NCBI GenBank assembly: GCA_022841745.1
Contig: JALHQW010000005.1
Coordinates: 1 to 64,000, forward strand
DNA length: 64,000 bases
Source of the DNA: Saprospiraceae bacterium
Lineage (GTDB): Bacteria > Bacteroidota > Bacteroidia > Chitinophagales > Saprospiraceae
Direction: 5' to 3'
Position numbers and translations under genes: made by a program
Notes under the pieces: model-generated
Told to the model about the DNA's origin: nothing
What the model saw: only the letters and a program-made list of their open reading frames with translations
Database searches by the model: none
Shown here: piece by piece, positions 1-64,000 of the stretch
Layout of the letters: each line of letters opens with the position of its first letter
Position numbering within the stretch: the stretch's first letter is position 1

Positions 1-4
1 CATG

Positions 5-37
5 GCTATTGTGTAGAAAAGTGTTTTACGCAATAGC
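5..37. repeat. Short imperfect hairpin
   Basis: Eleven-base arms at 5-15 and 27-37 pair with one G-T wobble around an 11-base loop. The word ctattgtgta of the left arm recurs as a direct repeat at 90-99. The stretch lies 3' of the ribonucleotide reductase gene and nothing else is recognisable here. The function is unknown; it may end transcription of a gene beyond the window edge. Confidence 0.35.
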
Positions 38-124
38 AAATGTCAACCATTTTTTCAAAGAACTATTGGTTTTGCTGCATTTTTTTCACCTATTGTGTAA
101 ATATGCAGCGGAGTTAGAGGTTAA

Positions 125-182
125 AATTGCATGATTGTTATCGGAATACGTTCAACAATCAAGCAATCCAACAATTCAACAA
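125..182. repeat. Mirrored octamer array downstream of nrdJ
   Basis: Two 8-base units at 125-140 (AATTGCAT, then GATTGTTA) are followed by a 10-base spacer. Four units of the complementary type then run in perfect 8-base phase at 151-182, each ending in CAA (for example TTCAACAA). The array ends eight bases before the nrdJ stop codon. The same word family recurs at 29621-29756 and 58755-58845. It belongs to the class of 7/8-base word arrays found throughout this window. Confidence 0.8.
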
Positions 183-190
183 TTTTTATT

Positions 191-2797
191 TTACCCACAC
201 TTCGAGTGGCCACAGTTCTTGCACATAAGGCAACCTTCTTTGTAAATCAGGCCCTCCTTATCACCGCAAGATGGGCAGCTTTCCTTGTAAGCTTGGGTAC
301 CATCTGGCACGAATTTCTTGAGCGCACGCACCACCCCAGTTTTCCAGGTGTTGATATGCTCTTGGTCAACGTTCAGGCCGGAAACCATGCTGATGACATA
401 TTGTAGCGGCATCCCATGGCGAAGGGCACCTGAAATCAACTTGGCGTAGTTCCAATACTCTTTGTCGAAAGAGCGGGAGAGGCCCTCCATCGTCACTTTG
501 TAGCCGTACTTGTCGGCAAACTGGAAGTCGTAGCGATTGTTGCCTTCTTCGTCTTTCTCCTTGATGACCCACCCGTTTTCCACATAAGGAGGCAGCATGA
601 AAATATCTTCTGCACGGCCTGTGAAAATCTCATAAGGGTGTCCATCCAACAAGCCTACGAAGGCCATCCACTTTTCGTGATTGTTCTGGAAACGGATGAT
701 TTCAGTATCCAATTTTTTCGGACGCTTGGGTGCATCCGTAACATGGAATTGGTGTTGATTCTCAGCTGTTTGTTTATCTTCCTGCTTCTTGCCTTTGTCG
801 TCAGTGGAAACCAAAACGCCAGAACGTGAGCCGTCCCTATAAATGGTGCAACCCTTGCATCCTTCCTCCCAGGCAGTTTGGTAAATCTTTTTCACCATCT
901 CCACCGATGTTTCGTTGGGAATGTTGACCGTCACACTGATGCTGTGGTCAACCCACTTCTGGATGGCACCTTGCATTTTCACTTTCTGCACCCAGTCAAC
1001 GTCGTTGGCGGTGGCTTGGTGATAGGGCGACTTCTCTACCAATTTGTTCAATTCGTCGGTAGGCATGTGCTTGACAGTATCCACATCGTGGCCATTGGCA
1101 GCAAGCCAGTCGAGGAACTTGTGGTGAAAAACGTTGTACTCTTCCCAGTGGTCGCCAACTTCGTCCACAAAGCTGACCTTTACTTCCTTGTCATTCGGGT
1201 TCACCTTGCGGCGACGCTTGTACGTAATTAAGAAAGCAGGTTCGATGCCCGAGGTAGTCTGTGACATGAGGCTGGTAGTACCAGTCGGGGCAATTGTCAA
1301 CAAGGCGATATTGCGGCGACCGTATTTCACCATGTCTTCATACATCTTTGGGTCGGCTTCCTTCAAGCGAAGAATGAATGGGTTTTTTGCCTCCCTTGCT
1401 GCGTGAAAAATGGCGAATGCACCGCGCTCCTTTGCCATTTTCACAGAAGAACCATAGGCATTGATAGCCAAAGTTTTGTGTACTTCTACCGACAGCGCCA
1501 AAGCCTCGTCAGTACCGTATTTCAACCCAAGAGCTGCCAACATATCGCCTTCAGCAGTAATACCCACCCCGGTCCTGCGTCCCTCAACGCAAGTGCGGCG
1601 GATTTTCTGCCAGAGGCGCATTTCGGTTGCTTTGATGTCTTCTGCTTCTGGATCGTTCTCTATTTTCTCCAGGATTTTATCAATCTTTTCAATTTCGAGG
1701 TCAATGATATCATCCATCATGCGTTGGGCCATTTGCACATGGCTGCCAAACTTCTCGAAATTGAACTTGGCCTTCTTGGTGAACGGTGCCTCCACATAGC
1801 TGAATAGGTTGATGGCCAAAAGGCGGCAGCTATCGTAGGGGCAGAGTGGGATTTCACCGCAAGGATTCGTGGAAACGGTGCGGTAGCCAAGGTCCGCATA
1901 GCAATCTGGCACTGATTCCTTGATGATAGTGTCCCAGAAGAGAATGCCCGGCTCAGCGGATTTCCAGGCATTGTGGATGATTTTGTCCCAAAGTTTTGAT
2001 GCGTCTATGGTTTTCTTGTAAGTTGGATTGCTGGAATCAATGGGGAATTGTTGGTGGTACTCTTTACCAGCGACTGCGGCTTTCATGAAATCATCGTCAA
2101 TCCGGACAGATACGTTGGCACCCGTCACTTTGCCTGACTCCATTTTAGCATCTATAAAATCCTCAGCATCAGGGTGTTTGACAGAAACTGACAACATCAA
2201 AGCACCACGACGGCCATCTTGGGCCACTTCACGGGTACTGTTTGAATAGCGCTCCATGAACGGCACGAGTCCTGTCGAGGATAAAGCACTGTTTAGCACT
2301 GGGCTGCCTTTCGGACGGATGTGTGAAAGGTCGTGCCCTACCCCACCCCGGCGCTTCATCAGTTGCACCTGTTCTTCATCGGCCCGTATGATGCCACCAT
2401 ACGAGTCCGCACCACTCCCAATCACAAAACAATTGGACAAGGACGAAACTTGCAGGTTGTTCCCGATTCCAGACATTGGGCTGCCTTGGGGAATGATGTA
2501 TTTGAAATCTTGAAGCAATTCCAACAAGGTCTCATAAGGAATGGGATTGGGGTATTTCTGCTCAATCCGGTAAAGTTCCGAGGCAATGCGAACGTGCATT
2601 TCGGCAGGGCTTTTTTCGTAGATATTGCCTTTGGAGTCTTTCAGGGCGTACTTGTTAACCCATACATTGGCAGCCAACTCGTCTCCTTTGAAATACGCTG
2701 TTGCTGCTTGCAATGCCTCCTTGAATGAATAAATTTTTGGCTTGGCTTCTACCCTGTTCTTTGCAGGGGATTTTCTTTTTAGCGTTAAGGTCTCCAT
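191..2797 (-). CDS. nrdJ: Adenosylcobalamin-dependent (class II) ribonucleotide reductase
   Basis: Reduces ribonucleotides to deoxyribonucleotides in the cytosol using a cobalamin-generated thiyl radical, so no separate radical subunit is needed. The 868-residue protein has the class II layout. The NPCGE motif holds the predicted thiyl Cys313, with Asn311 and Glu315. Cys123 (SNCFV) and Cys324, eleven residues after the radical Cys, fit the redox pair. The C-terminus ends in a Cys-rich zinc-ribbon-like tail (CPSC, then CLMCKNCG). An upstream in-frame ATG would add 17 residues with no family resemblance, so the start at METLTLKRK is preferred. A hairpin lies about 90 bases upstream. No B12 riboswitch was recognised, and no activator or other nrd gene is adjacent. 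The family is confident; the assignment of individual cysteines comes from family knowledge. Confidence 0.96.
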   Translation of the reverse strand: METLTLKRKSPAKNRVEAKPKIYSFKEALQAATAYFKGDELAANVWVNKYALKDSKGNIYEKSPAEMHVRIASELYRIEQKYPNPIPYETLLELLQDFKYIIPQGSPMSGIGNNLQVSSLSNCFVIGSGADSYGGIIRADEEQVQLMKRRGGVGHDLSHIRPKGSPVLNSALSSTGLVPFMERYSNSTREVAQDGRRGALMLSVSVKHPDAEDFIDAKMESGKVTGANVSVRIDDDFMKAAVAGKEYHQQFPIDSSNPTYKKTIDASKLWDKIIHNAWKSAEPGILFWDTIIKESVPDCYADLGYRTVSTNPCGEIPLCPYDSCRLLAINLFSYVEAPFTKKAKFNFEKFGSHVQMAQRMMDDIIDLEIEKIDKILEKIENDPEAEDIKATEMRLWQKIRRTCVEGRRTGVGITAEGDMLAALGLKYGTDEALALSVEVHKTLAINAYGSSVKMAKERGAFAIFHAAREAKNPFILRLKEADPKMYEDMVKYGRRNIALLTIAPTGTTSLMSQTTSGIEPAFLITYKRRRKVNPNDKEVKVSFVDEVGDHWEEYNVFHHKFLDWLAANGHDVDTVKHMPTDELNKLVEKSPYHQATANDVDWVQKVKMQGAIQKWVDHSISVTVNIPNETSVEMVKKIYQTAWEEGCKGCTIYRDGSRSGVLVSTDDKGKKQEDKQTAENQHQFHVTDAPKRPKKLDTEIIRFQNNHEKWMAFVGLLDGHPYEIFTGRAEDIFMLPPYVENGWVIKEKDEEGNNRYDFQFADKYGYKVTMEGLSRSFDKEYWNYAKLISGALRHGMPLQYVISMVSGLNVDQEHINTWKTGVVRALKKFVPDGTQAYKESCPSCGDKEGLIYKEGCLMCKNCGHSKCG

Positions 2798-2884
2798 GAT
2801 TTTTGAACAAAAAAGATTATAGTGTAACACGTTGATGTACTCAACCAAGCCTTATCTAACTAGAAGCTGTTTTTTAGCACAAGC

Positions 2885-2919
2885 TTGCACCTGTCCAAAA
2901 TTTGAACGGACAGGTGCAA
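2885..2919 (-). promoter_or_regulatory. Leader hairpin upstream of nrdJ
   Basis: Perfect 12-base arms (2885-2896 and 2908-2919, TTGCACCTGTCC and its complement) enclose an 11-base loop. On the minus strand the hairpin sits about 90 bases before the nrdJ start, followed by an A-rich stretch rather than a T-run. It could be an attenuator, an operator or an mRNA-stability element. The perfect pairing is seen; the role is inferred. Confidence 0.5.
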
Positions 2920-3107
2920 AGCCAATATCGAAATCCAGTGCTAGTATCAGTAAGTGGTTGAATTACCAAAAAGGTTGGTCTGCCATCCTTGCGGCTGGCA
3001 AGTCGCCCCCCATTTTTAATCACATCATTTGGACATTAGTGATTATCTCATGTATGCGGTAATAACAGCACGAAAGTAGTGCCTCATTTGCGTTTTAAAA
3101 TCGTGAG

Positions 3108-3400
3108 TTTTCCACACAATGTTGATAACTAACGCAATTCGTTGATTATCAATGAGAAGATTTTTTTCAACAAAGGAAGTCAATGTGGATAACTTCCCAA
3201 ACAGTGGAAAACTTTTTGTCACCAAAAAATTTAAACTGGTTTTAGATCATAACATTTAACCCATTGAAAATCAATCATTAGAAGGCAATGAATAGCCTTT
3301 TTCAACCCAAAAAATGAAAATCACTGGCACAAAGAATCCAGCCGACGGAAGGTGGCAAAAGATTCTACTTTCTTTCACAAGGAAAGATTCTTGTTGATAA
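3108..3400. other. DnaA-box-like cluster in a 611-bp gene-free spacer
   Basis: The spacer 2798-3408 holds no convincing gene. It contains one perfect DnaA box in reverse orientation (TGTGGATAA, 3184-3192) and three sites with one mismatch: TTTTCCACA at 3108-3116 and TGTTGATAA at 3120-3128 and 3392-3400. The DNA at 3225-3320 is AT-rich. This could be a replication origin or a DnaA-responsive regulatory region for nrdJ; DnaA regulates nrd genes in Escherichia coli. Neither dnaA nor another origin-linked gene is present, so the assignment is tentative. Confidence 0.4.
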
Positions 3401-3408
3401 CCGTTCGT

Positions 3409-4359
3409 TCAGAAAAGGTTCTTCCGTTGAAAATACCAAGATAGGACGAGGCTAAATGCAAGGGAAATCACTAAGATGGCGAAGAAAGAATAATGGGAAT
3501 GCTCGACAAAAGGGAGCATAACGTTCATGCCCATGAAAGAGGCCACGAGCGTGGGCACCATAAGGATGATGGTAATGGTTGTCAGGCGTTTGATGGTGAG
3601 GTTGAGGTTGTTGGAAATGATGGAGCCGTAGGCATCCATCGTGCCGTTCAGGATGTTGGTGTACATATTGGCCATCTGCTGGGCCTGATGGTTATCAATG
3701 ATGATATCCTCGAAGATTTCCAGCTTCTCCTCATCCTTGCCGATGTGCAGGAAATCAATCCGCTTCATTTTCATTTTCAACAACTCGTTGTCGCTAAGGG
3801 AGGACACAAAATAGACCAAGCTTTTTTCGATGCTAAGCAGGTTCTTCAATTCTTGGTTCCGGCTACTGTGGTAAAGTTCTTTCTCGATCAGGTTGCGCTT
3901 CTGGTTGAGTTGTTTTAGGCAGTTCAAGAAGCGGTAAACCGTTTGTTCCAACACATGCAATACGAACAACTGCTCATCGTCCGTTCTGAAGTTTTTCACT
4001 TTATTCTCTAAAAACAAGTTCAGCACGGGGTTGTCCTGCGAAGTGATGGTGATGACGTGGTCGGGTGTGAGAATGATGCCGAGTGGTACGGTAATGAAGA
4101 TGGCGTCAATGTCCTCCTCAAAAGGATTAACGATAGGGCTGCTCAAGATGATGAGGCGTTTGTCCTCATCTTTTTCGTAACGAGGCCGCTCGTCAATGTC
4201 CAAGGGGTCAGTCAAGAAATCGAAGGGAATGTCGAACTGCTGTGCGATTTCTTCCAGTTCCTCAGGGGTAAATGGGGGCGAAATATTGACCCAGCAAGCT
4301 GGTTCAGGCCCGTCGAGCACACGGAGATGGCCATTTCCCTTGCTGTAATAGTTCACCAT
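3409..4359 (-). CDS. corA: CorA-family magnesium/divalent cation channel
   Basis: Inner-membrane channel for Mg2+ and possibly Co2+ or Ni2+, working as a homopentamer. The 316-residue length is typical. The N-terminal two thirds are acidic and cytosolic. Two C-terminal transmembrane helices follow, roughly residues 257-280 and 288-310, and the signature GMN at the end of the first (SFMGMNVML) is present. A -7 promoter box lies about 90 bases upstream at 4449-4456. A MITE-like element begins exactly at its edge, which probably disturbs the -33 region. The gene upstream on the same strand is unrelated. Confidence 0.93.
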   Translation of the reverse strand: MVNYYSKGNGHLRVLDGPEPACWVNISPPFTPEELEEIAQQFDIPFDFLTDPLDIDERPRYEKDEDKRLIILSSPIVNPFEEDIDAIFITVPLGIILTPDHVITITSQDNPVLNLFLENKVKNFRTDDEQLFVLHVLEQTVYRFLNCLKQLNQKRNLIEKELYHSSRNQELKNLLSIEKSLVYFVSSLSDNELLKMKMKRIDFLHIGKDEEKLEIFEDIIIDNHQAQQMANMYTNILNGTMDAYGSIISNNLNLTIKRLTTITIILMVPTLVASFMGMNVMLPFVEHSHYSFFAILVISLAFSLVLSWYFQRKNLF

Positions 4360-4448
4360 AAGCCGATTATTGCAATAAAATTATCTATTCAAGTGATTGA
4401 AAAACAAGCAATTGGCATTGCCCCATTGCAGCTCCCATTTTACGGCCA

Positions 4449-4456
4449 CAAACATA
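4449..4456 (-). promoter_or_regulatory. -7 box of the corA promoter
   Basis: On the minus strand this reads TATGTTTG, matching the Bacteroidota -7 consensus TAnnTTTG. Its outer edge shares one base with the target duplication of the adjacent MITE-like element. If the element and one duplication copy are removed in silico, a CTTG falls 18 bases upstream of the box, a near-normal -33 spacing. The insertion therefore seems to have separated the two promoter halves. Confidence 0.55.
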
Positions 4457-4603
4457 AGGCATCGTAACTACTTAGCACGGGGTGTTTTTGGGGTAAAAAT
4501 TTTCAATTTTTACCCCAAAAATACCCCATGACGTGGGAGGAGAGAGAAAAAATGAAATTTTTTCTCTCTCCTCCCATACCCACCTAAGTAGTTACAAGGC
4601 ATC
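4456..4603. mobile_element. MITE-like element with 8-bp target duplication
   Basis: A 132-bp element (4464-4595) has perfect 12-bp terminal inverted repeats, GTAACTACTTAG and its complement. It is flanked by identical 8-base direct repeats, AAGGCATC, at 4456-4463 and 4596-4603. Inside are two long hairpins: 23-base arms at 4479-4501 and 4505-4527 with one G-T wobble, and 20-base arms at 4534-4553 and 4557-4576. It has no coding capacity. Ends beginning GTAA together with 8-bp duplications are features of IS66-family transposons, so an IS66-type transposase elsewhere in the genome is the likely mobiliser (inference). It folds as a cloverleaf-like three-way junction. Confidence 0.85.
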
Positions 4604-4644
4604 TAACCTTAAGGCAAGTTGAAAAATGCGGCTGGCATCGAAAA

Positions 4645-5364
4645 TCATGCCGCTGCTTCCCTTATTTGTGCTATGAAATACTGATAAACCGGCAAATCAG
4701 CTTGGGTGCCTTGTCCCCATGCAGGCTTTAGCCCCTCCCGGATGGCATAGTAGTCAGCAACTATGTCGGCCTGTTGTTCCAAATTGAAATCCGTGAGCTT
4801 TGCTTTATTGCCCATTGCTTCCTTCAATCCATTGACCCCACCATAATTATAGCCTTCCTTTGTATGCTGTGCACGCAGGGCTTGTGTCATGTATGCCGCA
4901 CCGAGCTTTTGGTATTGCCAAATATGCACAAGTTCGTGAATAAAGGTCGTGGGGTGGATTTTTCCCCATGAATTGACCGTGAAGAAACTAACATAGACAA
5001 TATTCCGCTTTTTGCAGCCGATTACGGCCTCATTGTCGAGACAAATTTGGTCGAGTTTGAGCGCATCGCCAAACACCGAGGCAGCCAGTTTCCGTTCCAA
5101 GGGCGACAGGGGTCGGGTGTTCCACTTCAAGAAATCAGTTGTGGTCTCGTAAACTTCCGGCACGGCCAGCAGGTCGAGGAGCAGGAAGGCGAAGTCCTGC
5201 CACCAGTTTTGCAGTTTGCCTTGCCGCTTGGCCAATGTCCTAATTCCTGCAACAATATGAACAACAATCCTGTAAAAACGAATGGGCAGTAGCAGCAATG
5301 CCCTCATCGTTCGGATGAACAGCCCTTGCACCTTTATGTAAATTCGTTTTAAATTACTTTTCAT
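4645..5364 (-). CDS. HExxH putative metallopeptidase-like protein
   Basis: A 239-residue protein of unrecognised family. The N-terminus is basic and hydrophobic (about residues 8-40), possibly a membrane anchor. A zinc-protease motif HELVH lies at residues 143-147, followed by IWQ as in several predicted toxin-associated peptidases. An acidic patch around residues 196-200 (EQQAD) could supply the third zinc ligand. No cleavage signal is obvious. It may be a membrane-associated zinc peptidase or an inactive relative; the substrate is unknown. It is read alone, with a divergent small gene upstream. Confidence 0.7.
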   Translation of the reverse strand: MKSNLKRIYIKVQGLFIRTMRALLLLPIRFYRIVVHIVAGIRTLAKRQGKLQNWWQDFAFLLLDLLAVPEVYETTTDFLKWNTRPLSPLERKLAASVFGDALKLDQICLDNEAVIGCKKRNIVYVSFFTVNSWGKIHPTTFIHELVHIWQYQKLGAAYMTQALRAQHTKEGYNYGGVNGLKEAMGNKAKLTDFNLEQQADIVADYYAIREGLKPAWGQGTQADLPVYQYFIAQIREAAA

Positions 5365-5377
5365 GGTTCCAAATTAG

Positions 5378-5409
5378 TTTGCCAATACGGGTTTGCATTT
5401 CTACTTTTG
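5378..5409 (+). promoter_or_regulatory. Bacteroidota-type promoter for the 51-residue membrane protein
   Basis: TTTG at 5378-5381, a 20-base spacer and TACTTTTG at 5402-5409 match the TTTG-N19/20-TAnnTTTG consensus almost perfectly. The start of transcription is expected near 5415, about 20 bases before the ATG at 5435. Confidence 0.75.
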
Positions 5410-5434
5410 CACCGCAAAAAAATTCAATTATACG

Positions 5435-5590
5435 ATGAATACTGAAAAAACTTCAACCACGAAGACTTGGCTACTTTTCGCAATCTCAGCGGTCGTCACA
5501 TTGGTCATGCTGGTTTTGGTGCCGCAATGGTTTTGGCTCGCTTTGCCTTTCCCGCTTACCTTCCTTGTGCAGGCTATGCGAGTGATGTGA
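5435..5590 (+). CDS. Small membrane protein, 51 residues
   Basis: Not recognised as a named family. A short polar N-terminus (MNTEKTSTTK) precedes one long or two closely spaced hydrophobic segments (about residues 11-30 and 33-48) with a WFW motif between them. The ATG at 5435 is preferred over an in-frame upstream ATG at 5393 because the promoter -7 box lies at 5402-5409. A strong promoter and a strong terminator bracket the gene exactly, so it is probably a true single-gene transcript although very small. Confidence 0.7.
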   Translation: MNTEKTSTTKTWLLFAISAVVTLVMLVLVPQWFWLALPFPLTFLVQAMRVM

Positions 5591-5630
5591 TTTGAAAGCA
5601 ACCAAGCCGCCAATGCATATAAATTGAACG

Positions 5631-5669
5631 AATCAAGGCCAGTCATTCATTGTCTGGCCTTGATTTGTT
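5631..5669 (+). terminator. Intrinsic terminator
   Basis: Twelve-base arms AATCAAGGCCAG (5631-5642) and their complement (5654-5665) are followed by a T-rich run. It ends the transcript of the 51-residue membrane protein. Confidence 0.8.
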
Positions 5670-5695
5670 TTTATTAGCAATTTCAATCAAGCACA

Positions 5696-6388
5696 ATGAA
5701 AGTATTTCTTCTTCCAATTTTCTTGTGTTTTAGTTATTGCCTTGCTGGCCAGCAGCTTTTTTTCGAGGGGTTCACGAATTTTGACCGCACAAAATACAAG
5801 GCATCCTATTTGGCCGAGAAAACCCCGTATTGGGGATTTGGTGGTAGGGTTGGATTTGGGGCTGACCATGTGCAAGTAGGCGGTGAATATCGGGGTATCC
5901 TCTCAAATCCTTCATTTTGTGCTTGTGATTCCTTGACGCTTGTCAATTTTGAAAAAAGCAATGTTTCCTTTAAAGAGACCTATAAGGGTGGATTCGTGAG
6001 GGTGAAAATATCAAGATATCCAGCAATGCGGTTTGGAGTGGTCATTCGGTTTGGTGTTGGCGTTGTCAATACTACCGCATTTTCTGAAAAAGAGGGCATC
6101 ACGTTAAAACAAGATTACGAACCCGCCCTTGGGTTAAATGGTAGCATAGGAATCTCCACGCCAATCTTTAAATATTCACAAACAATGCTAGAAGTAGGTT
6201 ACAGTTACTACTACACCCAACGCCCTGAAATAGTGATCGCTATGGACAGGCCAGCAATCCCAAGCCACAATGCCATCTCCCACATATTCAGCCTTGGTCT
6301 TAGTCATAACCTCATTTTCGGCGAGCGAGCCAAGAAATACGAACACGCCCGCCAGAACTGGAAGTACCTCAAAGGATGGAGGGGCTGA
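5696..6388 (+). CDS. Exported protein of unknown function, possible outer-membrane barrel
   Basis: A 230-residue protein with a signal peptide (MKVFLLPIFLCFSYCLAG, cleavage likely before QQ). The mature part is rich in glycine and aromatic residues in alternating patterns (for example FGGRVGFGADHV and VEVGYSYYYT-like stretches), as in small outer-membrane beta-barrels. No enzymatic motif is visible and no family was recognised. It follows a terminator, so it should have its own promoter, but no good TAnnTTTG box was found upstream. Confidence 0.75.
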   Translation: MKVFLLPIFLCFSYCLAGQQLFFEGFTNFDRTKYKASYLAEKTPYWGFGGRVGFGADHVQVGGEYRGILSNPSFCACDSLTLVNFEKSNVSFKETYKGGFVRVKISRYPAMRFGVVIRFGVGVVNTTAFSEKEGITLKQDYEPALGLNGSIGISTPIFKYSQTMLEVGYSYYYTQRPEIVIAMDRPAIPSHNAISHIFSLGLSHNLIFGERAKKYEHARQNWKYLKGWRG

Positions 6389-6439
6389 ACAGCTACAGCT
6401 CATATTTCATTTTTTATACTAAGAAATCTACCCAAACAC

Positions 6440-6469
6440 TTTGTCCTTTCAAAAATTGACCTAATTTTG
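6440..6469 (+). promoter_or_regulatory. Promoter of the giant SprB-repeat gene
   Basis: TTTG at 6440-6443, an 18-base spacer and TAATTTTG at 6462-6469. The start of transcription is expected near 6476, giving a leader of about 260 bases before the ATG at 6737. The gene-free stretch 6389-6736 holds this promoter and leader; no riboswitch or small gene was recognised in it. Confidence 0.65.
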
Positions 6470-6736
6470 CCGCCGAGAAAAGGCTTTCAATTCATCTACC
6501 AACCATTTCAGGACATCTCACAGGCTAATCTACCCTGAGCCTTTCCCCTTCGCAAGGACATCTATATTCCGTCATTTGGCATACGCCAAGCGATAGGCCA
6601 TTTGTTTGCTTTCTTCACCGATTCAAACACAACAGCAGTTCATGCAACTGACTGATAATCAATTTTTTGCAATCAACAAAACCGGACGCTTTGACGCACA
6701 CTTGAAGCATTTATTTAACAAATTCAAATCCATTCC

Positions 6737-9700
6737 ATGAAAAAAATTGTACCAAAAACTGGCGTTTACACCCCACCAACCGGAAGGGTAAGCCCACTCG
6801 AAACCATCCTAACCGCCCTGTTCATGTTGCTTGGCTTCAGCCTTGCCTTTGGGCAACTGAACGTGAGCCTCCAAACCGTCAACCCACTTTGCGGGGGATT
6901 CAACACGGGAAGCATAACGGCTACCGTGAGCGGAGGCCCAGCCCCCTATTCCTACCTTTGGAGCAACGGCATGACCACCAATCCAGTCAACCTATTGCCG
7001 GTAGGCACCTACACCGTGACCGTGACGGCTTCCAACGGCACGACGGGCACTGCTACTGCCACGCTCACGGCACCGCCCGTCCTCAATCTCAACATTGCGG
7101 TAAACACTTGTGCCGTGCCCGGTTCCATGACCGCCAACGTGAGCGGCGGCATCCCACCTTATATGTATATGTGGAGCAACGGTGGCTCGACGCCCACCAT
7201 CAACAACCTTGCACCTGGGGAATATTGCATCACGATTATGGATTCCAACAACTGCGGCTACATGGCTTGCGAGTGGATTGGCCCACCAATTTCGGTGCAA
7301 GTGACCACCACGCCCCATGTCTGCGGTGGAATGACAGGCGGCACGGCAACCGCCAATGTGACGGGCGGGGCCGGCCCTTTCGATTTCTTATGGAGCAACG
7401 GGGAAGACGATGCCGCCATTGATTCGCTGATACCCGGCACTTACACCGTGACGGTCACTGCCACCAACGGCTGCACGGCTACCGCCACTGGAATAGTCGG
7501 AACTGTTGTCGGGAATTTTGCGGTTAATATCTCCGTCTCGCAGCCCACTTGCTTTGGCAGCAATACAGGCTTCGCAACGGCCCAACCCGTAGGCGGAATG
7601 GGGCCTTTCACCTATTTATGGAACAACGGCAGCACCAACCAGACCATCCAGAACCTGCCAGCGGGGAATTACTCGGTGACGGTCACTGACAAGTTTGGCT
7701 GCACAGCCACGAAGGCAACAACGCTTGTTTACCAAAGCAATATTAGCTTGAACCTCACACCTACGCACCCGAATTGCGCCAGCAGCAGCAATGGCTCCAT
7801 CACCTCGTCGGTATCGGGCGGCGTGTCGCCATATAGCTATCTCTGGAGCAATGGGGCCACGACACCCAATGTCCAAAACCTCCCAACTGGCAACTACTCC
7901 CTGACGGTGACCGATGCATTGGGTTGCACCAAAGCGGCCAATACGACATTAACTGCCCCCCCTGCTTTCAACGTAACGACCAGCGTGACCAATGCCAGCC
8001 ATTGCGGAGCAACCAATGGCTCAGCTACGGCCAGCCCGAGTGGAACAGGGCCTTTCACCTATAGTTGGAGCAATTCCGGAACCACCCAAACCATCAGTAA
8101 CCTGGCGGCAGGCACCTACACGGTCACCGTCACCAATCCGCAAGGGTGTACGGCCACGGCAACTGCTCACGTGACCCAACCATTGACGCTCAATGTCAAT
8201 ATAACTGGCAGCAACCTCGTTTGCGGGAACAACAACAACGGTAGCCTGACGGCCAATGTCACTTTCGGAACGGCCCCATATACTTTTGCTTGGTCAAATG
8301 GTGGCAATACCCAAACCCTGAACAACCTGCCCGCAGGCACCTATACGGTCACCGTGACGAGTTCGCAGGGTTGCGTAGGTACGGCCAGCAAGACCATCAC
8401 GGGTAGCCCAGCCATGAACCTGACCTTGGCGGTGCAGCATGTTAACTGCAATGGGGCAAGCACAGGCAGCATCACTTCCAACATAACGGGTGGTACTTCA
8501 CCTTTTACCTATTTATGGAGCACTGGCGCAACATCCAGTTCCATTTCCAACCTTGTGGCTGGCAACTTTTCGCTCACCGTGACGGATGCCCTCGGCTGTA
8601 CCAAGGCACAAAGCGTAACGGTGAACCAGCCGACCCCTATCGTGCTCACTTTTAGCAATTCAGGTAGTTGCGGAGCAAATGGGACAGCGGCAGTAACCGC
8701 CAGTGGTGGCACGCCAAACTATACCTACCTTTGGAACAATGGGGCAACCACTGCCAATATCGGCAACCTCGCCCCTGGCAACTACGCCGTCACCGTGACA
8801 GACGCCAATAATTGCACAAAAACGGGCACGGTCACCGTACCAGCATTCCCGTTGATGAACCTGACTGTGACGGCAACGAACACCTCCTGCAACGGCACTA
8901 CCAATGGCACGGCTACGGCCAATGTGACGAACGGAACAGCACCGCTCAGCTACCTTTGGAACAATGGTGGGACTACAGCTTCCATCGCCAATTTGCCGCC
9001 AGGCATCTACGCCGTCACCGTCACGGACGGAAACGGCTGTACCAAGACTGGGTCGGCAACCGTACAACTGGGGGCAGGCCTTGCCATCAATATTGCTGCA
9101 CCAAGTTTTGTTTGTGTAGGAAATACGGCCTCAGCCACGGCAAACCCCGTTGGCGGCACGGCACCATTCACCTTCCTTTGGTCAAATGGGCAAACCACCC
9201 AGACGGCCACCGACCTGACTGCTGGCTCCTATTCCGTAACCGCCACGGATGCCAACGGCTGCTTCGGCTCGGGCAATGTGACCATCCAACAAGGCGGGCT
9301 ATTTACCATCAATGGGAACGTGCAGCATGTCAAGTGTTACAATGGGAACAACGGGAGCATCAGCCTCTCCGTGTCTGGCGGCACCTCGCCGTATAGCTAC
9401 AATTGGAGCAATGGCTCAACCAGCGGAAACATCAACGGGCTGGTAGCAGGCAATTACACAGTGACCGTTGGCGATGCCACGGGATGCACCAAAACGCAGG
9501 TCTTTACGGTCAACCAACCGACTCAATTGGTGGCGAATGTGAACGTAACAAATGGCACTTGCGGTAGCCAAGGCTCGGCAATGGCAGTGGCAACTGGCGG
9601 TACTTCGCCTTACAGCTACCAATGGTCTAATGGCCAAACCACACAGAACATCAGCAACCTGGCAGGTGGTAATTATTCGCTGACCGTGACCGATGCCAAC

Positions 9701-11443
9701 AATTGCACTGCCGTAAAAGCTTTCACGGTGACCGTGGTGGCTGCGCCAAGTTGTACCGTTGCGCTTGCGCAACCAATAACTACCTTGAACGGCAGTGATG
9801 GAAGGTTGACCGCTGTTGTTTCGGGCGGCACGACACCTTATAACTATCTTTGGTCAAATGGGCAGACCACCCAAACAGCCGTCAACCTCGGCTCCGGCCT
9901 TTACAGCGTGACCGTGACCGATGCAACGGGATGCACCACATCATGCAGCTTCACCTTGTATGCTCCCGCAAAATTGGGCGACTTCACGTGGATTGACACG
10001 GACGAGGATGGGATACAGGACAACGGCGAGGTTGGATTGGGCGGTGTAAGTGTAACCGTCACGGGCACCACGATTTACGGCAACTCCTATACGTCAACCG
10101 TCACGACGGACAACACGGGCATGTACATGTTCGTGGTGCAGCCGGGGTCTTACAAGCTGACGTTCGGCAACCCGACCGGCTACCTGCTAAGCCCCCAGAA
10201 CCAAGGCAACAACGACGCCGTGGACAGCGATGTGAACCCATTGACGAACATGACGGTGTTCTATACTATCAATTCCGGCGAAATCAACCCGACCATTGAT
10301 GCAGGCTTCTATTTTGGCCCGCCTTGCGACAACGTGACCTTCCCTGGCACCATTTGCTGCGACCAAACGCTATGCGGGCCCGGCAATATCCCTGCCCCAT
10401 TGACGGAGACTGCACCAGCAACGGGCGGTTCGGGTGCCTTGGAATATATTTGGATGTACAATTTCCAACCTGCCCCGTTCAACGGCTCCTGGCAGGGCAT
10501 CCCAACAGCCACTGGCCCGACGTATGCGCCTGGCCCAGTTTACCAAACCACTTATTTCATCCGTTGTGTAAGGCGGGAGAATTGCATTGACTTCCTGGAG
10601 TCCAATATAGTGGCCATCATCGTGGATGATGTTGCCGTGGCTGAAATCGCTGGCCCGGAACTGACCTGTGTGGGCGACCCCGTCAATTTCACCTCTGCAA
10701 GCAATGTGCAAGGAGCTTCTTACCTCTGGAATTTTGGGGATGGGATTCCCGCCACTGCGACCACGCAAAACGTGAATGGTGTCGTTTGGAACACTTGGGG
10801 CGTCAAAACGGTGACGCTGACCGTGGTGGCCAATGGCTGCACTTCGACAGACGTACATCAAATTGCGGTCAGCAACAGCCCAACCATTTGCGGCAACGCC
10901 ATCATCATTGACGCCAACAACATGGGGCCAACCGATGTAATGGTTGATTGGCTCTATCCGATGGAACTGGCACACGATGCCAATTTCGAGGTGGAATGGT
11001 CGTGGAACGGTGGGCAGTTTGTTTCCATTGGCGGGGCCGATGAGCAAACGGAGTTCAACGGCTACATGAAATTCAAGGCGATGCACCATGAGGCAAAACG
11101 AGGCTTAAACCAGTACAGAGTAAGATTCACTGGCCCTGACCAGTCGGTGGCTTGGTCAAACACGGTGGAATTACAAGTTCAGGGCCTGTTCGAGTTTGCA
11201 TTGGTCTGGCCGAACCCGTTTGAAACGGAGCTGAACATTGAGTTGATTGACCGGTACAATGCCAAGGAGGTAATTTGCGAACTGTACAGCACCGATGGCA
11301 GGCGCATCACTTCGGCCCGCTTGCCAGATGATTCCGTGACCGTAAGCCTTCCAACGGAGGGGCTGATTCAGGGGCTTTATTTCTTGGTCATTAAATTTGA
11401 TGGGAAAGTACAGCGGACGGAGGCTGTTTTGAAGCGGCGATAA
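6737..11443 (+). CDS. Giant SprB-repeat adhesin with T9SS sorting domain
   Basis: A 1568-residue secreted surface protein. After an N-terminal signal segment (cleavage near residue 38, FGQ), about fourteen SprB-type repeats fill residues 50-1070. Each contains a W(S/N)NG core and ends in a (Y/F)xVTVTD...GCT block. An SdrD_B-like calcium-binding domain follows (about 1080-1190). Next come a domain shared with the neighbouring lectin adhesin (about 1195-1295, RCVRRENC), a PKD-like domain (YLWNFGDG) and a C-terminal T9SS type A sorting domain (about 1490-1568). SprB repeats occur in the gliding adhesin of Flavobacterium johnsoniae, but this protein is far smaller than true SprB. Adhesion or motility is therefore inference. 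It is transcribed alone between its promoter and a strong terminator. Confidence 0.92.
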   Translation: MKKIVPKTGVYTPPTGRVSPLETILTALFMLLGFSLAFGQLNVSLQTVNPLCGGFNTGSITATVSGGPAPYSYLWSNGMTTNPVNLLPVGTYTVTVTASNGTTGTATATLTAPPVLNLNIAVNTCAVPGSMTANVSGGIPPYMYMWSNGGSTPTINNLAPGEYCITIMDSNNCGYMACEWIGPPISVQVTTTPHVCGGMTGGTATANVTGGAGPFDFLWSNGEDDAAIDSLIPGTYTVTVTATNGCTATATGIVGTVVGNFAVNISVSQPTCFGSNTGFATAQPVGGMGPFTYLWNNGSTNQTIQNLPAGNYSVTVTDKFGCTATKATTLVYQSNISLNLTPTHPNCASSSNGSITSSVSGGVSPYSYLWSNGATTPNVQNLPTGNYSLTVTDALGCTKAANTTLTAPPAFNVTTSVTNASHCGATNGSATASPSGTGPFTYSWSNSGTTQTISNLAAGTYTVTVTNPQGCTATATAHVTQPLTLNVNITGSNLVCGNNNNGSLTANVTFGTAPYTFAWSNGGNTQTLNNLPAGTYTVTVTSSQGCVGTASKTITGSPAMNLTLAVQHVNCNGASTGSITSNITGGTSPFTYLWSTGATSSSISNLVAGNFSLTVTDALGCTKAQSVTVNQPTPIVLTFSNSGSCGANGTAAVTASGGTPNYTYLWNNGATTANIGNLAPGNYAVTVTDANNCTKTGTVTVPAFPLMNLTVTATNTSCNGTTNGTATANVTNGTAPLSYLWNNGGTTASIANLPPGIYAVTVTDGNGCTKTGSATVQLGAGLAINIAAPSFVCVGNTASATANPVGGTAPFTFLWSNGQTTQTATDLTAGSYSVTATDANGCFGSGNVTIQQGGLFTINGNVQHVKCYNGNNGSISLSVSGGTSPYSYNWSNGSTSGNINGLVAGNYTVTVGDATGCTKTQVFTVNQPTQLVANVNVTNGTCGSQGSAMAVATGGTSPYSYQWSNGQTTQNISNLAGGNYSLTVTDANNCTAVKAFTVTVVAAPSCTVALAQPITTLNGSDGRLTAVVSGGTTPYNYLWSNGQTTQTAVNLGSGLYSVTVTDATGCTTSCSFTLYAPAKLGDFTWIDTDEDGIQDNGEVGLGGVSVTVTGTTIYGNSYTSTVTTDNTGMYMFVVQPGSYKLTFGNPTGYLLSPQNQGNNDAVDSDVNPLTNMTVFYTINSGEINPTIDAGFYFGPPCDNVTFPGTICCDQTLCGPGNIPAPLTETAPATGGSGALEYIWMYNFQPAPFNGSWQGIPTATGPTYAPGPVYQTTYFIRCVRRENCIDFLESNIVAIIVDDVAVAEIAGPELTCVGDPVNFTSASNVQGASYLWNFGDGIPATATTQNVNGVVWNTWGVKTVTLTVVANGCTSTDVHQIAVSNSPTICGNAIIIDANNMGPTDVMVDWLYPMELAHDANFEVEWSWNGGQFVSIGGADEQTEFNGYMKFKAMHHEAKRGLNQYRVRFTGPDQSVAWSNTVELQVQGLFEFALVWPNPFETELNIELIDRYNAKEVICELYSTDGRRITSARLPDDSVTVSLPTEGLIQGLYFLVIKFDGKVQRTEAVLKRR

Positions 11444-11475
11444 TTTTATAAATGGTTATTCAACCGCTAAAAATC

Positions 11476-11520
11476 AATAAAGGTGGTTCGACAAGTTGTC
11501 GAACCACCTTTATTATTATA
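11476..11520 (+). terminator. Intrinsic terminator after the SprB-repeat gene
   Basis: Perfect 19-base arms at 11476-11494 and 11496-11514 around a single base, with a T/A-rich tail. It lies 33 bases after the stop codon. Confidence 0.8.
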
Positions 11521-11983
11521 CTTAATTTCTTGCAAAAATCAAGTACCAATATTTATTTAAGGGTAATAAAAAATTACCCAATCAATTGATTTTCAGTTGC
11601 TTGTATTTAAAAACCGCAATTTGTACAATTATATAGCTTAAGGCTGCAAATACTGAACCAAATTAAATCCCTTGCGCCGCTCACTCAATGCCCTGAACTT
11701 TGCATCCTCATTATTACACTTCCTTCCTTTCATTACAATTCCTTCTCAAATACAATTTAAAGGTCTTCACAACAGCAAGCTATCATTGGCATTTTGCCCA
11801 TAGTTGCTATTTACACTTCGCATTGAAACTTCCATTTTTGATTAGATATTGAATAGCCAAGGCATTTGCCTGAGCAGATATGTTTTGTTTTTGACAATTC
11901 TTACGAAGATAAAATAACCTCCCCCCTTTGCTGTCCCCTACAGTTTGTTGAGACTCATTTTATTAACCAAACAGTACTTACGA
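11521..11983. other. Gene-free AT-rich spacer
   Basis: This stretch separates the two adhesin genes. It is AT-rich and probably contains the promoter and leader of the lectin adhesin. No exact TTTG-N19-TAnnTTTG promoter was found. No repeat, tRNA or small gene was recognised. Confidence 0.5.
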
Positions 11984-14900
11984 ATGCAAACACCGTACAC
12001 AATTGCCATTCCGGCATCAGACGAAAACGCCCGTTTTTGTCGCAACGTAACCAAGAGTTTCCTGCTCATTTTCTCGCTGCTGTTGCTTACAAACTTTTTG
12101 CTGGCTCAAAACTGTAGCCTGGTACCCAATACGCTTCCGGGGTATATCTATATGGGAGAACACAATGGCAGCAAGTATTTCTGCTCAAGTACGAATAACA
12201 ACACATGGGCCACCGCCAAGGCAGCAGCTGCTGCAGCAGGTGGTCACCTTGTCATTATCAACAACTCAGCGGAAAACACCTTCATAAAGAGTGGTATAAT
12301 GTCTTCAACCGTGTGGTTGGGATATACCGATGAAGCGACGGAAGGCAGTTTCAAATGGGTAAATGGCTCAACGGCCACCTATACCAATTGGGGAACTGGC
12401 GAACCAAACAACACAAGCCCTGGTGGCGGGGAAGCAGATTATGTTGTCCTTCAAAAATCCGATGGTAAATGGCTGGACAGGAACGGTTCTAACCAAAATG
12501 AATTCGTAATTGAAATCCCTTGCCCCAGCGACCCATGCCAAGTCAACAATTTTGCAATTGTTTGTGAAAAACGCATAAACAATGGCGCTTGGACTAACCT
12601 GAACGATTGCTTCGTTTCAGAATGCCCAGGCAGCAAAGTGGTCTTGAGCGTGCACCCAAACGGCTACCCAACTACTTGGACTGGCCCGAACGGCTTCACC
12701 GCCAATACCAACGACATCTTGGTTTCCAACAACGTGAAACTCATCAACGCTGGCGTTTACACGGCCACCGTGAACGTCAATGGCTGCATTAAATCGAAGT
12801 CAATTACCCTTGAAGTTAGGGACACTGACGGCGACAACGTCTGCAATGACAACGACTGCCAACCTAACAACCCGGCTTTCCCAGCAACGCCAGGTTCTTC
12901 TTGCAACGATGGCAATCCCAATACCATCAACGACAAGGTAACAGCGAATGGCTGTGGCTGTGCAGGTACGCCTACTACCATCGTTACAGGCGGAGAATGT
13001 GTAGATTGTGATGCAAGCATGGCTGTGAAGTTCATTAGCTGCCAGTGCGTAGAAATAAGCGCTTGCAAAGAGCTTTCAAATGTGGTGATTGCAACCGCCA
13101 ATGGCGTACATGTTAAGTACGACAACCTATCGGGCTATACGGGCAATTTCTGCTCTACCAACGGTACAGAAATCGTAAAAGTCTGGGTGAAGGCTGGCTG
13201 TTTCGATAGTGGGGACGGCCCAGGGTATGGCAGGCGTTTTGTCAATCCACTCGATTGTTCAGTTATTGCCAATTGTGGCTCGCTTGGAGGAGATACAGAT
13301 GGCGATGGTGTTTGCAACAATGTAGATTGCCAACCAACCAATCCGAACCTCCCTGCTGCTCCTGGAACCGCCTGCAATGATGGCAATTCAAATACTACCA
13401 ACGATGTAATTTTAGCAGATGGCTGCTCTTGCGCTGGTACCGTGCCCGACCCATGCGCCAACCTTGGTGGTGATACAGATGGTGATGGTGTTTGCAACCT
13501 GAATGATTGCCAACCCACCAATAATTTCTATCCAGCCATCCCATTCATACCTTGCGACGATTACAACCCGAACACCGTGAACGATGCTGTGACTGCTGAT
13601 GGCTGCGGCTGCGCTGGCATTCCAGCCGACCCATGTGCCAACCTCGGCGGCGATACTGATGGTGATGGCGTTTGTAACCTGAATGATTGCCAACCTACCA
13701 ATAATTTCTACCCAGCCACCCCATTTACACCTTGTGACGACAACAATCCAAACACCGTAAACGACGCTGTGACTGCCGATGGCTGCAGCTGTGCGGGTAC
13801 ACCAGTTCAGCCAGTTTGCGACAATGTACAGATGGGTGGCAATATCGGCTTCGGCCCGAACTGCGCTACCTCGGCCATTTCTTGCAACGGCAACAAACCA
13901 CTTATTGGCGACTGCATTTCACCAATCGGCGGCACAGGTGCCTTGGAAATCATTTGGTTGAAGGCCACCAACAACCCACAATGCCTACCTCCTACTACCA
14001 CGGCTGCTGAGATTATGGCTGGCCTTGACCCATTCTGGAGAGTGATTCAGGGTGCAACCGGATTGTCGCTCGACCCTGGCCCCATCACCGAGCGCACTTG
14101 CTTCCTGCGCTGCACACGCAGGGTTGGCTGCGTGACCTTTATCGAGTCCAATATCATCTTCATTGATGTTGACCCAGACTGCGGGACAGGTAATACACCG
14201 GACTGCGACAATATTAATATCACTACCGCAATTGGTTCCGTTACGGTTAGTAGTTTGGATGGAGCGCCTATCACCTCTCTACAACTATTTGACGCCATAT
14301 TCCAACCCGTTTTCACCTGCTTTGGCGATTGCGGAGCGACCAAGACTGTAGATAACCTGCCTGCCGGCATTTATTACGTCAGTGCAAAATACTATACAGC
14401 TGCCTATGCGCAGATTTGCGAGAAATTCCAATTGGTAACAGTGGGTGGATGTGCAGACGCTGACAACGATGGAACCTGCGACGATGCAGACTGCCAGCCG
14501 GGCAACCCGGCATTCCCAGCAACGCCTGGTTCTACCTGCAACGATGGCAATGCAAACACCGACAACGACAAGGTGACTGCCAATGGCTGCGGCTGCGCTG
14601 GAACCCCGATTGACCCGTGTGCTAACCTCGGCGGCGATACCGACGGCGATGGCGTCTGCAACCAGAACGACTGCCAGCCGAACAACTCGGCGTTCCCAGC
14701 AACGCCAGGTTCACCTTGTAACGATGGCAATGCAAACACCAACAACGACAAGGTGACTGCCAATGGCTGCGGCTGTGCGGGAACGCCTGTCGGGCCAAAC
14801 TGCGCCTTAGTGCCAGATAACCTGAACGGCTTGATTCTGATGGGCACTTTCAATGGCAGCAAATACTATTGCTCCAGCACCAATACCAATACTTGGTCGC

Positions 14901-16267
14901 AGGCAAAAGCAGCCGGTGTGGCAGCTGGCTTGGGCGGTCATTTGGTCATCATCAACGACGCTGCGGAGAATGAATTCGTGCGGAGCAAAATCATGGCAAG
15001 CCTCGTATGGATTGGCTTGACGGATGAAGTGAACGAAGGCAGCTTCAAATGGGTGAACGGCAGTACCCCGTCCTACACCAACTGGGCTTCGGGCGAACCG
15101 AACAACCTCAGCATCAACAACTGCACAAATGCTGACTATGCGGTACTTGAAAAGACAGGAGGCAAATGGAAAGACCGTTTTGGGGGTGACAAATATGAGT
15201 TCGTCATTGAAATTCCTTGTCCAAGCTGCGTGAGTGCAACCGATTGCCCGGGATATGGCAATCCTACACCAAATTGCAACTTGGTGCCCAACAACTTGCC
15301 TAATCTCCTCCTTATGGGTGAGTACAACAACAGCAAGTACTTCTGTTCCAATACCAGTGACAACACTTGGACCCAAGCCAAAGCAGCAGCAGTAGCGGCT
15401 GGCCTCGGTGGCCACCTTGTCATCATCAACAGCGCAGGTGAAAATGAATTCGTGCGGAGCAAGATTATGGCCAATAACGTTTGGCTCGGCTTGACCGATG
15501 AGGTAGCAGAAGGCACTTTCAAATGGATGAATGGTGCTGCACCAACTTACACCAATTGGGCAAGTGGAGAACCCAACAATATCGGCCTGAACAACAGCGC
15601 AAATGCAGATTATGCGGTAATGGACAAATCAAGTGGCCGATGGAAAGACCGTATTGGTACCGACAAGTATGAATTCGTCATTGAGATTCCTTGCCCAAGC
15701 AGCCAAAACTTGCAGTCAACAAATGTAGAATTCGACTTCGGGGTGCTCAAGCACGAAGAGCATGTCGAAATGATTTGGAAGCACAACGAAGGGGATAACG
15801 TGTTGACCTACACCCTGGAAAGGTCGCTCGATGGGATGGACTTCATGGCCATCAACGCACAAGACTCCCGTGGGGGCCGTTCCACTGAGCTGTACGAAGA
15901 TTATGACCTTGAGCCTGCCTCTGGCGACAACTACTACCGCCTCCGCCTCGACCTCGTGGATGGCCGCACGGAATACTCGGACGTGGTGACCATCAACTAT
16001 GCCGTGCTTGACAGGATCACCATTTTCCCGAACCCGGCAGTCAGCTTTGCAAGGGTGAGCATAGAAGATTTTATCGGTAAAAAAGACGTGACCATTACCC
16101 TCTTTAACAGCTTTGGGCACCAGGTTAAATTGTTCCAACTGGATGAGGTTTACAGCAAATTCTACCAGATGGACCTGCGTGACGTACAAGAAGGCCACTA
16201 TATTGTTTGGGTCAACATACCGGGCAGCCGCCCAGTTGCCAAACAATTGATGGTGGGCAAATTATAA
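11984..16267 (+). CDS. Giant C-type-lectin adhesin with T9SS sorting domain
   Basis: A 1427-residue secreted protein. The signal sequence core is LLIFSLLLLTNFLLA. The ATG at 11984 is chosen because an upstream ATG at 11945 would lengthen an already long n-region. Order: C-type lectin-like domain (about 44-180); Ig-like domain (205-285); four aspartate-rich repeats of the form DTDGDGVCN...GCGCAG resembling thrombospondin type 3 repeats; a domain shared with the SprB-repeat neighbour (611-730); a small domain (740-822); two more such repeats; two further lectin domains (938-1080, 1097-1239); and a T9SS type A sorting domain (about 1345-1427). It probably binds glycans or calcium-dependent surfaces. 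The two adhesins stand in tandem but have separate terminators. Confidence 0.92.
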   Translation: MQTPYTIAIPASDENARFCRNVTKSFLLIFSLLLLTNFLLAQNCSLVPNTLPGYIYMGEHNGSKYFCSSTNNNTWATAKAAAAAAGGHLVIINNSAENTFIKSGIMSSTVWLGYTDEATEGSFKWVNGSTATYTNWGTGEPNNTSPGGGEADYVVLQKSDGKWLDRNGSNQNEFVIEIPCPSDPCQVNNFAIVCEKRINNGAWTNLNDCFVSECPGSKVVLSVHPNGYPTTWTGPNGFTANTNDILVSNNVKLINAGVYTATVNVNGCIKSKSITLEVRDTDGDNVCNDNDCQPNNPAFPATPGSSCNDGNPNTINDKVTANGCGCAGTPTTIVTGGECVDCDASMAVKFISCQCVEISACKELSNVVIATANGVHVKYDNLSGYTGNFCSTNGTEIVKVWVKAGCFDSGDGPGYGRRFVNPLDCSVIANCGSLGGDTDGDGVCNNVDCQPTNPNLPAAPGTACNDGNSNTTNDVILADGCSCAGTVPDPCANLGGDTDGDGVCNLNDCQPTNNFYPAIPFIPCDDYNPNTVNDAVTADGCGCAGIPADPCANLGGDTDGDGVCNLNDCQPTNNFYPATPFTPCDDNNPNTVNDAVTADGCSCAGTPVQPVCDNVQMGGNIGFGPNCATSAISCNGNKPLIGDCISPIGGTGALEIIWLKATNNPQCLPPTTTAAEIMAGLDPFWRVIQGATGLSLDPGPITERTCFLRCTRRVGCVTFIESNIIFIDVDPDCGTGNTPDCDNINITTAIGSVTVSSLDGAPITSLQLFDAIFQPVFTCFGDCGATKTVDNLPAGIYYVSAKYYTAAYAQICEKFQLVTVGGCADADNDGTCDDADCQPGNPAFPATPGSTCNDGNANTDNDKVTANGCGCAGTPIDPCANLGGDTDGDGVCNQNDCQPNNSAFPATPGSPCNDGNANTNNDKVTANGCGCAGTPVGPNCALVPDNLNGLILMGTFNGSKYYCSSTNTNTWSQAKAAGVAAGLGGHLVIINDAAENEFVRSKIMASLVWIGLTDEVNEGSFKWVNGSTPSYTNWASGEPNNLSINNCTNADYAVLEKTGGKWKDRFGGDKYEFVIEIPCPSCVSATDCPGYGNPTPNCNLVPNNLPNLLLMGEYNNSKYFCSNTSDNTWTQAKAAAVAAGLGGHLVIINSAGENEFVRSKIMANNVWLGLTDEVAEGTFKWMNGAAPTYTNWASGEPNNIGLNNSANADYAVMDKSSGRWKDRIGTDKYEFVIEIPCPSSQNLQSTNVEFDFGVLKHEEHVEMIWKHNEGDNVLTYTLERSLDGMDFMAINAQDSRGGRSTELYEDYDLEPASGDNYYRLRLDLVDGRTEYSDVVTINYAVLDRITIFPNPAVSFARVSIEDFIGKKDVTITLFNSFGHQVKLFQLDEVYSKFYQMDLRDVQEGHYIVWVNIPGSRPVAKQLMVGKL
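13448..13807 (+). repeat. Two 180-bp tandem repeats within the lectin adhesin
   Basis: 13448-13627 and 13628-13807 encode two nearly identical 60-residue aspartate-rich modules and match at most nucleotide positions. More diverged copies lie before and after them. This suggests recent duplication within the gene. Confidence 0.8.
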
Positions 16268-16300
16268 TTCCAGATTAAGTTGATTTCCCTGAATGTATTG

Positions 16301-16338
16301 AGGCCGCACCGGGCAACCGGTGTGGCCTTCTTTTTTTT
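16301..16338 (+). terminator. Intrinsic terminator after the lectin adhesin
   Basis: A GC-rich stem at 16301-16312 and 16317-16328 (one G-T wobble) with loop GCAA, followed by a run of eight T residues. Confidence 0.88.
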
Positions 16339-16382
16339 GAAAAATACCTGGCCAATAGTTGAATTCAACAGCTAAGCAGCCA

Positions 16383-16823
16383 TCAATTTGAAGTGGTATC
16401 CTCTTCGCCTGAAAAATGGATAGTGACCTTAGAATCATCAGTGGCGTTCTTGAGCATCCTAACCAGCCCAGTCATCCTGGACTGTTCGGAGCAGTCAGCC
16501 TTTTCAGTAGTGTAAGGCGCAATTGCCTTGATGAAATTGTAGGATTCCCTCGTGCCATCTTCGTTGTGGACGTCCACCCTGAAACGGAGTTTCCTGGCTT
16601 TATCCGTATCGTTCATGACTTTAAGGGTGAGTAAAAGGTTGTCCTTCAAACAGTCCTGAATGTCGTAGGAGATGACGATGCCATCCTTTTTTTCGAGAAT
16701 CGTCCAAGGACTGCCACCGTTATTTTCAAACAACGAAACAGGGTTGGGAAATGAAAATGACGTAAGCGAAAGCGATGCCAGCAACAGCACCGCAGCACGG
16801 GAAGTGTTTGTAAAAATTGCCAT
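16383..16823 (-). CDS. Small exported protein of unknown function
   Basis: A 146-residue protein with a signal peptide (hydrophobic core AAVLLLASLSLTSFS). The mature part is predicted to be a compact beta-rich domain (for example LTLKVMNDTDK and LRFRVDVHNEDG), resembling the immunoglobulin-like folds of exported Bacteroidota proteins. Two cysteines may form a disulfide. No family was recognised. A candidate -7 box, TACATTTG on the minus strand, lies at 17008-17015, far upstream. It converges on the lectin adhesin gene. Confidence 0.7.
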   Translation of the reverse strand: MAIFTNTSRAAVLLLASLSLTSFSFPNPVSLFENNGGSPWTILEKKDGIVISYDIQDCLKDNLLLTLKVMNDTDKARKLRFRVDVHNEDGTRESYNFIKAIAPYTTEKADCSEQSRMTGLVRMLKNATDDSKVTIHFSGEEDTTSN

Positions 16824-17280
16824 GAGATAGGAGGTTTATTAATACACATGCCACCAACACGATGGAATACACGACCATCAGTTGTGGACATCATTTGCCA
16901 AAACTTGATTACAGGAAATATAAAACCAGCAGGTAGATTGTCAGGGAAGCTGCCCTAAATCGGTTGGTGGGAAGATTGATGAAGCAGCTTATATTCGATT
17001 GATTTGGCAAATGTAAAAAAAATGTCCAATTTTTCGCTCCTTCCTAAATTTCTTCATCACAAAATGGTTTTCTCCATAGGCGAAAACATCGAATGAGTAA
17101 GCAGTTTCTCAAAATTGCTCTTGAACAAGCCTGTTAAGCAATCGTTAATGAATTTAACTGCTTATGCCCAACCACTAACCGGCCGCATCCTGTCCATCGT
17201 TATCCAAAAAGCTGACAAAATGCACTGTCGATATTGGCAGTGCATAGTACCTTTCCGCTGTTTACCAAAACCACAACCGT
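16824..17280. other. Divergent spacer without genes
   Basis: A 457-bp AT-rich spacer between the minus-strand exported protein and the alpha-2-macroglobulin gene. It holds candidate promoter elements for both directions (17008-17015 minus, 17248-17255 plus). No small gene or repeat array was recognised. Confidence 0.5.
17220..17255 (+). promoter_or_regulatory. Candidate operator and -7 box of the macroglobulin gene
   Basis: Eight-base inverted repeats (ATGCACTG at 17220-17227 and complement at 17238-17245) lie immediately before TACCTTTC at 17248-17255, a one-mismatch TAnnTTTG box. A dyad just upstream of a -7 box is a plausible repressor or activator site. The ATG follows at 17281. Confidence 0.4.
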
Positions 17281-20200
17281 ATGAATTACCAAACCATCTT
17301 TGCGAAAAACAAAATCGTGCTGACTATTGCACTGTTATTTAGCATGGCTGCTGTAGCCCTCACTGTATTCACCAAACTGCCTGCTGCCGAGCCAACTCCG
17401 CCAATCATTAAGTGTGGGGACGATGGCGATTTCAATTCTACTAATATGAACTTCGATTACGACACCGCCTGGAAAGAAATAGACTCCTTGGAACAAAACG
17501 GACTGCCCAAGTCCGCCCTCGAAAAAACCGAGGTGCTTTTGGAGCTGGCTCGCAAGGAAGCCAATGCCCCACAAACCGTTAAAGCCCTGATTTACAGGGG
17601 CAAATACCAAAGCCAACTCGAAGAAGAGGGCCTCGCAATGGCCATCAACCGACTGAGTGAAGAGGCCGCCAAGGCCGACTACCCCGTGAAGCCCATCCTC
17701 CAGTCCATGCTGGCCGAAATGTACTCGAACTACCTTGACCAAAACCTCTACCGTTTCCAGAACCGAACAGAGACGGTGGACTTCAAGCCGGAGGACTTCA
17801 AGACCTGGAGCATCACCCAACTGACAGAGAAATCAGCGGAACTGTACCGAGCCAGCCTCACCGACCCCCGACTTAAAAGTACTGACATCGGCGACTTCAA
17901 AATCTTGCTCACTGAAGGCAAAAACGACGAGGGCCTCCGCCCTACCCTCTTCGACTTTTTGGCGCACCGGGCCATTGACTATTTCATGAACGAGCGCAGC
18001 CATATCACCCAGCCTGCCTACAAGTTTTATATAGACGACGACCGTGCTTTTGCGCCTGCGGCGCAATTTGTGGATTGGAAAATCGAGACAAAGGATTCTG
18101 CTTCGCAAAAATTGCAGACCCTGCTTTTGTTGCAGGATTTGCTGCGTTTCCGGCTATCGGAGAAGCGGCTGAAAAGCCCAAGTTTACTGGATGCTGACCT
18201 AAAGCGCCTCGCTTTTGTGCATCAAAATGCGGTGCTAGAGGGTAAGGACGCTGCGTTTCTCGCCGCCCTTGAAAACCTCAAAAAACAATATGATGGCACC
18301 CCCGGCGTGGCAGAGGTCATTTTCCAAATGGCAAGCTATTACCAGCAAAAAGGAGCGGAATTCCAAAACCCTCCCTTCGGCGCAGAAAACAAGGACGAGC
18401 GCAAGGACTATTTCAAAAAAGCCCAAAGCCTTTGTTTTGAAGCCGTCCGCAGCTATGCTGGCAGCTTTGGAGCGAAGCAATGTGAGGTGCTGCTGAAAGA
18501 ACTGGAAGCTGCCAGCCTCTCCATGCAAGTGGAGCAGGTAAACTTGCCGAACCAACCTTTTTTGGCCAAGATCGAATACAAAAACACCAAACAGGCTTGG
18601 CTCAAAATCATCCGTTTGGACGAAAAACGGGTAAAAGCCATAGAGGAAGTTCAGTATGAACCTAATGCACAAGAACGCACCTTGCAGTTACTTCAAACTT
18701 GGCCCTCCGCAAAAACTTGGTCGTCCAACCTGCCGGATGACGGCGATTTGCGCCAGCATACAACCGAAGTGAAGGTCGATAATTTGCCGAATGGCAAATA
18801 CGCTATCTTGTTGGCTGATAATCAAGCATTTAATGCGGAAAAAGCCGCTGTTTCCTACGCCATTGCCAATGTTTCAAAACTTGGTTACTGGGAGCGCAAC
18901 GACAACGCTGGAACGAGCAACCTGGTCATTTTCGACCGGGAAACGGGGGCACCTTTGAAGGGCGTCAAAGTCGAGCTTTACTACCACCGCTACGACGAAT
19001 CGGACCGCCGCTATCGTTGGGATAAGAAGGGTGGTGTGCTTGAATCCAACGCCGAGGGCATAGTCAACTTTCCCGATGCGGACGAGCGTAGGCCACAATA
19101 CAAGGCCGTTCTTTGCACCGCAAAAGACACATTGGACACAGGCGACCAGTTTTATCGGTACAAGAACCACGACAACCGCCGCCCTTACGACCAGACGCTT
19201 TTCTTCCTCGACCGGGCCATTTACCGGCCCGGTCAGACCGTCTTTTTCAAGGGAATTGCCCTCAATTTTGATGTGAAACGGATGCCGAAAATCATCAAAA
19301 ACGAGAAAGTAACGGTCACATTCCTCGACGCTAACTACCAGAAAGTCAGCGATTTGCAACTGAAAACAAATGAGTACGGTACCTTCAGTGGGCAGTTCAC
19401 TGCACCCCGTGGCGGCTTGTTGGGCCAAATGCAAATCCAGTCGAGCATCGGCGGGCAGTCGCAGCATTTTCGGGTGGAAGAGTACAAGCGGCCCAAGTTC
19501 GAGGTCAGTTTCGAGCCAGTAAAAGGAAGCTACCGACTGAACGAAGAAGTAGCCGTGACGGGAAAGGCCATCGCCTACGCTGGCAACAATATTGACGGGG
19601 CGAAGGTCAGCTACCGGGTGGTGCGGGAAGTGCGCTTCCCGTGGATGCCTTGGTGGTATTGGCGCTATTTCCCGATGCGGGGCGAGACCATGGAAATCGC
19701 CAACGGCGAGGCCACAACGGATGCCGAGGGCAAGTTTGAAATCAAGTTTACTGCTGTACCAGACCGAAGCGTTCCGAAGGAACAAAAACCGGAGTTCAGC
19801 TACACGGTTTATGCAGATGTGACAGACATCACGGGGGAGACGCAAAGCGGGGAAACCAGCGTGAGCGTTGGATTTATATCCATGCGAGCAGACGTTACCG
19901 CTAATGGCACCTCATTGGACAAGGCTCAAATCAACTTGGATTCGCTCCGCAAATTCGACCTATCCACCAACAACCTAAGCGGCCAGTTCGAGCCAGCAAA
20001 AGGCGCTTTGAAACTTGAATTGCTGAAAGCACCCAGCCAAACCTACCTGAACCGCTACTGGGACAAGCCCGACCGACACACCATGACAGAAGCCGAGTTC
20101 AAAAAAGCGTTCCCGCAATTTGCCTATGGCAACGAGGACGAACAGCAGAATTGGCCCGTGGAACGTAGTATTTTCAGCGAAAACTGGGACACGGAGAAGT

Positions 20201-23200
20201 CCAAGGAAGTGGTGATACCGAAGATAAAATTGAATGCTGGCTGGTACGTGCTTACCCTCACCACGCAGGACAAGTTTGGGGAAAAAATCGAAGTTAAGAA
20301 ATATTTCAGTGGCTACGATTTGAGCGACAAGGCATTGCCTACACCGACTGAAATGCTCCATTTATTGACCAAACAGAACGGTGCTTCAGCAAACGCTTTT
20401 GAACCAAATGAGGTAGCAGCACTTTGGTTTGGAACAACTGAAAAATCGCTGAATGTACTCCTCGAAGTCAACCGTGAGAACATCACCTTACTCCGCAAAT
20501 GGCTGAACGTCAAAGATTTGCAAGGCGAATTGGTGACCATCAAAGAGGAGCACCGTGGCAACCTAGGTTATAGTTTCTCCTACGCTCGCCAAAACCGTAG
20601 CCACAACCAGCAAGGCAGCATCAACGTGCCTTGGAGCAACAAGGAACTGACCATTGAGTACGGTACTTTCCGGGACAAGCTGCTACCCGGTCAGCAAGAG
20701 GAATGGGTCTTGAAAATCAAAGGCCCGAAAGGTGACAAAGTGGCAGCCGAAATGGTGGCGGGTATGTACGACGCTTCCTTGGATGCCTTTGCGGCTAACA
20801 ATTGGAGCATGAACGTTTGGCCGAGCACTTGGTCAAATATTCGGTACAGCAGCAACTCGTTCCAAGCGGTTGGGGCGAATTGGCTGCAAAGCCCAAACCA
20901 ACCGGGTATTGAGAATGATTATCGCCAATACCGAGGCTTGAATTGGTTCAACTGGTACATGAATGATTATGGATATGGCGGTGGCAGAATGTACAAATCA
21001 ATGGCTCGTGCAGGGGCAAGGGAAGAAATCATGATGGATGCAGTAGCTGCACCCGCAATGGCATCACCAGAAGGGGCGATGGCTAAAAATGGCGGTGCTC
21101 CACCTCCAAAACCTCAATCAACGGCTTATGGAGAAGAATCAGAAGCCCAAGGAGGCGATGGCGGAGGTAAACCCACCAAACCCGCTACCGACCTCTCCCA
21201 AGTCAAAGTGCGCACGAACCTGAACGAGACCGTATTCTTCTACCCGCACCTGATGACGGATGCCGAGGGTAATGTTGTCATCAAGTTCACGATGAACGAA
21301 GCGCTGACGAAGTGGAAATTCCTCGGCCTCGCCACTACGCCCGAGCTGCAAATCGGCACGACCTCGAAGGAAATCGTGACGCAAAAAGACCTGATGGTGG
21401 TGCCCAATCCGCCCCGCTTTTTCAGGGAGTATGACGAAATCGAATTCACGGCCAAGGTGGTGAACCTTAGCAAGGAGGTGCTGAACGGCGAATACAAACT
21501 GGAATTGAAAAATGCGCTGACGGGCGACAACGTTTTCCCTTTGAACGGCACAAACCCAGCAATGGCGCTGCTACTTGCTCCGCAACGCCTCGTTGACCTG
21601 AAACCCGGCGAAAGCCGCCGCTTGGCTTGGAGATTCAAAGTGCCCGATGTAGCAGATGTGCCTGTGATTGAGCACACGGTGATTGCGACAGCAGGGAATT
21701 TCAGCGATGCAGAAAGGAGCGCAGCGCCTGTTTTGAGCAACCGGATGCTGGTCACGGAGACTTTGCCATTGCCAGTCCGTGGCGGTCAGACGAAAAATTT
21801 TGTGCTGAATTCTTTGAAAACCAACAACTCCACAACCCTGCGTCACCAAGGCATGACGCTGGAATTCACGCAGAACCCCGTATGGTATGCCGTGCAGGCA
21901 CTGCCCTACCTGATGGAGTATCCCTACGATTGCAACGAGCAGATTTTCAGCCGGTACTATGCCAACAGCCTGGCGACGAGCGTGGCCAATTCGCACCCGA
22001 AAATCAAGACGGTTTTTGACCGCTGGCGCAATTACGAGCCACAGGCTTTGAAGTCGAATCTGAACAAAAACCAAGAGCTGAAAACGGCTTTGCTCGAAGA
22101 AACGCCTTGGGTACTCGCTGCGCAAAGCGAGGAGCAACAAAAGCAAAACATCGCCCTGTTGTTTGATTTGAACCGAATGGCCTATGAACAGGAAGCTGCC
22201 TTGAAGAAGCTGCAAGAGCGCCAACTGAGCAACGGCGGCTGGGGCTGGTTCCCCGGCGACCGGGACAATTGGTACATCACGCAGTACATCGTGGAGGGGC
22301 TTGGGCATTTGCAACGCCTTGGCGTTCAGGATGTTACGAGCAATCCGATGACTGTGCAGATGGTCGAGTCTGCCGTTCGCTACTGCGATGCCCGCATGGT
22401 GGAGGAATACGAGCAGTTAGAGCGGATGGTGAGGGAAGGCAAGGCCAAATGGGAAGACGACCACCTTGGTTATATGGCTACACATTATTTGTACATGCGG
22501 TCATTTTTCTTGGAAAACCAATCTGCGCAAGCCAGCAAAAGCGGCAATTTCCAGACAAAACAGGCCCTGAGTATGGACGACAAAGCCAAGAACGTCCACA
22601 ATTACTACATCGGCCAAGCCGAAAAATACTGGCTGAACAAGGGCATGTATTCCGAAGGGATGTTGGCATTGGCGATGGACAGGAGCGGCAAATCGGCCAC
22701 GGCACAGAAAATCGTGAAGTCGCTGAAAGAACGCTCGCTGAACAACGATGAACTGGGCATGTACTGGAAATACCCAACCGGTTGGTGGTGGTACCAAGCG
22801 CCCATTGAGACCCAAGCCTTGTTGATTGAAGTGTTCAACGACGTGGCTGCTGACGCAAAATCGGTGGACGACCTCAAGGTGTGGCTGCTGAAAAACAAGC
22901 AGACGACCCACTGGAAAACGACGAAGGCAACGGCCTCGGCGGTCTATGCCCTGCTCACTTCTGGCGACAATTGGCTGCTGGAAGACCAGCCAGTTAGCAT
23001 CCAATTTGGTGAAAAAAATTCACCAAACGCCGCCGCCCGCAGTGCCGCCATTGCGCAAGCACAAAAGGGAGCGGAAGCTGGCACAGGCTATTTCAAATAC
23101 CGCTTCGATGGCCGGGACGTGACCAACGACATGGCCAACGTGACCGTCACCAACCCGAACAAAGTGGTGGCTTGGGGTGCGCTCTACTGGCAGTATTTCG

Positions 23201-23655
23201 AGCAATTGGACAAAATAAAGACCTTTGAGGAGACGCCGCTGACCATCAAAAAGCAGTTGTTTTTGGTGAAAAACAGCGACCGTGGAGAGGTGCTTACACC
23301 CATTACGGAAGGTAGCAAGCTAAAAGTCGGCGACAAGGTGAAAGTACGTATCGAACTGCGGGTGGACCGGGACATGGAATACGTCCACATGAAGGACATG
23401 CGGGCCAGCAGCTTTGAGCCGATGAACGTGCTTAGCAGCTACAAATGGCAAGGCGGCCTCGGCTACTACGAAAGCACCCGTGACGCCGCCACGAACTTCT
23501 TCTTCACATGGCTGCCCAAGGGTACGCACGTATTCGAGTACCCGCTTCGGGTGACGTACAACGGCGATTTTTCAAATGGCATTACGACCATTCAGAGCAT
23601 GTATGCGCCGGAGTTCACGAGCCATTCGGCGGGGATAAGGGTGAAGGTGGATTAA
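17281..23655 (+). CDS. Bacterial alpha-2-macroglobulin-like protein with thioester motif
   Basis: A 2124-residue exported protein with an N-terminal hydrophobic segment (IVLTIALLFSMAAVALTVF) acting as signal or anchor. The N-terminal half has helical and MG-type beta domains. The MG2-type region (RAIYRPGQTVFFKG) and bait-region flank (residues about 1250-1310, glycine- and alanine-rich) precede the complement-like half. The thioester motif CNEQ is intact, with the Cys near residue 1551, so covalent trapping of proteases is possible. Bacterial family members guard the periplasm and in proteobacteria are often linked to penicillin-binding protein 1C. No such neighbour is seen here. An array of 8-base words directly follows the stop codon. 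Confidence 0.92.
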   Translation: MNYQTIFAKNKIVLTIALLFSMAAVALTVFTKLPAAEPTPPIIKCGDDGDFNSTNMNFDYDTAWKEIDSLEQNGLPKSALEKTEVLLELARKEANAPQTVKALIYRGKYQSQLEEEGLAMAINRLSEEAAKADYPVKPILQSMLAEMYSNYLDQNLYRFQNRTETVDFKPEDFKTWSITQLTEKSAELYRASLTDPRLKSTDIGDFKILLTEGKNDEGLRPTLFDFLAHRAIDYFMNERSHITQPAYKFYIDDDRAFAPAAQFVDWKIETKDSASQKLQTLLLLQDLLRFRLSEKRLKSPSLLDADLKRLAFVHQNAVLEGKDAAFLAALENLKKQYDGTPGVAEVIFQMASYYQQKGAEFQNPPFGAENKDERKDYFKKAQSLCFEAVRSYAGSFGAKQCEVLLKELEAASLSMQVEQVNLPNQPFLAKIEYKNTKQAWLKIIRLDEKRVKAIEEVQYEPNAQERTLQLLQTWPSAKTWSSNLPDDGDLRQHTTEVKVDNLPNGKYAILLADNQAFNAEKAAVSYAIANVSKLGYWERNDNAGTSNLVIFDRETGAPLKGVKVELYYHRYDESDRRYRWDKKGGVLESNAEGIVNFPDADERRPQYKAVLCTAKDTLDTGDQFYRYKNHDNRRPYDQTLFFLDRAIYRPGQTVFFKGIALNFDVKRMPKIIKNEKVTVTFLDANYQKVSDLQLKTNEYGTFSGQFTAPRGGLLGQMQIQSSIGGQSQHFRVEEYKRPKFEVSFEPVKGSYRLNEEVAVTGKAIAYAGNNIDGAKVSYRVVREVRFPWMPWWYWRYFPMRGETMEIANGEATTDAEGKFEIKFTAVPDRSVPKEQKPEFSYTVYADVTDITGETQSGETSVSVGFISMRADVTANGTSLDKAQINLDSLRKFDLSTNNLSGQFEPAKGALKLELLKAPSQTYLNRYWDKPDRHTMTEAEFKKAFPQFAYGNEDEQQNWPVERSIFSENWDTEKSKEVVIPKIKLNAGWYVLTLTTQDKFGEKIEVKKYFSGYDLSDKALPTPTEMLHLLTKQNGASANAFEPNEVAALWFGTTEKSLNVLLEVNRENITLLRKWLNVKDLQGELVTIKEEHRGNLGYSFSYARQNRSHNQQGSINVPWSNKELTIEYGTFRDKLLPGQQEEWVLKIKGPKGDKVAAEMVAGMYDASLDAFAANNWSMNVWPSTWSNIRYSSNSFQAVGANWLQSPNQPGIENDYRQYRGLNWFNWYMNDYGYGGGRMYKSMARAGAREEIMMDAVAAPAMASPEGAMAKNGGAPPPKPQSTAYGEESEAQGGDGGGKPTKPATDLSQVKVRTNLNETVFFYPHLMTDAEGNVVIKFTMNEALTKWKFLGLATTPELQIGTTSKEIVTQKDLMVVPNPPRFFREYDEIEFTAKVVNLSKEVLNGEYKLELKNALTGDNVFPLNGTNPAMALLLAPQRLVDLKPGESRRLAWRFKVPDVADVPVIEHTVIATAGNFSDAERSAAPVLSNRMLVTETLPLPVRGGQTKNFVLNSLKTNNSTTLRHQGMTLEFTQNPVWYAVQALPYLMEYPYDCNEQIFSRYYANSLATSVANSHPKIKTVFDRWRNYEPQALKSNLNKNQELKTALLEETPWVLAAQSEEQQKQNIALLFDLNRMAYEQEAALKKLQERQLSNGGWGWFPGDRDNWYITQYIVEGLGHLQRLGVQDVTSNPMTVQMVESAVRYCDARMVEEYEQLERMVREGKAKWEDDHLGYMATHYLYMRSFFLENQSAQASKSGNFQTKQALSMDDKAKNVHNYYIGQAEKYWLNKGMYSEGMLALAMDRSGKSATAQKIVKSLKERSLNNDELGMYWKYPTGWWWYQAPIETQALLIEVFNDVAADAKSVDDLKVWLLKNKQTTHWKTTKATASAVYALLTSGDNWLLEDQPVSIQFGEKNSPNAAARSAAIAQAQKGAEAGTGYFKYRFDGRDVTNDMANVTVTNPNKVVAWGALYWQYFEQLDKIKTFEETPLTIKKQLFLVKNSDRGEVLTPITEGSKLKVGDKVKVRIELRVDRDMEYVHMKDMRASSFEPMNVLSSYKWQGGLGYYESTRDAATNFFFTWLPKGTHVFEYPLRVTYNGDFSNGITTIQSMYAPEFTSHSAGIRVKVD

Positions 23656-23709
23656 GGTATAGAGGTATGGAGGTATGAAGGTGTGGCCCCGCACACCTCC
23701 ATACCTCCA
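23656..23709. repeat. Mirrored octamer array between two stop codons
   Basis: Three and a half units of GGTATGGA type (23656-23683), a short spacer and two complementary units (from 23692) fill the space between the stop codons of two convergent genes exactly. The word is shared with the array at 50711-50786, 27 kb away. It may serve as a bidirectional transcript end. Confidence 0.85.
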
Positions 23710-24126
23710 TTACTGCTTCTCTAAAAACAGTTCTTCCAAATGCTCGTCGTTGTCGTCCCGGAGCTTAATAGACGAGTTGGTCATTTCATCCAGCAACCAA
23801 TCGTCGGTCATCTCGTCGAGGGCATCGGAGCCGGTGATATTGATGGTCAGTTTGGAGCTACTGCTGTTTTTTGACCAAGTACCATTAAAGGTATTGCTCC
23901 CATTTGTTGCAACTAAATTGCCACTTGATTCGAACTCGAACGAATAGCCGCTGAATTTGTGGGTTTCTTCCTTGTCCTTGTCCCAAAACCAAGTGACTTT
24001 CCAGCTTCCGGCTGGCGTGGTGCTGTTGTTGCTGTTGGAATTGCTTGGCGAGGCATCGTCGTCCAAATTGCCGCAGGCAGTGAACAGAACACTAATGGTG
24101 AAGGCGAAAAAAATCAGTTTCTTCAT
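23710..24126 (-). CDS. Putative lipocalin-like lipoprotein
   Basis: A 138-residue lipoprotein. The signal peptide ends in the lipobox LFTAC, with lipidation expected at Cys18. A low-complexity Ser/Asn linker follows, then a beta-rich domain (SWKVTWFWDKD, YSFEFESSGN, FNGTWS) with the pattern of small lipocalin-like proteins common in Bacteroidota. It is presumably anchored to the outer membrane or periplasmic face; the ligand is unknown. It is convergent with the macroglobulin gene, and the 3' end abuts a word array. Confidence 0.78.
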   Translation of the reverse strand: MKKLIFFAFTISVLFTACGNLDDDASPSNSNSNNSTTPAGSWKVTWFWDKDKEETHKFSGYSFEFESSGNLVATNGSNTFNGTWSKNSSSSKLTINITGSDALDEMTDDWLLDEMTNSSIKLRDDNDEHLEELFLEKQ

Positions 24127-24274
24127 GTTTTTTTCTTCAAAAATGAGGGTCTAACTACTGTTCATCAAAATCAAAGCCTCCGAAGCGGTCATTTTAACTG
24201 CTCAAATCGAATATCTGAACACTGGACGGGAATCGGCTTCCTCTTGCTTTACTATTACATTTTCCAAGATTCTT

Positions 24275-24282
24275 TACCTTTG
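24275..24282 (+). promoter_or_regulatory. -7 box for the YfhO-family gene
   Basis: TACCTTTG matches TAnnTTTG exactly. No clear TTTG is found 19-21 bases upstream. The predicted leader of about 100 bases contains the heptamer array at 24348-24382. Confidence 0.55.
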
Positions 24283-24347
24283 GCGCTCGCCAATTAAAAA
24301 AACGAACTGGCCTGAACGATGGTTTGGAACGCCGTGAAGCAAGCAGC

Positions 24348-24382
24348 CCACCGTCAACCGTCCACCGTAAGCCGTCAACCGT
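24348..24382 (+). repeat. Heptamer array in the leader of the YfhO-family gene
   Basis: Five perfect 7-base units, each NNNCCGT with the variable triplet CCA, CAA, CCA, AAG, CAA. The array ends six bases before the start codon at 24389, so it would be in the ribosome-binding region of the mRNA. No complementary arm was found. Confidence 0.85.
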
Positions 24383-24388
24383 ATCGAA

Positions 24389-26908
24389 ATGGATTTTAAA
24401 AAGCTTGTACCGCACCTCATCGCTTTTGTCATACTGCTGATAGCAGCCTTTGTCCGTTTTTCACCTTCCGTTTTTGAGGGAAAATCGCTTCAGCAAGGCG
24501 ATAACCTCCAAGCGATGGGCATGCAGGGCGAAAGCCGAAAGGTATATGACCAGACTGGGGAGTACCCACTCTGGACGAATGCCGCCTTTTCTGGTATGCC
24601 GACCTACCAGATACTCTATCCTACCTCCAACCCCATGAAATTCGTGCAAAAAGCATTCTTGCTTGGCAACGATATGGCTCCTCCCCACACGGGCATTTTG
24701 CTGATGATGCTGGGCGTTTATTTCTTCTTGGTGGTGATGAAAGTGGATTGGCGATTAGCCATTTTTGGAGCCATAGGCTATGCGCTGGCAGCCAACCACA
24801 TGGACCTCGTGCAGGCCGGGCACTCCACGAAAATCATTGCAGCGTCATACTGTGCCCCAATACTTGCGGGGCTAATGCTTGCCATGCGGGGCAAATACTG
24901 GTTGGGGGGTGGACTCATGGCGCTGTTCACGGCCTTGCAACTGTACGCCAATCACGTCCAAATCACGTATTACCTGTTTTTTTCCTTGTTGATTTTTGGG
25001 GTCGTTTACCTGATTGATGCCATTAAAAATGGCTGGCTCCCACGATTTGCTACCGCTGCAGCCGTGGCAATCGTGGCTGTTTTGCTCGCAGCGGGCACGA
25101 ACGCAAGCCGGTTGATGACCACCAAAGAATACGCAGAAGAGACCATCCGGGGCAAGTCGGAACTCGCCAAAAAAGAAAATAGCAGCGGCTCGGTGGCCTC
25201 AGAAGGCGATGGCCTATCAAAGATGTACGCTTTTGAATACAGCTACGGCATCCTCGAATCATGGAACCTCCTCATCCCCAACTACATGGGCGGCAGCAGT
25301 TCCGAAAACTTCGCCAGCGACAACAGCAGCGCAACGATGACCGCATTGCGGAGCATGAAAAGCTCTGAGGAAGCCATGCAGTTGGCGCAGCAATGCAGCC
25401 ATTACTGGGGTGGTCAGCCTTTCGTCGGCGGTGGGGTTTACATGGGCATTGTGTTCACGCTCTTGTTTTTCGTGGGCATGTTTTTGGTGAAAAAACCACT
25501 GCGTTGGTACGTGCTTGGCACCTTGTTGCTTGGCCTGATGATAGCTTGGGGCAAGAACTTCCCCGCACTGAATTTCGTCCTCTTCGACCATTTCCCGATG
25601 TTCAACAAGTTTAGGGATACGAAGATGTTCCTCATCATCTGCAATATGCTCGTGGTGGCCTTTGGCGTCATGGGCCTGCAAGCCTTGTTGGACAAGGAAA
25701 CAAATGCCCAAGAAAAAAAGCGGGGCCTTCTCCTTGGAGGGGCTGTGACCGGTGGCTTGTTGCTGATTGCAGCATTGCTCAGTTTCACATTGGACTTCCA
25801 AAAGCCTGGCGACGAACTGCCCGCCGCTTTGGCACAAGCATTGGCGCAAGACCGCGCTGCCTTGCTACAAGCCGACCTACTACGCTCCATCCTGTTTGCG
25901 GGCCTGGCTTTTGGGTTGCTTTGGTTTTGGGTGAAAAAAGGGTTTTCCGCAATGGGCCTGGTCTTAGGGATTGGCATCCTGGCATTGGTTGACGTACTCG
26001 GCATCGGTGCAAGGATGCTCACTTCCGAAGATTATGTGGAGCAATCGCAATTGAATGCCCTGAAGGCACCAACCCCCGCCGACGAGGAAATACTCAAGGA
26101 CAAGGATCCGCATTTCCGGGTGGCCGATTTCCGCAGGGGCTTGCCATTCAAAAATGCCTTCACAGGGTACCACCACAAGAGCGTGGGAGGCTACCATGCC
26201 GCCAAATTGATGCGCTACCAAGAGTTGGTGGAGCGATACCTGAACAACCCTGACAAGCACCAGCAGATTTACGGGATGCTCAATACCAAGTACTATATCA
26301 GCCAACAGGACAAGGCGTTGACCAATCCTAGTGCCTGCGGCAATGCTTGGTTCGTGAAGGAAATAAAGGTGGTAGCTGACGGCGATGCGGAAATTGCTGA
26401 ATTGGCCAATATCAACCCGAAGGAACAGGCCGTGGTGCAGGAGTCGTTTGCAGCCTCCGTGAAAGGCTTCACCCCAAATTTTGATAGCACGGCCACCATT
26501 CAACTAACCCGCTATCACCCAGATAGCTTGACTTACACTTACACGGCTGCCACTGATCAGTTCGCCATGTTTTCGGAGGTCTATTACCCGCCTTCAAAGG
26601 GTTGGGAAATGTACTTAGATGGCAAGAAAACCGATGATTTCATCAAGGCCAACTTCTTGTTGCGTGGCGCAAAACTGCCTGCTGGAAAGCACGAAGTGAA
26701 AATGGTATTCTCTCCGCAATCCTATAAAACAGGGGAAACCATCACCCTGATTGCCGCACTTATCGTACTGGCATTGGCCATCTGGGGCATTGTTTGGTTC
26801 CTGAAAAACTACCAACTGCCCGATGCAGGCAACTTGCCCGTATCTGAAGTGAGGGAAAAACCTGCTGCTACAAAAGTGCAGCGGACGGAACCGAAGAAAA
26901 GGAAATAA
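24389..26908 (+). CDS. YfhO-family polytopic membrane protein
   Basis: An 839-residue inner-membrane protein with an N-terminal membrane helix, an extracytoplasmic loop (GDNLQAMGMQGE, then PLWTNAAFSGMPTYQI) and about a dozen hydrophobic segments. The C-terminal soluble beta domain (YYPPSKGWEMYLDGK) is typical of YfhO proteins, followed by a last helix and a basic tail. Family members in Firmicutes are implicated in glycosylation of cell-wall polymers. In Bacteroidota the family is common but its function is unsettled, with lipid-linked glycosyl transfer the usual guess. The gene stands alone and converges on the next gene across a long palindrome. Confidence 0.88.
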   Translation: MDFKKLVPHLIAFVILLIAAFVRFSPSVFEGKSLQQGDNLQAMGMQGESRKVYDQTGEYPLWTNAAFSGMPTYQILYPTSNPMKFVQKAFLLGNDMAPPHTGILLMMLGVYFFLVVMKVDWRLAIFGAIGYALAANHMDLVQAGHSTKIIAASYCAPILAGLMLAMRGKYWLGGGLMALFTALQLYANHVQITYYLFFSLLIFGVVYLIDAIKNGWLPRFATAAAVAIVAVLLAAGTNASRLMTTKEYAEETIRGKSELAKKENSSGSVASEGDGLSKMYAFEYSYGILESWNLLIPNYMGGSSSENFASDNSSATMTALRSMKSSEEAMQLAQQCSHYWGGQPFVGGGVYMGIVFTLLFFVGMFLVKKPLRWYVLGTLLLGLMIAWGKNFPALNFVLFDHFPMFNKFRDTKMFLIICNMLVVAFGVMGLQALLDKETNAQEKKRGLLLGGAVTGGLLLIAALLSFTLDFQKPGDELPAALAQALAQDRAALLQADLLRSILFAGLAFGLLWFWVKKGFSAMGLVLGIGILALVDVLGIGARMLTSEDYVEQSQLNALKAPTPADEEILKDKDPHFRVADFRRGLPFKNAFTGYHHKSVGGYHAAKLMRYQELVERYLNNPDKHQQIYGMLNTKYYISQQDKALTNPSACGNAWFVKEIKVVADGDAEIAELANINPKEQAVVQESFAASVKGFTPNFDSTATIQLTRYHPDSLTYTYTAATDQFAMFSEVYYPPSKGWEMYLDGKKTDDFIKANFLLRGAKLPAGKHEVKMVFSPQSYKTGETITLIAALIVLALAIWGIVWFLKNYQLPDAGNLPVSEVREKPAATKVQRTEPKKRK

Positions 26909-26921
26909 CTCACGTTCATCT

Positions 26922-27000
26922 CAAAGGGGCCATAGCTGACAACAAACCCTGTTAGCGTTTGAAACGCTAAAAGGGTTTGTTGTCAGCTATGGTTCCTTTG
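26922..27000. terminator. 79-bp near-perfect palindrome between convergent genes
   Basis: Arms of 39 bases (26922-26960 and 26962-27000) are centred on base 26961, with only one mismatch and two G-T wobbles. Placement between two convergent stop codons suggests a bidirectional terminator. There is no poly-T tail and the arm is far longer than a normal terminator, so it may instead be a repetitive palindromic element. Confidence 0.7.
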
Positions 27001-27010
27001 TCAAAGCTTT

Positions 27011-28774
27011 TTACCGCTTTACACAAACCACGCCTCGCATATTGCCTTCCATGTTCATTTCGATGAAATAACCACCGCTCGGAAGTCCTTGCAAATCAAC
27101 CGTTTGCGTAGCATCGCCTTTTCCAAAAACAGCTTTCCAGCTTCGTAAAAGGCGGCCATCCATTTGCCGTAAGGCGAAGATTACTTCCCCTGCATGGGGC
27201 TGTGTCCAATTCAAAATTGAGTAGTCAGCAGCAGGGTTTGGCGAGGCCACAAGGGACTTTTTTTGCTCCGCAACAGCAGTGCTTGCCGTTGCCCCAACGA
27301 TTTCAAAATCCGCTACCAATGGCAAATGGTCTGCGGCGAGCAAGGTATTATCGGCTTCCAAGTCATAAAAATCCAATCGGACTGACGGCATGATGGCGGT
27401 ATTGAGCACAAAAGCTTTTTTCGCCTCCATGACACTGTTGGAGCAAAACTGAAAATCGAGCCTTGAGGGTGGGTATTGGCTGCCTTCTTCATGCCATGTA
27501 TGTGCCATGCGCTGGTCGGCTTGTAGGGGCAACACATCGAGCAGGTCGGTGCCGTCCCAGTCTAATGGGGCATCGTTGCCGAAGACATTGTTGTTCACGA
27601 TATCGCCCGTGACCAAGGTTGTGTACTGTTGGCGCCAGCCAACGAGGTTCATGTCTCCAGATAGCACAAAAGGGGTGCCTTCCGGTAATTCGATGTCGCC
27701 CCCAGGCAACTTGGCATCCATGATAAAACTAGCAAAAGCATCCGCCTCCAATTGGCGCTCGGAGTTGGAGGAACAACAGCGCAGATGGCCGTTTATCACC
27801 AAGAAATCCTTGCTGTACTGGTCATTTGGCAAGTCAATCAAGGACGCATGCAAGCGATGTTCTGGAAAAAAAGCCCAGTTTTCAAGGATGGGCCAGCGGC
27901 TGACGGTGATGTTGCCGTCCACCAATTTTGCCGACTTCCAACTTTGGAAATTGCCGAGCGGTAGCGCCTCGTTCACAAAGCTGGCCGCTTGTTGGGCGGT
28001 CATGTCCCAGCATTCGTTGAAAGTGATGATATCTGGCTGGAGCGCCACCAAAACTTGTTTGAAATGGGGCCTCCGGTTAATGTCGAGTAGGCCATCGAAG
28101 AGGGTGTTCCAAGTTAGCAAGCGGACATGGTTTGAGCTAAGTTTCTGCAAATCAATGGGTTGGAATACTTCAACGGCGTCTTCACTAAACTGGTAGCTGA
28201 ATGTTTGGCCCTGGTTCGGCATCTTATCCCCTGTGACGCCATTCCTGAAATAGAGCTTGATGGTATTGCTGCTGAACAATGGGGCAAACCCATTCGGCAT
28301 GGCATCCCTTGCTATGGCCATTTCAAAGGTTTCGTTGCTAAAATTTGGAAGGTGGTGGAAACCTACATCTTCCAAGCTTATACCTGTGGAGGAGTTCCCG
28401 AAATAAAAGCGACCCTCCAAGTCCCCCAAGCGCAATTCCAACTCAGCGCCAATGCCATTTGCCGAAAGCCCGGTCAGGTTATTGATGTCGCCATCTATGA
28501 AAAGGGTGAGGTCGTTGTTGTCCGTTAAGACAACCTGTTCGTCAATTTCAAGGCGGATGAACAGGTATTTTTCATCGTTGGCAACAGAAAAATTCAACAG
28601 GTCCAGGCCCGTTACATCGCCTGCTGCGTCTTCGAATTTGACGGCCTCGGTAGTCCAATCGTCGTATTGGCCATCAATCGCAATGGGGAGGGCTTGTGCT
28701 CCAAGCCCATTGCTCCGCAAAAAGAAAAAAAGCCCTAAAGCAGTGATTGCCAAGGGCTTGTGCAAATATTTCAT
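27011..28774 (-). CDS. Secreted endonuclease/exonuclease/phosphatase-fold protein with T9SS domain
   Basis: A 587-residue secreted protein. After the signal peptide, residues about 28-200 form a beta-sandwich domain (ALPIAIDGQYDDW) of the carbohydrate-binding type. The central EEP domain has the expected catalytic motifs: WNTLFD, ITFNEC (Glu), INGH, SGDMN, RLDF and ADHLP. A T9SS type A sorting domain (VASPNPAADYS and onward) ends the protein. It probably hydrolyses phosphodiesters outside the cell; nucleic acid, lipid or inositol phosphates are all possible substrates. It is transcribed alone. Confidence 0.88.
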   Translation of the reverse strand: MKYLHKPLAITALGLFFFLRSNGLGAQALPIAIDGQYDDWTTEAVKFEDAAGDVTGLDLLNFSVANDEKYLFIRLEIDEQVVLTDNNDLTLFIDGDINNLTGLSANGIGAELELRLGDLEGRFYFGNSSTGISLEDVGFHHLPNFSNETFEMAIARDAMPNGFAPLFSSNTIKLYFRNGVTGDKMPNQGQTFSYQFSEDAVEVFQPIDLQKLSSNHVRLLTWNTLFDGLLDINRRPHFKQVLVALQPDIITFNECWDMTAQQAASFVNEALPLGNFQSWKSAKLVDGNITVSRWPILENWAFFPEHRLHASLIDLPNDQYSKDFLVINGHLRCCSSNSERQLEADAFASFIMDAKLPGGDIELPEGTPFVLSGDMNLVGWRQQYTTLVTGDIVNNNVFGNDAPLDWDGTDLLDVLPLQADQRMAHTWHEEGSQYPPSRLDFQFCSNSVMEAKKAFVLNTAIMPSVRLDFYDLEADNTLLAADHLPLVADFEIVGATASTAVAEQKKSLVASPNPAADYSILNWTQPHAGEVIFALRQMDGRLLRSWKAVFGKGDATQTVDLQGLPSGGYFIEMNMEGNMRGVVCVKR

Positions 28775-28830
28775 ATTAATTTTGATTCAAAACGCAAATC
28801 ACAGGCTTGCTTTTTCCTCAATAGGCACCA

Positions 28831-28951
28831 GACAAGTCTGAGTTCCTGCCACTGACTGCCCACTGCACACTGTCAAACTGCAAGTTCCATAATTGTTACT
28901 GACAAGTCGGAGTTCCTGCCACTGACTGCCCACTGCACACTGTCGAACTGC
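28831..28951. repeat. 51-bp direct repeat made of short words
   Basis: 28831-28881 and 28901-28951 are identical except at two positions. Within each copy ACTG recurs at 4, 7, 7 and 8-base steps, so the unit is itself a degenerate array of the 7/8-base type. It ends seven bases before the stop codon of the aldolase gene. No complementary arm is present. Confidence 0.8.
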
Positions 28952-28958
28952 CACCTCC

Positions 28959-29615
28959 TTAACCATTCCCCTTCCGGTAATCGGCCAAAAACTGTTCCAG
29001 CCCTAAATCAGTCAACGGGTGCTTGAACATGCCCAAGATTGCGCTGAGCGGACAGGTGCAAACATCGGCCCCGTTCTTTGCAGCCTCTACGATATGCCTT
29101 GAACTGCGGATGCTTGCCGCCAAAATCTGGGTGTCAAAGCCTTGGATAGCATAAATCTCGGCCATTTCCTTGATGAGCAACATGCCGTCCCAATTGGAGT
29201 CGTCAATGCGGCCAATGAACGGTGAAACGTAAGTTGCCCCAGCTTTCGCTGCCAAAATGGCCTGCGCAGAAGAGAATACCAAAGTACAGTTGGTGGCTAT
29301 TTCGTTGTCGTAGAAATGGCGAATGGCCTTCACGCCGTCCCTCGTCATGGGCACTTTCACCACAATGTTCTCTGCCAGACTGGCCAGGTGTGTCCCTTCT
29401 TTAACCATGCCAGCAAAGTCGGTTGCAATCACCTCTGCGCTGACATCGCCATCCACGATTTCGCAGATTTTCTGGTAATGCTTTTCGATATTGGCCTGGC
29501 CCGTGATGCCTTCCTTGGCCATCAGGCTTGGATTGGTGGTCACACCATCGAGGATGCCTAGCTCACTGGCTTCTTTGATATGGTCGAGGTTTGCGGTATC
29601 AATGAAGAATTTCAT
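28959..29615 (-). CDS. fsa: Transaldolase-like fructose-6-phosphate aldolase
   Basis: A 218-residue cytosolic enzyme of the small transaldolase/fructose-6-phosphate aldolase family. The start MKFFIDTANLDHI, the GVTTNPSL phosphate-site motif and NIVVKVPMT, carrying the Schiff-base lysine, are all present. It transfers or cleaves three-carbon units in sugar phosphate metabolism. Whether it acts as a transaldolase or as an aldolase cannot be told from sequence alone. A -7 box is seen upstream at 29694-29701. Word arrays flank it on both sides. Confidence 0.94.
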   Translation of the reverse strand: MKFFIDTANLDHIKEASELGILDGVTTNPSLMAKEGITGQANIEKHYQKICEIVDGDVSAEVIATDFAGMVKEGTHLASLAENIVVKVPMTRDGVKAIRHFYDNEIATNCTLVFSSAQAILAAKAGATYVSPFIGRIDDSNWDGMLLIKEMAEIYAIQGFDTQILAASIRSSRHIVEAAKNGADVCTCPLSAILGMFKHPLTDLGLEQFLADYRKGNG

Positions 29616-29620
29616 AGGTG

Positions 29621-29756
29621 GATTGCTTGATTGTTGGATTGATTGATTGTTGAATTGTTAAGGCGTCTGCATTGCCTTCTATCAATTGTGGGGCAAAAGT
29701 AGGATTAGAAAAGCTAACCGACACCCAACAATCAAACAATAAAACCATCAAGCAAT
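29621..29756. repeat. Mirrored octamer array between two genes
   Basis: Five units of GATTGNTN type in 8-base phase (29621-29660) and four complementary units of CAANCAAT type (29725-29756) are separated by 64 bases. The spacer holds the -7 box of the aldolase gene. The array starts five bases from the aldolase start codon and ends four bases from the stop of the next gene, so it fills the whole intergenic space. The word is shared with 125-182 and 58755-58845. Confidence 0.85.
29694..29701 (-). promoter_or_regulatory. -7 box for the aldolase gene
   Basis: On the minus strand TACTTTTG, an exact TAnnTTTG match, about 80 bases upstream of the start codon. The expected leader includes the proximal arm of the word array. 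Confidence 0.6.
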
Positions 29757-29760
29757 TTAA

Positions 29761-32520
29761 TCAGCTTTTTACGAGCACTTCATCCAGGTTCAGTACAGCA
29801 TTGGCCACTACCACCAAAGCCGCCATTTCAGCCGAAGCTTGCATGGTTTCCGCTCCGCAAAATTGCTCCATCTTGTTTTTGTCCTTCGCAAAATCGGTGA
29901 GCGACCGCTGGTACAGGCCCTCCAAAACCTTGGCCTTGGCAGCAGTTGGCGGTACGCCAGTAGCCAATTGGTAGGCAAGTGCAACCTGCTTTGCCGCCGA
30001 TTTTTTCTCTTTTTCAAAAATGCGGTTGGCAAAATAGCGGGCTGCCACGATATAAGCCTCGTCGTTAAGGGTAACGAGGGCTTGCAATGGCGTATTGGTG
30101 CGCACCCGCCGTGCTGTGCAAACCTCCCGTGCTGTGCCATCAAATGTGAGCATGGCCGGGTATGGGCCGGTTCGTTTCAAGAAAGTGTAAATCGCCCTTC
30201 GGTAACGTTCATCACCCTCAGCCAACTTCCAGTCGTCGCCGTTCCAAGGGCTTTTCCAAACACCAGCTGGCTGGTGGGGCATCACGCTTGGGCCGTACAT
30301 TTTTTGGTTCAAGACACCGGCAATGCTGAGGGCTTGGTCACGCACCTGTTCGGCGGAAAGGCGTACCCTTGGGCCACGGGCGAAGTAGCGGTTGTAAGGG
30401 TCTGCTTCCAATACTACTGGGCTTGCCACCGAATTCTGGCGGTAAGTGGCCGACATTACCAGCGTCTTTAGCAGTTGCTTCATGCTCCACTGGTAATCGT
30501 GCATGAACTGGTACGAAAGCCAGTCCAGTAGTTCAGGGTGGGTCGGAGGAATGCCCTGCGAACCGAGGTCTTCCAAGGTTTCGGCCAAACCGTAGCCGTA
30601 AAGTTGCTCCCAAAGGCGGTTTACCATCGTTCGGGCGGTGAGTGGATGCTCCGGCGAGGTCATCCATTCAGCAAGGCCGAGGCGGTTGTTGGGGGCAGTT
30701 TTAGGCATTGGAGGAAGTGCCTTGGGCGTGCCAGCTTGTACTTCCTTGCCCTTCACCAACCAGTTGCCCCGTTCGAAGACTTGTGTGGTGCGGGACATCT
30801 GCGGTACATTTTCCACCATGATGGGCGTCGTTTCTGGGGTTGCTTTCAGCAATTGGGCAAATTCGGGTTGCAGCACAGGCTCATCCCCAAAACCTGGCTC
30901 GGCAAAATGGAACCAATCAAATTGATTACCTGCCATTTGGGGTTTTAGCCTGGCGTTTTCATAGTAAAACCAAAGGTCGTGCACGCCCGATTTCATGGGG
31001 AAGTCCACCTTATGTATCTCAAAGCCATTGTCCTTGGTCTTTGACAAAATAGTGGAGAATAGCACCTCACCCTTTGGGCTGTCGAGCCGCACCGTCCAGC
31101 GCCCGCCAGGCTCCCAACCTTGGAAGCGAAACCAAAGCCTTCCTTTTCCATCAAGGTTGACCTTCGGCAATCGGGCTTGTCCATGCTGCCGCAAACCGAG
31201 CCATTTGGTATCGTACAATGCGGCATTTTTGAAACTGTCTGTTTCCAAAGAATAGTAAACTGGTTGCCATGTTTTCAAAAAACGATAGACCTGCTGTGCT
31301 TTTTCAGGTGAAATAGCTTGCTTGACCCTTTGAGTCAATTCCGCCAACTTCAAACTGTCTTCTGTCTTAAAATGGCGCAGTTTGGGATACTCCTCTTCCG
31401 TGTCGGCATCCCGGCTGTTGTTGAAAAAAGCCATGAACTGGTAATACTCATCATGGCGGATAGGGTCGTAAGGGTGGTCATGGCATTGAACGCAGGCGAA
31501 AGAAGTGCCCATGAGCGCCTCCCAGGTCGTGTTCACCCGGTCAATCACTGCTGCCGTTCTAAACTCTTCATTGTCGGTGCCACCTTCGTCGTTGGTCATG
31601 GTGTTTCGATGAAAAGCAGTTGCAACGAATTGATTATCAGTCGGTAAGCCATCTTGGGCAAGCAAGTCGCCAGCGAGCTGTTCCGTCAAGAACTGGTCGT
31701 ATGGCTTGTCTTCGTTGAATGCCTTAATCAACCAATCCCTGTACCGCCAGATTTGGCGACGGTCGTCACGTTCATAGCCCTTGGTATCGGCATAACGGGC
31801 GAGGTCGAGCCAAAGGGCCGTCCAGCGTTCGCCGTATTGCGGCAAGTTCAACAGGCTATCCACCAGGTTTTCGTACGCCTTTGGCGAATCGTCGTTCAGG
31901 TATTTTGTGGCCAATGATTCAGGTGCAGGCAATCCAATCAGGTCGAGGCTGACCCTTCGGAGCAAGGTAGTCTTATCGGCTTCTACAGCTGGAGTGAGGC
32001 CATTTTCTCGCATTTTTTCCAAGACGAATGCGTCCACTTCATTGCTGCCCCAGCTTTTTTCGCCGAAGGTGGACAGTAACCGACCTTTGCCGGGTACGCT
32101 CGGTTCTTCCACAGACCGAAAGGCCCAATGTGTATCCCATTTTGCCCCTTCCTTCACCCATTGCGTCAAAATGGCGATTTCCTTCTGCGTCAGCGGAGCT
32201 TCTTTGTAAGGCATGCGCTCATCTGGGTCATCCAAGGTCAGGCGACGGATGAACTCGCTCTGCTCAGGGTGCCCGGGCACGATGGCAGGCTTGCCCGACT
32301 CCGTCACGGCCAAAGCGTCCTCTCGGGTGAGCAGGCTGAAACCTTCTTTGCGCCGCACCCCCCCGTGGCAGGATAGGCAATGCTTGTTGAGGATGGGTTT
32401 TACCTCCGCATTGTAGTCCACCCCAGCTTTTTTCCCCTCAGCATACCTATAAAGTACAAAGGCAACTGAGGCAGCTACCGCTAACCAAACAAGATTTTTT
32501 CGTTGAAAAATATTGGCCAT
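29761..32520 (-). CDS. Planctomycete-type cytochrome c protein (PSCyt1-DUF1549-DUF1553)
   Basis: A 919-residue protein with an N-terminal membrane anchor (LVWLAVAASVAFVLY). A class I-like cytochrome c domain has the heme motif CLSCH at residues 48-52 and a possible Met ligand in ERMPYKEAP. DUF1549 follows (about 155-360, SDHPYDP-like QCHDHPYDP), then a beta-sandwich insert (WFRFQGWEPGG), then DUF1553 (about 620-900, NRLWEQLYGYG and TARRVRTNTPLQAL). It is exported and probably periplasmic. The family abounds in Planctomycetes and is usually paired with a DUF1501 protein, which is absent here. The biochemical role is unknown. Confidence 0.9.
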   Translation of the reverse strand: MANIFQRKNLVWLAVAASVAFVLYRYAEGKKAGVDYNAEVKPILNKHCLSCHGGVRRKEGFSLLTREDALAVTESGKPAIVPGHPEQSEFIRRLTLDDPDERMPYKEAPLTQKEIAILTQWVKEGAKWDTHWAFRSVEEPSVPGKGRLLSTFGEKSWGSNEVDAFVLEKMRENGLTPAVEADKTTLLRRVSLDLIGLPAPESLATKYLNDDSPKAYENLVDSLLNLPQYGERWTALWLDLARYADTKGYERDDRRQIWRYRDWLIKAFNEDKPYDQFLTEQLAGDLLAQDGLPTDNQFVATAFHRNTMTNDEGGTDNEEFRTAAVIDRVNTTWEALMGTSFACVQCHDHPYDPIRHDEYYQFMAFFNNSRDADTEEEYPKLRHFKTEDSLKLAELTQRVKQAISPEKAQQVYRFLKTWQPVYYSLETDSFKNAALYDTKWLGLRQHGQARLPKVNLDGKGRLWFRFQGWEPGGRWTVRLDSPKGEVLFSTILSKTKDNGFEIHKVDFPMKSGVHDLWFYYENARLKPQMAGNQFDWFHFAEPGFGDEPVLQPEFAQLLKATPETTPIMVENVPQMSRTTQVFERGNWLVKGKEVQAGTPKALPPMPKTAPNNRLGLAEWMTSPEHPLTARTMVNRLWEQLYGYGLAETLEDLGSQGIPPTHPELLDWLSYQFMHDYQWSMKQLLKTLVMSATYRQNSVASPVVLEADPYNRYFARGPRVRLSAEQVRDQALSIAGVLNQKMYGPSVMPHQPAGVWKSPWNGDDWKLAEGDERYRRAIYTFLKRTGPYPAMLTFDGTAREVCTARRVRTNTPLQALVTLNDEAYIVAARYFANRIFEKEKKSAAKQVALAYQLATGVPPTAAKAKVLEGLYQRSLTDFAKDKNKMEQFCGAETMQASAEMAALVVVANAVLNLDEVLVKS

Positions 32521-32689
32521 GATGCTATCGGGTTTTGCATCGCAAGGTAAGGATGATTTAGGATTTTGGTTTACGGAATACGGATTTTAGCACGGAAGGC
32601 ACATCAAGTTAAGAGCTTAAATTACAACTGGCGAGATATTTGCAAAAAGCACAATTGTCTTAAACATTTATAATCCTATGATATAGTAG

Positions 32690-32726
32690 CCCCCCACCTC
32701 TGCGGAGTGATGGGGGGTTGTTTTTT
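32690..32726 (+). terminator. Orphan plus-strand terminator
   Basis: C6A at 32690-32696 pairs with TG6 at 32711-32717, with a small inner stem, followed by TTGTTTTTT. No plus-strand gene precedes it: the flanking genes on both sides are read from the minus strand. The 374-bp gap 32521-32894 otherwise holds a heptamer array (32761-32802) and the etfA terminator. A small RNA ending here is possible, but no promoter was found. Confidence 0.5.
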
Positions 32727-32760
32727 AAAGGGGTAGGAACCTTGAAATGGGTGGGAGTTT

Positions 32761-32802
32761 GATTTCAGATTTCAGATAGACGATTTCAGATTTCAGATTT
32801 GG
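32761..32802. repeat. Heptamer array
   Basis: Six consecutive 7-base units: four exact copies of GATTTCA, one GATAGAC and one GATTTGG. It lies between an orphan terminator and the etfA terminator. No mirrored arm is seen. Confidence 0.9.
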
Positions 32803-32836
32803 AGCGGCTGCAAAATTTTGATTGTCAATTTTTTAT

Positions 32837-32881
32837 AAAAAATAAGCCCCGGTTGTTGTGTACGACCGGGGCTTATTTTTA
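32837..32881 (-). terminator. Terminator of the etfBA operon
   Basis: A stem of about 16 bases (32838-32853 and 32865-32880) with a GC-rich inner half and A/T outer half gives a T-run after the stem on the minus strand, 15 bases after the etfA stop codon. It may work in both directions. Confidence 0.85.
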
Positions 32882-32894
32882 ACAGGTATTCAAG

Positions 32895-33854
32895 CTACGC
32901 AGCCTTGAACTTCTTCATAGCTGCCGTCAGCCTTGGCACCACCTCAAAGAGGTCGCCAACAACGCCATAGTCAGCTGCTTTGAAAAAAGGTGCCTCTGGG
33001 TCTTTGTTGATGACCACGATGACCTTGGACTGGTTGACGCCTGCCAAATGTTGAATGGCACCTGAAATGCCTATGGCGATGTAAAGGTTCGGGCGAATGG
33101 CCACCCCTGTTTGTCCGACATGCTCGTGGTGGGGCCGCCAATCGGCGTCCGCAACGGGGCGGCTGCAAGCGGTGGTAGCTCCCATGACCTGCGCCAACTC
33201 CTCCACCATGCCCCAATTCTCAGGGCCTTTCATGCCACGGCCAGCAGAAACTACGGTGGTGGCTTCGGGCAATGGCACGATGCCTTCTTCCCGCTTCACG
33301 CTGAGCACTTTCACCTTGCTGGCTGGTGCGGCTATTTCCAAGGTTTCAACGGCAACCTCATTTCCATCGGCCTTCAAAGGGATTTCGTTCCCTGCCAAGG
33401 CAATGAGCTTTATTGGTGAACTGATATCATAGGTCGCAATGGCCTTACCTGAGTAAACGCCTTTGGTCACCTTGAAACCGCCACCAGAAATATCGGGCAG
33501 CGATTTTGCGCCAGCCACCGAACCAGCGTTCAAGCGGGCAGCCAAGCGACCAAGCAACGACTTGCCGGTGGAAGTATGCGAAAGCACCACCACCGTGGCA
33601 CCTAATTTTTCGGTTGCTTGCGCAATGGCCGATGCAAAGACCTGGCTATCGAAATTGCCGAAGGCCTCCCCTTGGACATTGTACACCTTGCTGGCGCCAT
33701 AAACGCCCAATTGTCCGGCGTTTTGGATATTACCCAGCGTTAGTGCAACACATTGGCTGCCAAGCAATTGCGCTGTTTGCGCACCATAAGTTACGGCTTC
33801 CAGCGCCGCTTTTTTGAGTTGGCCATTGACGGCCTCTGCGAATACTAAAACCAT
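32895..33854 (-). CDS. etfA: Electron transfer flavoprotein alpha subunit
   Basis: A 319-residue FAD-binding subunit of the soluble ETF heterodimer, which carries electrons from acyl-CoA and other dehydrogenases to the quinone pool. The C-terminal FAD domain is clear: GRGMKGPENW, ACSRPVADADW, VGQTGVAIRP and YIAIGISGAIQHLAG. The N-terminal domain VLVFAEAVNGQLKKAA is typical. It is co-transcribed behind etfB; the spacer is filled by a mirrored heptamer array. No ETF-quinone oxidoreductase or acyl-CoA dehydrogenase is adjacent. Confidence 0.96.
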   Translation of the reverse strand: MVLVFAEAVNGQLKKAALEAVTYGAQTAQLLGSQCVALTLGNIQNAGQLGVYGASKVYNVQGEAFGNFDSQVFASAIAQATEKLGATVVVLSHTSTGKSLLGRLAARLNAGSVAGAKSLPDISGGGFKVTKGVYSGKAIATYDISSPIKLIALAGNEIPLKADGNEVAVETLEIAAPASKVKVLSVKREEGIVPLPEATTVVSAGRGMKGPENWGMVEELAQVMGATTACSRPVADADWRPHHEHVGQTGVAIRPNLYIAIGISGAIQHLAGVNQSKVIVVINKDPEAPFFKAADYGVVGDLFEVVPRLTAAMKKFKAA

Positions 33855-33862
33855 TGGTAAAT

Positions 33863-33941
33863 CGTGATTCGTGACTCGTGATTCGTGATTAGTGAATCAT
33901 GACTGGGGTTGCCAATCACGAATCACCAATCACGAATCACT
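33863..33941. repeat. Mirrored heptamer array inside the etfBA operon
   Basis: Four clear units CGTGATT or CGTGACT (33863-33890) and two degenerate ones, a spacer, then four complementary AATCACN units (33914-33941). The array overlaps the etfB stop codon by two bases and ends eight bases before the etfA start codon, so it forms the whole intercistronic space. In the mRNA it would form a hairpin. The word is shared with 63093-63166. Confidence 0.9.
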
Positions 33942-34680
33942 AAATAACTTTTGCCTCTTCGTGGAGCAGCCTTACCAACTCCTCCATATTGTCGGGAGCG
34001 ACGAGCTTGACGCCCGTTTTTGCCTTCGGCATGGTATAAGAAACTGGCACTGCGTAGTCAGGGAAAGAGACGGCTGGAACTACAGTGAAAGGCTTGCTCT
34101 TGGCCTTCATAATGCCCATCATATTGGGTATGCGCTGCTCGGCCATGCCTTTGGCTGCACTTACGACAAATGGGCCGTTGACTTCGACCGTCTCGACGCC
34201 ACCTTCAATGTCCCGCTCAACGGTTGCGGTAGCCCCGTTCACATCCAGCTTGCTGGCATAGGATATGAAGGGCAGGTCAAGGTACTCGGCGACCATGGCG
34301 CCTACCTCGGAACCGTTGTAGTCAATGCTTTCCTTGCCGCAGAAGATGATGTCGTAGTTCTGCGACTTTGCATGTTCAGCGATTTGCTTCGCAATGAAAA
34401 GGGCGCTTTTCGGTTCGGCATCCACCCGGACGGCATCCGTTGCCCCAATGGCGAGGCCCTTGCGAATGGTCTGGTCGTTGTCGGCGCCGCCAACGTTGAT
34501 GAGGGTGACAGTACCACCGTTTTTTTCCACCAATTCACAGGCACGTACGAGCGCATACCACTCATCGTAGGGGTTCATGATGAAGGTAATGCCCGCATCG
34601 TTGAACTTTGTGCCATCGGCTGTGAAAGAGATTTTTGAAGTGGTGTCGGGAGTTTTGCTGACGCAAACAAGCAATTTCAT
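33940..34680 (-). CDS. etfB: Electron transfer flavoprotein beta subunit
   Basis: A 246-residue ETF beta subunit that binds AMP and partners with etfA. The start MKLLVCVSKTPDTTSKI is typical. GADNDQTIRKGLAIGATDAVRV and IIFCGKESIDYNGSEVG are family signatures, shown here in segments. The longer reading frame adds 19 residues encoded by the heptamer array and is rejected. A -7 box lies at 34783-34790. It is the first gene of the etfBA operon. Confidence 0.96.
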   Translation of the reverse strand: MKLLVCVSKTPDTTSKISFTADGTKFNDAGITFIMNPYDEWYALVRACELVEKNGGTVTLINVGGADNDQTIRKGLAIGATDAVRVDAEPKSALFIAKQIAEHAKSQNYDIIFCGKESIDYNGSEVGAMVAEYLDLPFISYASKLDVNGATATVERDIEGGVETVEVNGPFVVSAAKGMAEQRIPNMMGIMKAKSKPFTVVPAVSFPDYAVPVSYTMPKAKTGVKLVAPDNMEELVRLLHEEAKVI

Positions 34681-34686
34681 ATTCTT

Positions 34687-34774
34687 AAGGAAAAAGAGAA
34701 AAGGAAAAAGGAAAAAGTAGCCTACGCAGCCGCCCAACCTTTTGACTTTTTACTTTGTACTTTTTACTTTTTTA
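34687..34774. repeat. Mirrored heptamer array in the etfB leader
   Basis: Four units of AAGGAAA type in 7-base phase (34687-34714), a spacer of about 25 bases, then five units of TTTTTAC type (34740-34774). The near end is six bases from the etfB start codon, so the array would be in the 5' leader and could pair with itself around the translation start. Confidence 0.85.
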
Positions 34775-34782
34775 AAGGGGTG

Positions 34783-34790
34783 CAAATATA
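34783..34790 (-). promoter_or_regulatory. -7 box of the etfBA operon
   Basis: On the minus strand TATATTTG, matching TAnnTTTG. The expected leader of about 95 bases contains the complete heptamer array. Confidence 0.55.
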
Positions 34791-34935
34791 TCCATTAAAT
34801 GATGAACGGGTAATTTGGTTGCGAAAATTCGCTGAATTTTGCAAAAATTGGGGCAGTAAGACTAAAGCCTTCTTCCTGTCGTTTATGCAATTCGATTGGG
34901 TTGCCCATCACTTCCTTTGGAACAAAACTGAGTTC

Positions 34936-35880
34936 ATGAAAAAAATACTGTTCGCTTTTGGCTTCGCCCTTTTTGCCCTCAACGGGTTTGCCCAAAAAGC
35001 CGGAAAAATTGACGCCACGAGCTACGCTCAATTGAAGGAATACGAGGACACTTTAGGGCTTTGCGGTTACCTTATCATCAACGACTCGCTACCAGAAGGA
35101 CGGTTTGCAGGCTGCAAGAAGCTGATAACCACCCTCAAGCAGGCGCTAAAGCTGCCCAATTCGTTCAACTACCCTTTTGAGCAAGTCAAGTCCGTTTCCA
35201 TCCAATATCCCGCTGATAGCACCTTCCGCATTTTTACCTGGCAGCTCTATGTGGACGTGGACGACTACCGTTACTATGGTGCCATCCAGATGAATACGCC
35301 CGACCTTCAGTTGTACCCACTCATTGACCGCTCCGCCGATGTGCAATCGGAAGAGTATGATATTTTGAAACCGGAGAATTGGTATGGTGCGCTCTACTAC
35401 AACACCAAACCTTTTGATACACCAGATGGAAGAAAATACCTGCTCTTTGGCTACGACGGCCACAGTTTTTTTGACAAAAGGAAATTGGTGGATGTGCTGA
35501 GTTTCAAGGATGGCAAGCCTGTTTTTGGAGCACCCGTTTTTGTGCAAAAAGACTCGCTTGGCAACGAACTGGCAGTCCGCAACCGGCTGCTGTTTGAATA
35601 TTCAGCAGAGGCAAGTTTCAAGATGAACTTCGACGAGGCGTATGGCCTGATCATTTATGACCACCTGATCATGATGGCAGGTAGCTCCGGCCAAGGCCCA
35701 ACGATGGTGCCCGACGGCACTTATGAGGGGTATCAATTGAAAAATGGCCAATGGGAATGGGTGGAAAAATATTGGACGCAGACGATGGACGATGCGCCAC
35801 GGCCAGAACCTGTTCTCGATAACCGCAAGGAGCAGGATGTTTTTGGGAAACAAAAAGGGAAAAAGAAGAAGAAGAGCTGA
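34936..35880 (+). CDS. Exported protein of unknown function
   Basis: A 314-residue protein. The start at 34936 is chosen because it begins a clean signal peptide (MKKILFAFGFALFALNGFA, cleavage before QK); an upstream in-frame ATG would add 52 residues before it. The mature part contains several aromatic-rich strands (YLLFGYDGHSFFDKRK, YGLIIYDHLIMMAGSS) and a lysine-rich C-terminus. No family was recognised with confidence. Proteins of this look are common and uncharacterised in Bacteroidota. Confidence 0.75.
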   Translation: MKKILFAFGFALFALNGFAQKAGKIDATSYAQLKEYEDTLGLCGYLIINDSLPEGRFAGCKKLITTLKQALKLPNSFNYPFEQVKSVSIQYPADSTFRIFTWQLYVDVDDYRYYGAIQMNTPDLQLYPLIDRSADVQSEEYDILKPENWYGALYYNTKPFDTPDGRKYLLFGYDGHSFFDKRKLVDVLSFKDGKPVFGAPVFVQKDSLGNELAVRNRLLFEYSAEASFKMNFDEAYGLIIYDHLIMMAGSSGQGPTMVPDGTYEGYQLKNGQWEWVEKYWTQTMDDAPRPEPVLDNRKEQDVFGKQKGKKKKKS

Positions 35881-35908
35881 AAGGATGAGGAATGATAAAT
35901 GATAAATA
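35881..35908 (+). repeat. Short heptamer array directly after a stop codon
   Basis: Four degenerate 7-base units with ATG recurring at 35885, 35892 and 35899, of ATAAATG type. It begins on the base after the stop codon of the preceding gene. No complementary arm. Confidence 0.6.
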
Positions 35909-36016
35909 GCCTGTCCGGGCTTGTCGGGAATGAATCTTGAAGGTGCTGATTTACAGGTGTTTGCATGCAAAAAGGAGCTTGATTGATTCTCCCATTTCGC
36001 AAACCATCTACCTTAA

Positions 36017-36060
36017 AAACGAGAAAGCCTTGGCGGATTGCCAAGGCTTTCTCGTTTATT
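36017..36060. terminator. Bidirectional terminator
   Basis: Perfect 18-base arms (36017-36034, 36040-36057) with loop GGATT between two convergent genes, T-rich on one side and A-rich on the other. Confidence 0.85.
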
Positions 36061-36074
36061 ATTTAGCTGGGTTT

Positions 36075-37184
36075 TTACTTCGTCACGATTACTTTTCCAG
36101 AAAGTACCCTGTCCTCCGTTGTCAACTTAACGACGTAGGTGCCATCATTAAACTTGCCGGTACTCACCATCAACTTGTTTTCGCCCTCCCTTGAATCATA
36201 GCCTTGTTTGTAAGCTAATTGCCCAAGCTCTCCAAAAACTTCCAATACCACTTTGCCTGACTCAAAACAGTTGAACTTTGCAATGAAATAACCTTTGGCC
36301 GGGTTTGGGGATAATTCCAATTCCTGGTTTTCCACTGCACCTTGCACTAAGGCCGATTCTATAGTTGAGAACTCAAAGCTGCCATCTTGGTCGAGCAACT
36401 TGAGGCGATAGTAGTAGGTGACGCCGGGGCGAACATCCGTATCCAAATGCTTGTACTCAGCTCCTCCTTGGCCGGGTGTCCATATTAGTTTCGTATAGTC
36501 ACGGGCATTGGTGGAGCGTTGGAGTTCATAGCCTGAAAATCCGACTTCATTGGCGGATTGCCATTCGAGTTCAATCGCTTTGTCAATTGCAACAGCATCG
36601 AATCGAATCAATTCAACTGGCAATGCCGAGCAGGAGTAGGAAGTGTTCCCAGTCAGTCCATTGAAGACTGTTCCGCTTTCAGGGTTGCAGTTATTGGCAT
36701 TGCTGGCCGTCACAGTATGCTGCACTCCCGCATTGTACAATGCCAAATCAGGATCGGTGCCAGCGGGTGTATTGTGGTCGGTCTGAAGCATCAATCGGAC
36801 ATTGCCGCTAAGGCATTCCCCTTGGTCAATATTAACACAGAAAAGGGTGACTGCCGTACCGTTTACAAAGTTCTGGTTGTTACTCTGCGTTTCGGAACCA
36901 AACTGGAAGAAATTGATGCCCATGAACGTTGCGTTGGTTGCGATAGACCAGGAGCCAAGCCCGTTGGTGATGTCACCTGCTTCAATGGATACGGTGGTGG
37001 GCGTGATGAGCACCGCATTGCCGCCGTGGTAGCATGACGTGGCGTCCGTAAACTGCGGCACGGTTTGTACGCAAACTGTAGCGCCCGTTTGCGACAGCGT
37101 GTATTTGAAAAGCTGCGCAAAAGCAGGGGATTGCGCAGCAGTGAACAATCCAATGGCTAAGGTATATTTCAAAATATTTTTCAT
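36075..37184 (-). CDS. Secreted protein with T9SS sorting domain
   Basis: A 369-residue protein. The start at 37184 gives a normal signal peptide (MKNILKYTLAIGLFTAAQSPAFA in two parts: basic n-region, then hydrophobic core). Residues 20-190 form a beta-rich domain with several cysteines. A fibronectin-like strand region follows (IELEWQSANEVGFSGYEL), and then the T9SS type A domain (LSPNPAKGYF to KVIVTK). It is the second gene of an operon, eleven bases after the giant upstream gene. Both products probably go to the same surface or extracellular site. Confidence 0.85.
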   Translation of the reverse strand: MKNILKYTLAIGLFTAAQSPAFAQLFKYTLSQTGATVCVQTVPQFTDATSCYHGGNAVLITPTTVSIEAGDITNGLGSWSIATNATFMGINFFQFGSETQSNNQNFVNGTAVTLFCVNIDQGECLSGNVRLMLQTDHNTPAGTDPDLALYNAGVQHTVTASNANNCNPESGTVFNGLTGNTSYSCSALPVELIRFDAVAIDKAIELEWQSANEVGFSGYELQRSTNARDYTKLIWTPGQGGAEYKHLDTDVRPGVTYYYRLKLLDQDGSFEFSTIESALVQGAVENQELELSPNPAKGYFIAKFNCFESGKVVLEVFGELGQLAYKQGYDSREGENKLMVSTGKFNDGTYVVKLTTEDRVLSGKVIVTK

Positions 37185-37194
37185 GTCGTGCGGC

Positions 37195-40100
37195 TTATGG
37201 GAGTTGTTGTGTGAAAGTGAAGGTGGGCGAACCAAAAACGTTGCCGGGGTGCGAAACGATGAGGTTGAACAGCCAACTACGCCCTGGGCTTGCCCCGCCG
37301 TTGTAGCTCACCACCTTGTCCATGTCAATATCGTAAGTCGAATAGCCTTGGAACGTGAAAGTTGGAGAACCAAACAGGTTGGAAGCGTTGCCCAGTATTT
37401 GGTTGAATAGGTCGCTCCGGCCCGGAGTGCTTCCACCATTGTAGGAAATGACGCCGTCGTGGTTCACGTCGCCTCCCCATAGCCCAAAAACACTACCGCC
37501 AAGGTCCTTTTGAGCATTCGTACCGTAAACTGGCAGGGTTCCATTTGTAAAGTTGAACGTGGTTGGTGTCTGCGACAATGCCCTTGATACGCCAGTCATT
37601 ATGCCGAGGTGGTTCCGGTGCCTTATAGCTAAGTAATACTCGTCAGGTGCGGTATGGCGGAAACTGAGCGAAGAAGTGCCGTCCATGTCCACCACATCGC
37701 CGTCCCGTTGGAGCAGCGCAGAGCGGGTGTACAGCACATTGGAAGGGGTGTTTTTGTCCCGCAGTTCGACCATGAGCCAATCGGTAATGGCATTCGAACC
37801 CGTTAGGGCGAGGGTGCCGCCCGGGGTCGTTTCTGCTCCACCTCCATTTTTATGGGTAAAACTCAAGCCAGTGTATGGTTCACCCAAAGGCAACAGCGAG
37901 CCTTCCCTGAGAGCGTCCGTCATCTGTCCACTACTATATGGCCCTTGCAAGAAGACCTTCGGGCTTACCTTTACCTCCCGCCCGTCGCCAATCACGAATT
38001 GACTGAACGAGGTGATGCCATTTCCGGTTGAAAAACTGACTTTTCCATTCCCTGTACTGACCATTTTCACCAAATCAGCATTGTCCAAGCTGCTGCCCCA
38101 AGTGTTGCCGAAGGCGATGGAAGCACGTTTATAAATGCTAAACTGGGTTGGCGTCGCTTCATCGGGCAGATAAATGCCTGTGAGGTTTTCAAAAACGATA
38201 GAGTCAAGCATCGTGAAGTTGGGGTTTGAACCATAGTTGTTTACGATGAAATAGGTTTTATCGGTCAAAATGTTTTCCCCGCTGTTCGGGTTCTGGTCGG
38301 GCGTTACGTTTAACCGGCTGACGAGCACCTCGCCATTGGGGTAGGTATTGCCTGATGTTGGGTTGAAGCCCATTTTCAAGCCAGTTGAACCAAAACTGTA
38401 AACCCCGCCACTATTTACCGTCGTGCGGTTGCTCACCCCGCCGCCGACTGGGGCAGAGGAGGTGGCACGGGTAACGCTCGTACTGTTCAAGGTAGCATGG
38501 TTGCGGTTACCAGTTTTATCATAAGCCTTGCCACTGTCTTCGTTAAATTGGAGATAGACCTTCATCTCTTGCCCAGCCAAGTTGACGACGTCCTCCTTGG
38601 TCAGGTGCATCAGTTCCCTGATTTCGCTTTGCGTCAAAGCCCGTTTCCAGATACATACTTCGTCAATATCGCCTTTGTAGGTGCGGCTGCTGCTGTTTGG
38701 GTCGTTGCCGATCCGAATGGTATTGTCGAATGCCTCAACGGCATGGGAGGAGGTATTGACAAAAGGAACCCCGTTTAAGTATATGGTAGCCTTTGTCGGT
38801 TCGACCACGAGGGCCACATGGCTCCATTCATTTGCTGGCGCAATGGCGCCGCTGCTCCAGCCCCATTGTCCGCCGTCCCAGTGGTAACGAACCTCGTTGT
38901 TGGTCTTCATGTGGATGCCTGAGGTAGTAGTGCCGCCCCTGCAAAAAATCACCCCGGCATTGTCGTTTTGCAGCCCATTTGGTTTTATCCAAGCCGAAAT
39001 GGTAATGGTGTTCGAGTTGAGGTTGAGGGCAGGCACCACGGCATAGTTTCCGCTTCCTCCGGGCAGCACGAGCGCCTTGCCTGGCAGGGTATCCGCTTCG
39101 CAAACCCGCCCTGGATCCACCTCCGTGATATAGTTCGGCCCATTGCTCAATGTGATTTGAGTGCCTCCTTGGATATTACTCTTTCTGTTGAAACGAATGG
39201 TATTTGTGCCATTAAACCGAATGCCTTTTGACTTGGTGCTCCAGGTAGGTCCTTCGCCGTTTTCGCTCCGCAAATGGGCGACTGCCTTGCTAGCACTGCC
39301 TCCCAATCCTGCCACAAAACCCGCATCGTTGGTGCTCACTTCGATGGAATCCAAAGGTGGGAACCCTGTCGAAGTTGCATAATGGTTCAAAATCCAATAA
39401 TTGTCAGGGAAATCATTGGTGTTTGGTTGCACACCGGGCGGAATGTTCAAACGAGTAGCCACGATGGTGCCACTTGGCTGCTCACAATCAGACATCCACA
39501 ACTTGGTGCCTATCTGTGCAAAGTCATACACCGTCTGCCCAGCACTGAGGTTCAGCAATTGCGCATTGCCACCGCCGACGGGTGCCGTACTGGTTGCAAG
39601 TCCAGCTCCGGCATTGAGGCTGCCGTGGTATTTGCCAGCATGATCCATGATTTTGGTGCCATTCACGAAATTGTTGAATTGCCAGTAGCCAATCAGGTCG
39701 GGGTCTGTTGGTATCACATCCTCTTTGGTGATATGCCGCAAGCGACGGACTTCGTCATCGGAGAGCGCACGCTTCCACATGGTCACTTCATCAATATCGC
39801 CTTTGAACGATTTGCTATAATGCCCATAGCCGATGTAGATGCTCTGAATCTCCCCGGGCGTGAGCGTTCGGGTGTCCACGTATTTTTTATCGTTCAAATA
39901 CATGGTAGCTGAGGACGGTGTGATGACCAATGCCACATAGCTCCATTCGTTCAAAGGAATGTCTATTCCACTGTTGCTGCCCCAAGCGGAGGCATTGCCG
40001 GGCCATTTATACCAAAGTTTTGAAGCATAATAATCAAAAATCAACCCTTCCGTGTAGTCGCAATGGGCGCACCAATCACCACTGCTGAACAAAGCGGCGT

Positions 40101-42975
40101 AAGCCTGCTGTGCCCCGTTTGGCTTCCACCAGCCAGTCACGGTGAAATGCGTCAGGTTGGTCAGGTTGGCTTCTTGCGAAATAAAATAATCTTCATTGGC
40201 AGCGGTTCGGAGTACCTGGCCGGGCAGAGTATCAGGTTGGCATTGGTTGTTCACGATCACCATGTTGTTGATGGTCTTCGTGCTTTGGTTGGCACCGTCT
40301 GTGACGGTAAGCACCACGTCGTAGCTGCAGTCCGTAGTACAGTTCCCAAAAACGACCTTCAGATTGCGGGCGGTCAAGCTGCTCACCCATTGCGGAGCAG
40401 GCGAAAAAGACCAAGCGTAGCTGGCTGTGCCGCTGGCAATGGAATAGCTATCGAACTTCACTGTGTCACGATTGCAAAATACCGAGTCAGTGGTGGTGAT
40501 GGGCTGCGCAATGGGCAGGGAGCTTACCGCAAGCGGCGACTCCCAGATGCCGACGCCACCTGTGGCAAGCCTCAATTTGTTGTCCCGGTAGAATGGTTTC
40601 ATCTGGAGTGGCGATGGTACCAGCGGCAGCCCGTCACCGTAGTCAATCCAGTCGGAAGTGGCATTGTTGTACTGCATCACCGTAGTGCCCGTGGCCAAGT
40701 AAACAACGTTGTTGGTGCCTCCTTGGAAGAAGATGTCATAAGGGTGCTGCCCATTGAGGGAGGCTGTCTGGTCCATGTCCTGCCAGACTGTGCCACCACT
40801 GATGAGGCGATAAACTTTTTGGCCATTTGCGGCGTCGTTGGAACATACCCACAGGTCGTTCTCATCGCTGGGGTTGAGGGTTATTTCCAGCTTGTTGCGG
40901 TTGCTGGCTGGAACGTTTGGCAGTTGCGACCAGTTGACGCCGCCATCGGTGGTGCGCCAGATTTGGCGGGCATTCGTGCCATTGGGCTTGAAGACCACAT
41001 AGACATAATTGGGGTTGCTTCGTGAGATTTCGATTTCCAATGTCCTGCCACTTGCCCCAAAATCCCTTAATGATTGGAAAGTTATCCCCTTGTCCTTCGA
41101 CCGCCAAATGCTGCTGCCCTCGCCCATGTACATCCAGTCGCTGTACCGGGGGTCGAAATAGATGCCACTCGAATTGCTTTCCGTATAGGCTTCGTTCGGA
41201 ATTTTTGGCAAAATGCCATAATCGGAATACCCGGTAGTCATGGCAGTAGGAATGCTCCGAACTACCGTGCCCCCAGACCAGTATTGGTTGAAATAAGCCT
41301 TGCGGTCGGTGGGATGGACGTAACCCGTGGACTCCTCCACGCCACCCAATTTCACGCTGTTGCCGACGCCGTAGGTCTGGTAATAGCCGCTGTTTCCGGT
41401 GTGGTAGCGCCCGCCCACGAGTATATCCTCGTTCCAGCCTGCGCCAAAACCCCAGTAGTTGGAACCAGAGATGCCGTACTTCCGAGAAGTGAACGACTGG
41501 AGGTTGTCAGTGGAGTACTCAATGCCCCCATCGTTGGCTACCCAGACCTCGTTTCCATTTACTTCTATGTCTTGAATATCGGCGTGAACATTGCTCAACC
41601 GCTGCGAATCTGAGCCGCCAATGGCCGTGAAGGAAGTGCCGCCGTTGCTGCTTTCCGTGAGTCGGATGGTGCCAATCCACATTAGGTTGGCATTGAGCTG
41701 TGAGACCTCGAAATCGAAATTGTAAAAGCCCTGGTGGTAGCCATCGGAATAGGCGGCCACGTTCCAGGGCATGGTGTTGGCGGGTTGGTATGGGCCACCG
41801 TATTGCCCAGCGGGCACCGTCCAGTTTTCGCCTTTATTGTTGCTCCGCAACACCCCAATCCAGCCATTGTCATTCGCCTTGGCATCGCCGATGAGGCATA
41901 CATATACCCTGTCGGGGTCGGCGGCGGACACCGCTATCTTGCCGCCGCCGATGCTGGCATTGGCGGGTACAGCGGGCAGGTAATAGCCGTTGTCCTTCAG
42001 CGTCCAAGTGCCGCCACCGTTGTCAGAGCGGAAGAGTTCGGAACGTTGCAAGGTCGTGTTGCTCTTGAGTAGATAGACCACGTTGGGGTCGGTAGGATGC
42101 CAATCGAGGTCGTGGCAGGCTTGCGTGTAAATGGCCGAACCCCAAGTAGCACCGCCATTGATGGAGACGTAAAGACCATTGGATGCTGCGCAAAAAACGC
42201 TGTCAGGGTTGGAGGGTCGGTACTTGATTTCATAGCCAGTACCGCCGAGGTTCTTCACTTCCGTCCAAACAGCCCCGCCGTCCGTGGTTCGGTAGATGCG
42301 GCTGTTGACGCCTATCATGACGATATTGGGGTTGGTCGGGTGTATTTCCAAGGCACCATAACCTCCTGAAAAAGGTTCATCAAAAGTGAGCTGCGTCCAA
42401 GTGACGCCTCGGTTGGTTGATTTGTACATGGCCCCACTCTCAGTTCCACAATATAGTATATCGGGATGGCTGTTCGACTGGTCGAGGGAATAGACGTTGA
42501 CCTGGTTGGAATAGGGCGTGGTTGTGCCGGATATAAAAGTCTCAAATGGGCCGATATCCGTCCAGTTGCCAGCCATTTTCTCGGCCTTTTTGGCTTGGCG
42601 CTTGCGCAATTCGGCGAGCAGCTTCTCCTCTTCTGCTGGGCTTGGCAAAAGAATAAATCCCTCATCGTTCACGAAGCGTTGCACCTGCTTTATCCAGTAC
42701 TTGAAGTTCTGGCCGTCCTCCGTCTTTTTGTATTCACGAGTGCGGTAATAGACTTCGTAGGCTTCCACTACCTCGTAGAAGTTAGGGTCGTCGCCGTACA
42801 TCATCACCGCCCAATCAGGGGTATTGGCGTCAATACGGGGCACGGTCTTGAACCATTCTGGGTGGGGGACTTGTGGGTAGGCAGTGGTTTGGGAATGGGC
42901 AATGCCGAGGGAAATGACCCCGACAACCAAAGGCAAAATCAACTTTGACATCGTGTGTTCTAGTTTGCTTTTCAA
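37195..42975 (-). CDS. Giant secreted protein with Asp-box propeller, two LamG domains and dockerin-like repeats
   Basis: A 1926-residue secreted protein; a start at 42951 (MSKLILPLVVGV) is equally possible. After the signal peptide a Lys/Glu-rich helix (about 100-135) precedes a long region of sortilin/Asp-box (BNR) propeller repeats (SxDxGxTW-like SSNGGTSF, STNRGVTW). Then come a PKD-like domain (about 835-905), a LamG domain (about 910-1110), a linker, a second LamG domain (about 1290-1480) and beta domains. Two C-terminal repeats each hold a Ca-loop-like segment (DVNHDGVISY; DIDMDKVVSY) and GRSxLFN, resembling dockerin or EF-hand repeats. A classical T9SS sorting domain was not recognised at the very end. 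It leads an operon with a T9SS cargo protein. Confidence 0.88.
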   Translation of the reverse strand: MKSKLEHTMSKLILPLVVGVISLGIAHSQTTAYPQVPHPEWFKTVPRIDANTPDWAVMMYGDDPNFYEVVEAYEVYYRTREYKKTEDGQNFKYWIKQVQRFVNDEGFILLPSPAEEEKLLAELRKRQAKKAEKMAGNWTDIGPFETFISGTTTPYSNQVNVYSLDQSNSHPDILYCGTESGAMYKSTNRGVTWTQLTFDEPFSGGYGALEIHPTNPNIVMIGVNSRIYRTTDGGAVWTEVKNLGGTGYEIKYRPSNPDSVFCAASNGLYVSINGGATWGSAIYTQACHDLDWHPTDPNVVYLLKSNTTLQRSELFRSDNGGGTWTLKDNGYYLPAVPANASIGGGKIAVSAADPDRVYVCLIGDAKANDNGWIGVLRSNNKGENWTVPAGQYGGPYQPANTMPWNVAAYSDGYHQGFYNFDFEVSQLNANLMWIGTIRLTESSNGGTSFTAIGGSDSQRLSNVHADIQDIEVNGNEVWVANDGGIEYSTDNLQSFTSRKYGISGSNYWGFGAGWNEDILVGGRYHTGNSGYYQTYGVGNSVKLGGVEESTGYVHPTDRKAYFNQYWSGGTVVRSIPTAMTTGYSDYGILPKIPNEAYTESNSSGIYFDPRYSDWMYMGEGSSIWRSKDKGITFQSLRDFGASGRTLEIEISRSNPNYVYVVFKPNGTNARQIWRTTDGGVNWSQLPNVPASNRNKLEITLNPSDENDLWVCSNDAANGQKVYRLISGGTVWQDMDQTASLNGQHPYDIFFQGGTNNVVYLATGTTVMQYNNATSDWIDYGDGLPLVPSPLQMKPFYRDNKLRLATGGVGIWESPLAVSSLPIAQPITTTDSVFCNRDTVKFDSYSIASGTASYAWSFSPAPQWVSSLTARNLKVVFGNCTTDCSYDVVLTVTDGANQSTKTINNMVIVNNQCQPDTLPGQVLRTAANEDYFISQEANLTNLTHFTVTGWWKPNGAQQAYAALFSSGDWCAHCDYTEGLIFDYYASKLWYKWPGNASAWGSNSGIDIPLNEWSYVALVITPSSATMYLNDKKYVDTRTLTPGEIQSIYIGYGHYSKSFKGDIDEVTMWKRALSDDEVRRLRHITKEDVIPTDPDLIGYWQFNNFVNGTKIMDHAGKYHGSLNAGAGLATSTAPVGGGNAQLLNLSAGQTVYDFAQIGTKLWMSDCEQPSGTIVATRLNIPPGVQPNTNDFPDNYWILNHYATSTGFPPLDSIEVSTNDAGFVAGLGGSASKAVAHLRSENGEGPTWSTKSKGIRFNGTNTIRFNRKSNIQGGTQITLSNGPNYITEVDPGRVCEADTLPGKALVLPGGSGNYAVVPALNLNSNTITISAWIKPNGLQNDNAGVIFCRGGTTTSGIHMKTNNEVRYHWDGGQWGWSSGAIAPANEWSHVALVVEPTKATIYLNGVPFVNTSSHAVEAFDNTIRIGNDPNSSSRTYKGDIDEVCIWKRALTQSEIRELMHLTKEDVVNLAGQEMKVYLQFNEDSGKAYDKTGNRNHATLNSTSVTRATSSAPVGGGVSNRTTVNSGGVYSFGSTGLKMGFNPTSGNTYPNGEVLVSRLNVTPDQNPNSGENILTDKTYFIVNNYGSNPNFTMLDSIVFENLTGIYLPDEATPTQFSIYKRASIAFGNTWGSSLDNADLVKMVSTGNGKVSFSTGNGITSFSQFVIGDGREVKVSPKVFLQGPYSSGQMTDALREGSLLPLGEPYTGLSFTHKNGGGAETTPGGTLALTGSNAITDWLMVELRDKNTPSNVLYTRSALLQRDGDVVDMDGTSSLSFRHTAPDEYYLAIRHRNHLGIMTGVSRALSQTPTTFNFTNGTLPVYGTNAQKDLGGSVFGLWGGDVNHDGVISYNGGSTPGRSDLFNQILGNASNLFGSPTFTFQGYSTYDIDMDKVVSYNGGASPGRSWLFNLIVSHPGNVFGSPTFTFTQQLP

Positions 42976-43014
42976 AATAGTGCTTAGGAGCAGCTTGTCT
43001 TAGACTATGAGGTG

Positions 43015-43053
43015 CAAAACTGCATTTTAATGATGTAACATCATACAGTTTTG
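43015..43053. promoter_or_regulatory. Nested dyad upstream of the giant propeller gene
   Basis: CAAAACTG (43015-43022) and its complement (43046-43053) enclose a perfect 15-base palindrome, ATGATGTAACATCAT (43030-43044). It lies 40-80 bases upstream of the start codon and is a plausible binding site for a dimeric regulator. The symmetry is seen; the role is inferred. Confidence 0.5.
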
Positions 43054-43162
43054 ATGACGCAGGAAACAAATTGACGCACAATGTACCATTTTCAAAATCA
43101 AGGAACCTTGGACAAATGAGATACTATAAAATCAGGAAAGGGGCTTTTGTGTTTGGGGTTTA

Positions 43163-43384
43163 AAACCATACACTTTTAGTTTTGTAAAAATTCGGCTTTG
43201 CAACAGTTCAGCTTTGTTGCATGTGTAAGCCGCTTTTGTCATGGCCGCAGGCCACCTCTGCGTCATGTTGTGCCGCATAACGTGACGCAGAGGTGGCCTG
43301 CGGCCATGACAAAAGCGGCTTACACCGAGCAACTTGGAAAGTGCTATTTACATCGATTTTCCAAACACTAAATTTGTATGGTTT
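43163..43384. repeat. Nested long palindrome, 222 bp
   Basis: The core 43223-43325 is a 103-bp palindrome with 50-base arms around a 3-base loop and only two G-T wobbles. Outside it, GTTGC/GCAAC pair again. Farther out, an imperfect 22-base repeat (AAACCATACAC-type at 43163-43184, complement at 43361-43384) continues the symmetry. There is no coding potential and no target duplication was found. It lies between two minus-strand adhesin genes, 3' of one and 5' of the other. It could be a mobile palindrome, a strong terminator or a boundary element. Confidence 0.85.
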
Positions 43385-43482
43385 CAAAAGTTGGGGTTAT
43401 TCATAAAACTATTTAAAAACCAACTCCTAAACAATCAATGACAAAGCCAATTTGGGGTTGGGATAGCCGCAGCGCACAACAA

Positions 43483-46400
43483 TCAAGGCTGCACCACCAC
43501 CAACCGACGCACTTGCTCCAGTTCACCTTCCGCTTTTACGTACACGGTGTAGATGCCTTGCGCAAAACCACGCAGGTTCAGTAAAATAGGTTCGTTTTCC
43601 AAAGGTTGGAAGTATTGGTCAAAGACCATTTGACCGGTGGCATTGGCGATGAAAACACGGGCAGGTATGCCGTTCAACGGAAAAACATGCAAAATGGCTT
43701 CGGTCGTAGCGGGGTTCGGATACAAGAATATGGCTTGTTTGTTAATGGTGAAATCCAATTCTACTTGGTTGGAAACTACCACGGTGCTATCTGCCATGAC
43801 GACTTTGATGCGGTAAAAATTAAGGCCGTAATTCGGCGTCTTATCTTCAAAATCGTACATCGTTGGTGATTGCCCACTGGCAACGGGCTGAACCTCGCCT
43901 ATGGCCTCATAGTGCAGTCCATCGGAAGCCCGTTCCACAATGAACTTGGTCACCTCACAGTTGCTGTTGCCAAGCCAAGTCAGGTTGACGCTCAGTGCAT
44001 CCAGTTCTGCTTGGAGCATTCCAAAAGTCCAGTCACAATTGGCTTGGTGGTATTGGGCCGAATCCAGGAAGTTAACGGTATAGTCCTCTGCCTCACCAGC
44101 AATGAAGTCACCACATGCCGCCGCATAATCCCAACGGGACATGGCAATACGTAGGCCCACCGGCCCAGTTGGCAGGTTGGCAAGCACGTCGTAGCAAAAA
44201 TCCTGCTCCCCTACCCCTTCCAGCGAGGCAAGTATTTCGTTGTCGTCAAAATAATCGCCATCCTGGTTCAAGTCGGCCCAGATTCGCCAATACATGTACT
44301 TATCGCTGGCTGGGCCGCCTGGCGTCAGTTTTAAGATACATCCTGGGTCGGGAAGTCCAAAGACGGAATTTGAGAAATCGCCCCGTCCACCGTCGTCGCC
44401 TGATGGATTGTTGAAACCTTCGGTTTGCACGTTTTCAATCCAGCCAAAATCAGAATTTCCACTTGCCACACAGGTCGCAACCTGTTGACTCTGAAACACT
44501 TGCACCGAAAAATCACAAAAACAGGTATTGCCACAATTGTCGGTGACCTCATAACTAATGGTGGTGCTGCCCAAGGGGAAGACCAGGGTGCTCAAGGCAT
44601 TTGCATTGCTTGAACTGACATCGAGCTGGTAGCAGGGCACTTCCATGATGAACACATGGGGCGCATCGGCTGCGGCATCCACCCATAAGCCACCATTGCG
44701 GAGCAACACGAAATCAAGTGGGTCATTGGCGGGCACTGTCCCATTTTGCCAGTTTGAATAAGTTACTGCCTCGCCATTTGGCCAAAGAAATTGGCCTTCT
44801 ACCAAGGCGTCGCTCGCCCCTATCCAAGCAGTTTGGAACAAGGGACTGAATTCTTTGCGAAGCAATTCATTTTCGTCGGCTTCGCCAATGGCCGCCAAAT
44901 AGCCCCCATGTTGTGAAGCAATGGATGTTGCCTCCTGCCAAGTGACTGGGCCACCGAGGTAAGTGTAGTAACGATGCCCCGCTTTCTCTGCCATGAACAT
45001 AAAACCGGGGATGTCAACGCTTGCGCAAACGGTACAATTGGTCGTACCAGGAGGCACGTTCCAATTGACAGGGGATGAATTGGAACCAGGTGTTGCGTTC
45101 ACCAGGATATCCGCAGGACAATCCAAGGCGAACAGTGATTCTACCGTGATGATGAAGTTGCAGGTCGTGCTATTTCCGTTTTGGTCAGTGGCCGTGTATT
45201 CAATAAAGTTTTGCCCATGGGGCAACACATCTCCTGGCTGGTAATTAGAAATTACACCTTCAAGGCAAGGGTCGTTGGCGGTTGGTTGGGTCCAAGTTCC
45301 AATGGCAACATCGCCGCAATCCAGCAAGGTGATGGTGCTATTGTCGGGACAATTGCTCCATGTTGGCGGTTGTGTATCTGCTACGGTCACGTTGAACTGG
45401 CAGGTGGCTACGTTCAAGCTCGTATCAGAGACCAAGACCGTGACCGATGTCGTCCCCTTGTTGAACAAACTCCCGGAAGAAATGGAAAAGACCTGTGTTG
45501 GCATACCGCAATTGTCGGTTGCAACCGCTGCGCCCCAAGTGGCAACTGCCTGACAGCCTGCCGTTTGAGCCTGCACGGTGATATCCGCCGGGCAATTGAC
45601 AATTACGGGGGGCTGGTTGTCCACCACGGTTATTTGTTGGGGGCATGTAGCCGTATTGCCAAAGGCATCAGTAGCCGTCCAAATGATGGTACTTACGCCA
45701 AGCGGCAAAAGGGGAGGCGCATTGTTGGAGACGGTCGGCGTTCCGCAGTTATCGAAGGCAAAAGCCGGGTCGCCTGCTATGGCGGTTGACATGTTGGACA
45801 AGCCGCATTGATTGGGTTCGGTATTCAGCGTTTTCGAAGGTGGACAGTTGATGCTGGGCAGCAATTGGTCAACCACGACGACCGTTTGGGTGCAGTAGCC
45901 AGCGTTTCCGTTAGCGTCCGTCACCGTCCAGATGACCTGTGTTTGACCAATTGGAAGCAATGCCAAGGCATTGTTCGTGATGCTTGCAACTGCACAGTTT
46001 TCAACGAGGACAGTGGGCGGGCTTAAGTTTGAAGGCGCTGTGCATTGGCCAGCCATTAATGGAAGGGTTTGGGTTGGTTGGCAGGAGATGATTGGGGCAA
46101 GGTCGTCCACGACGGTTACCACGGCAGGGCAGATGGTTGTACGGCCATTGGGGTCAATAAAACTGACGCTGACGTTGTTAGGCCCAACGCTGGCACAACC
46201 GACAAATGAAAAGCTTGGTTGCCCATTAACGAGTATCGTCCAAGCTGTGCAAAAATCAAGTTGGTTGTTGGCGAGGTCAAGTCCTTCAACTGTGGCCGTG
46301 TTGTTGGCGGCAAGACCGACCGTTGCATTGTGGCAAAGGTTGCCAGTGTTGGAGGGGGTTATCACTACCCCACTTCCCAAATTGGTTGGCGAGTTGGGCG

Positions 46401-47304
46401 TAATTGGGCTATCCGCATAAACAAAACCCTCGTTTTCAAAACCGCCCGTGTTCAGGTGGTTGCCCTTGTTTTCAAAAATGGCGCACAATACGTTGTGAAC
46501 CATACCCTGGTTGTTCCAACTTGCAGCGGTTGCGTTCCTAATTAAATGGCTATTGGTGATTTCACTGCCAAGGTTGGCGGTGAACTGGCCTTGGTTGGTA
46601 AAATTCCGATTATTGAGCAATACGCCGGAAATGTTGATACTAGCCCCGGCAAGGTTAGTAAATGTATCGTCATTACGAAGGATGGCATTGGTCATTGAAT
46701 GGATAATGCCAGCATTGGAGGCGACCGCATTGTTGTTGAATAGGTTGTTGTTGTTAAAAGTGCCAACGTTTTGGAAGCTGGCTTCTGAGTAGAACTGTCC
46801 AAAATTGTTGTAAACACCTTGGTTGGTAAATCCGCCCGATGAATGCGAAAAGACGTGGTTGTTCCGAAAAATGCCAGTTTGCGCATTGGTGAAGTTGCCC
46901 TCGTTGCTGAATGTACCATTGTTGAGGACATTACCGTGATTTTCCAAGGTACCGCTGGCTTCGACAAGGAAGTTTGTTGCGCTATTGGCCAAAACCAAGG
47001 TGCCACTGCCATGGTTGATGAAAGTTCCGAACTCCGAAATACCGCCGTTGCCGTCAAGGGTCAGGGTGCCATAATTTTGGACGTTAAAATTGAAATAGGT
47101 AAAAACGGTAACTATCGGGAAATTTGGGCCGCTTGGAGCGGCAGGGATGGTGGGTTCGTTGAAGGGGCCAGGCAAGCCATTTGTCCAATTGGAGGCAATA
47201 TTCCAATTTGTGGAGTTAATACCTGTCCATGTTGTTTGGGCTGATAGGCCTGCACCTAATAGCGAAATAAGCAGCAATGCAAAGCCAGACACTTTTCGGT
47301 TCAT
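43483..47304 (-). CDS. Giant HYR/C-type-lectin adhesin with T9SS sorting domain
   Basis: A 1273-residue secreted protein. The signal peptide (FALLLISLLGAGLSA) is followed by about 300 residues of short Asn/Gly/Phe-rich repeats (GxFxNxGxFTNxG), probably a beta-helix. Several HYR domains follow (about 400-730, ending in CPADI..., DNCG). Next are a C-type lectin domain (about 765-890, with AWIGASD and YSNWQNG), a GEVED domain (about 950-1060, WADLNQDGDYF) and a T9SS type A domain (LYPNPATTEA to the end). It is likely a surface adhesin. An excellent promoter lies at 47436-47466. Confidence 0.9.
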   Translation of the reverse strand: MNRKVSGFALLLISLLGAGLSAQTTWTGINSTNWNIASNWTNGLPGPFNEPTIPAAPSGPNFPIVTVFTYFNFNVQNYGTLTLDGNGGISEFGTFINHGSGTLVLANSATNFLVEASGTLENHGNVLNNGTFSNEGNFTNAQTGIFRNNHVFSHSSGGFTNQGVYNNFGQFYSEASFQNVGTFNNNNLFNNNAVASNAGIIHSMTNAILRNDDTFTNLAGASINISGVLLNNRNFTNQGQFTANLGSEITNSHLIRNATAASWNNQGMVHNVLCAIFENKGNHLNTGGFENEGFVYADSPITPNSPTNLGSGVVITPSNTGNLCHNATVGLAANNTATVEGLDLANNQLDFCTAWTILVNGQPSFSFVGCASVGPNNVSVSFIDPNGRTTICPAVVTVVDDLAPIISCQPTQTLPLMAGQCTAPSNLSPPTVLVENCAVASITNNALALLPIGQTQVIWTVTDANGNAGYCTQTVVVVDQLLPSINCPPSKTLNTEPNQCGLSNMSTAIAGDPAFAFDNCGTPTVSNNAPPLLPLGVSTIIWTATDAFGNTATCPQQITVVDNQPPVIVNCPADITVQAQTAGCQAVATWGAAVATDNCGMPTQVFSISSGSLFNKGTTSVTVLVSDTSLNVATCQFNVTVADTQPPTWSNCPDNSTITLLDCGDVAIGTWTQPTANDPCLEGVISNYQPGDVLPHGQNFIEYTATDQNGNSTTCNFIITVESLFALDCPADILVNATPGSNSSPVNWNVPPGTTNCTVCASVDIPGFMFMAEKAGHRYYTYLGGPVTWQEATSIASQHGGYLAAIGEADENELLRKEFSPLFQTAWIGASDALVEGQFLWPNGEAVTYSNWQNGTVPANDPLDFVLLRNGGLWVDAAADAPHVFIMEVPCYQLDVSSSNANALSTLVFPLGSTTISYEVTDNCGNTCFCDFSVQVFQSQQVATCVASGNSDFGWIENVQTEGFNNPSGDDGGRGDFSNSVFGLPDPGCILKLTPGGPASDKYMYWRIWADLNQDGDYFDDNEILASLEGVGEQDFCYDVLANLPTGPVGLRIAMSRWDYAAACGDFIAGEAEDYTVNFLDSAQYHQANCDWTFGMLQAELDALSVNLTWLGNSNCEVTKFIVERASDGLHYEAIGEVQPVASGQSPTMYDFEDKTPNYGLNFYRIKVVMADSTVVVSNQVELDFTINKQAIFLYPNPATTEAILHVFPLNGIPARVFIANATGQMVFDQYFQPLENEPILLNLRGFAQGIYTVYVKAEGELEQVRRLVVVQP

Positions 47305-47435
47305 AGTGGATTATAAATGTTTACCAATTACTGGTCGTAAACTTCAAAGTATATAGACCTGAAATCCTTCAACAGTGGGGAGAAAGAGTAACGCTAAGGA
47401 TTTTTAAAACGGATGTTTGACTAAGAAATGCTTCA

Positions 47436-47466
47436 CAAAGGTAGCTTAAATTCCTACTCAAACAAA
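47436..47466 (-). promoter_or_regulatory. Promoter of the HYR/lectin adhesin gene
   Basis: On the minus strand TTTG (47463-47466), a 19-base spacer and TACCTTTG (47436-47443): a perfect match to the Bacteroidota consensus. The expected leader is about 125 bases. The spacer 47305-47627 is a divergent promoter region, and no gene is seen in it. Confidence 0.78.
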
Positions 47467-47627
47467 CTTTTTGGGGGAATTTAGCAAAGTCATACCTTGT
47501 GCTAAAATCAGCTATTTAGAAATGGGTGAACAGCGGTTAAAACGGGATGACAAACAGCTTTGTTCAACTGTTGGATTAGAAAAAAAGCTAAGTTTTGCAT
47601 TAAAAAAACACTAACATATCATCGAAA

Positions 47628-49277
47628 ATGACCAACAAAGAAATCGCCAAGCAATTCCAATACCTTGCTGAAATTATGGAACTGCACGAGGATAACCCCT
47701 TCAAGATCAAAACCTATCAAAACAACTACCTAACCATTCGTAAACTTCCAGAGCCACTGGCAGAGATGCCAGTTGAAGAGATGGGCAAGATAAAAGGCAT
47801 TGGCAGCTCTACAGTGGCAGCCATCCAAGAAATGTTGGCATCTGGAACCATGCAAGCATTAAGGAAGTTTGAAGAGAAGACCCCTCCGGGCGTTCAGGAA
47901 ATGCTGCACATACCTGGCTTTGGCCCAAAAAAAATCAGGGTCATCTGGAAAGAACTGGGTGTGGAGACCATTGGAGAACTACGCTATGCCTGCAACGAAA
48001 ACAGGTTGGTAGAATTGAAAGGTTTTGGCGAAAAAACACAGGAAGACTTCCGTCAAAAATTGGATTATTTCCAGAAATCGCAGGGCAAGTTCCTTTTTGC
48101 TGAAATAGAAGCTGCATCAGAACAACTATTGAAACAATTGAGCGGGTTACTGCCAGAAGCAAGCATCAGCCTAACTGGAGCAGTGCGTCGCCGGAGCAAC
48201 ATCGTCGAGCGACTGGAGGTGTTGGTGGCAAGTGACCAAGCTATTTCACAAATATTTGACAATGAACTACTTACAATAACCAACCAACAAGAAAACACCT
48301 ATTTTGCCACGACCAAGAATGAAATACCCGTGACCATCTATCACTGCCAGTTGAGTGAATTTGGCAGCAAGTTGTTCCGCTACACAGCTGCCGAAGCGTT
48401 CATGAAGGCTTTCTTGGACAAATTTCCGGGCATTGATTTCAAGGGCATGTCTTCCGAAGCGGCGGTGTTCGAGAAGGCCAAACTACCCTTTATCGCCCCT
48501 GAACTCCGAGAACTGGCATGGGGCATGGAAACAGATTTCGGCAGTTTGGTGGTGGAGTCAGATATACGGGGCGTTGTACATGCCCACAGCACTTGGTCGG
48601 ATGGGCTGCACAGCTTGCGACAGATGGCGGAACATGCCCGTAGCCTTGGTTACGCTTACCTTGGCATCACCGACCACTCCAAATCGGCATTCTATGCCAA
48701 TGGCCTGAAAGAAGACCGAGTGGTGCAGCAATGGGCGGAAATTGATTTGCTGAACCAAGAAATGGCCCCATTCCGCATCTTCAAGGGAATCGAAAGTGAT
48801 ATCCTAAACGATGGCTCGCTCGACTATCCCGAAGAAATCCTGGCAGGCTTCGAGTTTGTCATCGCCTCCGTGCACTCCAACCTTCGAATGGAAGAAGAAA
48901 AGGCCACACAACGATTGTTGAAGGCCATTGAAAACAAGTTTACCACCATACTTGGCCACCCCACAGGCCGCTTGCTGCTCTCCAGGCAAGGCTACCCGAT
49001 TGACCATCAGAAGATAATTGACGCTTGTGCGGCAAATGGCGTGGCCATCGAACTGAACGCCAACCCATACAGGCTCGACCTCGATTGGTCTTGGATTCCC
49101 TATGCCTTGAAAAAAAACCTGCTCATTTCCATCAACCCCGATGCGCATAGCACGGGCGGCATGAATGACATAAAATACGGTGTTTACTCGGCAAGGAAAG
49201 GAGGCTTGAGTCGAAAAAACTGCCTAAGCAGCATGGAACTTGCTGATTTTGAGCAGTTTATTTCCGTTAAAAAATAG
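47628..49277 (+). CDS. PolX-like protein: helix-hairpin-helix, degenerate nucleotidyltransferase and PHP domain
   Basis: A 549-residue protein laid out like bacterial DNA polymerase X. N-terminal HhH motifs (IKGIGSSTVAAI, IPGFGPKKIR, LKGFGEKTQ) are for DNA binding. A polymerase-beta-like region spans about 170-300, and a C-terminal PHP phosphoesterase domain carries an apparently intact metal set: HAHSTWSDG, ITDHS, GIESDIL, SVHS, LGHPTGR and NPDAH. In the polymerase core the usual DxD pair is replaced: the segment reads VRRRSNIVERLEVL, with Arg and Glu where aspartates are expected. TGSK-like residues are also changed (TAAE). It is probably a DNA-end-processing nuclease or phosphoesterase without polymerase activity (inference). 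The gene is monocistronic. Confidence 0.9.
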   Translation: MTNKEIAKQFQYLAEIMELHEDNPFKIKTYQNNYLTIRKLPEPLAEMPVEEMGKIKGIGSSTVAAIQEMLASGTMQALRKFEEKTPPGVQEMLHIPGFGPKKIRVIWKELGVETIGELRYACNENRLVELKGFGEKTQEDFRQKLDYFQKSQGKFLFAEIEAASEQLLKQLSGLLPEASISLTGAVRRRSNIVERLEVLVASDQAISQIFDNELLTITNQQENTYFATTKNEIPVTIYHCQLSEFGSKLFRYTAAEAFMKAFLDKFPGIDFKGMSSEAAVFEKAKLPFIAPELRELAWGMETDFGSLVVESDIRGVVHAHSTWSDGLHSLRQMAEHARSLGYAYLGITDHSKSAFYANGLKEDRVVQQWAEIDLLNQEMAPFRIFKGIESDILNDGSLDYPEEILAGFEFVIASVHSNLRMEEEKATQRLLKAIENKFTTILGHPTGRLLLSRQGYPIDHQKIIDACAANGVAIELNANPYRLDLDWSWIPYALKKNLLISINPDAHSTGGMNDIKYGVYSARKGGLSRKNCLSSMELADFEQFISVKK

Positions 49278-49619
49278 GTAACTCAAAAAAAATCAACAGC
49301 CAGCACAGAATTTTTTTTGGAAAACGCATGGAATGTTCAGCAAATCCAATATTTTTGCAAAAATTTTTTTCTACTTGACCGAACAATCCATTTATCAAAA
49401 CGGTTACAGGGTCAGTTTCTTTGAAATTTTTGTCAAGTTAAAAATTGAATTCCGTACGTTTGCTGACCGATTTGCATTAAGCATTCTTTGTTCGTTTCAT
49501 TCAGCCTTTACCTGACCACAAATTCACCCAAATTATAATTCTGAATCAAAATATCCTGCCTTGAAAAAGACAGGCTTGTTTAAATATTTTTCATTTTCAA
49601 TTTTTCAATTCTTCTTAAC
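49278..49619. other. Spacer with the small-lipoprotein promoter
   Basis: A 342-bp AT-rich gap. It holds TTTG at 49429-49432 and TACGTTTG at 49455-49462 (22-base spacer), a likely promoter giving a leader of about 150 bases for the lipoprotein. A second -7-like box, TATTTTTG, is at 49350-49357. No small gene was recognised. Confidence 0.55.
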
Positions 49620-49817
49620 ATGAAAAAAGTATTCAGCCTCGTAGCAGTTGCACTGCTCACTGTTTCTGTTCTTTTCACAGCTTGCCGTGACAACGCTGCT
49701 GCTACCGAAACTCAGGAAGCTCCGGCTACTGAAGCTCCGGCTACTGAAGCTCCAGCTCAAGAAGCAGCTCCTGCCGCTCCTGCAGCTGACACCACTGGTG
49801 CTCAACAGGCTCAGTAA
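49620..49817 (+). CDS. Small Ala/Pro/Glu/Thr-rich lipoprotein
   Basis: A 65-residue lipoprotein. The signal peptide ends in lipobox LFTAC (Cys22 of MKKVFSLVAV...), so the mature chain is only about 44 residues. It is almost entirely low complexity, with the module ATEAP repeated and a Gln-rich end. The tail is unstructured and acidic. Such small lipoproteins are often abundant and decorate the outer membrane; the role is unknown. It is bracketed by its own promoter and a strong terminator. The repeat DNA of the tail could expand or contract. Confidence 0.75.
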   Translation: MKKVFSLVAVALLTVSVLFTACRDNAAATETQEAPATEAPATEAPAQEAAPAAPAADTTGAQQAQ

Positions 49818-49839
49818 TTCCGATATTTTCGGAGGGAAT

Positions 49840-49876
49840 CAAAAGGGTATGGCGTTTGCCATGCCCTTTTGTTTTT
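49840..49876 (+). terminator. Intrinsic terminator after the small lipoprotein
   Basis: Fourteen-base arms (49840-49853, 49858-49871; one G-T wobble) with loop GTTT and a following TTTTT. Confidence 0.88.
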
Positions 49877-50020
49877 CATGGCTGCATGGTTTCATGGCCG
49901 CATGGCTTTATGGCCGCATGGCTTTATGGCTTCATGGCCGCATGGTCTAATTATATGGAGTGCTGCCCACACATTGCCAACAATGAAGCAATGTAACAAT
50001 GGAGCCATGAAGCCATGAAT
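49877..50020. repeat. Longest mirrored octamer array
   Basis: Nine consecutive 8-base units with core ATGG run from 49877 to 49948 (for example CATGGCTT and CATGGCCG, preceded by C or T). After a 32-base spacer, five units with core AATG or CATG follow at 49981-50020, including CCATGAAG, the complement of CTTCATGG. Unit length is kept exactly while 2-4 positions vary. It begins at the end of a terminator and ends 46 bases before the DedA gene. Confidence 0.92.
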
Positions 50021-50065
50021 CCATTTCTCTACATTTGCCCCTCTTTTCATAAAACAGTTTCCTAG

Positions 50066-50710
50066 ATGGACTTAGTCATAGATTTCATCCTTCACACTGA
50101 CAAGTATCTCAACGACATTGTCGCTCAATACGGCATGTTGATTTACGCCGTGCTTTTCTTGGTCATTTTTGCTGAAACGGGCTTTGTCGTTACGCCTTTT
50201 TTGCCTGGTGACGGCTTCCTTTTTACTGTAGGCGTGATTGCCGGTACAACGGGTGGCGGCTTGAACCTCTGGCTGTCCATGGTGATTATGATCGTAGCAG
50301 CCATAGCGGGTAATTTGGTCAATTTTCATATTGGCAGGTATTTCAGTGCCAAGCTAAACGATGGGAAACAGCGCAAATGGCTCAATCCAAAATACCTAAG
50401 AGAAGGCCACGAGTTCTTTGAGAAGCACGGCCACCAAGCGGTCATCCTTAGCCGTTTCTTTCCCATTTTCCGCACCTTCGTCCCCTTTGTAGCAGGGCTT
50501 GCTTTGATGGACACCAAGAAATACACGCTTTACACCTTCATCGGAGGTATTTCATGGGTCATCCTACTCACCTTGGCGGGTTATTTCCTCGGCAGTTTCG
50601 AGTTTGTGAAGAAGAACATTTCTTTCATCGTGCTGGCTATCGTCGGCGTGTCGTTGATACCAGTATTTGCTGCCGCCTTGAAAAAATATTTGCAAAGCAA
50701 AAAGGTTTAG
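50066..50710 (+). CDS. DedA-family inner-membrane protein
   Basis: A 214-residue integral membrane protein of the DedA/SNARE-associated family. Characteristic motifs are FAETGFVVTPFLPGDG near the N-terminus and SRFFPIFRTFVPFVAG in the re-entrant/helix region, carrying the conserved arginines. Several membrane helices follow, with a basic C-terminus. Family members are proton-driven transporters implicated in undecaprenyl-phosphate or lipid flipping and in membrane homeostasis. The substrate here is not known. The stop codon is followed immediately by a word array. Confidence 0.93.
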   Translation: MDLVIDFILHTDKYLNDIVAQYGMLIYAVLFLVIFAETGFVVTPFLPGDGFLFTVGVIAGTTGGGLNLWLSMVIMIVAAIAGNLVNFHIGRYFSAKLNDGKQRKWLNPKYLREGHEFFEKHGHQAVILSRFFPIFRTFVPFVAGLALMDTKKYTLYTFIGGISWVILLTLAGYFLGSFEFVKKNISFIVLAIVGVSLIPVFAAALKKYLQSKKV

Positions 50711-50786
50711 AGGTATGGAGGTATGAGGTATGGAGGTATGTGGGGCGACATCCCTCATACCTCCATACCTCTGAGCCTCCATACCT
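50711..50786. repeat. Mirrored 7/8-base array that runs into a coding region
   Basis: Four units of AGGTATG or AGGTATGG (50711-50740), a 15-base spacer and four complementary units, CCATACCT type (50756-50786). The array starts right after the DedA stop codon. The right arm forms the last ten codons of the convergent dehydrogenase gene, including its stop codon. The word is shared with 23656-23709. Confidence 0.9.
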
Positions 50787-51729
50787 CCAAAACCTTTTCC
50801 GCCAGTACCCTTGCATGTTTCTCCTTGCTCTCAAATGACCAGCCAGCGATGTGCGGTGAAAGCAGCACGTTATCCGCTTGGCAGAGGTAGTCAAAAGCAG
50901 GTGGCAGATGCTCCAATTTGAACTTGTCAAAAGAGGTCTCTTCGTACTCCAACACGTCCAAAGCAGCGCCCAGCACCTTGCCGGATTTCAGGTTTTCCAC
51001 CAAGTCAGCAGTATTCAATACCAAGCCCCTTGCCGTGTTGATGAGGTAGATGTTTTTTTTGAAATTCCGGAGAAAAGCATCGTTGATAAAACAATGGTTA
51101 TCAACGGAATAGGGTATGTGGGCACTCAGCACATCGGCTTCTTCAAAAAGTTGTTCCAAGCTGGCCTCGGCTGCAAATTCATCGCCGTACCCCTGCTTGA
51201 ATTTATCGTAAGCCAAGGTTTTTACCCCAAACCCCTGCAAGCGCTTGGCAAAGGAACAGCCCATATTTCCGTATCCCAAAATACCGACTGTTTTGCCCTT
51301 CAACTCTACGGCCCGGTTGGCTTCCCGTACCCATTGCCCGTTGCGCACCTGGCGGTCGGCACGGCTGAGGTTGTTCATCAGGCAAAGTAACATGCCAATG
51401 GCGTGCTCGGCGACCGTATCTTTGCTACCTTCGGGTGAAATCAGGACTTTGACGCCCATCGCCTCCGCCCACGCCACATCAATATGCTCCAAGCCAACAC
51501 CCTCCCTCGCCAAAAAGACGAGGTTGGTGCAATGCTCCAAAAAGCCTTTGTCAATGCTGAAACGGCTGCGCATGACGATGCCTTGGTACTCCCCTACTCT
51601 TGCCACAATTTCAGTTTTATGGCTCGCCGTGTCAGTATGGCACTCGAAACCATTCATTGTCAATTGGGTCTCCAAAAATGGATGTGCTTTGTCGAGGAAA
51701 AGGACTTTGCCCTTGCTTTTTTTGCTCAT
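50755..51729 (-). CDS. D-isomer 2-hydroxyacid dehydrogenase (phosphoglycerate dehydrogenase-like)
   Basis: A 324-residue NAD-dependent dehydrogenase. The Rossmann motif GILGYGNMGCSFAK, the substrate-domain signature REGVGLEHID and the TVAEHAIGMLL helix are typical of the SerA-like branch. INTARGLVLNTADL and the late PHIAGWSFES carry the conserved Arg and His catalytic residues. The likely role is serine biosynthesis or reduction of another 2-oxoacid. The last nine residues (VWRLRGMEV) are encoded by the word array and are unlikely to belong to the ancestral enzyme. It is monocistronic and converges on DedA. Confidence 0.92.
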   Translation of the reverse strand: MSKKSKGKVLFLDKAHPFLETQLTMNGFECHTDTASHKTEIVARVGEYQGIVMRSRFSIDKGFLEHCTNLVFLAREGVGLEHIDVAWAEAMGVKVLISPEGSKDTVAEHAIGMLLCLMNNLSRADRQVRNGQWVREANRAVELKGKTVGILGYGNMGCSFAKRLQGFGVKTLAYDKFKQGYGDEFAAEASLEQLFEEADVLSAHIPYSVDNHCFINDAFLRNFKKNIYLINTARGLVLNTADLVENLKSGKVLGAALDVLEYEETSFDKFKLEHLPPAFDYLCQADNVLLSPHIAGWSFESKEKHARVLAEKVLEVWRLRGMEV

Positions 51730-51754
51730 AATGTGTTGGATAAAGATGGTAGCC

Positions 51755-51762
51755 TAATTTTG
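51755..51762 (+). promoter_or_regulatory. -7 box for the exported-protein gene at 51904
   Basis: TAATTTTG, an exact TAnnTTTG match; TTG lies 16 bases upstream, a shorter spacer than usual. The expected leader is about 135 bases. Confidence 0.45.
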
Positions 51763-51903
51763 CGGCAAGATTTTCTCTGCGCAATATGCAAGAACCTTTG
51801 GATTCTGCTCGTTAGTTGTGTCTTAAAAAATAGAGGTCAACGCCTGCAACCCAGAAATCACACTGGAGAAAGCGAATGGTGTTTCTCCTTTAACAAACTG
51901 AAA

Positions 51904-52437
51904 ATGAACAAATTAGCTTCCATATTTTTTCTCGCTTTATGCTTCGCAAATATACTGCAAGCACAAAATGATTCCACCAATCAGCGTTCGGAAACAGAGA
52001 AATACGCATGGCGCTTGCGGCAAGAAGTGCTCTATGGCAGCTATATCCCCAAGGATGTGAACGAGGTAATTCTGGAGCTGAACAAAAAAATTGACCCACA
52101 ATCAAAGGCCAAGTTCGCCAATGTCACGGAAGACGAGGCTGCCTCCAAGTTTTTTTTCAGCCTCGGTCGTTGGATGACCCATAATTGGAGCCTCTACGAA
52201 GGTTCCCGTTTATCCAAATACATGAAAGACATGGGCATTCACCATCCCGATGACATGGTCCGGTTTTTCATCATCGTCTATCACCGCAGCCTGACCAAGA
52301 AGCCCCTTGAAGTGAAGGCTTTGGTGGCCAAATTTGTGGAAAAAGAAGAGGAAGAAAAGAAAAAACGGATGGAAGGCAGCACCATCCTCCACCAGGAAAA
52401 AAAGAAGGTGGAAAAGCCAAAACAAGATAAGAATTGA
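51904..52437 (+). CDS. Exported protein with an HPDDM-motif domain
   Basis: A 177-residue protein. The start at 51904 gives a signal peptide (MNKLASIFFLALCFANILQA, cleavage before QN); longer upstream frames overlap the dehydrogenase gene. The mature domain contains WRLRQEVLYGSYIPKDV, then GRWMTHNWSLYEGSRL and GIHHPDDM. These segments resemble a Bacteroidota domain of unknown function that I recall as DUF6794, though the number is from memory. The C-terminus is a Lys/Glu-rich helix. It is periplasmic or secreted; the role is unknown. Confidence 0.75.
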   Translation: MNKLASIFFLALCFANILQAQNDSTNQRSETEKYAWRLRQEVLYGSYIPKDVNEVILELNKKIDPQSKAKFANVTEDEAASKFFFSLGRWMTHNWSLYEGSRLSKYMKDMGIHHPDDMVRFFIIVYHRSLTKKPLEVKALVAKFVEKEEEEKKKRMEGSTILHQEKKKVEKPKQDKN

Positions 52438-52485
52438 ACAAAATACATCCCCAAAAACCAGAACCCATGCAATATATTAATGTGC

Positions 52486-52520
52486 AAAAACCAAGTTCAA
52501 GGGCTTGGTTTTTCAATTTT
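52486..52520 (+). terminator. Intrinsic terminator
   Basis: AAAAACCAAG (52486-52495) pairs with its complement at 52504-52513, followed by a T-rich run. It ends the transcript of the exported HPDDM protein. Confidence 0.75.
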
Positions 52521-52522
52521 TA

Positions 52523-52530
52523 TACTTTTG
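52523..52530 (+). promoter_or_regulatory. -7 box for topA
   Basis: TACTTTTG matches TAnnTTTG; the start of transcription is expected near 52537, about 100 bases before the topA start codon. The -33 region overlaps the preceding terminator, and no good TTTG is seen there. Confidence 0.55.
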
Positions 52531-52639
52531 CGCCGTCTTAGGTGGCGTCCTGCCCTTTTCACATGCCCACAAACATTGGTAGATGAACGGATAGTACGCT
52601 CCAACTCCACCTTCTCAAATCCAACTTAACAAGCAATTT

Positions 52640-55156
52640 ATGCCAAAGAATCTTCTCATCGTAGAGTCTCCGGCAAAGGCAAAGACTATTGAAAAATTCC
52701 TCGGAAGCGATTTCACTGTAAAATCGAGCTATGGCCACGTTCGTGACCTTCCAAAAGAGGATATTTCCGTTGACATCGAAAATAATTTCAAGCCAAATTA
52801 CATCGTCACGCCCGACAAGGCCAAGGTAGTGAAGGAACTGAGGGACGCGGTGAAAAAAGTGGACGAGGTCTGGCTCGCAACGGACGAGGACCGGGAGGGC
52901 GAAGCCATCTCCTGGCACCTCTGTCAAGTGCTTGGCCTCGACGAGCACACCACCAAGCGCATCGTTTTCCATGAAATCACCAAGCCAGCCATCCAAAAAG
53001 CCATCACACAGCCCCGCCTGCTCGACCTCCACCTCGTTGACGCCCAGCAGGCCCGCCGGGTGGTGGACCGCCTCGTGGGCTACGAGTTGTCGGAACTGCT
53101 TTGGAAAAAAGTGAAGGGCAAGCTATCCGCAGGTCGGGTGCAATCCGTGGCTGTGCGGCTTGTGGTAGAGCGGGAGCGGGAAATTCAGGCGTTTGAAATC
53201 ACCCCATTTTTCAAAATTGCGGCTGAATTCAATGTGAAAAGCGCTGACGGCAAGGTGTCCATCCTAAAGGCCGAAGCGCCAGAACGCTATGAGAACCAAG
53301 GCACTGCAAATGCTTTTTTGCAAAAATGCATAGGCGCAGCTTTCAATATCAATGACATTGAGGTGAAACCAGCGAAGCGCAAGCCAGCTGCACCGTTCAC
53401 CACTTCCACCTTGCAGCAGGAGGCCAGCCGCAAGCTCGGCTTCTCCGTTAGTCGGACTATGCTCGTTGCCCAGCGGCTCTACGAAGCGGGCTTCATCACC
53501 TATATGCGTACCGACTCGACCAACCTGAGCGAAATGGCCATTGCCACCATTGCCCAGGAAATTGAGAACCTGTACGGCAAGAACTATGTGCAGACCCGCC
53601 GTTACAAAACCAACAAGGCAGGCGCTCAGGAGGCGCACGAGGCCATACGCCCCACCTATATCAATAACCTCACTATACCCGGCGACCGTGACCAGCAGCG
53701 CCTGTACGAACTCATCTGGAAGCGTACCATCGCCAGCCAAATGGCCGAGGCTGAATTGGAGCGGACGATAGTGAAAATTAGTATTTCAACCCACCCAGGC
53801 TCACCATTGCAGGCGGAGGGCGAGGTACTCAAATTTGACGGATTCCTGAAAGTTTACCTCGAATCTAACGACGATGACGACGACGAGGACAACAAGGGCA
53901 TCCTGCCGCCATTGAAGGTTGGCCAACCACTGGACTTGAAAGAAATGAACGCCACCGAGCGTTGGACACGCCCTCCATCCCGTTACTCCGAGGCGGCCTT
54001 GGTAAGCAAATTGGAAGAATTGGGCATTGGCCGCCCCTCCACCTACGCCCCCACCATTACCAAAATCATGGAAGAAAACCGAGGTTACGTGGTCAAGGAA
54101 AACCGGGATGGCGAAGTGCGCAAGTTTGCGATTTTGACCTTGAAAAATGGGCAAATCGCCCAAAGCGAAGGCAGTGAGGTAACGGGAGCCGTCAAGAACC
54201 GCCTCTTCCCCACCGACATGGGCATGGTAGTGACGGACTATCTCGCCGAGCATTTTAAGGAAATCATGGATTACAGCTTCACCGCTGATATCGAAAAAGA
54301 TTTCGACGTCATTGCCGAAGGCAACAAAAACTGGGTGAAAACGGTGGGTGATTTTTACCACCCCTTTCATGCCACGGTAGTGAATGCGTTGGAAACCAGC
54401 GCTCGTGCCACTGGGGAGCGCATCCTGGGCAAAGACCCCGTTTCAGGCCGCACCGTGCTCGTGCGCATGACCCGCTTTGGCAAGCCCGCCGTGCAAATCG
54501 GCTCGAAGGAAGAACTTGGCGACGAAGAAAAGGCCAAATTCGCCAACCTCAGCCCAGGCATGAACATTGACAATGTGACCCTGGAGGAGGCGCTGAAGCT
54601 GTTCACACTCCCCAAAACCCTGGGCGAACATCAAGGCAAGGAGGTGAGCATCGGTTTGGGCCGCTTTGGACCGTACATCAAGCATGGGGATGCATTCGTG
54701 TCTTTGCCAAAAGGGGAAGACCCGCTGGTCGTCACTATGGAGCGTGCCATTGCGCTTATTGGCGAAAAACAACAGGCTGATGCACCCATTGGCACTTACA
54801 AAGGCATTGGCATCACCAAGGGCAAGGGCCGATTCGGACCGTTCCTGAAATGGGGCGACCTCTATGTGAACGTGCCTGCCAAGTACAAATTAGAAACCAT
54901 CACGGTGGACGATTGCCACAAGCTCATCGAGGCGAAAATCAACAAGGAAGCTAACCGCTACGTGCAGCAATGGGAGAAAGAAGATATTGCCATTGAGAAT
55001 GGACGTTGGGGGCCTTTTATCCGTTTCAAAAAGAACAACGTGTCGTTTCCGAAGGTGGAGGGTGAGAAGGTGACTTCCGAAAAAGCCGCAACCATGACGC
55101 TGGAAGAAGTTAAGGCGATTATTGAGGCGGCATTGCCGGGTAGTTTTAAAAAATGA
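52640..55156 (+). CDS. topA: DNA topoisomerase I
   Basis: An 838-residue type IA topoisomerase that relaxes negative supercoils. The N-terminal TOPRIM domain (LLIVESPAKAKTIEKFLG; ATDEDREGEAISWHL with the DxDxxG-type acidic set) is followed by the cleavage domain with catalytic Tyr288 in ITYMRTDSTN. The C-terminus has no Cys4 zinc fingers. Instead it carries several topoisomerase C-terminal repeats marked by GRFGPYIK, GRFGPFLKW and GRWGPFIRF, as usual in Bacteroidota. It overlaps the next gene by four bases, suggesting translational coupling. Confidence 0.97.
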   Translation: MPKNLLIVESPAKAKTIEKFLGSDFTVKSSYGHVRDLPKEDISVDIENNFKPNYIVTPDKAKVVKELRDAVKKVDEVWLATDEDREGEAISWHLCQVLGLDEHTTKRIVFHEITKPAIQKAITQPRLLDLHLVDAQQARRVVDRLVGYELSELLWKKVKGKLSAGRVQSVAVRLVVEREREIQAFEITPFFKIAAEFNVKSADGKVSILKAEAPERYENQGTANAFLQKCIGAAFNINDIEVKPAKRKPAAPFTTSTLQQEASRKLGFSVSRTMLVAQRLYEAGFITYMRTDSTNLSEMAIATIAQEIENLYGKNYVQTRRYKTNKAGAQEAHEAIRPTYINNLTIPGDRDQQRLYELIWKRTIASQMAEAELERTIVKISISTHPGSPLQAEGEVLKFDGFLKVYLESNDDDDDEDNKGILPPLKVGQPLDLKEMNATERWTRPPSRYSEAALVSKLEELGIGRPSTYAPTITKIMEENRGYVVKENRDGEVRKFAILTLKNGQIAQSEGSEVTGAVKNRLFPTDMGMVVTDYLAEHFKEIMDYSFTADIEKDFDVIAEGNKNWVKTVGDFYHPFHATVVNALETSARATGERILGKDPVSGRTVLVRMTRFGKPAVQIGSKEELGDEEKAKFANLSPGMNIDNVTLEEALKLFTLPKTLGEHQGKEVSIGLGRFGPYIKHGDAFVSLPKGEDPLVVTMERAIALIGEKQQADAPIGTYKGIGITKGKGRFGPFLKWGDLYVNVPAKYKLETITVDDCHKLIEAKINKEANRYVQQWEKEDIAIENGRWGPFIRFKKNNVSFPKVEGEKVTSEKAATMTLEEVKAIIEAALPGSFKK

Positions 55157-55875
55157 TGCTTTTGAAAACAATATCCTTCATTTTGCTCTTGTCGTGTTCT
55201 TTCATTGCTACAGCTCAAGAACAATACGAGGACATCATCTACCTCAAAAACGACATGGTATTGAGGGGCAGGATATTGGAGCGGCAATCTGACGGAAGTG
55301 TGCGTATGCGCCAATCTGATGGCCGTGAAATCGTGGTATCCATCAAGGAAATCAAGAACGTCGTGGTGCAGGGCATTGGGTCTAACCCCTCTGATTATGG
55401 TGGCAAAACTGCATTTGGAATTTCCCTCTTCGGCGATGGTATATTTGGTGTAAATTTTAGGCTACGTGCAGCAAATGAACTTTATGCCAACCTATCAGTT
55501 CAACCTGGCGCAGTTGTACTCGTCAATGACGTAACAGACGAAGCCCGGGTTGAATGGGGCTTGGGAATTGGTGGTGAACTGAATTATTTCTTGAAACGAA
55601 AATTCAAGGAATCGAAGCAAAAAGTGAGAGCGAATGGGCTTTTCTTTAGGACTTCGCACAATTTTGGTGATTTTGAAACCACTCGTTTCAGTTTTGGCTG
55701 GAGTTCAGAATATTTTAAACTAAACCGATTTAAAAGGGGTTTTCTATTGAATTTAGGGTTCGGCTACACACTTAACCATTGGTTCGACAACCCTTTGAAT
55801 GCAGTTTACTTGGAAGGCAGGCGTGAATTGGAACCAGGGCTTTATTTCCGGCTGCAATGGAATTTCTTTCAATAG
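55153..55875 (+). CDS. Exported probable outer-membrane beta-barrel protein
   Basis: A 240-residue protein starting in the ATGA overlap with topA. A signal peptide (LLKTISFILLLSCSFIATA, cleavage before QE) is followed by a small SH3-like N-terminal part (DIIYLKNDMVLRGRIL, VSIKEIKNV). After it come alternating aromatic and glycine strands ending in YFRLQWNFF, a typical outer-membrane barrel end. The N-terminal motif resembles domains that precede barrels in other Bacteroidota. The function is unknown; coupling to topA may be fortuitous. Confidence 0.78.
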   Translation: MMLLKTISFILLLSCSFIATAQEQYEDIIYLKNDMVLRGRILERQSDGSVRMRQSDGREIVVSIKEIKNVVVQGIGSNPSDYGGKTAFGISLFGDGIFGVNFRLRAANELYANLSVQPGAVVLVNDVTDEARVEWGLGIGGELNYFLKRKFKESKQKVRANGLFFRTSHNFGDFETTRFSFGWSSEYFKLNRFKRGFLLNLGFGYTLNHWFDNPLNAVYLEGRRELEPGLYFRLQWNFFQ

Positions 55876-55908
55876 AATTTTAATTTAGATTTGTACTTTG
55901 AGAACGGA

Positions 55909-56259
55909 TTGAAGCCAAATTCAACATATCAAAGGTCAATCGCCTACTTGTTGGCGCTTGTTTTCTTTCAGGCCGTGGCCTTAAAGGAATTGCACCATTT
56001 ATTGGAACACCACCACGAAGCACTCGCCCATTGCGAAGCAACTGGCTACGAAACCCACCTGCACGGCGAGGAATACCACGCCGAGAGTTGTTTCGTCTGC
56101 GATTTCCATTTTGCACCAGCAACGCTGGATTTTCTGGCCATATCAATCTTTAAACCAACGGCCCTTGCCTACAAGTGCTGTTTCTCCTATCATTCGCCTT
56201 TATCACAAAGGGTAAACTGGAACTTTCTACTCCGTGGGCCACCAACCTTGGCCGTCTGA
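55909..56259 (+). CDS. His-rich membrane or exported protein, non-ATG start
   Basis: A protein of about 116 residues with one N-terminal hydrophobic segment (SIAYLLALVFFQAVA) followed by a histidine-dense stretch (KELHHLLEHHHEALAHCE, HLHGEEYHAESC) and a CFVC pair. The frame contains no ATG at all. TTG at 55909 is preferred; TTG at 55891 overlaps a -7-like TAGATTTG box (55886-55893). It is probably metal binding (Zn or Cu) and lies just upstream of a TonB receptor. Small His-rich proteins of this type often precede TonB-dependent metal receptors in Bacteroidota. A second protein beginning with the same KELHHL motif is at 59435. Confidence 0.65.
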   Translation: MKPNSTYQRSIAYLLALVFFQAVALKELHHLLEHHHEALAHCEATGYETHLHGEEYHAESCFVCDFHFAPATLDFLAISIFKPTALAYKCCFSYHSPLSQRVNWNFLLRGPPTLAV

Positions 56260-56299
56260 TTTTCAACATTTTATTATTGCCTGATTTTCAACATTTTAT
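56256..56299 (+). repeat. 19-base direct repeat at a stop codon
   Basis: CTGATTTTCAACATTTTAT occurs at 56256-56274 and 56281-56299, period 25. The first copy contains the stop codon of the His-rich gene. A small tandem duplication. Confidence 0.85.
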
Positions 56300-56300
56300 G

Positions 56301-56377
56301 TTGCTTGGATGCGTTTGAGGCAACCGCTGTTAGGGCTTCATGCGCTAACAGCGGTTGCCTCAAACGCATCCAAGCAA
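56301..56377. repeat. 77-bp perfect inverted repeat in the TonB-receptor leader
   Basis: Perfect 33-base arms (56301-56333 and 56345-56377) around an 11-base loop. The right arm ends 20 bases before the receptor start codon. In mRNA it would form a very stable hairpin next to the ribosome-binding site. The words GCGTTTGA and TGTTAG are also found in the palindrome at 26922-27000. It may control expression between the His-rich gene and the receptor, or may be a repetitive element. Confidence 0.85.
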
Positions 56378-56397
56378 TAATCAAAATCCAGTTTACC

Positions 56398-58755
56398 ATG
56401 CCAAGGTTAAACTGCATAATCCTGTCCATTCTTGGGTTATTGCCATATTGGGGCTTTACCCAGCATAATTGCCACGCTACCCTTTTCGGGACAGTAACGG
56501 AAGAAGGCACGGAGGAACCAGTGCCATTTGCTGAAGTCTTCATCGTGCAAACCGGCCAAGGTGCCGTAACTGATGATAAAGGCCGTTTCGTGTTCACTGA
56601 ACTATGCGAAGGTGACTACACAGTTACTTGTCACCATATCGGATGCAGCCATCTTTCTTCGGAAATAAAAGTGGTGGGGGAAACGAACCTTTGCTTTCAC
56701 TTACAGCACGAATCGCTCAACTTGAGCGAGATAACGGTACATGCCAAGCCCATTGAATTGCGCAGCATGCAAGCTCAGCAAAGCCTTACAGGAGAGAAGC
56801 TTTCCGCTGTCAAAGGACAAACGCTTGGCGACTTGCTGAAAACGCTGCCCGGTGTCACCACCTTGAACACGGGTGGTAGCATTTCAAAACCAATTATACG
56901 TGGCTTGCACAGCAGCCGGGTGCTCATGCTCAACAACGGCGTTCGGCAGGAAGGGCAGCAATGGGGCAGTGAGCACGCCCCAGAGATTGACCCCTATATC
57001 GCCGACAAAGTGACCGTCGTGTATGGCGCAAATAGCGTCCGTTATGGTGCCGATGCGCTGGGCGGCGTAGTGGTAGTAGAACCACGGGCAATGCGAGGCG
57101 AACCCGGGATGGGTGGCGAGGCGAACCTGACTGCCTTCGGTAATGGGCGGGTCGGCGTGACATCAGCCATGGTGGAGGGCAAAATGAAGGGCAAATTGCC
57201 ATTATCAGGCCGGCTCCAAGGCACACTCAAGCGGGGCGGCGACCAACGCACACCTGATTATTTTTTGCAAAACACGGGCACCAAGGAAATCAACTACTCA
57301 GCAGCGATTGGACTGGAGCAGGAGCGATGGAACACTGAAGTATTCTTCAGCCAGTTCTTCACGGACATCGGTATTTATCGTGGCTCGCATATCGGCAACT
57401 TGACCGACCTCCAGCAAGCCATCGAGCAGGGGCGGCCAACGGACGACGGTTCGTTCAGTTACAAACTTGGCAGGCCAATGCAACGGGTGGCGCACTATCT
57501 TTTCAAGGCAAAAACGGCGCTAAAAACGGGAACAGCTGGTGCAATGACCTTGCAGTATGCCCGTCAGTTCAATCGCCGGGGCGAGTTCGATGCGCACAAA
57601 CGGTACGGCACATTGCCCAGCGAACTGGAGAACCCAGAGATGCTATTTGAAATCACCACACACACGCTCGACTTGGCTTGGGAGCACAAAAGCTGGCGAC
57701 ATTTCACCGGCAGCCTTGGCGCCCAGGGCATGGCACAGCGCAACACCACCGACCGAGGTGGTCTCATACCTGATTACGAGGGCCAAACGGCAGGCGTGTT
57801 TTGGGTGGAACGCTGGCGCAAATACCCGTTCCCCTTGGAGTTCGAGGCGGGTGTGAGGTACGATGTGCGCAGGATGGATGTCCAGAATCGGGGTAATGAG
57901 GTCATTGACAAGCAATTGAATTTCGACAACTTGTCAGGTACGCTTGGCATGGTCTATATCGTTGCGGAGCAATTTGACCTGAAGCTTCATTGGGGCTCGG
58001 CCTGGCGGGCACCGAATGTCAACGAGTTGTTCAGCGATGGGGTACACCATGGCTCGGCCAGTTACGAGAAGGGCCGAACTGACTTGAAGTCTGAGCGGGC
58101 CAACAATATCACACTGACCTTGGATTTTGACAATGCTCGCAATTGGAGCGCCAGTTTTTCCCTTTATCGCAATCTCATCCAAGACTTCATTTACCTGAAG
58201 CCACAGGACAAACCAGTGCTGACCATTCGAGGTGCCTTCCCAAGCTTCGCCTACGACCAAACAGACGCCCGACTCACGGGCTTCGATTGGAATTCGGCTT
58301 GGAATTTTGCCAAAAAATGGGAAGTCTCTTCAAGTGCCTCCCTCCTGAGGGCATGGAACAAAAAAGCCGATGATTGGCTGGTGCTAATGCCCGCCGACCG
58401 GTTCAACCTGGGTTTGACCTTTTCGCCAAAGGCGGAAAAAAGCAAGGATGAAACGGGCAATGCGCCCTACCTAAAAATGGGCATTGAGCGGGTGTTTGAA
58501 CAAACAAGGACGCCCGAAAACGTTGATTTTGCGCCAGCGCCAAATGCCTATACACTGGTCAACTTCGAGGCTGGAACGAGTTTTAGAGTTGGCAGTCGGC
58601 AGTCGGCAGTTGGCAGTCGGCAACCACCAATTCATCTTACGATAACCATCAACAACCTACTCAACTCCGCCTACCGGGACTACCTGAACCGCCTTCGCTA
58701 TTTTACACATGAGGCGGGCAGGAACGTGTCGGTTCGGCTTAAGTATTCATTTTAA
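56398..58755 (+). CDS. TonB-dependent outer-membrane receptor
   Basis: A 785-residue receptor. The start at 56398 gives a signal peptide (LNCIILSILGLLPYWGFT); a longer frame runs through the hairpin and is rejected. Order: carboxypeptidase-D-regulatory-like domain (about 25-110, GTVTEEGTEEPVPFAEV), plug (about 130-245, ending in YGADALGGVVVVEP) and a 22-strand-type barrel ending in VRLKYSF. Neighbouring His-rich protein and acidic lipoprotein suggest metal uptake, in the manner of ZnuD-like receptors. A heptamer array inserted near residues 731-742 (VGSRQSAVGSRQ) lies between late barrel strands. Confidence 0.93.
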   Translation: MPRLNCIILSILGLLPYWGFTQHNCHATLFGTVTEEGTEEPVPFAEVFIVQTGQGAVTDDKGRFVFTELCEGDYTVTCHHIGCSHLSSEIKVVGETNLCFHLQHESLNLSEITVHAKPIELRSMQAQQSLTGEKLSAVKGQTLGDLLKTLPGVTTLNTGGSISKPIIRGLHSSRVLMLNNGVRQEGQQWGSEHAPEIDPYIADKVTVVYGANSVRYGADALGGVVVVEPRAMRGEPGMGGEANLTAFGNGRVGVTSAMVEGKMKGKLPLSGRLQGTLKRGGDQRTPDYFLQNTGTKEINYSAAIGLEQERWNTEVFFSQFFTDIGIYRGSHIGNLTDLQQAIEQGRPTDDGSFSYKLGRPMQRVAHYLFKAKTALKTGTAGAMTLQYARQFNRRGEFDAHKRYGTLPSELENPEMLFEITTHTLDLAWEHKSWRHFTGSLGAQGMAQRNTTDRGGLIPDYEGQTAGVFWVERWRKYPFPLEFEAGVRYDVRRMDVQNRGNEVIDKQLNFDNLSGTLGMVYIVAEQFDLKLHWGSAWRAPNVNELFSDGVHHGSASYEKGRTDLKSERANNITLTLDFDNARNWSASFSLYRNLIQDFIYLKPQDKPVLTIRGAFPSFAYDQTDARLTGFDWNSAWNFAKKWEVSSSASLLRAWNKKADDWLVLMPADRFNLGLTFSPKAEKSKDETGNAPYLKMGIERVFEQTRTPENVDFAPAPNAYTLVNFEAGTSFRVGSRQSAVGSRQPPIHLTITINNLLNSAYRDYLNRLRYFTHEAGRNVSVRLKYSF
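58587..58621 (+). repeat. Heptamer array inside the receptor gene
   Basis: Five units of AGTYGGC (AGTTGGC or AGTCGGC) in 7-base phase, in frame with the receptor. It encodes Arg/Gln/Ser/Gly-rich residues between two late barrel strands. It is the only array in the window wholly inside a coding region. Confidence 0.9.
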
Positions 58756-58845
58756 TCGTTGAAATTGCTTGCTTGTTGAATTGCTGTTCTTCCACACCAA
58801 TATAACAATCAAGCAATTCAACAATCAAACAACTTAACAATGAAA
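58755..58845. repeat. Mirrored octamer array spanning stop to start
   Basis: Four units (AATTGCTT type) from 58755 to 58786, a 19-base spacer and five complementary units (CAATCAAG type) from 58806 to 58845 in 8-base phase. The first base belongs to the receptor stop codon, and the last unit contains the ATG of the lipoprotein gene. The array therefore forms the whole intercistronic region. The word is shared with 125-182 and 29621-29756. Confidence 0.88.
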
Positions 58846-59379
58846 AATTTCAAGTTCCTATTTGCAATCCTGGCACTAAATGCCCTTCTCTTCACCGCTT
58901 GCGACAAGGACAATGGCGATGACAACGAGGGAGAACTTATCACAACCGTAAAATTGACCTTCACGGAGGTTGGTGGGGGCTCCACAGAGTTCACTGTTAA
59001 AGACCTCGATGGCGATGGTGGCGACCCGCCAGTGGCAGACGACATTACCTTGAAAGCGAACACGGCCTATACTATCGGCGTGGAATTCTTGGATGAAAGT
59101 GAAGCCGGCCACATCCACGATTTCACAGAGGAAGTGCAGGAAGAAAGCAATGACCACCTTGTTTGCTTTGTTGCTTCTGGTGCCATTTCTGCTCCTGTTA
59201 TCGGCGACTTAGACGGAAATGGGAAGCCGCTTGGCCTCGAAAGTGCCGTTTCCACGGGCGATACTGGCACCGGAGTGCTTCAGATTACTTTGAAGCATTT
59301 ACCAGAAAAAACTAATCCAGAACCTTGCAGCACTGGAGATACTGATGTTGACGTGACTTTTCTTGTCACAATTGAATAG
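58840..59379 (+). CDS. Acidic lipoprotein accompanying the TonB receptor
   Basis: A 179-residue lipoprotein with lipobox LFTAC (Cys21) and then an Asp/Glu/Asn-rich linker. The mature domain is a beta-sandwich type (VKLTFTEVGGG, TEFTVKDLDGDG, YTIGVEFLDES) with a possible metal site in GHIHDFTEEV and NDHLVCF. I recall such proteins being annotated in Flavobacteria as type 1 periplasmic binding fold, beside TonB receptors; the fold name is from memory. It probably captures a metal or ligand at the outer membrane for the receptor. It is co-transcribed with the receptor through the word array. Confidence 0.8.
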   Translation: MKNFKFLFAILALNALLFTACDKDNGDDNEGELITTVKLTFTEVGGGSTEFTVKDLDGDGGDPPVADDITLKANTAYTIGVEFLDESEAGHIHDFTEEVQEESNDHLVCFVASGAISAPVIGDLDGNGKPLGLESAVSTGDTGTGVLQITLKHLPEKTNPEPCSTGDTDVDVTFLVTIE

Positions 59380-59398
59380 GGTTTTAGGTGTTTATATT

Positions 59399-59430
59399 GC
59401 GGGGCCGCTTCCGGGCGGCCCTGCATTTTG
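59399..59430 (+). terminator. Intrinsic terminator of the receptor operon
   Basis: GC-rich ten-base arms (59399-59408, 59415-59424; one wobble) followed by ATTTT. Located about 20 bases after the lipoprotein stop codon. Confidence 0.65.
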
Positions 59431-59434
59431 AAAA

Positions 59435-59707
59435 ATGACAACTGCCACCTTCCATGGAATATTGGCCGTCTTTTTATTGACGGTCTCCCTGTTTGCCACC
59501 ATCGGCAAGGAGTTGCACCACCTGCCATTACGGGGCGAAGCCCTGCAAAACACACGCACTGCCTATCGGATTTACAATTGTATTTCCACCCTAATCCGCC
59601 AGCTATTTGCCAATTACTGGAACACAGGTCAAATAATAAACCTACCTTTGCGCAAAAATTGGAAAACCACTTCATTGCGTAGCCATTATCCGTTCCACAA
59701 GCTTTGA
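59435..59707 (+). CDS. Small protein with hydrophobic N-terminus and KELHHL motif, doubtful
   Basis: A 90-residue frame with one hydrophobic segment (ILAVFLLTVSLFATIG) followed by KELHHL, the same junction as in the His-rich protein at 55909 (VFFQAVALKELHHL). The His-rich remainder is missing and the rest matches nothing I recognise. It may be a decayed or truncated paralogue. The last 65 bases overlap the -7 box and leader of the next gene. The start codon is ten bases after a terminator and no own promoter is visible, so expression is doubtful. Confidence 0.4.
   Translation: MTTATFHGILAVFLLTVSLFATIGKELHHLPLRGEALQNTRTAYRIYNCISTLIRQLFANYWNTGQIINLPLRKNWKTTSLRSHYPFHKL
59643..59650 (+). promoter_or_regulatory. 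-7 box of the cold-shock-domain gene
   Basis: TACCTTTG matches TAnnTTTG exactly; the expected leader is about 75 bases. No good TTTG lies 19-21 bases upstream. It falls inside the doubtful frame 59435-59707. Confidence 0.5.
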
Positions 59708-59732
59708 TTTTCCACCTGATTCAATACAATTT

Positions 59733-60182
59733 ATGGCAAAATCAAAAGAAACCTACGGGAAAAAAGAGAACGAAAAAAAGAAGCAGAAGAAACGCCAAGA
59801 CAAAGCCGAGCGCAAGGAGCAGCGTAGATCTGACCCCAGCAATGCGAAGTCCTTCGAAGAAATGATCATGTACGTGGACGAAAACGGGAACCTCACGCCC
59901 GAAAAGCCCGACCCCAGCAAGCGAATCAAGATAAACAAGGAGGACATCGTGCTTGGCGTACCAAACCGCCCACAGTTCGACCCACAGCGCAAGGGCCGTG
60001 TCACCTATTTCGATGACGCCAAAGGTTACGGCTTTATCACTGACCGGGACAATGATGAGCGTATCTTCGTACATGCCAGCGAACTGGAAGAAATGGTTCA
60101 GGTCAACGACAAGGTTACTTTTGAAAAAGGCAGGGGGCCAAAAGGGCCAATCGCCATCAACGTCCAGAAAATCAAGCTTTAA
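59733..60182 (+). CDS. Cold-shock-domain protein with charged N-terminal extension
   Basis: A 149-residue protein. The first 85 residues are extremely charged (KKENEKKKQKKRQDKAERKE) and probably disordered and RNA binding. The C-terminal 62 residues are a cold-shock OB fold: GRVTYFDDAKGYGFI and RIFVHASELE, the RNP1/RNP2 equivalents. This architecture is a known Bacteroidota variant. It is likely an RNA chaperone or translation regulator. It is read from a -7 box at 59643-59650. Confidence 0.92.
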   Translation: MAKSKETYGKKENEKKKQKKRQDKAERKEQRRSDPSNAKSFEEMIMYVDENGNLTPEKPDPSKRIKINKEDIVLGVPNRPQFDPQRKGRVTYFDDAKGYGFITDRDNDERIFVHASELEEMVQVNDKVTFEKGRGPKGPIAINVQKIKL

Positions 60183-60192
60183 GTTGAAGTCC

Positions 60193-60215
60193 AAAGGCAG
60201 GCAACTGCCCTTTTT
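60193..60215 (+). terminator. Weak hairpin with T-run
   Basis: A five-base GC stem (60196-60200, 60205-60209) with loop GCAA is followed by CTTTTT, eleven bases after the stop codon of the cold-shock gene. The stem is short, so termination may be partial. Confidence 0.4.
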
Positions 60216-60341
60216 GCTTGATTTTGCCTTTGATTTTCGGCAAATAATAGGGGGCAAACAAAAAAAAAGCATTCTATTTGCAGCCTCCGCTGGGATGTTC
60301 AACCTTCGTTGGAATGCAAAAGCGGTCTTTAAAACACCATT

Positions 60342-61247
60342 ATGCTTCGATATAGCGCCGATGCCCGCTCTTTCGCTTTCATGCTACTCACCACTTTCCT
60401 CTTGTTTTTTCTTTGGAACAATGGCGGCGGACTTAACACTCCAGTCTTCATTTTGCTCTACGGGCTACAGCTCCTGATGGCCGTGGTTGTGTCCGTCATG
60501 GTACACAACCACCAGCATTTGGCCATGTGGAAGCATAAATGGCTAAATGTCGCCACTGACAACTGGCTCACGGCTTTTTATGGCTTCCCCATCTTTGCAT
60601 GGATACCCACGCATAACTCCAACCACCACGTCCACGTCAACAAGGAACCGGACTATACCCGCACCTACCAGCGCTCTGAAAAGAACAACTTGCTCACCTT
60701 AGTCACTTACCCTTCGCTTAGTGGCATGAAACAGCAAGGCCCAGTTTTTCAGTACATGAAAACGCTTTGGAGCCAGAACCGCCGCAAGTTTTGGTTCCAT
60801 TTCCTACAAGTCATCACCTTGCTGGCCTTCGTTATGGTCGCCCTGCTGCTTGACTGGAGAAAGGCCATCTGGTATGTCATCATCCCACAGCAGGTCTCTA
60901 CTTTTAGCGTGCTCATTTTCAACTACGTGCAGCACATCCATGCCGATGAGGAATCGGAGTTCAACCATTCCCGCAACATCACCGGGGCGGTGCTCAATTT
61001 CATTCTATTGAACAACGGATACCATACTGCCCACCATATTTCCCCGGGCATTCATTGGAGCCAATTGAAGGAAAAGCACGAATCCATCGCAAGCAAAATA
61101 GACCCACGCCTTAACGAGCGCAGCTTTCTTTGGTATCTATTCCGAACTTATATCCTTGGCGCATTCATCCCTTCCTGCCGCACACAGAACATGCGTTTTG
61201 AGCGGATGCAGGGTAGTGAGGCAAAAGAGATGAAAGTGACGGCATGA
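60342..61247 (+). CDS. Membrane fatty acid desaturase
   Basis: A 301-residue integral membrane di-iron enzyme. The three histidine boxes are present: HNHQH, HNSNHHVHVN and HTAHH. Hydrophobic segments are spaced as in acyl-lipid desaturases. It introduces double bonds into membrane acyl chains and would support membrane fluidity at low temperature. Its position between a cold-shock-domain gene and an RRM RNA-binding gene is suggestive of a cold-response cluster, though no shared promoter is visible. Confidence 0.9.
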   Translation: MLRYSADARSFAFMLLTTFLLFFLWNNGGGLNTPVFILLYGLQLLMAVVVSVMVHNHQHLAMWKHKWLNVATDNWLTAFYGFPIFAWIPTHNSNHHVHVNKEPDYTRTYQRSEKNNLLTLVTYPSLSGMKQQGPVFQYMKTLWSQNRRKFWFHFLQVITLLAFVMVALLLDWRKAIWYVIIPQQVSTFSVLIFNYVQHIHADEESEFNHSRNITGAVLNFILLNNGYHTAHHISPGIHWSQLKEKHESIASKIDPRLNERSFLWYLFRTYILGAFIPSCRTQNMRFERMQGSEAKEMKVTA

Positions 61248-61322
61248 CATCGTTCAAAACCGCTATCTCAGCCACTTTCTCACCGCAGAAAATTCATTAC
61301 AAAAATAAAGATGTGTAAAAAA

Positions 61323-61353
61323 TTGACATTATAAAACTATTACCTTACCTTTG
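61323..61353 (+). promoter_or_regulatory. Promoter of the RRM protein gene
   Basis: TTG at 61323-61325, a 20-base spacer and TACCTTTG at 61346-61353. Transcription should start near 61360 and produce a leader of about 200 bases, a length typical of cold-regulated mRNAs. The gap 61248-61563 contains only this. Confidence 0.75.
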
Positions 61354-61563
61354 TACCACAATTGAGAGATTTTCTGTTCAAACAGAGAGAATTAATTGGA
61401 AATACGTTTTACCAGCACAATCCTGCAAGCAAAGTTTTCTTTCGACAGTTTTCCTGCCTTCAGTCCCGATGCTTGCTCCATTTGCCCGGCTTCATTTTCC
61501 AACGACCTACCACTGCTTAAATTAGATTTCCTCAAGTTTATTTCATCTTAATTTTTTTGTTCA

Positions 61564-61920
61564 ATGAACATCTTTGCAGCAAAACTGAGTTTCGACACTC
61601 AGTCCGAAGACCTACGTTCGGCCTTCGAAGAATTTGGCGAAGTTACTTCTGCCAGCGTTATCACTGATAAGTTCACCGGCAAATCCAAGGGCTTCGGCTT
61701 TGTGGAAATGGCCAACGACGAAGAGGCTCGCAAAGCCATCTCCGAACTCAACGAAAGCGAACTTGACGGTCGCACCATCGTTGTTAAAAAAGCTGAACCA
61801 AGGGAAGATCGTGGCGGTAGCGGCGGCGGCGGTGGAAACCGTGGCGGCGGCGGCGGGTTTAACCGTGGCGGTGGCGGCGGCGGATACAACCGTGGCGGCG
61901 GCGGCGGCGGACGCTATTAA
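61564..61920 (+). CDS. RRM RNA-binding protein with glycine-rich tail
   Basis: A 118-residue protein. A single RRM (residues 1-78) has RNP2 (NIFAAKLS) and RNP1 (KSKGFGFVEM). The tail of about 40 residues consists of GGG-(N/F/Y)-RG repeats encoded by GGC-rich DNA. It resembles the cold-induced RNA-binding proteins of cyanobacteria and Bacteroidota and likely acts in RNA folding or turnover. It has its own promoter, long leader and terminator. Confidence 0.95.
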   Translation: MNIFAAKLSFDTQSEDLRSAFEEFGEVTSASVITDKFTGKSKGFGFVEMANDEEARKAISELNESELDGRTIVVKKAEPREDRGGSGGGGGNRGGGGGFNRGGGGGGYNRGGGGGGRY

Positions 61921-61972
61921 TTCAAGATTTGAAAGCACTCTGGCATTGCCAGGTACAATAGATATTTTGAAT

Positions 61973-62011
61973 AAACAGCCTTGGGGTAATTCCCAGGGCT
62001 GTTTTTTTTTT
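61973..62011 (+). terminator. Intrinsic terminator after the RRM gene
   Basis: Thirteen-base arms (61973-61985, 61992-62004; one wobble) run directly into a series of T residues. Confidence 0.9.
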
Positions 62012-62460
62012 GCTCCATTCTGAAAAAAATCGCTTTTCTTAACAAACGATCGCACCCCCACCCTTGTAATCTCTTTTTTGGCGGCTGCACCACCGAAAAA
62101 GAGATTTAATTGGAGCCATCAGCAACTTGGGTTATTTAGTCTTCCAAAAGAATAGCTGCTAGCAAGGAATAGCATAGTGGGGCAATGCCCCACCCACCAT
62201 CCTTTTTTCATTTGGTAAAAAAGTCCGAAGCGGTTCTATTCAATGTTTTCAAGTCCGCCCCGGCTTATTCGATTATTGATGTTTTGGACAAAAAACAGGC
62301 AGCACAAAGCAAAAATTAGCTAGCAACAGCATTTGTTTCCTGCTACTCTTTCAATCTCATGATTCCATGCTTGCAACACCCACGAATAGCCGTAACCTTT
62401 GCCCGCATTGAAAGGTCTGATAGTGTTATCAGTGCAATTAAAGCTGAATCAAACTTAAAA
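62012..62460. other. Gene-free spacer with two small hairpins
   Basis: An 11-base inverted repeat (62068-62078, 62096-62106) and a 7-base one (62177-62183 with 62187-62193, GTGGGGC type) are visible. The word GCTAGCAA occurs twice. No gene, array or promoter was recognised. A small RNA cannot be excluded. Confidence 0.4.
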
Positions 62461-62895
62461 TCAGTTTCCGCCATTCAACCCGCCATTGCTGTTAGGCCCC
62501 GATTCCTGCGTAGGTGGTGCTTTCACTTCGCCTTTGACGATAAGGGTATGCGTGTCCGGAGTCTCATTGGTAGTTAATGTTATCCACTTATTGAATGGGC
62601 CAACCCGATTGGTGTCGTAGGTTGCGTCAATATAGGCGGTCTCGCCCGGCATGATGGGTTCTTGAGGGTATGTGACTTTAACACAGGCACAAGAAGCTTT
62701 GCCCGATTTGATAATAAGTGGCTCGTTGCCCTGGTTGGTGAATTTGAACTTGTGTAGCCCATCAGCATTCTTGTCCATCATGCCAAAGTCATGCGTGGTT
62801 TTCTCAAAAGTCATGACTGGGCCATTGGTGTGTTGCGCTAAGGCAGCCATAGCGCCAAAGGCAAGGAAGCTGAAAATGAAAAAAAGCTGTTTCAT
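62461..62895 (-). CDS. DUF1573 exported protein
   Basis: A 144-residue protein with a signal peptide (LFFIFSFLAFGAMAALA, cleavage before QH) and one DUF1573 domain. TFEKTTHDFGMM opens it; FTNQGNEPLII and SCACVKVTYP, with a paired Cys-x-Cys, follow. The family is an Ig-like ASH/MSP-type fold, very common in Bacteroidota and of unknown function. The Gly/Asn-rich end is probably flexible. No clear promoter was found upstream. Confidence 0.9.
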   Translation of the reverse strand: MKQLFFIFSFLAFGAMAALAQHTNGPVMTFEKTTHDFGMMDKNADGLHKFKFTNQGNEPLIIKSGKASCACVKVTYPQEPIMPGETAYIDATYDTNRVGPFNKWITLTTNETPDTHTLIVKGEVKAPPTQESGPNSNGGLNGGN

Positions 62896-62935
62896 TGAAT
62901 GATAATTTTGTTGTTAAAAAATGATGTGACGCTGA

Positions 62936-62962
62936 AAAGGCTTGGCCTTCACCGAAGCCTTT
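62936..62962. terminator. Short hairpin
   Basis: AAAGGCTT (62936-62943) and its complement (62955-62962) lie upstream of the DUF1573 gene and could be a leader hairpin or a terminator of the following minus-strand gene. No T-run on either side, so assignment is weak. Confidence 0.3.
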
Positions 62963-63092
62963 CCAGTTGTTTATTTACGATGTCACAAAGGAGCAGGCTA
63001 AATTTGAAAACACCATTATTTATGGCGTTACAAAAGCGTTACAATGAAAAACTGGTGAGGTAAGCCACTGTATGTCAATGTACTAGCCCTAT

Positions 63093-63166
63093 GTGATTAG
63101 TGATTGGTGATTAGTGATTGGTAGGGCCGCTAATCACCAGTCACCAGTCACGAATCACCCATCACC
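63093..63166. repeat. Mirrored heptamer array next to the CAP gene
   Basis: Four units alternating GTGATTA and GTGATTG (63093-63120), an 11-base spacer and five complementary units of NATCACC type (63132-63166). It touches the stop codon of the CAP-domain gene. The word is shared with the array in the etfBA operon at 33863-33941. Confidence 0.92.
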
Positions 63167-63943
63167 CTACCGCTCATTCTTGATTTTATCCGCAATGCCT
63201 TCCACCCAATCGTAGATCTCAGCAGACTTTCCATTTGGGTCGGGCTGAACGCCTGCCCTAAAATCGTAGCCGCTGCCCATGCCGAAATATTTGCCGAGGT
63301 TCTCCGGTGTCTCGTCCATGCTCCACTCGCTTTCGATGAGGAAGACCCAGTAGCTATGGCCATTGCCTTCTGCCATGCCCACGCCCATGCTATAGGCAGA
63401 TGCCCGCAGGAGCGTATAATTGTGGCCGGGGCTTTTCTTCCAACCCTCCACGACCGAGGCGGGCGAGAGGTTCTCCGGCCCTTTGAACAGGTTCTCCATG
63501 ATGCCCGTAAAAGGTGGCGTTGTAGCGGCGGAATGAAGCACATTCCAGCGGGGCCAGAACCCGTCCTTGATGGCACGAACCATTGGGCCGTTGATGCCTT
63601 TTGGGTCCTTTTGGTGATGGGCCTTGTCGTAGTTGTACTCGCCGGAGGCGAACTTCTCGGCAGTGGCCTGTGCGGCATTCATCAAGTCAGGGTTGACTTC
63701 CAGTTGGACGTTGCCCTTCGTCGTATTGGGCGCTGCGATAAGGCAATTGCCAGGCGACCAATTGGCGATGTTCGTGTTGTATTTGCCAGTACTGCGGTAT
63801 TCATTGATGAGGCGAATAACCTCGTCCTTGGCATCGCCAGCACTTGGCCGGGCGTTCCAGCTAAATGCGGTTAGGATGAATGCTGCGATAAACAGGATAG
63901 CTGAACCGGCAGCTATACGTGAAGTTAGGATTGAGTTTTTCAT
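63167..63943 (-). CDS. Exported CAP-domain (SCP/PR1-like) protein
   Basis: A 258-residue protein. A signal or anchor segment (AAGSAILFIAAFILTAF) is followed by a CAP domain. NPDLMNAAQATAEKFA, YDKAHHQ with the expected His, ENLFKGPENL and VVEGWKKSPGHNYTLL with the second His/Glu set, and a final YWVFLIES strand are visible. CAP proteins bind sterols, lipids or metals, and in bacteria are usually secreted. The substrate is unknown. The 3' end abuts a word array. Confidence 0.87.
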   Translation of the reverse strand: MKNSILTSRIAAGSAILFIAAFILTAFSWNARPSAGDAKDEVIRLINEYRSTGKYNTNIANWSPGNCLIAAPNTTKGNVQLEVNPDLMNAAQATAEKFASGEYNYDKAHHQKDPKGINGPMVRAIKDGFWPRWNVLHSAATTPPFTGIMENLFKGPENLSPASVVEGWKKSPGHNYTLLRASAYSMGVGMAEGNGHSYWVFLIESEWSMDETPENLGKYFGMGSGYDFRAGVQPDPNGKSAEIYDWVEGIADKIKNER

Positions 63944-64000
63944 TAAAATGTGTTCTTTTGATAAATGATGAAATTAGGGATATGGAGAATTAAACGGATA

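Follow-up and report, generated by a model that had tools for sequence, protein, structure and literature searches.

One arrangement, many words: mirrored 7- and 8-bp tandem arrays at gene ends in a Saprospiraceae bacterium and its relatives

Introduction

Tandem heptamers are found in filamentous cyanobacteria as STRR repeats, and intergenic hairpins at gene ends include the REP/BIME elements and intrinsic terminators, of which REPs carry a conserved palindrome and terminators a U-tract. The closest published parallel that we found to the arrays analysed here comes from Xanthomonas, whose paired GGGAATC heptamers are described together with those of Nostoc (GGGAATC / GGGGA(C/T)T; Rehm et al. 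2015, PMC4692102). In the parts of that paper on which we draw, these heptamers are intergenic and form close inverted pairs (70 and 75 in two xanthomonads); the G-rich strand is the coding one downstream of stops and the non-coding one ahead of starts, and divergent gaps contain few of them. They represent essentially one quadruplex-capable G-tract word, their gene context is often kept between relatives, and in 83% of cases both the place and the word coincide. A second system, the TAACTGA heptamers, is tandem by start codons and patchily distributed across Beggiatoaceae, Cyanobacteria and five Bacteroidetes (MacGregor 2015, PMC4679880); the portions of that paper used here describe direct repeats, apart from one "indirect" repeat in the main genome, and gaps in relatives that are shorter and without repeats. 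Heptanucleotides are also the commonest long simple sequence repeats, with slippage linked to how long a stretch of DNA the polymerase holds (Mrazek et al. 2007, as cited in PMC4679880 and PMC4692102), although those repeats, as the citing papers present them, are recognised purely by direct repetition, mirrored arms playing no part in the definition. A literature search on Saprospiraceae with tandem repeats returned nothing.

A first-pass annotation of a 64-kb window (the whole stretch of DNA analysed here) from a Saprospiraceae bacterium reported at least 14 tandem-array loci, 14 of them listed, and likened them to the cyanobacterial heptamers. That parallel is fair, but the Xanthomonas pairs are closer, as far as the sources consulted extend.

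Results and Discussion

Arrays were evaluated by a period-run score (+1 per match, -1.5 per mismatch; periods 7, 8, 14, 15 and 16), with 200 block-Markov copies of the window as the null, and 12 of the 14 claimed loci had E<0.1 per 64 kb. The claim did not hold for the loci at 28831 (best stretch 28855-28872, E 5.6) and 35881 (E 0.46), neither of which rose above the Markov null by this score. With a stricter score the window contained seven period-7 and two period-8 arrays, compared to none in 10 Markov copies. In the 846 kb sampled from the organism's own 8.43-Mb genome there were 51 intergenic arrays of period 7 and 23 of period 8; the remaining periods between 4 and 13 gave 0-4 each, and Markov copies gave 0-2. 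The 1.17 Mb from relatives yielded 79, 45 and 19 arrays of periods 7, 8 and 9, respectively; counts for the rest of the 4-13 range reached at most 9, and those for Markov copies were again 0-2. By rough gene calls, 96 arrays of the own sample lie in 157 kb of intergenic DNA, 43 in 689 kb called coding, and one is mixed. The predominance of the 7-nt unit and the mostly intergenic location are shared with the Xanthomonas/Nostoc heptamers, as far as these are described in the source used. The shuffled-genome control, which the first-pass annotation had itself named as a possible refutation, thus favours it. Chance, low complexity or assembly artefact would account for the two claimed loci that are not above chance, but this reading is already contradicted by the near-zero Markov controls and by the transaldolase gap, which carries the same word in four species with separate assemblies, and we regard its probability as negligible. 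The arrays are far above chance, intergenic, polar and patchy between genera. No Rfam family reached its gathering score within the 64-kb window.

The mirrored arrangement was assessed by counting reverse-complement ten-mers within 150 bp. Seven of the eight loci annotated as mirrored were clear (9-25 ten-mers at 23656, 29621, 33863, 49877, 50711, 58755 and 63093), but that at 125 was weak (3), and the weaker match annotated at 34687 was indeed moderate (6). Strands below are those bearing the G-rich form of the word, and the basis for an arm is marked as period-run score or sequence. The first locus is a period-8 array ("AACAATC.", 156..184, minus strand, E 0.045) with a short, weak partner upstream. 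In the convergent gap 23655/23710, a G-arm with the GAGGTATG word (23655..23685, plus; 21 mirror ten-mers) is paired with a C-arm (ACCTCCAT, 23695..23710, minus; sequence). A single CCACCGTCAACCGT array without a mirror lies in the divergent gap that precedes the gene at 24389 (24348..24383, minus, E 0.01). The weak period-7 ACTGCAC array (28855..28882, minus, E 5.6) is not above chance; its locus also belongs to a longer direct repeat. Between the transaldolase and a DUF1549/DUF1553 gene are a G-arm with a ATTGTTGG-type word (29611..29659, plus; period-run score) and a C-arm (AACAATCA, 29727..29756, minus; sequence), and a single GATTTCA array (32761..32800, no strand assigned, E 0.065) follows, an identical 19-mer of which occurs seven times in the genome. 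The etfB-etfA gap carries a GTGATTC G-arm (33853..33902, plus; period-run score) and an AATCACG C-arm (33914..33940, minus; sequence), and the divergent gap upstream of etfB carries a first arm (AAGGAAA, 34687..34717, plus; sequence) and a second (CTTTTTA, 34739..34772, minus; mirror of 6 ten-mers). The short ATGATAA array (35885..35907, plus, E 0.46) is alone not above chance.

In the remainder of the window, a CATGGCTG/TTTCATGG G-arm with periods of 8 and 16 (49874..49945, plus; period-run score) precedes a second arm (AAGCCATG, 49979..50024, no strand assigned; sequence). Another GAGGTATG G-arm begins at the stop of a VTT-domain gene in a convergent gap (50710..50743, plus; period-run score), and its C-arm forms the last codons of a 2-hydroxyacid dehydrogenase frame (50756..50789, minus; frame overlap). 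A single AGTCGGC array (58587..58622, plus; period-run score) lies within the open frame 56398-58755. Just before the gene at 58840 is a C-arm (AACAATCA/AACAACTC, 58798..58845, minus), with the G-arm upstream (16 mirror ten-mers), and the last pair comprises a GTGATTA/GTGATTG G-arm (63093..63122, plus; sequence) and a TCACCAG/AATCACC C-arm (63134..63167, minus; sequence). Placement at gene boundaries, as originally annotated, is mostly borne out, the exceptions being the array at 58587 inside an open frame and the arm at 50756-50789 that ends one.

Beyond the window, a mirror within 250 bp was found for 66 of 163 arrays, compared to 8 with shuffled partners, and these inverted pairs are a further likeness to the Xanthomonas/Nostoc heptamers as described in the source used. 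Arrays with a mirror downstream only were G-rich in 30 cases and C-rich in 2, and those with a mirror upstream only were G-rich in 4 and C-rich in 26. Within 30 bp of a stop there were 43 G-rich and 8 C-rich arrays, and within 30 bp of a start 27 C-rich and one G-rich, the polarity that the consulted parts of the Xanthomonas/Nostoc work also describe. The polarity in convergent gaps was 21 to 3 (14 to 0 for the mirrored subset), but it was absent from divergent gaps (7 C to 6 G). In transcribed gaps, then, the G-rich strand is directed to the loop, and not clearly so in divergent gaps; the three copies of the AAATCATA word family have the reverse arm order. The TAACTGA repeats share with these arrays their 7-nt tandem units adjoining genes and a patchy distribution, but, in the portions of that paper used here, have one word and no mirrored arms, and TAACTGA was absent from the lexicon listed for the sampled 846 kb of the 8.43-Mb genome.

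At the etfB-etfA gap the arrangement persists while the word changes. Arrays are present in 36 of 57 Saprospiraceae etfB-etfA gaps compared to 72 of 369 background gaps. Among 34 non-redundant etf gaps, the first half paired with its own second half at a mean of -35.2 kcal, versus -16.8 with the halves of other species, the own partner ranking first in only 14 of the 34. Words at this gap differ between species and the arms still pair, as was anticipated by the proposal that the family is defined by architecture and not by sequence. This sets the arrays apart from the Xanthomonas/Nostoc heptamers as far as the source describes them, since relatives' words differ here at one gap.

Site conservation is uneven, high at the etf gap and lower at others. 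Arrays were found in one of 22 mla and inositol-phosphate-synthase gaps from other genera, and by eye no clear array was seen at the dehydrogenase gap in any of 11 genus relatives. The shared gene context described in the consulted parts of the Xanthomonas/Nostoc work therefore varies here by gap, being high for etf and low for mla and the dehydrogenase. Between relatives at 87-91% aligned identity, empty, word-A and word-B states were all found. Abrupt word swaps between relatives occur. In related genera, 8 of 10 genomes had no arrays in samples of 40 kb each.

One explanation for maintained pairing is that selected RNA stem-loops protect or insulate mRNA ends in the manner of operon REP/BIME elements, any pairing word sufficing and words turning over neutrally. 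The covariation of the etf arms between species and the excess of arrays at that gap are what this predicts, as are the 23 of 61 etf gaps that fold at z below -3 and the abundance of arrays in convergent gaps (18/70 versus 10/91 divergent gaps in the own genome; 26/80 versus 8/83 in relatives). However, the sense strand was the more stable in 13 cases versus 19 for the antisense at etf gaps, and in 13 versus 26 in the own gaps, so that sense-RNA selection by G-U tolerance, which predicts a sense preference, was rejected. A tract of at least 5 T followed the hairpin in 10 of 57 cases against a background of 17.6%; intrinsic terminators, from which these hairpins differ in having no enriched U-tract, are not supported. 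Also opposed to RNA selection are the array-free 40-kb samples of most related-genus genomes, the lack of arrays at the mla gap in other genera, and the finding of a mirrored partner in only 40 of 85 array-bearing gaps. The annotation's suggestion of RNA hairpins at transcript ends is therefore consistent with the convergent-gap enrichment, but not with the absence of a U-tract excess and of a sense-strand stability preference, and we consider the RNA explanation a minority prospect, at about one chance in four.

The annotation had also stated that each locus has its own word, which proved incorrect. There are ~47 words across 95 sites, with a G-strand composition of G 35%, T 30%, A 25% and C 9%; this diversity of 7- and 8-mers and the low G content contrast with the essentially single word of Xanthomonas/Nostoc, as described in the source used. 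Same-word site pairs numbered 133 compared to 5.2 expected, and three words are shared within the window: GTGATT (33863 and 63093), GAGGTATG (23656 and 50711) and ATTGTT/AACAAT (125, 29621 and 58755). The organism's words are used at 25 of 54 sites of four genus relatives (1.6 expected) and at 7 of 93 other Saprospiraceae loci (1.9 expected). The lexicon from which words are drawn is thus in part common to the genus.

Dispersal of mobile elements (MITE- or REP-like) with the arrays as their ends could distribute words, and is suggested by the AAATCATA family, whose members are three similar elements of ~100 bp, and by three AATCCGC arrays that have the adjacent stretch GTCCCGACACC in common. 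For most words, though, neither loop nor flank is shared (loop 3/160, outer flank 1/160 same-word pairs), which refutes whole-element dispersal apart from AAATCATA and part of AATCCGC, and visual inspection of three empty/filled sites showed no target-site duplication. We judge this explanation very improbable.

The sharing of words without their surroundings would fit a trans-acting copying system, in which an activity would write words from a genome-held pool, in tandem and into both arms, at a pool of gene-end sites. Such a system would also fit the sharing of the lexicon within the genus, the abrupt word swaps and the unit sizes being sharply 7 and 8. Ectopic copying between arrays could, however, yield equal word sharing, and no enzyme was found among the candidate families tested, so the dedicated copying enzyme envisaged earlier gains no backing from RVT_1 or Y1 transposase distributions. 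Reverse transcriptase was rejected as the word writer, RVT_1 being present in 18 of 40 relatives and missing from array-rich G004, G008, G011 and G012. Y1 transposase, which as RAYT accompanies REP elements, was likewise set aside: matches occur in 33 of 40 genomes, with only weak ones in array-rich G004 and five in array-poor G032, and show no clear relation to array density as sampled in 15 genomes. Loss of the SbcCD hairpin nuclease was also discarded, since SbcD exceeded its cut-off in 11 of the 14 members of the genus and went undetected in the array-poor G031 and G032, contrary to what was predicted. We consider a trans-acting system rather unlikely; its fuller form, in which the genus keeps a 7/8-bp lexicon and gene-end sites that trans-acting copying rewrites, tandem and mirrored, transferring only the word and leaving its surroundings behind, appears scarcely less doubtful.

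The explanation we favour, with about an even chance of being correct, is that the arrays are a many-word Bacteroidota variant of the Xanthomonas/Nostoc intergenic heptamer repeats, shaped by 7/8-nt slippage and inter-arm template switching. Each would be an intergenic minisatellite stem-loop at a gene end, with a 7- or 8-bp word in tandem, often followed by a loop and an inverted copy. Replication slippage in one-unit steps may cause arrays to grow, shrink and homogenise, and template switching between inverted arms could make the second arm and keep the arms complementary as the word drifts. The C-poor, three-letter G-strand would leave an arm free of its own structure and hence slip-prone. 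Position and polarity might track transcription, whether through tolerance of insertions at gene ends or through exposure there of a G-rich non-template strand during transcription.

According to the parts used of PMC8604942 and PMC8794818, template switching has a signature of arm homogenisation and spacer inversion. Slippage with template switching is favoured by this signature and by one C-arm that is homogenised in L044 and mixed in L041, the drifting words present in both arms (ATGAGAG, ATGAAAA and ATGATGA), the empty, word-A and word-B states among relatives, the period spectra, the mirrors and their polarity, and the pairing of etf halves with their own partners. It is weakened by the loop inversion between L019 and L025, clear by eye and weak once scored (the inverted score was reached by 1.5% of shuffles, the forward by 9%), and by the own partner ranking first in 14 of 34 etf gaps only. 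The lack of polarity in divergent gaps, the reversed AAATCATA order, and the uneven site conservation (mla, inositol-phosphate-synthase and dehydrogenase gaps) weaken it as well. Slippage and local template switching fail to give unrelated words jointly in both arms, and, as the 133 same-word pairs versus 5.2 with unshared loops and flanks indicate, to place one word at many sites.

Hairpins that appear, vanish and swap words at fixed places between ~90% identical relatives constitute a dense natural experiment on the birth of inverted repeats and the upkeep of arm pairing. Covariation between the two arms is normally taken as proof of a functional RNA; here it may stem from mutation, which represents a caution for covariation-based RNA discovery. 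The bacterial preference for 7 nt is an old puzzle that becomes amenable to a comparative test, because the same polarity has been published for Xanthomonas and Nostoc. Tandem heptamers are common to these arrays and the cyanobacterial STRR, the comparison with Trichormus covering 200 kb of plasmid A, which contained seven period-7 arrays and one clear G-first mirrored pair.

Array identity and periodicity

We scanned 846 kb of the 8.43 Mb assembly that contains the window, together with 1.17 Mb of 80 loci of relatives that were retained from an EtfB search of genome contigs and are labelled Saprospiraceae or broader Bacteroidota groups. A total of 140 arrays were identified in the 846 kb, with 96 in the intergenic fraction (157 kb), 43 in sequence called coding (689 kb) and one mixed, a split that comes from a rough home-made gene caller. 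The intergenic arrays numbered 1, 0, 0, 51, 23, 2, 4, 0, 1 and 0 at periods 4 to 13, compared with 0–2 in Markov copies, and periods 7 (79) and 8 (45) were also the most frequent in the relatives, where periods 9 and 10 had 19 and 9 arrays. The preference for 7 has been linked to the DNA length held by the polymerase (Mrazek 2007, as cited in PMC4679880 and PMC4692102). Twelve of the 14 window arrays proposed in the first-pass annotation exceed the Markov null, those at 28831 and 35881 being no better than chance, and seven of its eight reverse-complement mirrors are clear, that at 125 being weak. A direct repeat of ~45–50 bases (GACAAGTC.GAGTTCCTGCCACTGACTGCCCACTGCACACTGTC) is present twice at 28831–28945, in the gap preceding the transaldolase gene.

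Arrays in orthologous gaps

Across species, we compared 88 distinct etfB-etfA (etf) gaps, 57 of which measure 60–350 bp. Arrays occur in 36 of these 57 (shuffled: 0) versus 72 of 369 other gaps of the same loci (Fisher p 6e-11, with species non-independent and gap lengths unmatched). The word is GTGATTC in the source genome, ATTGTTGG in relatives G004 and G011, ATTGCGG in G008, ATTTCGG in G012 and GTGATTG in G001, with many others in more distant species. For 34 non-redundant gaps, mean binding of the first half is -35.2 kcal to its own second half and -16.8 to the halves of other species, and the own half is the best partner in 14; array-free gaps gave -16.8 own versus -10.3 foreign. G-C skew drops from first to second half in 34/34, which is partly expected ahead of a start codon.

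Slippage would change unit number and produce homogeneous arrays, and template switching between inverted repeats would produce concordant arms. Two papers document template switching homogenising arms and inverting spacers (PMC8604942) and creating and maintaining hairpins (PMC8794818). Among 11 aligned pairs of loci from close relatives, the etf gap of L052, L047 and L035 (87–91% aligned identity) is empty, holds a GTTGAGAA hairpin and holds a GGTTCCA hairpin, respectively, and their neighbouring gap has the related words ATGAAAA, ATGAGAG and ATGATGA, both arms changing together. L020 and L024 have different words at three gaps, and the C-rich arm is uniform in L044 and mixed in L041. At three sites, some tens of bases are replaced between the filled and the empty state, and inspection by eye revealed no target duplication. 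The L019/L025 pair gives no more than a suggestion of loop inversion. In one array hairpin of L020, the inverted repeat goes beyond the words, extending inward as a long, perfectly paired stem of unique sequence (GTGTCGGTGCTGTACACCTGGCTT).

The 39 same-genus orthologous gap pairs, which stem from few gaps of the source genome, have arrays in both members in 10 cases, in the source genome only in 13, in neither in 16 and in the relative only in none. A single word is retained across four species in the transaldolase gap. After the purine nucleoside phosphorylase gene, inspection by eye found GTGATTC in the source genome, an AGGAATG-type array in G006 (89% protein identity), a GTGATT hairpin in G001 and a GGAAATTAG-type hairpin in G012, all preceding the same downstream sequence, and several genus members without an array. 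The mla and inositol-phosphate-synthase gaps have an array in just one of 22 gaps from other genera, and a clear array was seen by eye in the dehydrogenase gap of none of 11 genus relatives. The array at 50755–50789 encodes the final residues EVWRLRGMEV of the 2-hydroxyacid dehydrogenase, whose orthologue alignment stops at about residue 313–319.

Polarity and gap type

A mirror lies within 250 bp of 66 of 163 arrays, versus 8 with random partners. Arrays mirrored only downstream are G-rich in 30 cases and C-rich in two, and those mirrored only upstream are C-rich in 26 and G-rich in four. Within 30 bp of a boundary, and read on the coding strand, G-rich arrays outnumber C-rich ones 43 to 8 downstream of stops, and C-rich arrays outnumber G-rich ones 27 to 1 upstream of starts. 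Windows free of arrays have no bias after stops (G 44% vs C 48%) and a C bias before starts (G 23% vs C 71%), so the start effect is partly background. The rule cannot be put down to start codons alone, since convergent gaps are G-polar (G 21, C 3; mirrored arrays 14 vs 0); divergent gaps show no polarity (C 7, G 6). Arrays were present in 18/70 convergent, 57/293 co-directional and 10/91 divergent gaps of the source genome, and in 26/80, 38/206 and 8/83, respectively, of the relatives' gaps. The published GGGAATC repeats of Xanthomonas have the same polarity, likewise form inverted pairs and are likewise scarce in divergent gaps (PMC4692102). Selection on RNA structure may possibly keep the array hairpins, but neither strand choice nor U-tracts give it support.

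Word sharing and distribution

Contrary to the first-pass annotation, words are not private to their loci: 133 of 4465 site pairs have exactly the same word, versus 5.2 on average and at most 11 with letters shuffled inside units. With arms merged, 47 words serve the 95 period-7/8 sites of the 846 kb, led by AATCCGC (12 sites) and AAGGATTG (7), and 99 of the 140 arrays match DNA elsewhere in it, coding repeats counted in. Words of this lexicon recur at 25 of 54 sites of four genus relatives (expected 1.6) and at 7 of 93 sites (expected 1.9) in 73 further loci, genus not verified individually. Loops of same-word sites scored at least 24 in only 3 of 160 pairs (different-word pairs, 1 of 270), and outer flanks were shared in 1 of 160 (0 of 270). 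The exceptions are three AAATCATA elements similar across ~100 bp and an adjacent stretch, GTCCCGACACC, common to three AATCCGC arrays. The same words at sites without shared context are explained neither by slippage or template switching nor by RNA selection; in view of this sharing, a word-copying process acting in trans is possible.

A small palindrome, CCCGAGGTGTCGGGAC, resembling a dispersed REP-type unit, adjoins AATCCGC arrays in the source genome (C1:152360-152440, C1:158280-158350, C3:18700-18860 and C3:24070-24140). The word at 63093–63119, GTGATTA, is identical to a heptanucleotide cited from Helicobacter pylori in PMC4692102.

Array density per 100 kb is 13.7 in the source genome and 8.4, 9.6, 18.3 and 23.7 in genus relatives. 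Ten other genomes, at 40 kb each, had no arrays in eight cases, three in one (control 1) and one in one. Among candidate causes, the presence of reverse transcriptases and of Y1 transposases does not follow array density, nor does the distribution of SbcD. A 200 kb portion of Trichormus plasmid A has seven period-7 arrays and one clear mirrored pair, G-first.

Coding repeats in the window

The AGTCGGC array at 58587–58622 is in frame within open frame 56398–58755, the C-terminal part of whose protein we take to resemble a TonB-dependent receptor. Two coding repeats of 180 bp, 84% alike, lie at 13418–13786. A glycine-type GGC-rich repeat (61810–61910) lies within the small open frame 61564–61920, and a similar stretch occurs elsewhere in the source genome at C1:234462-234551.
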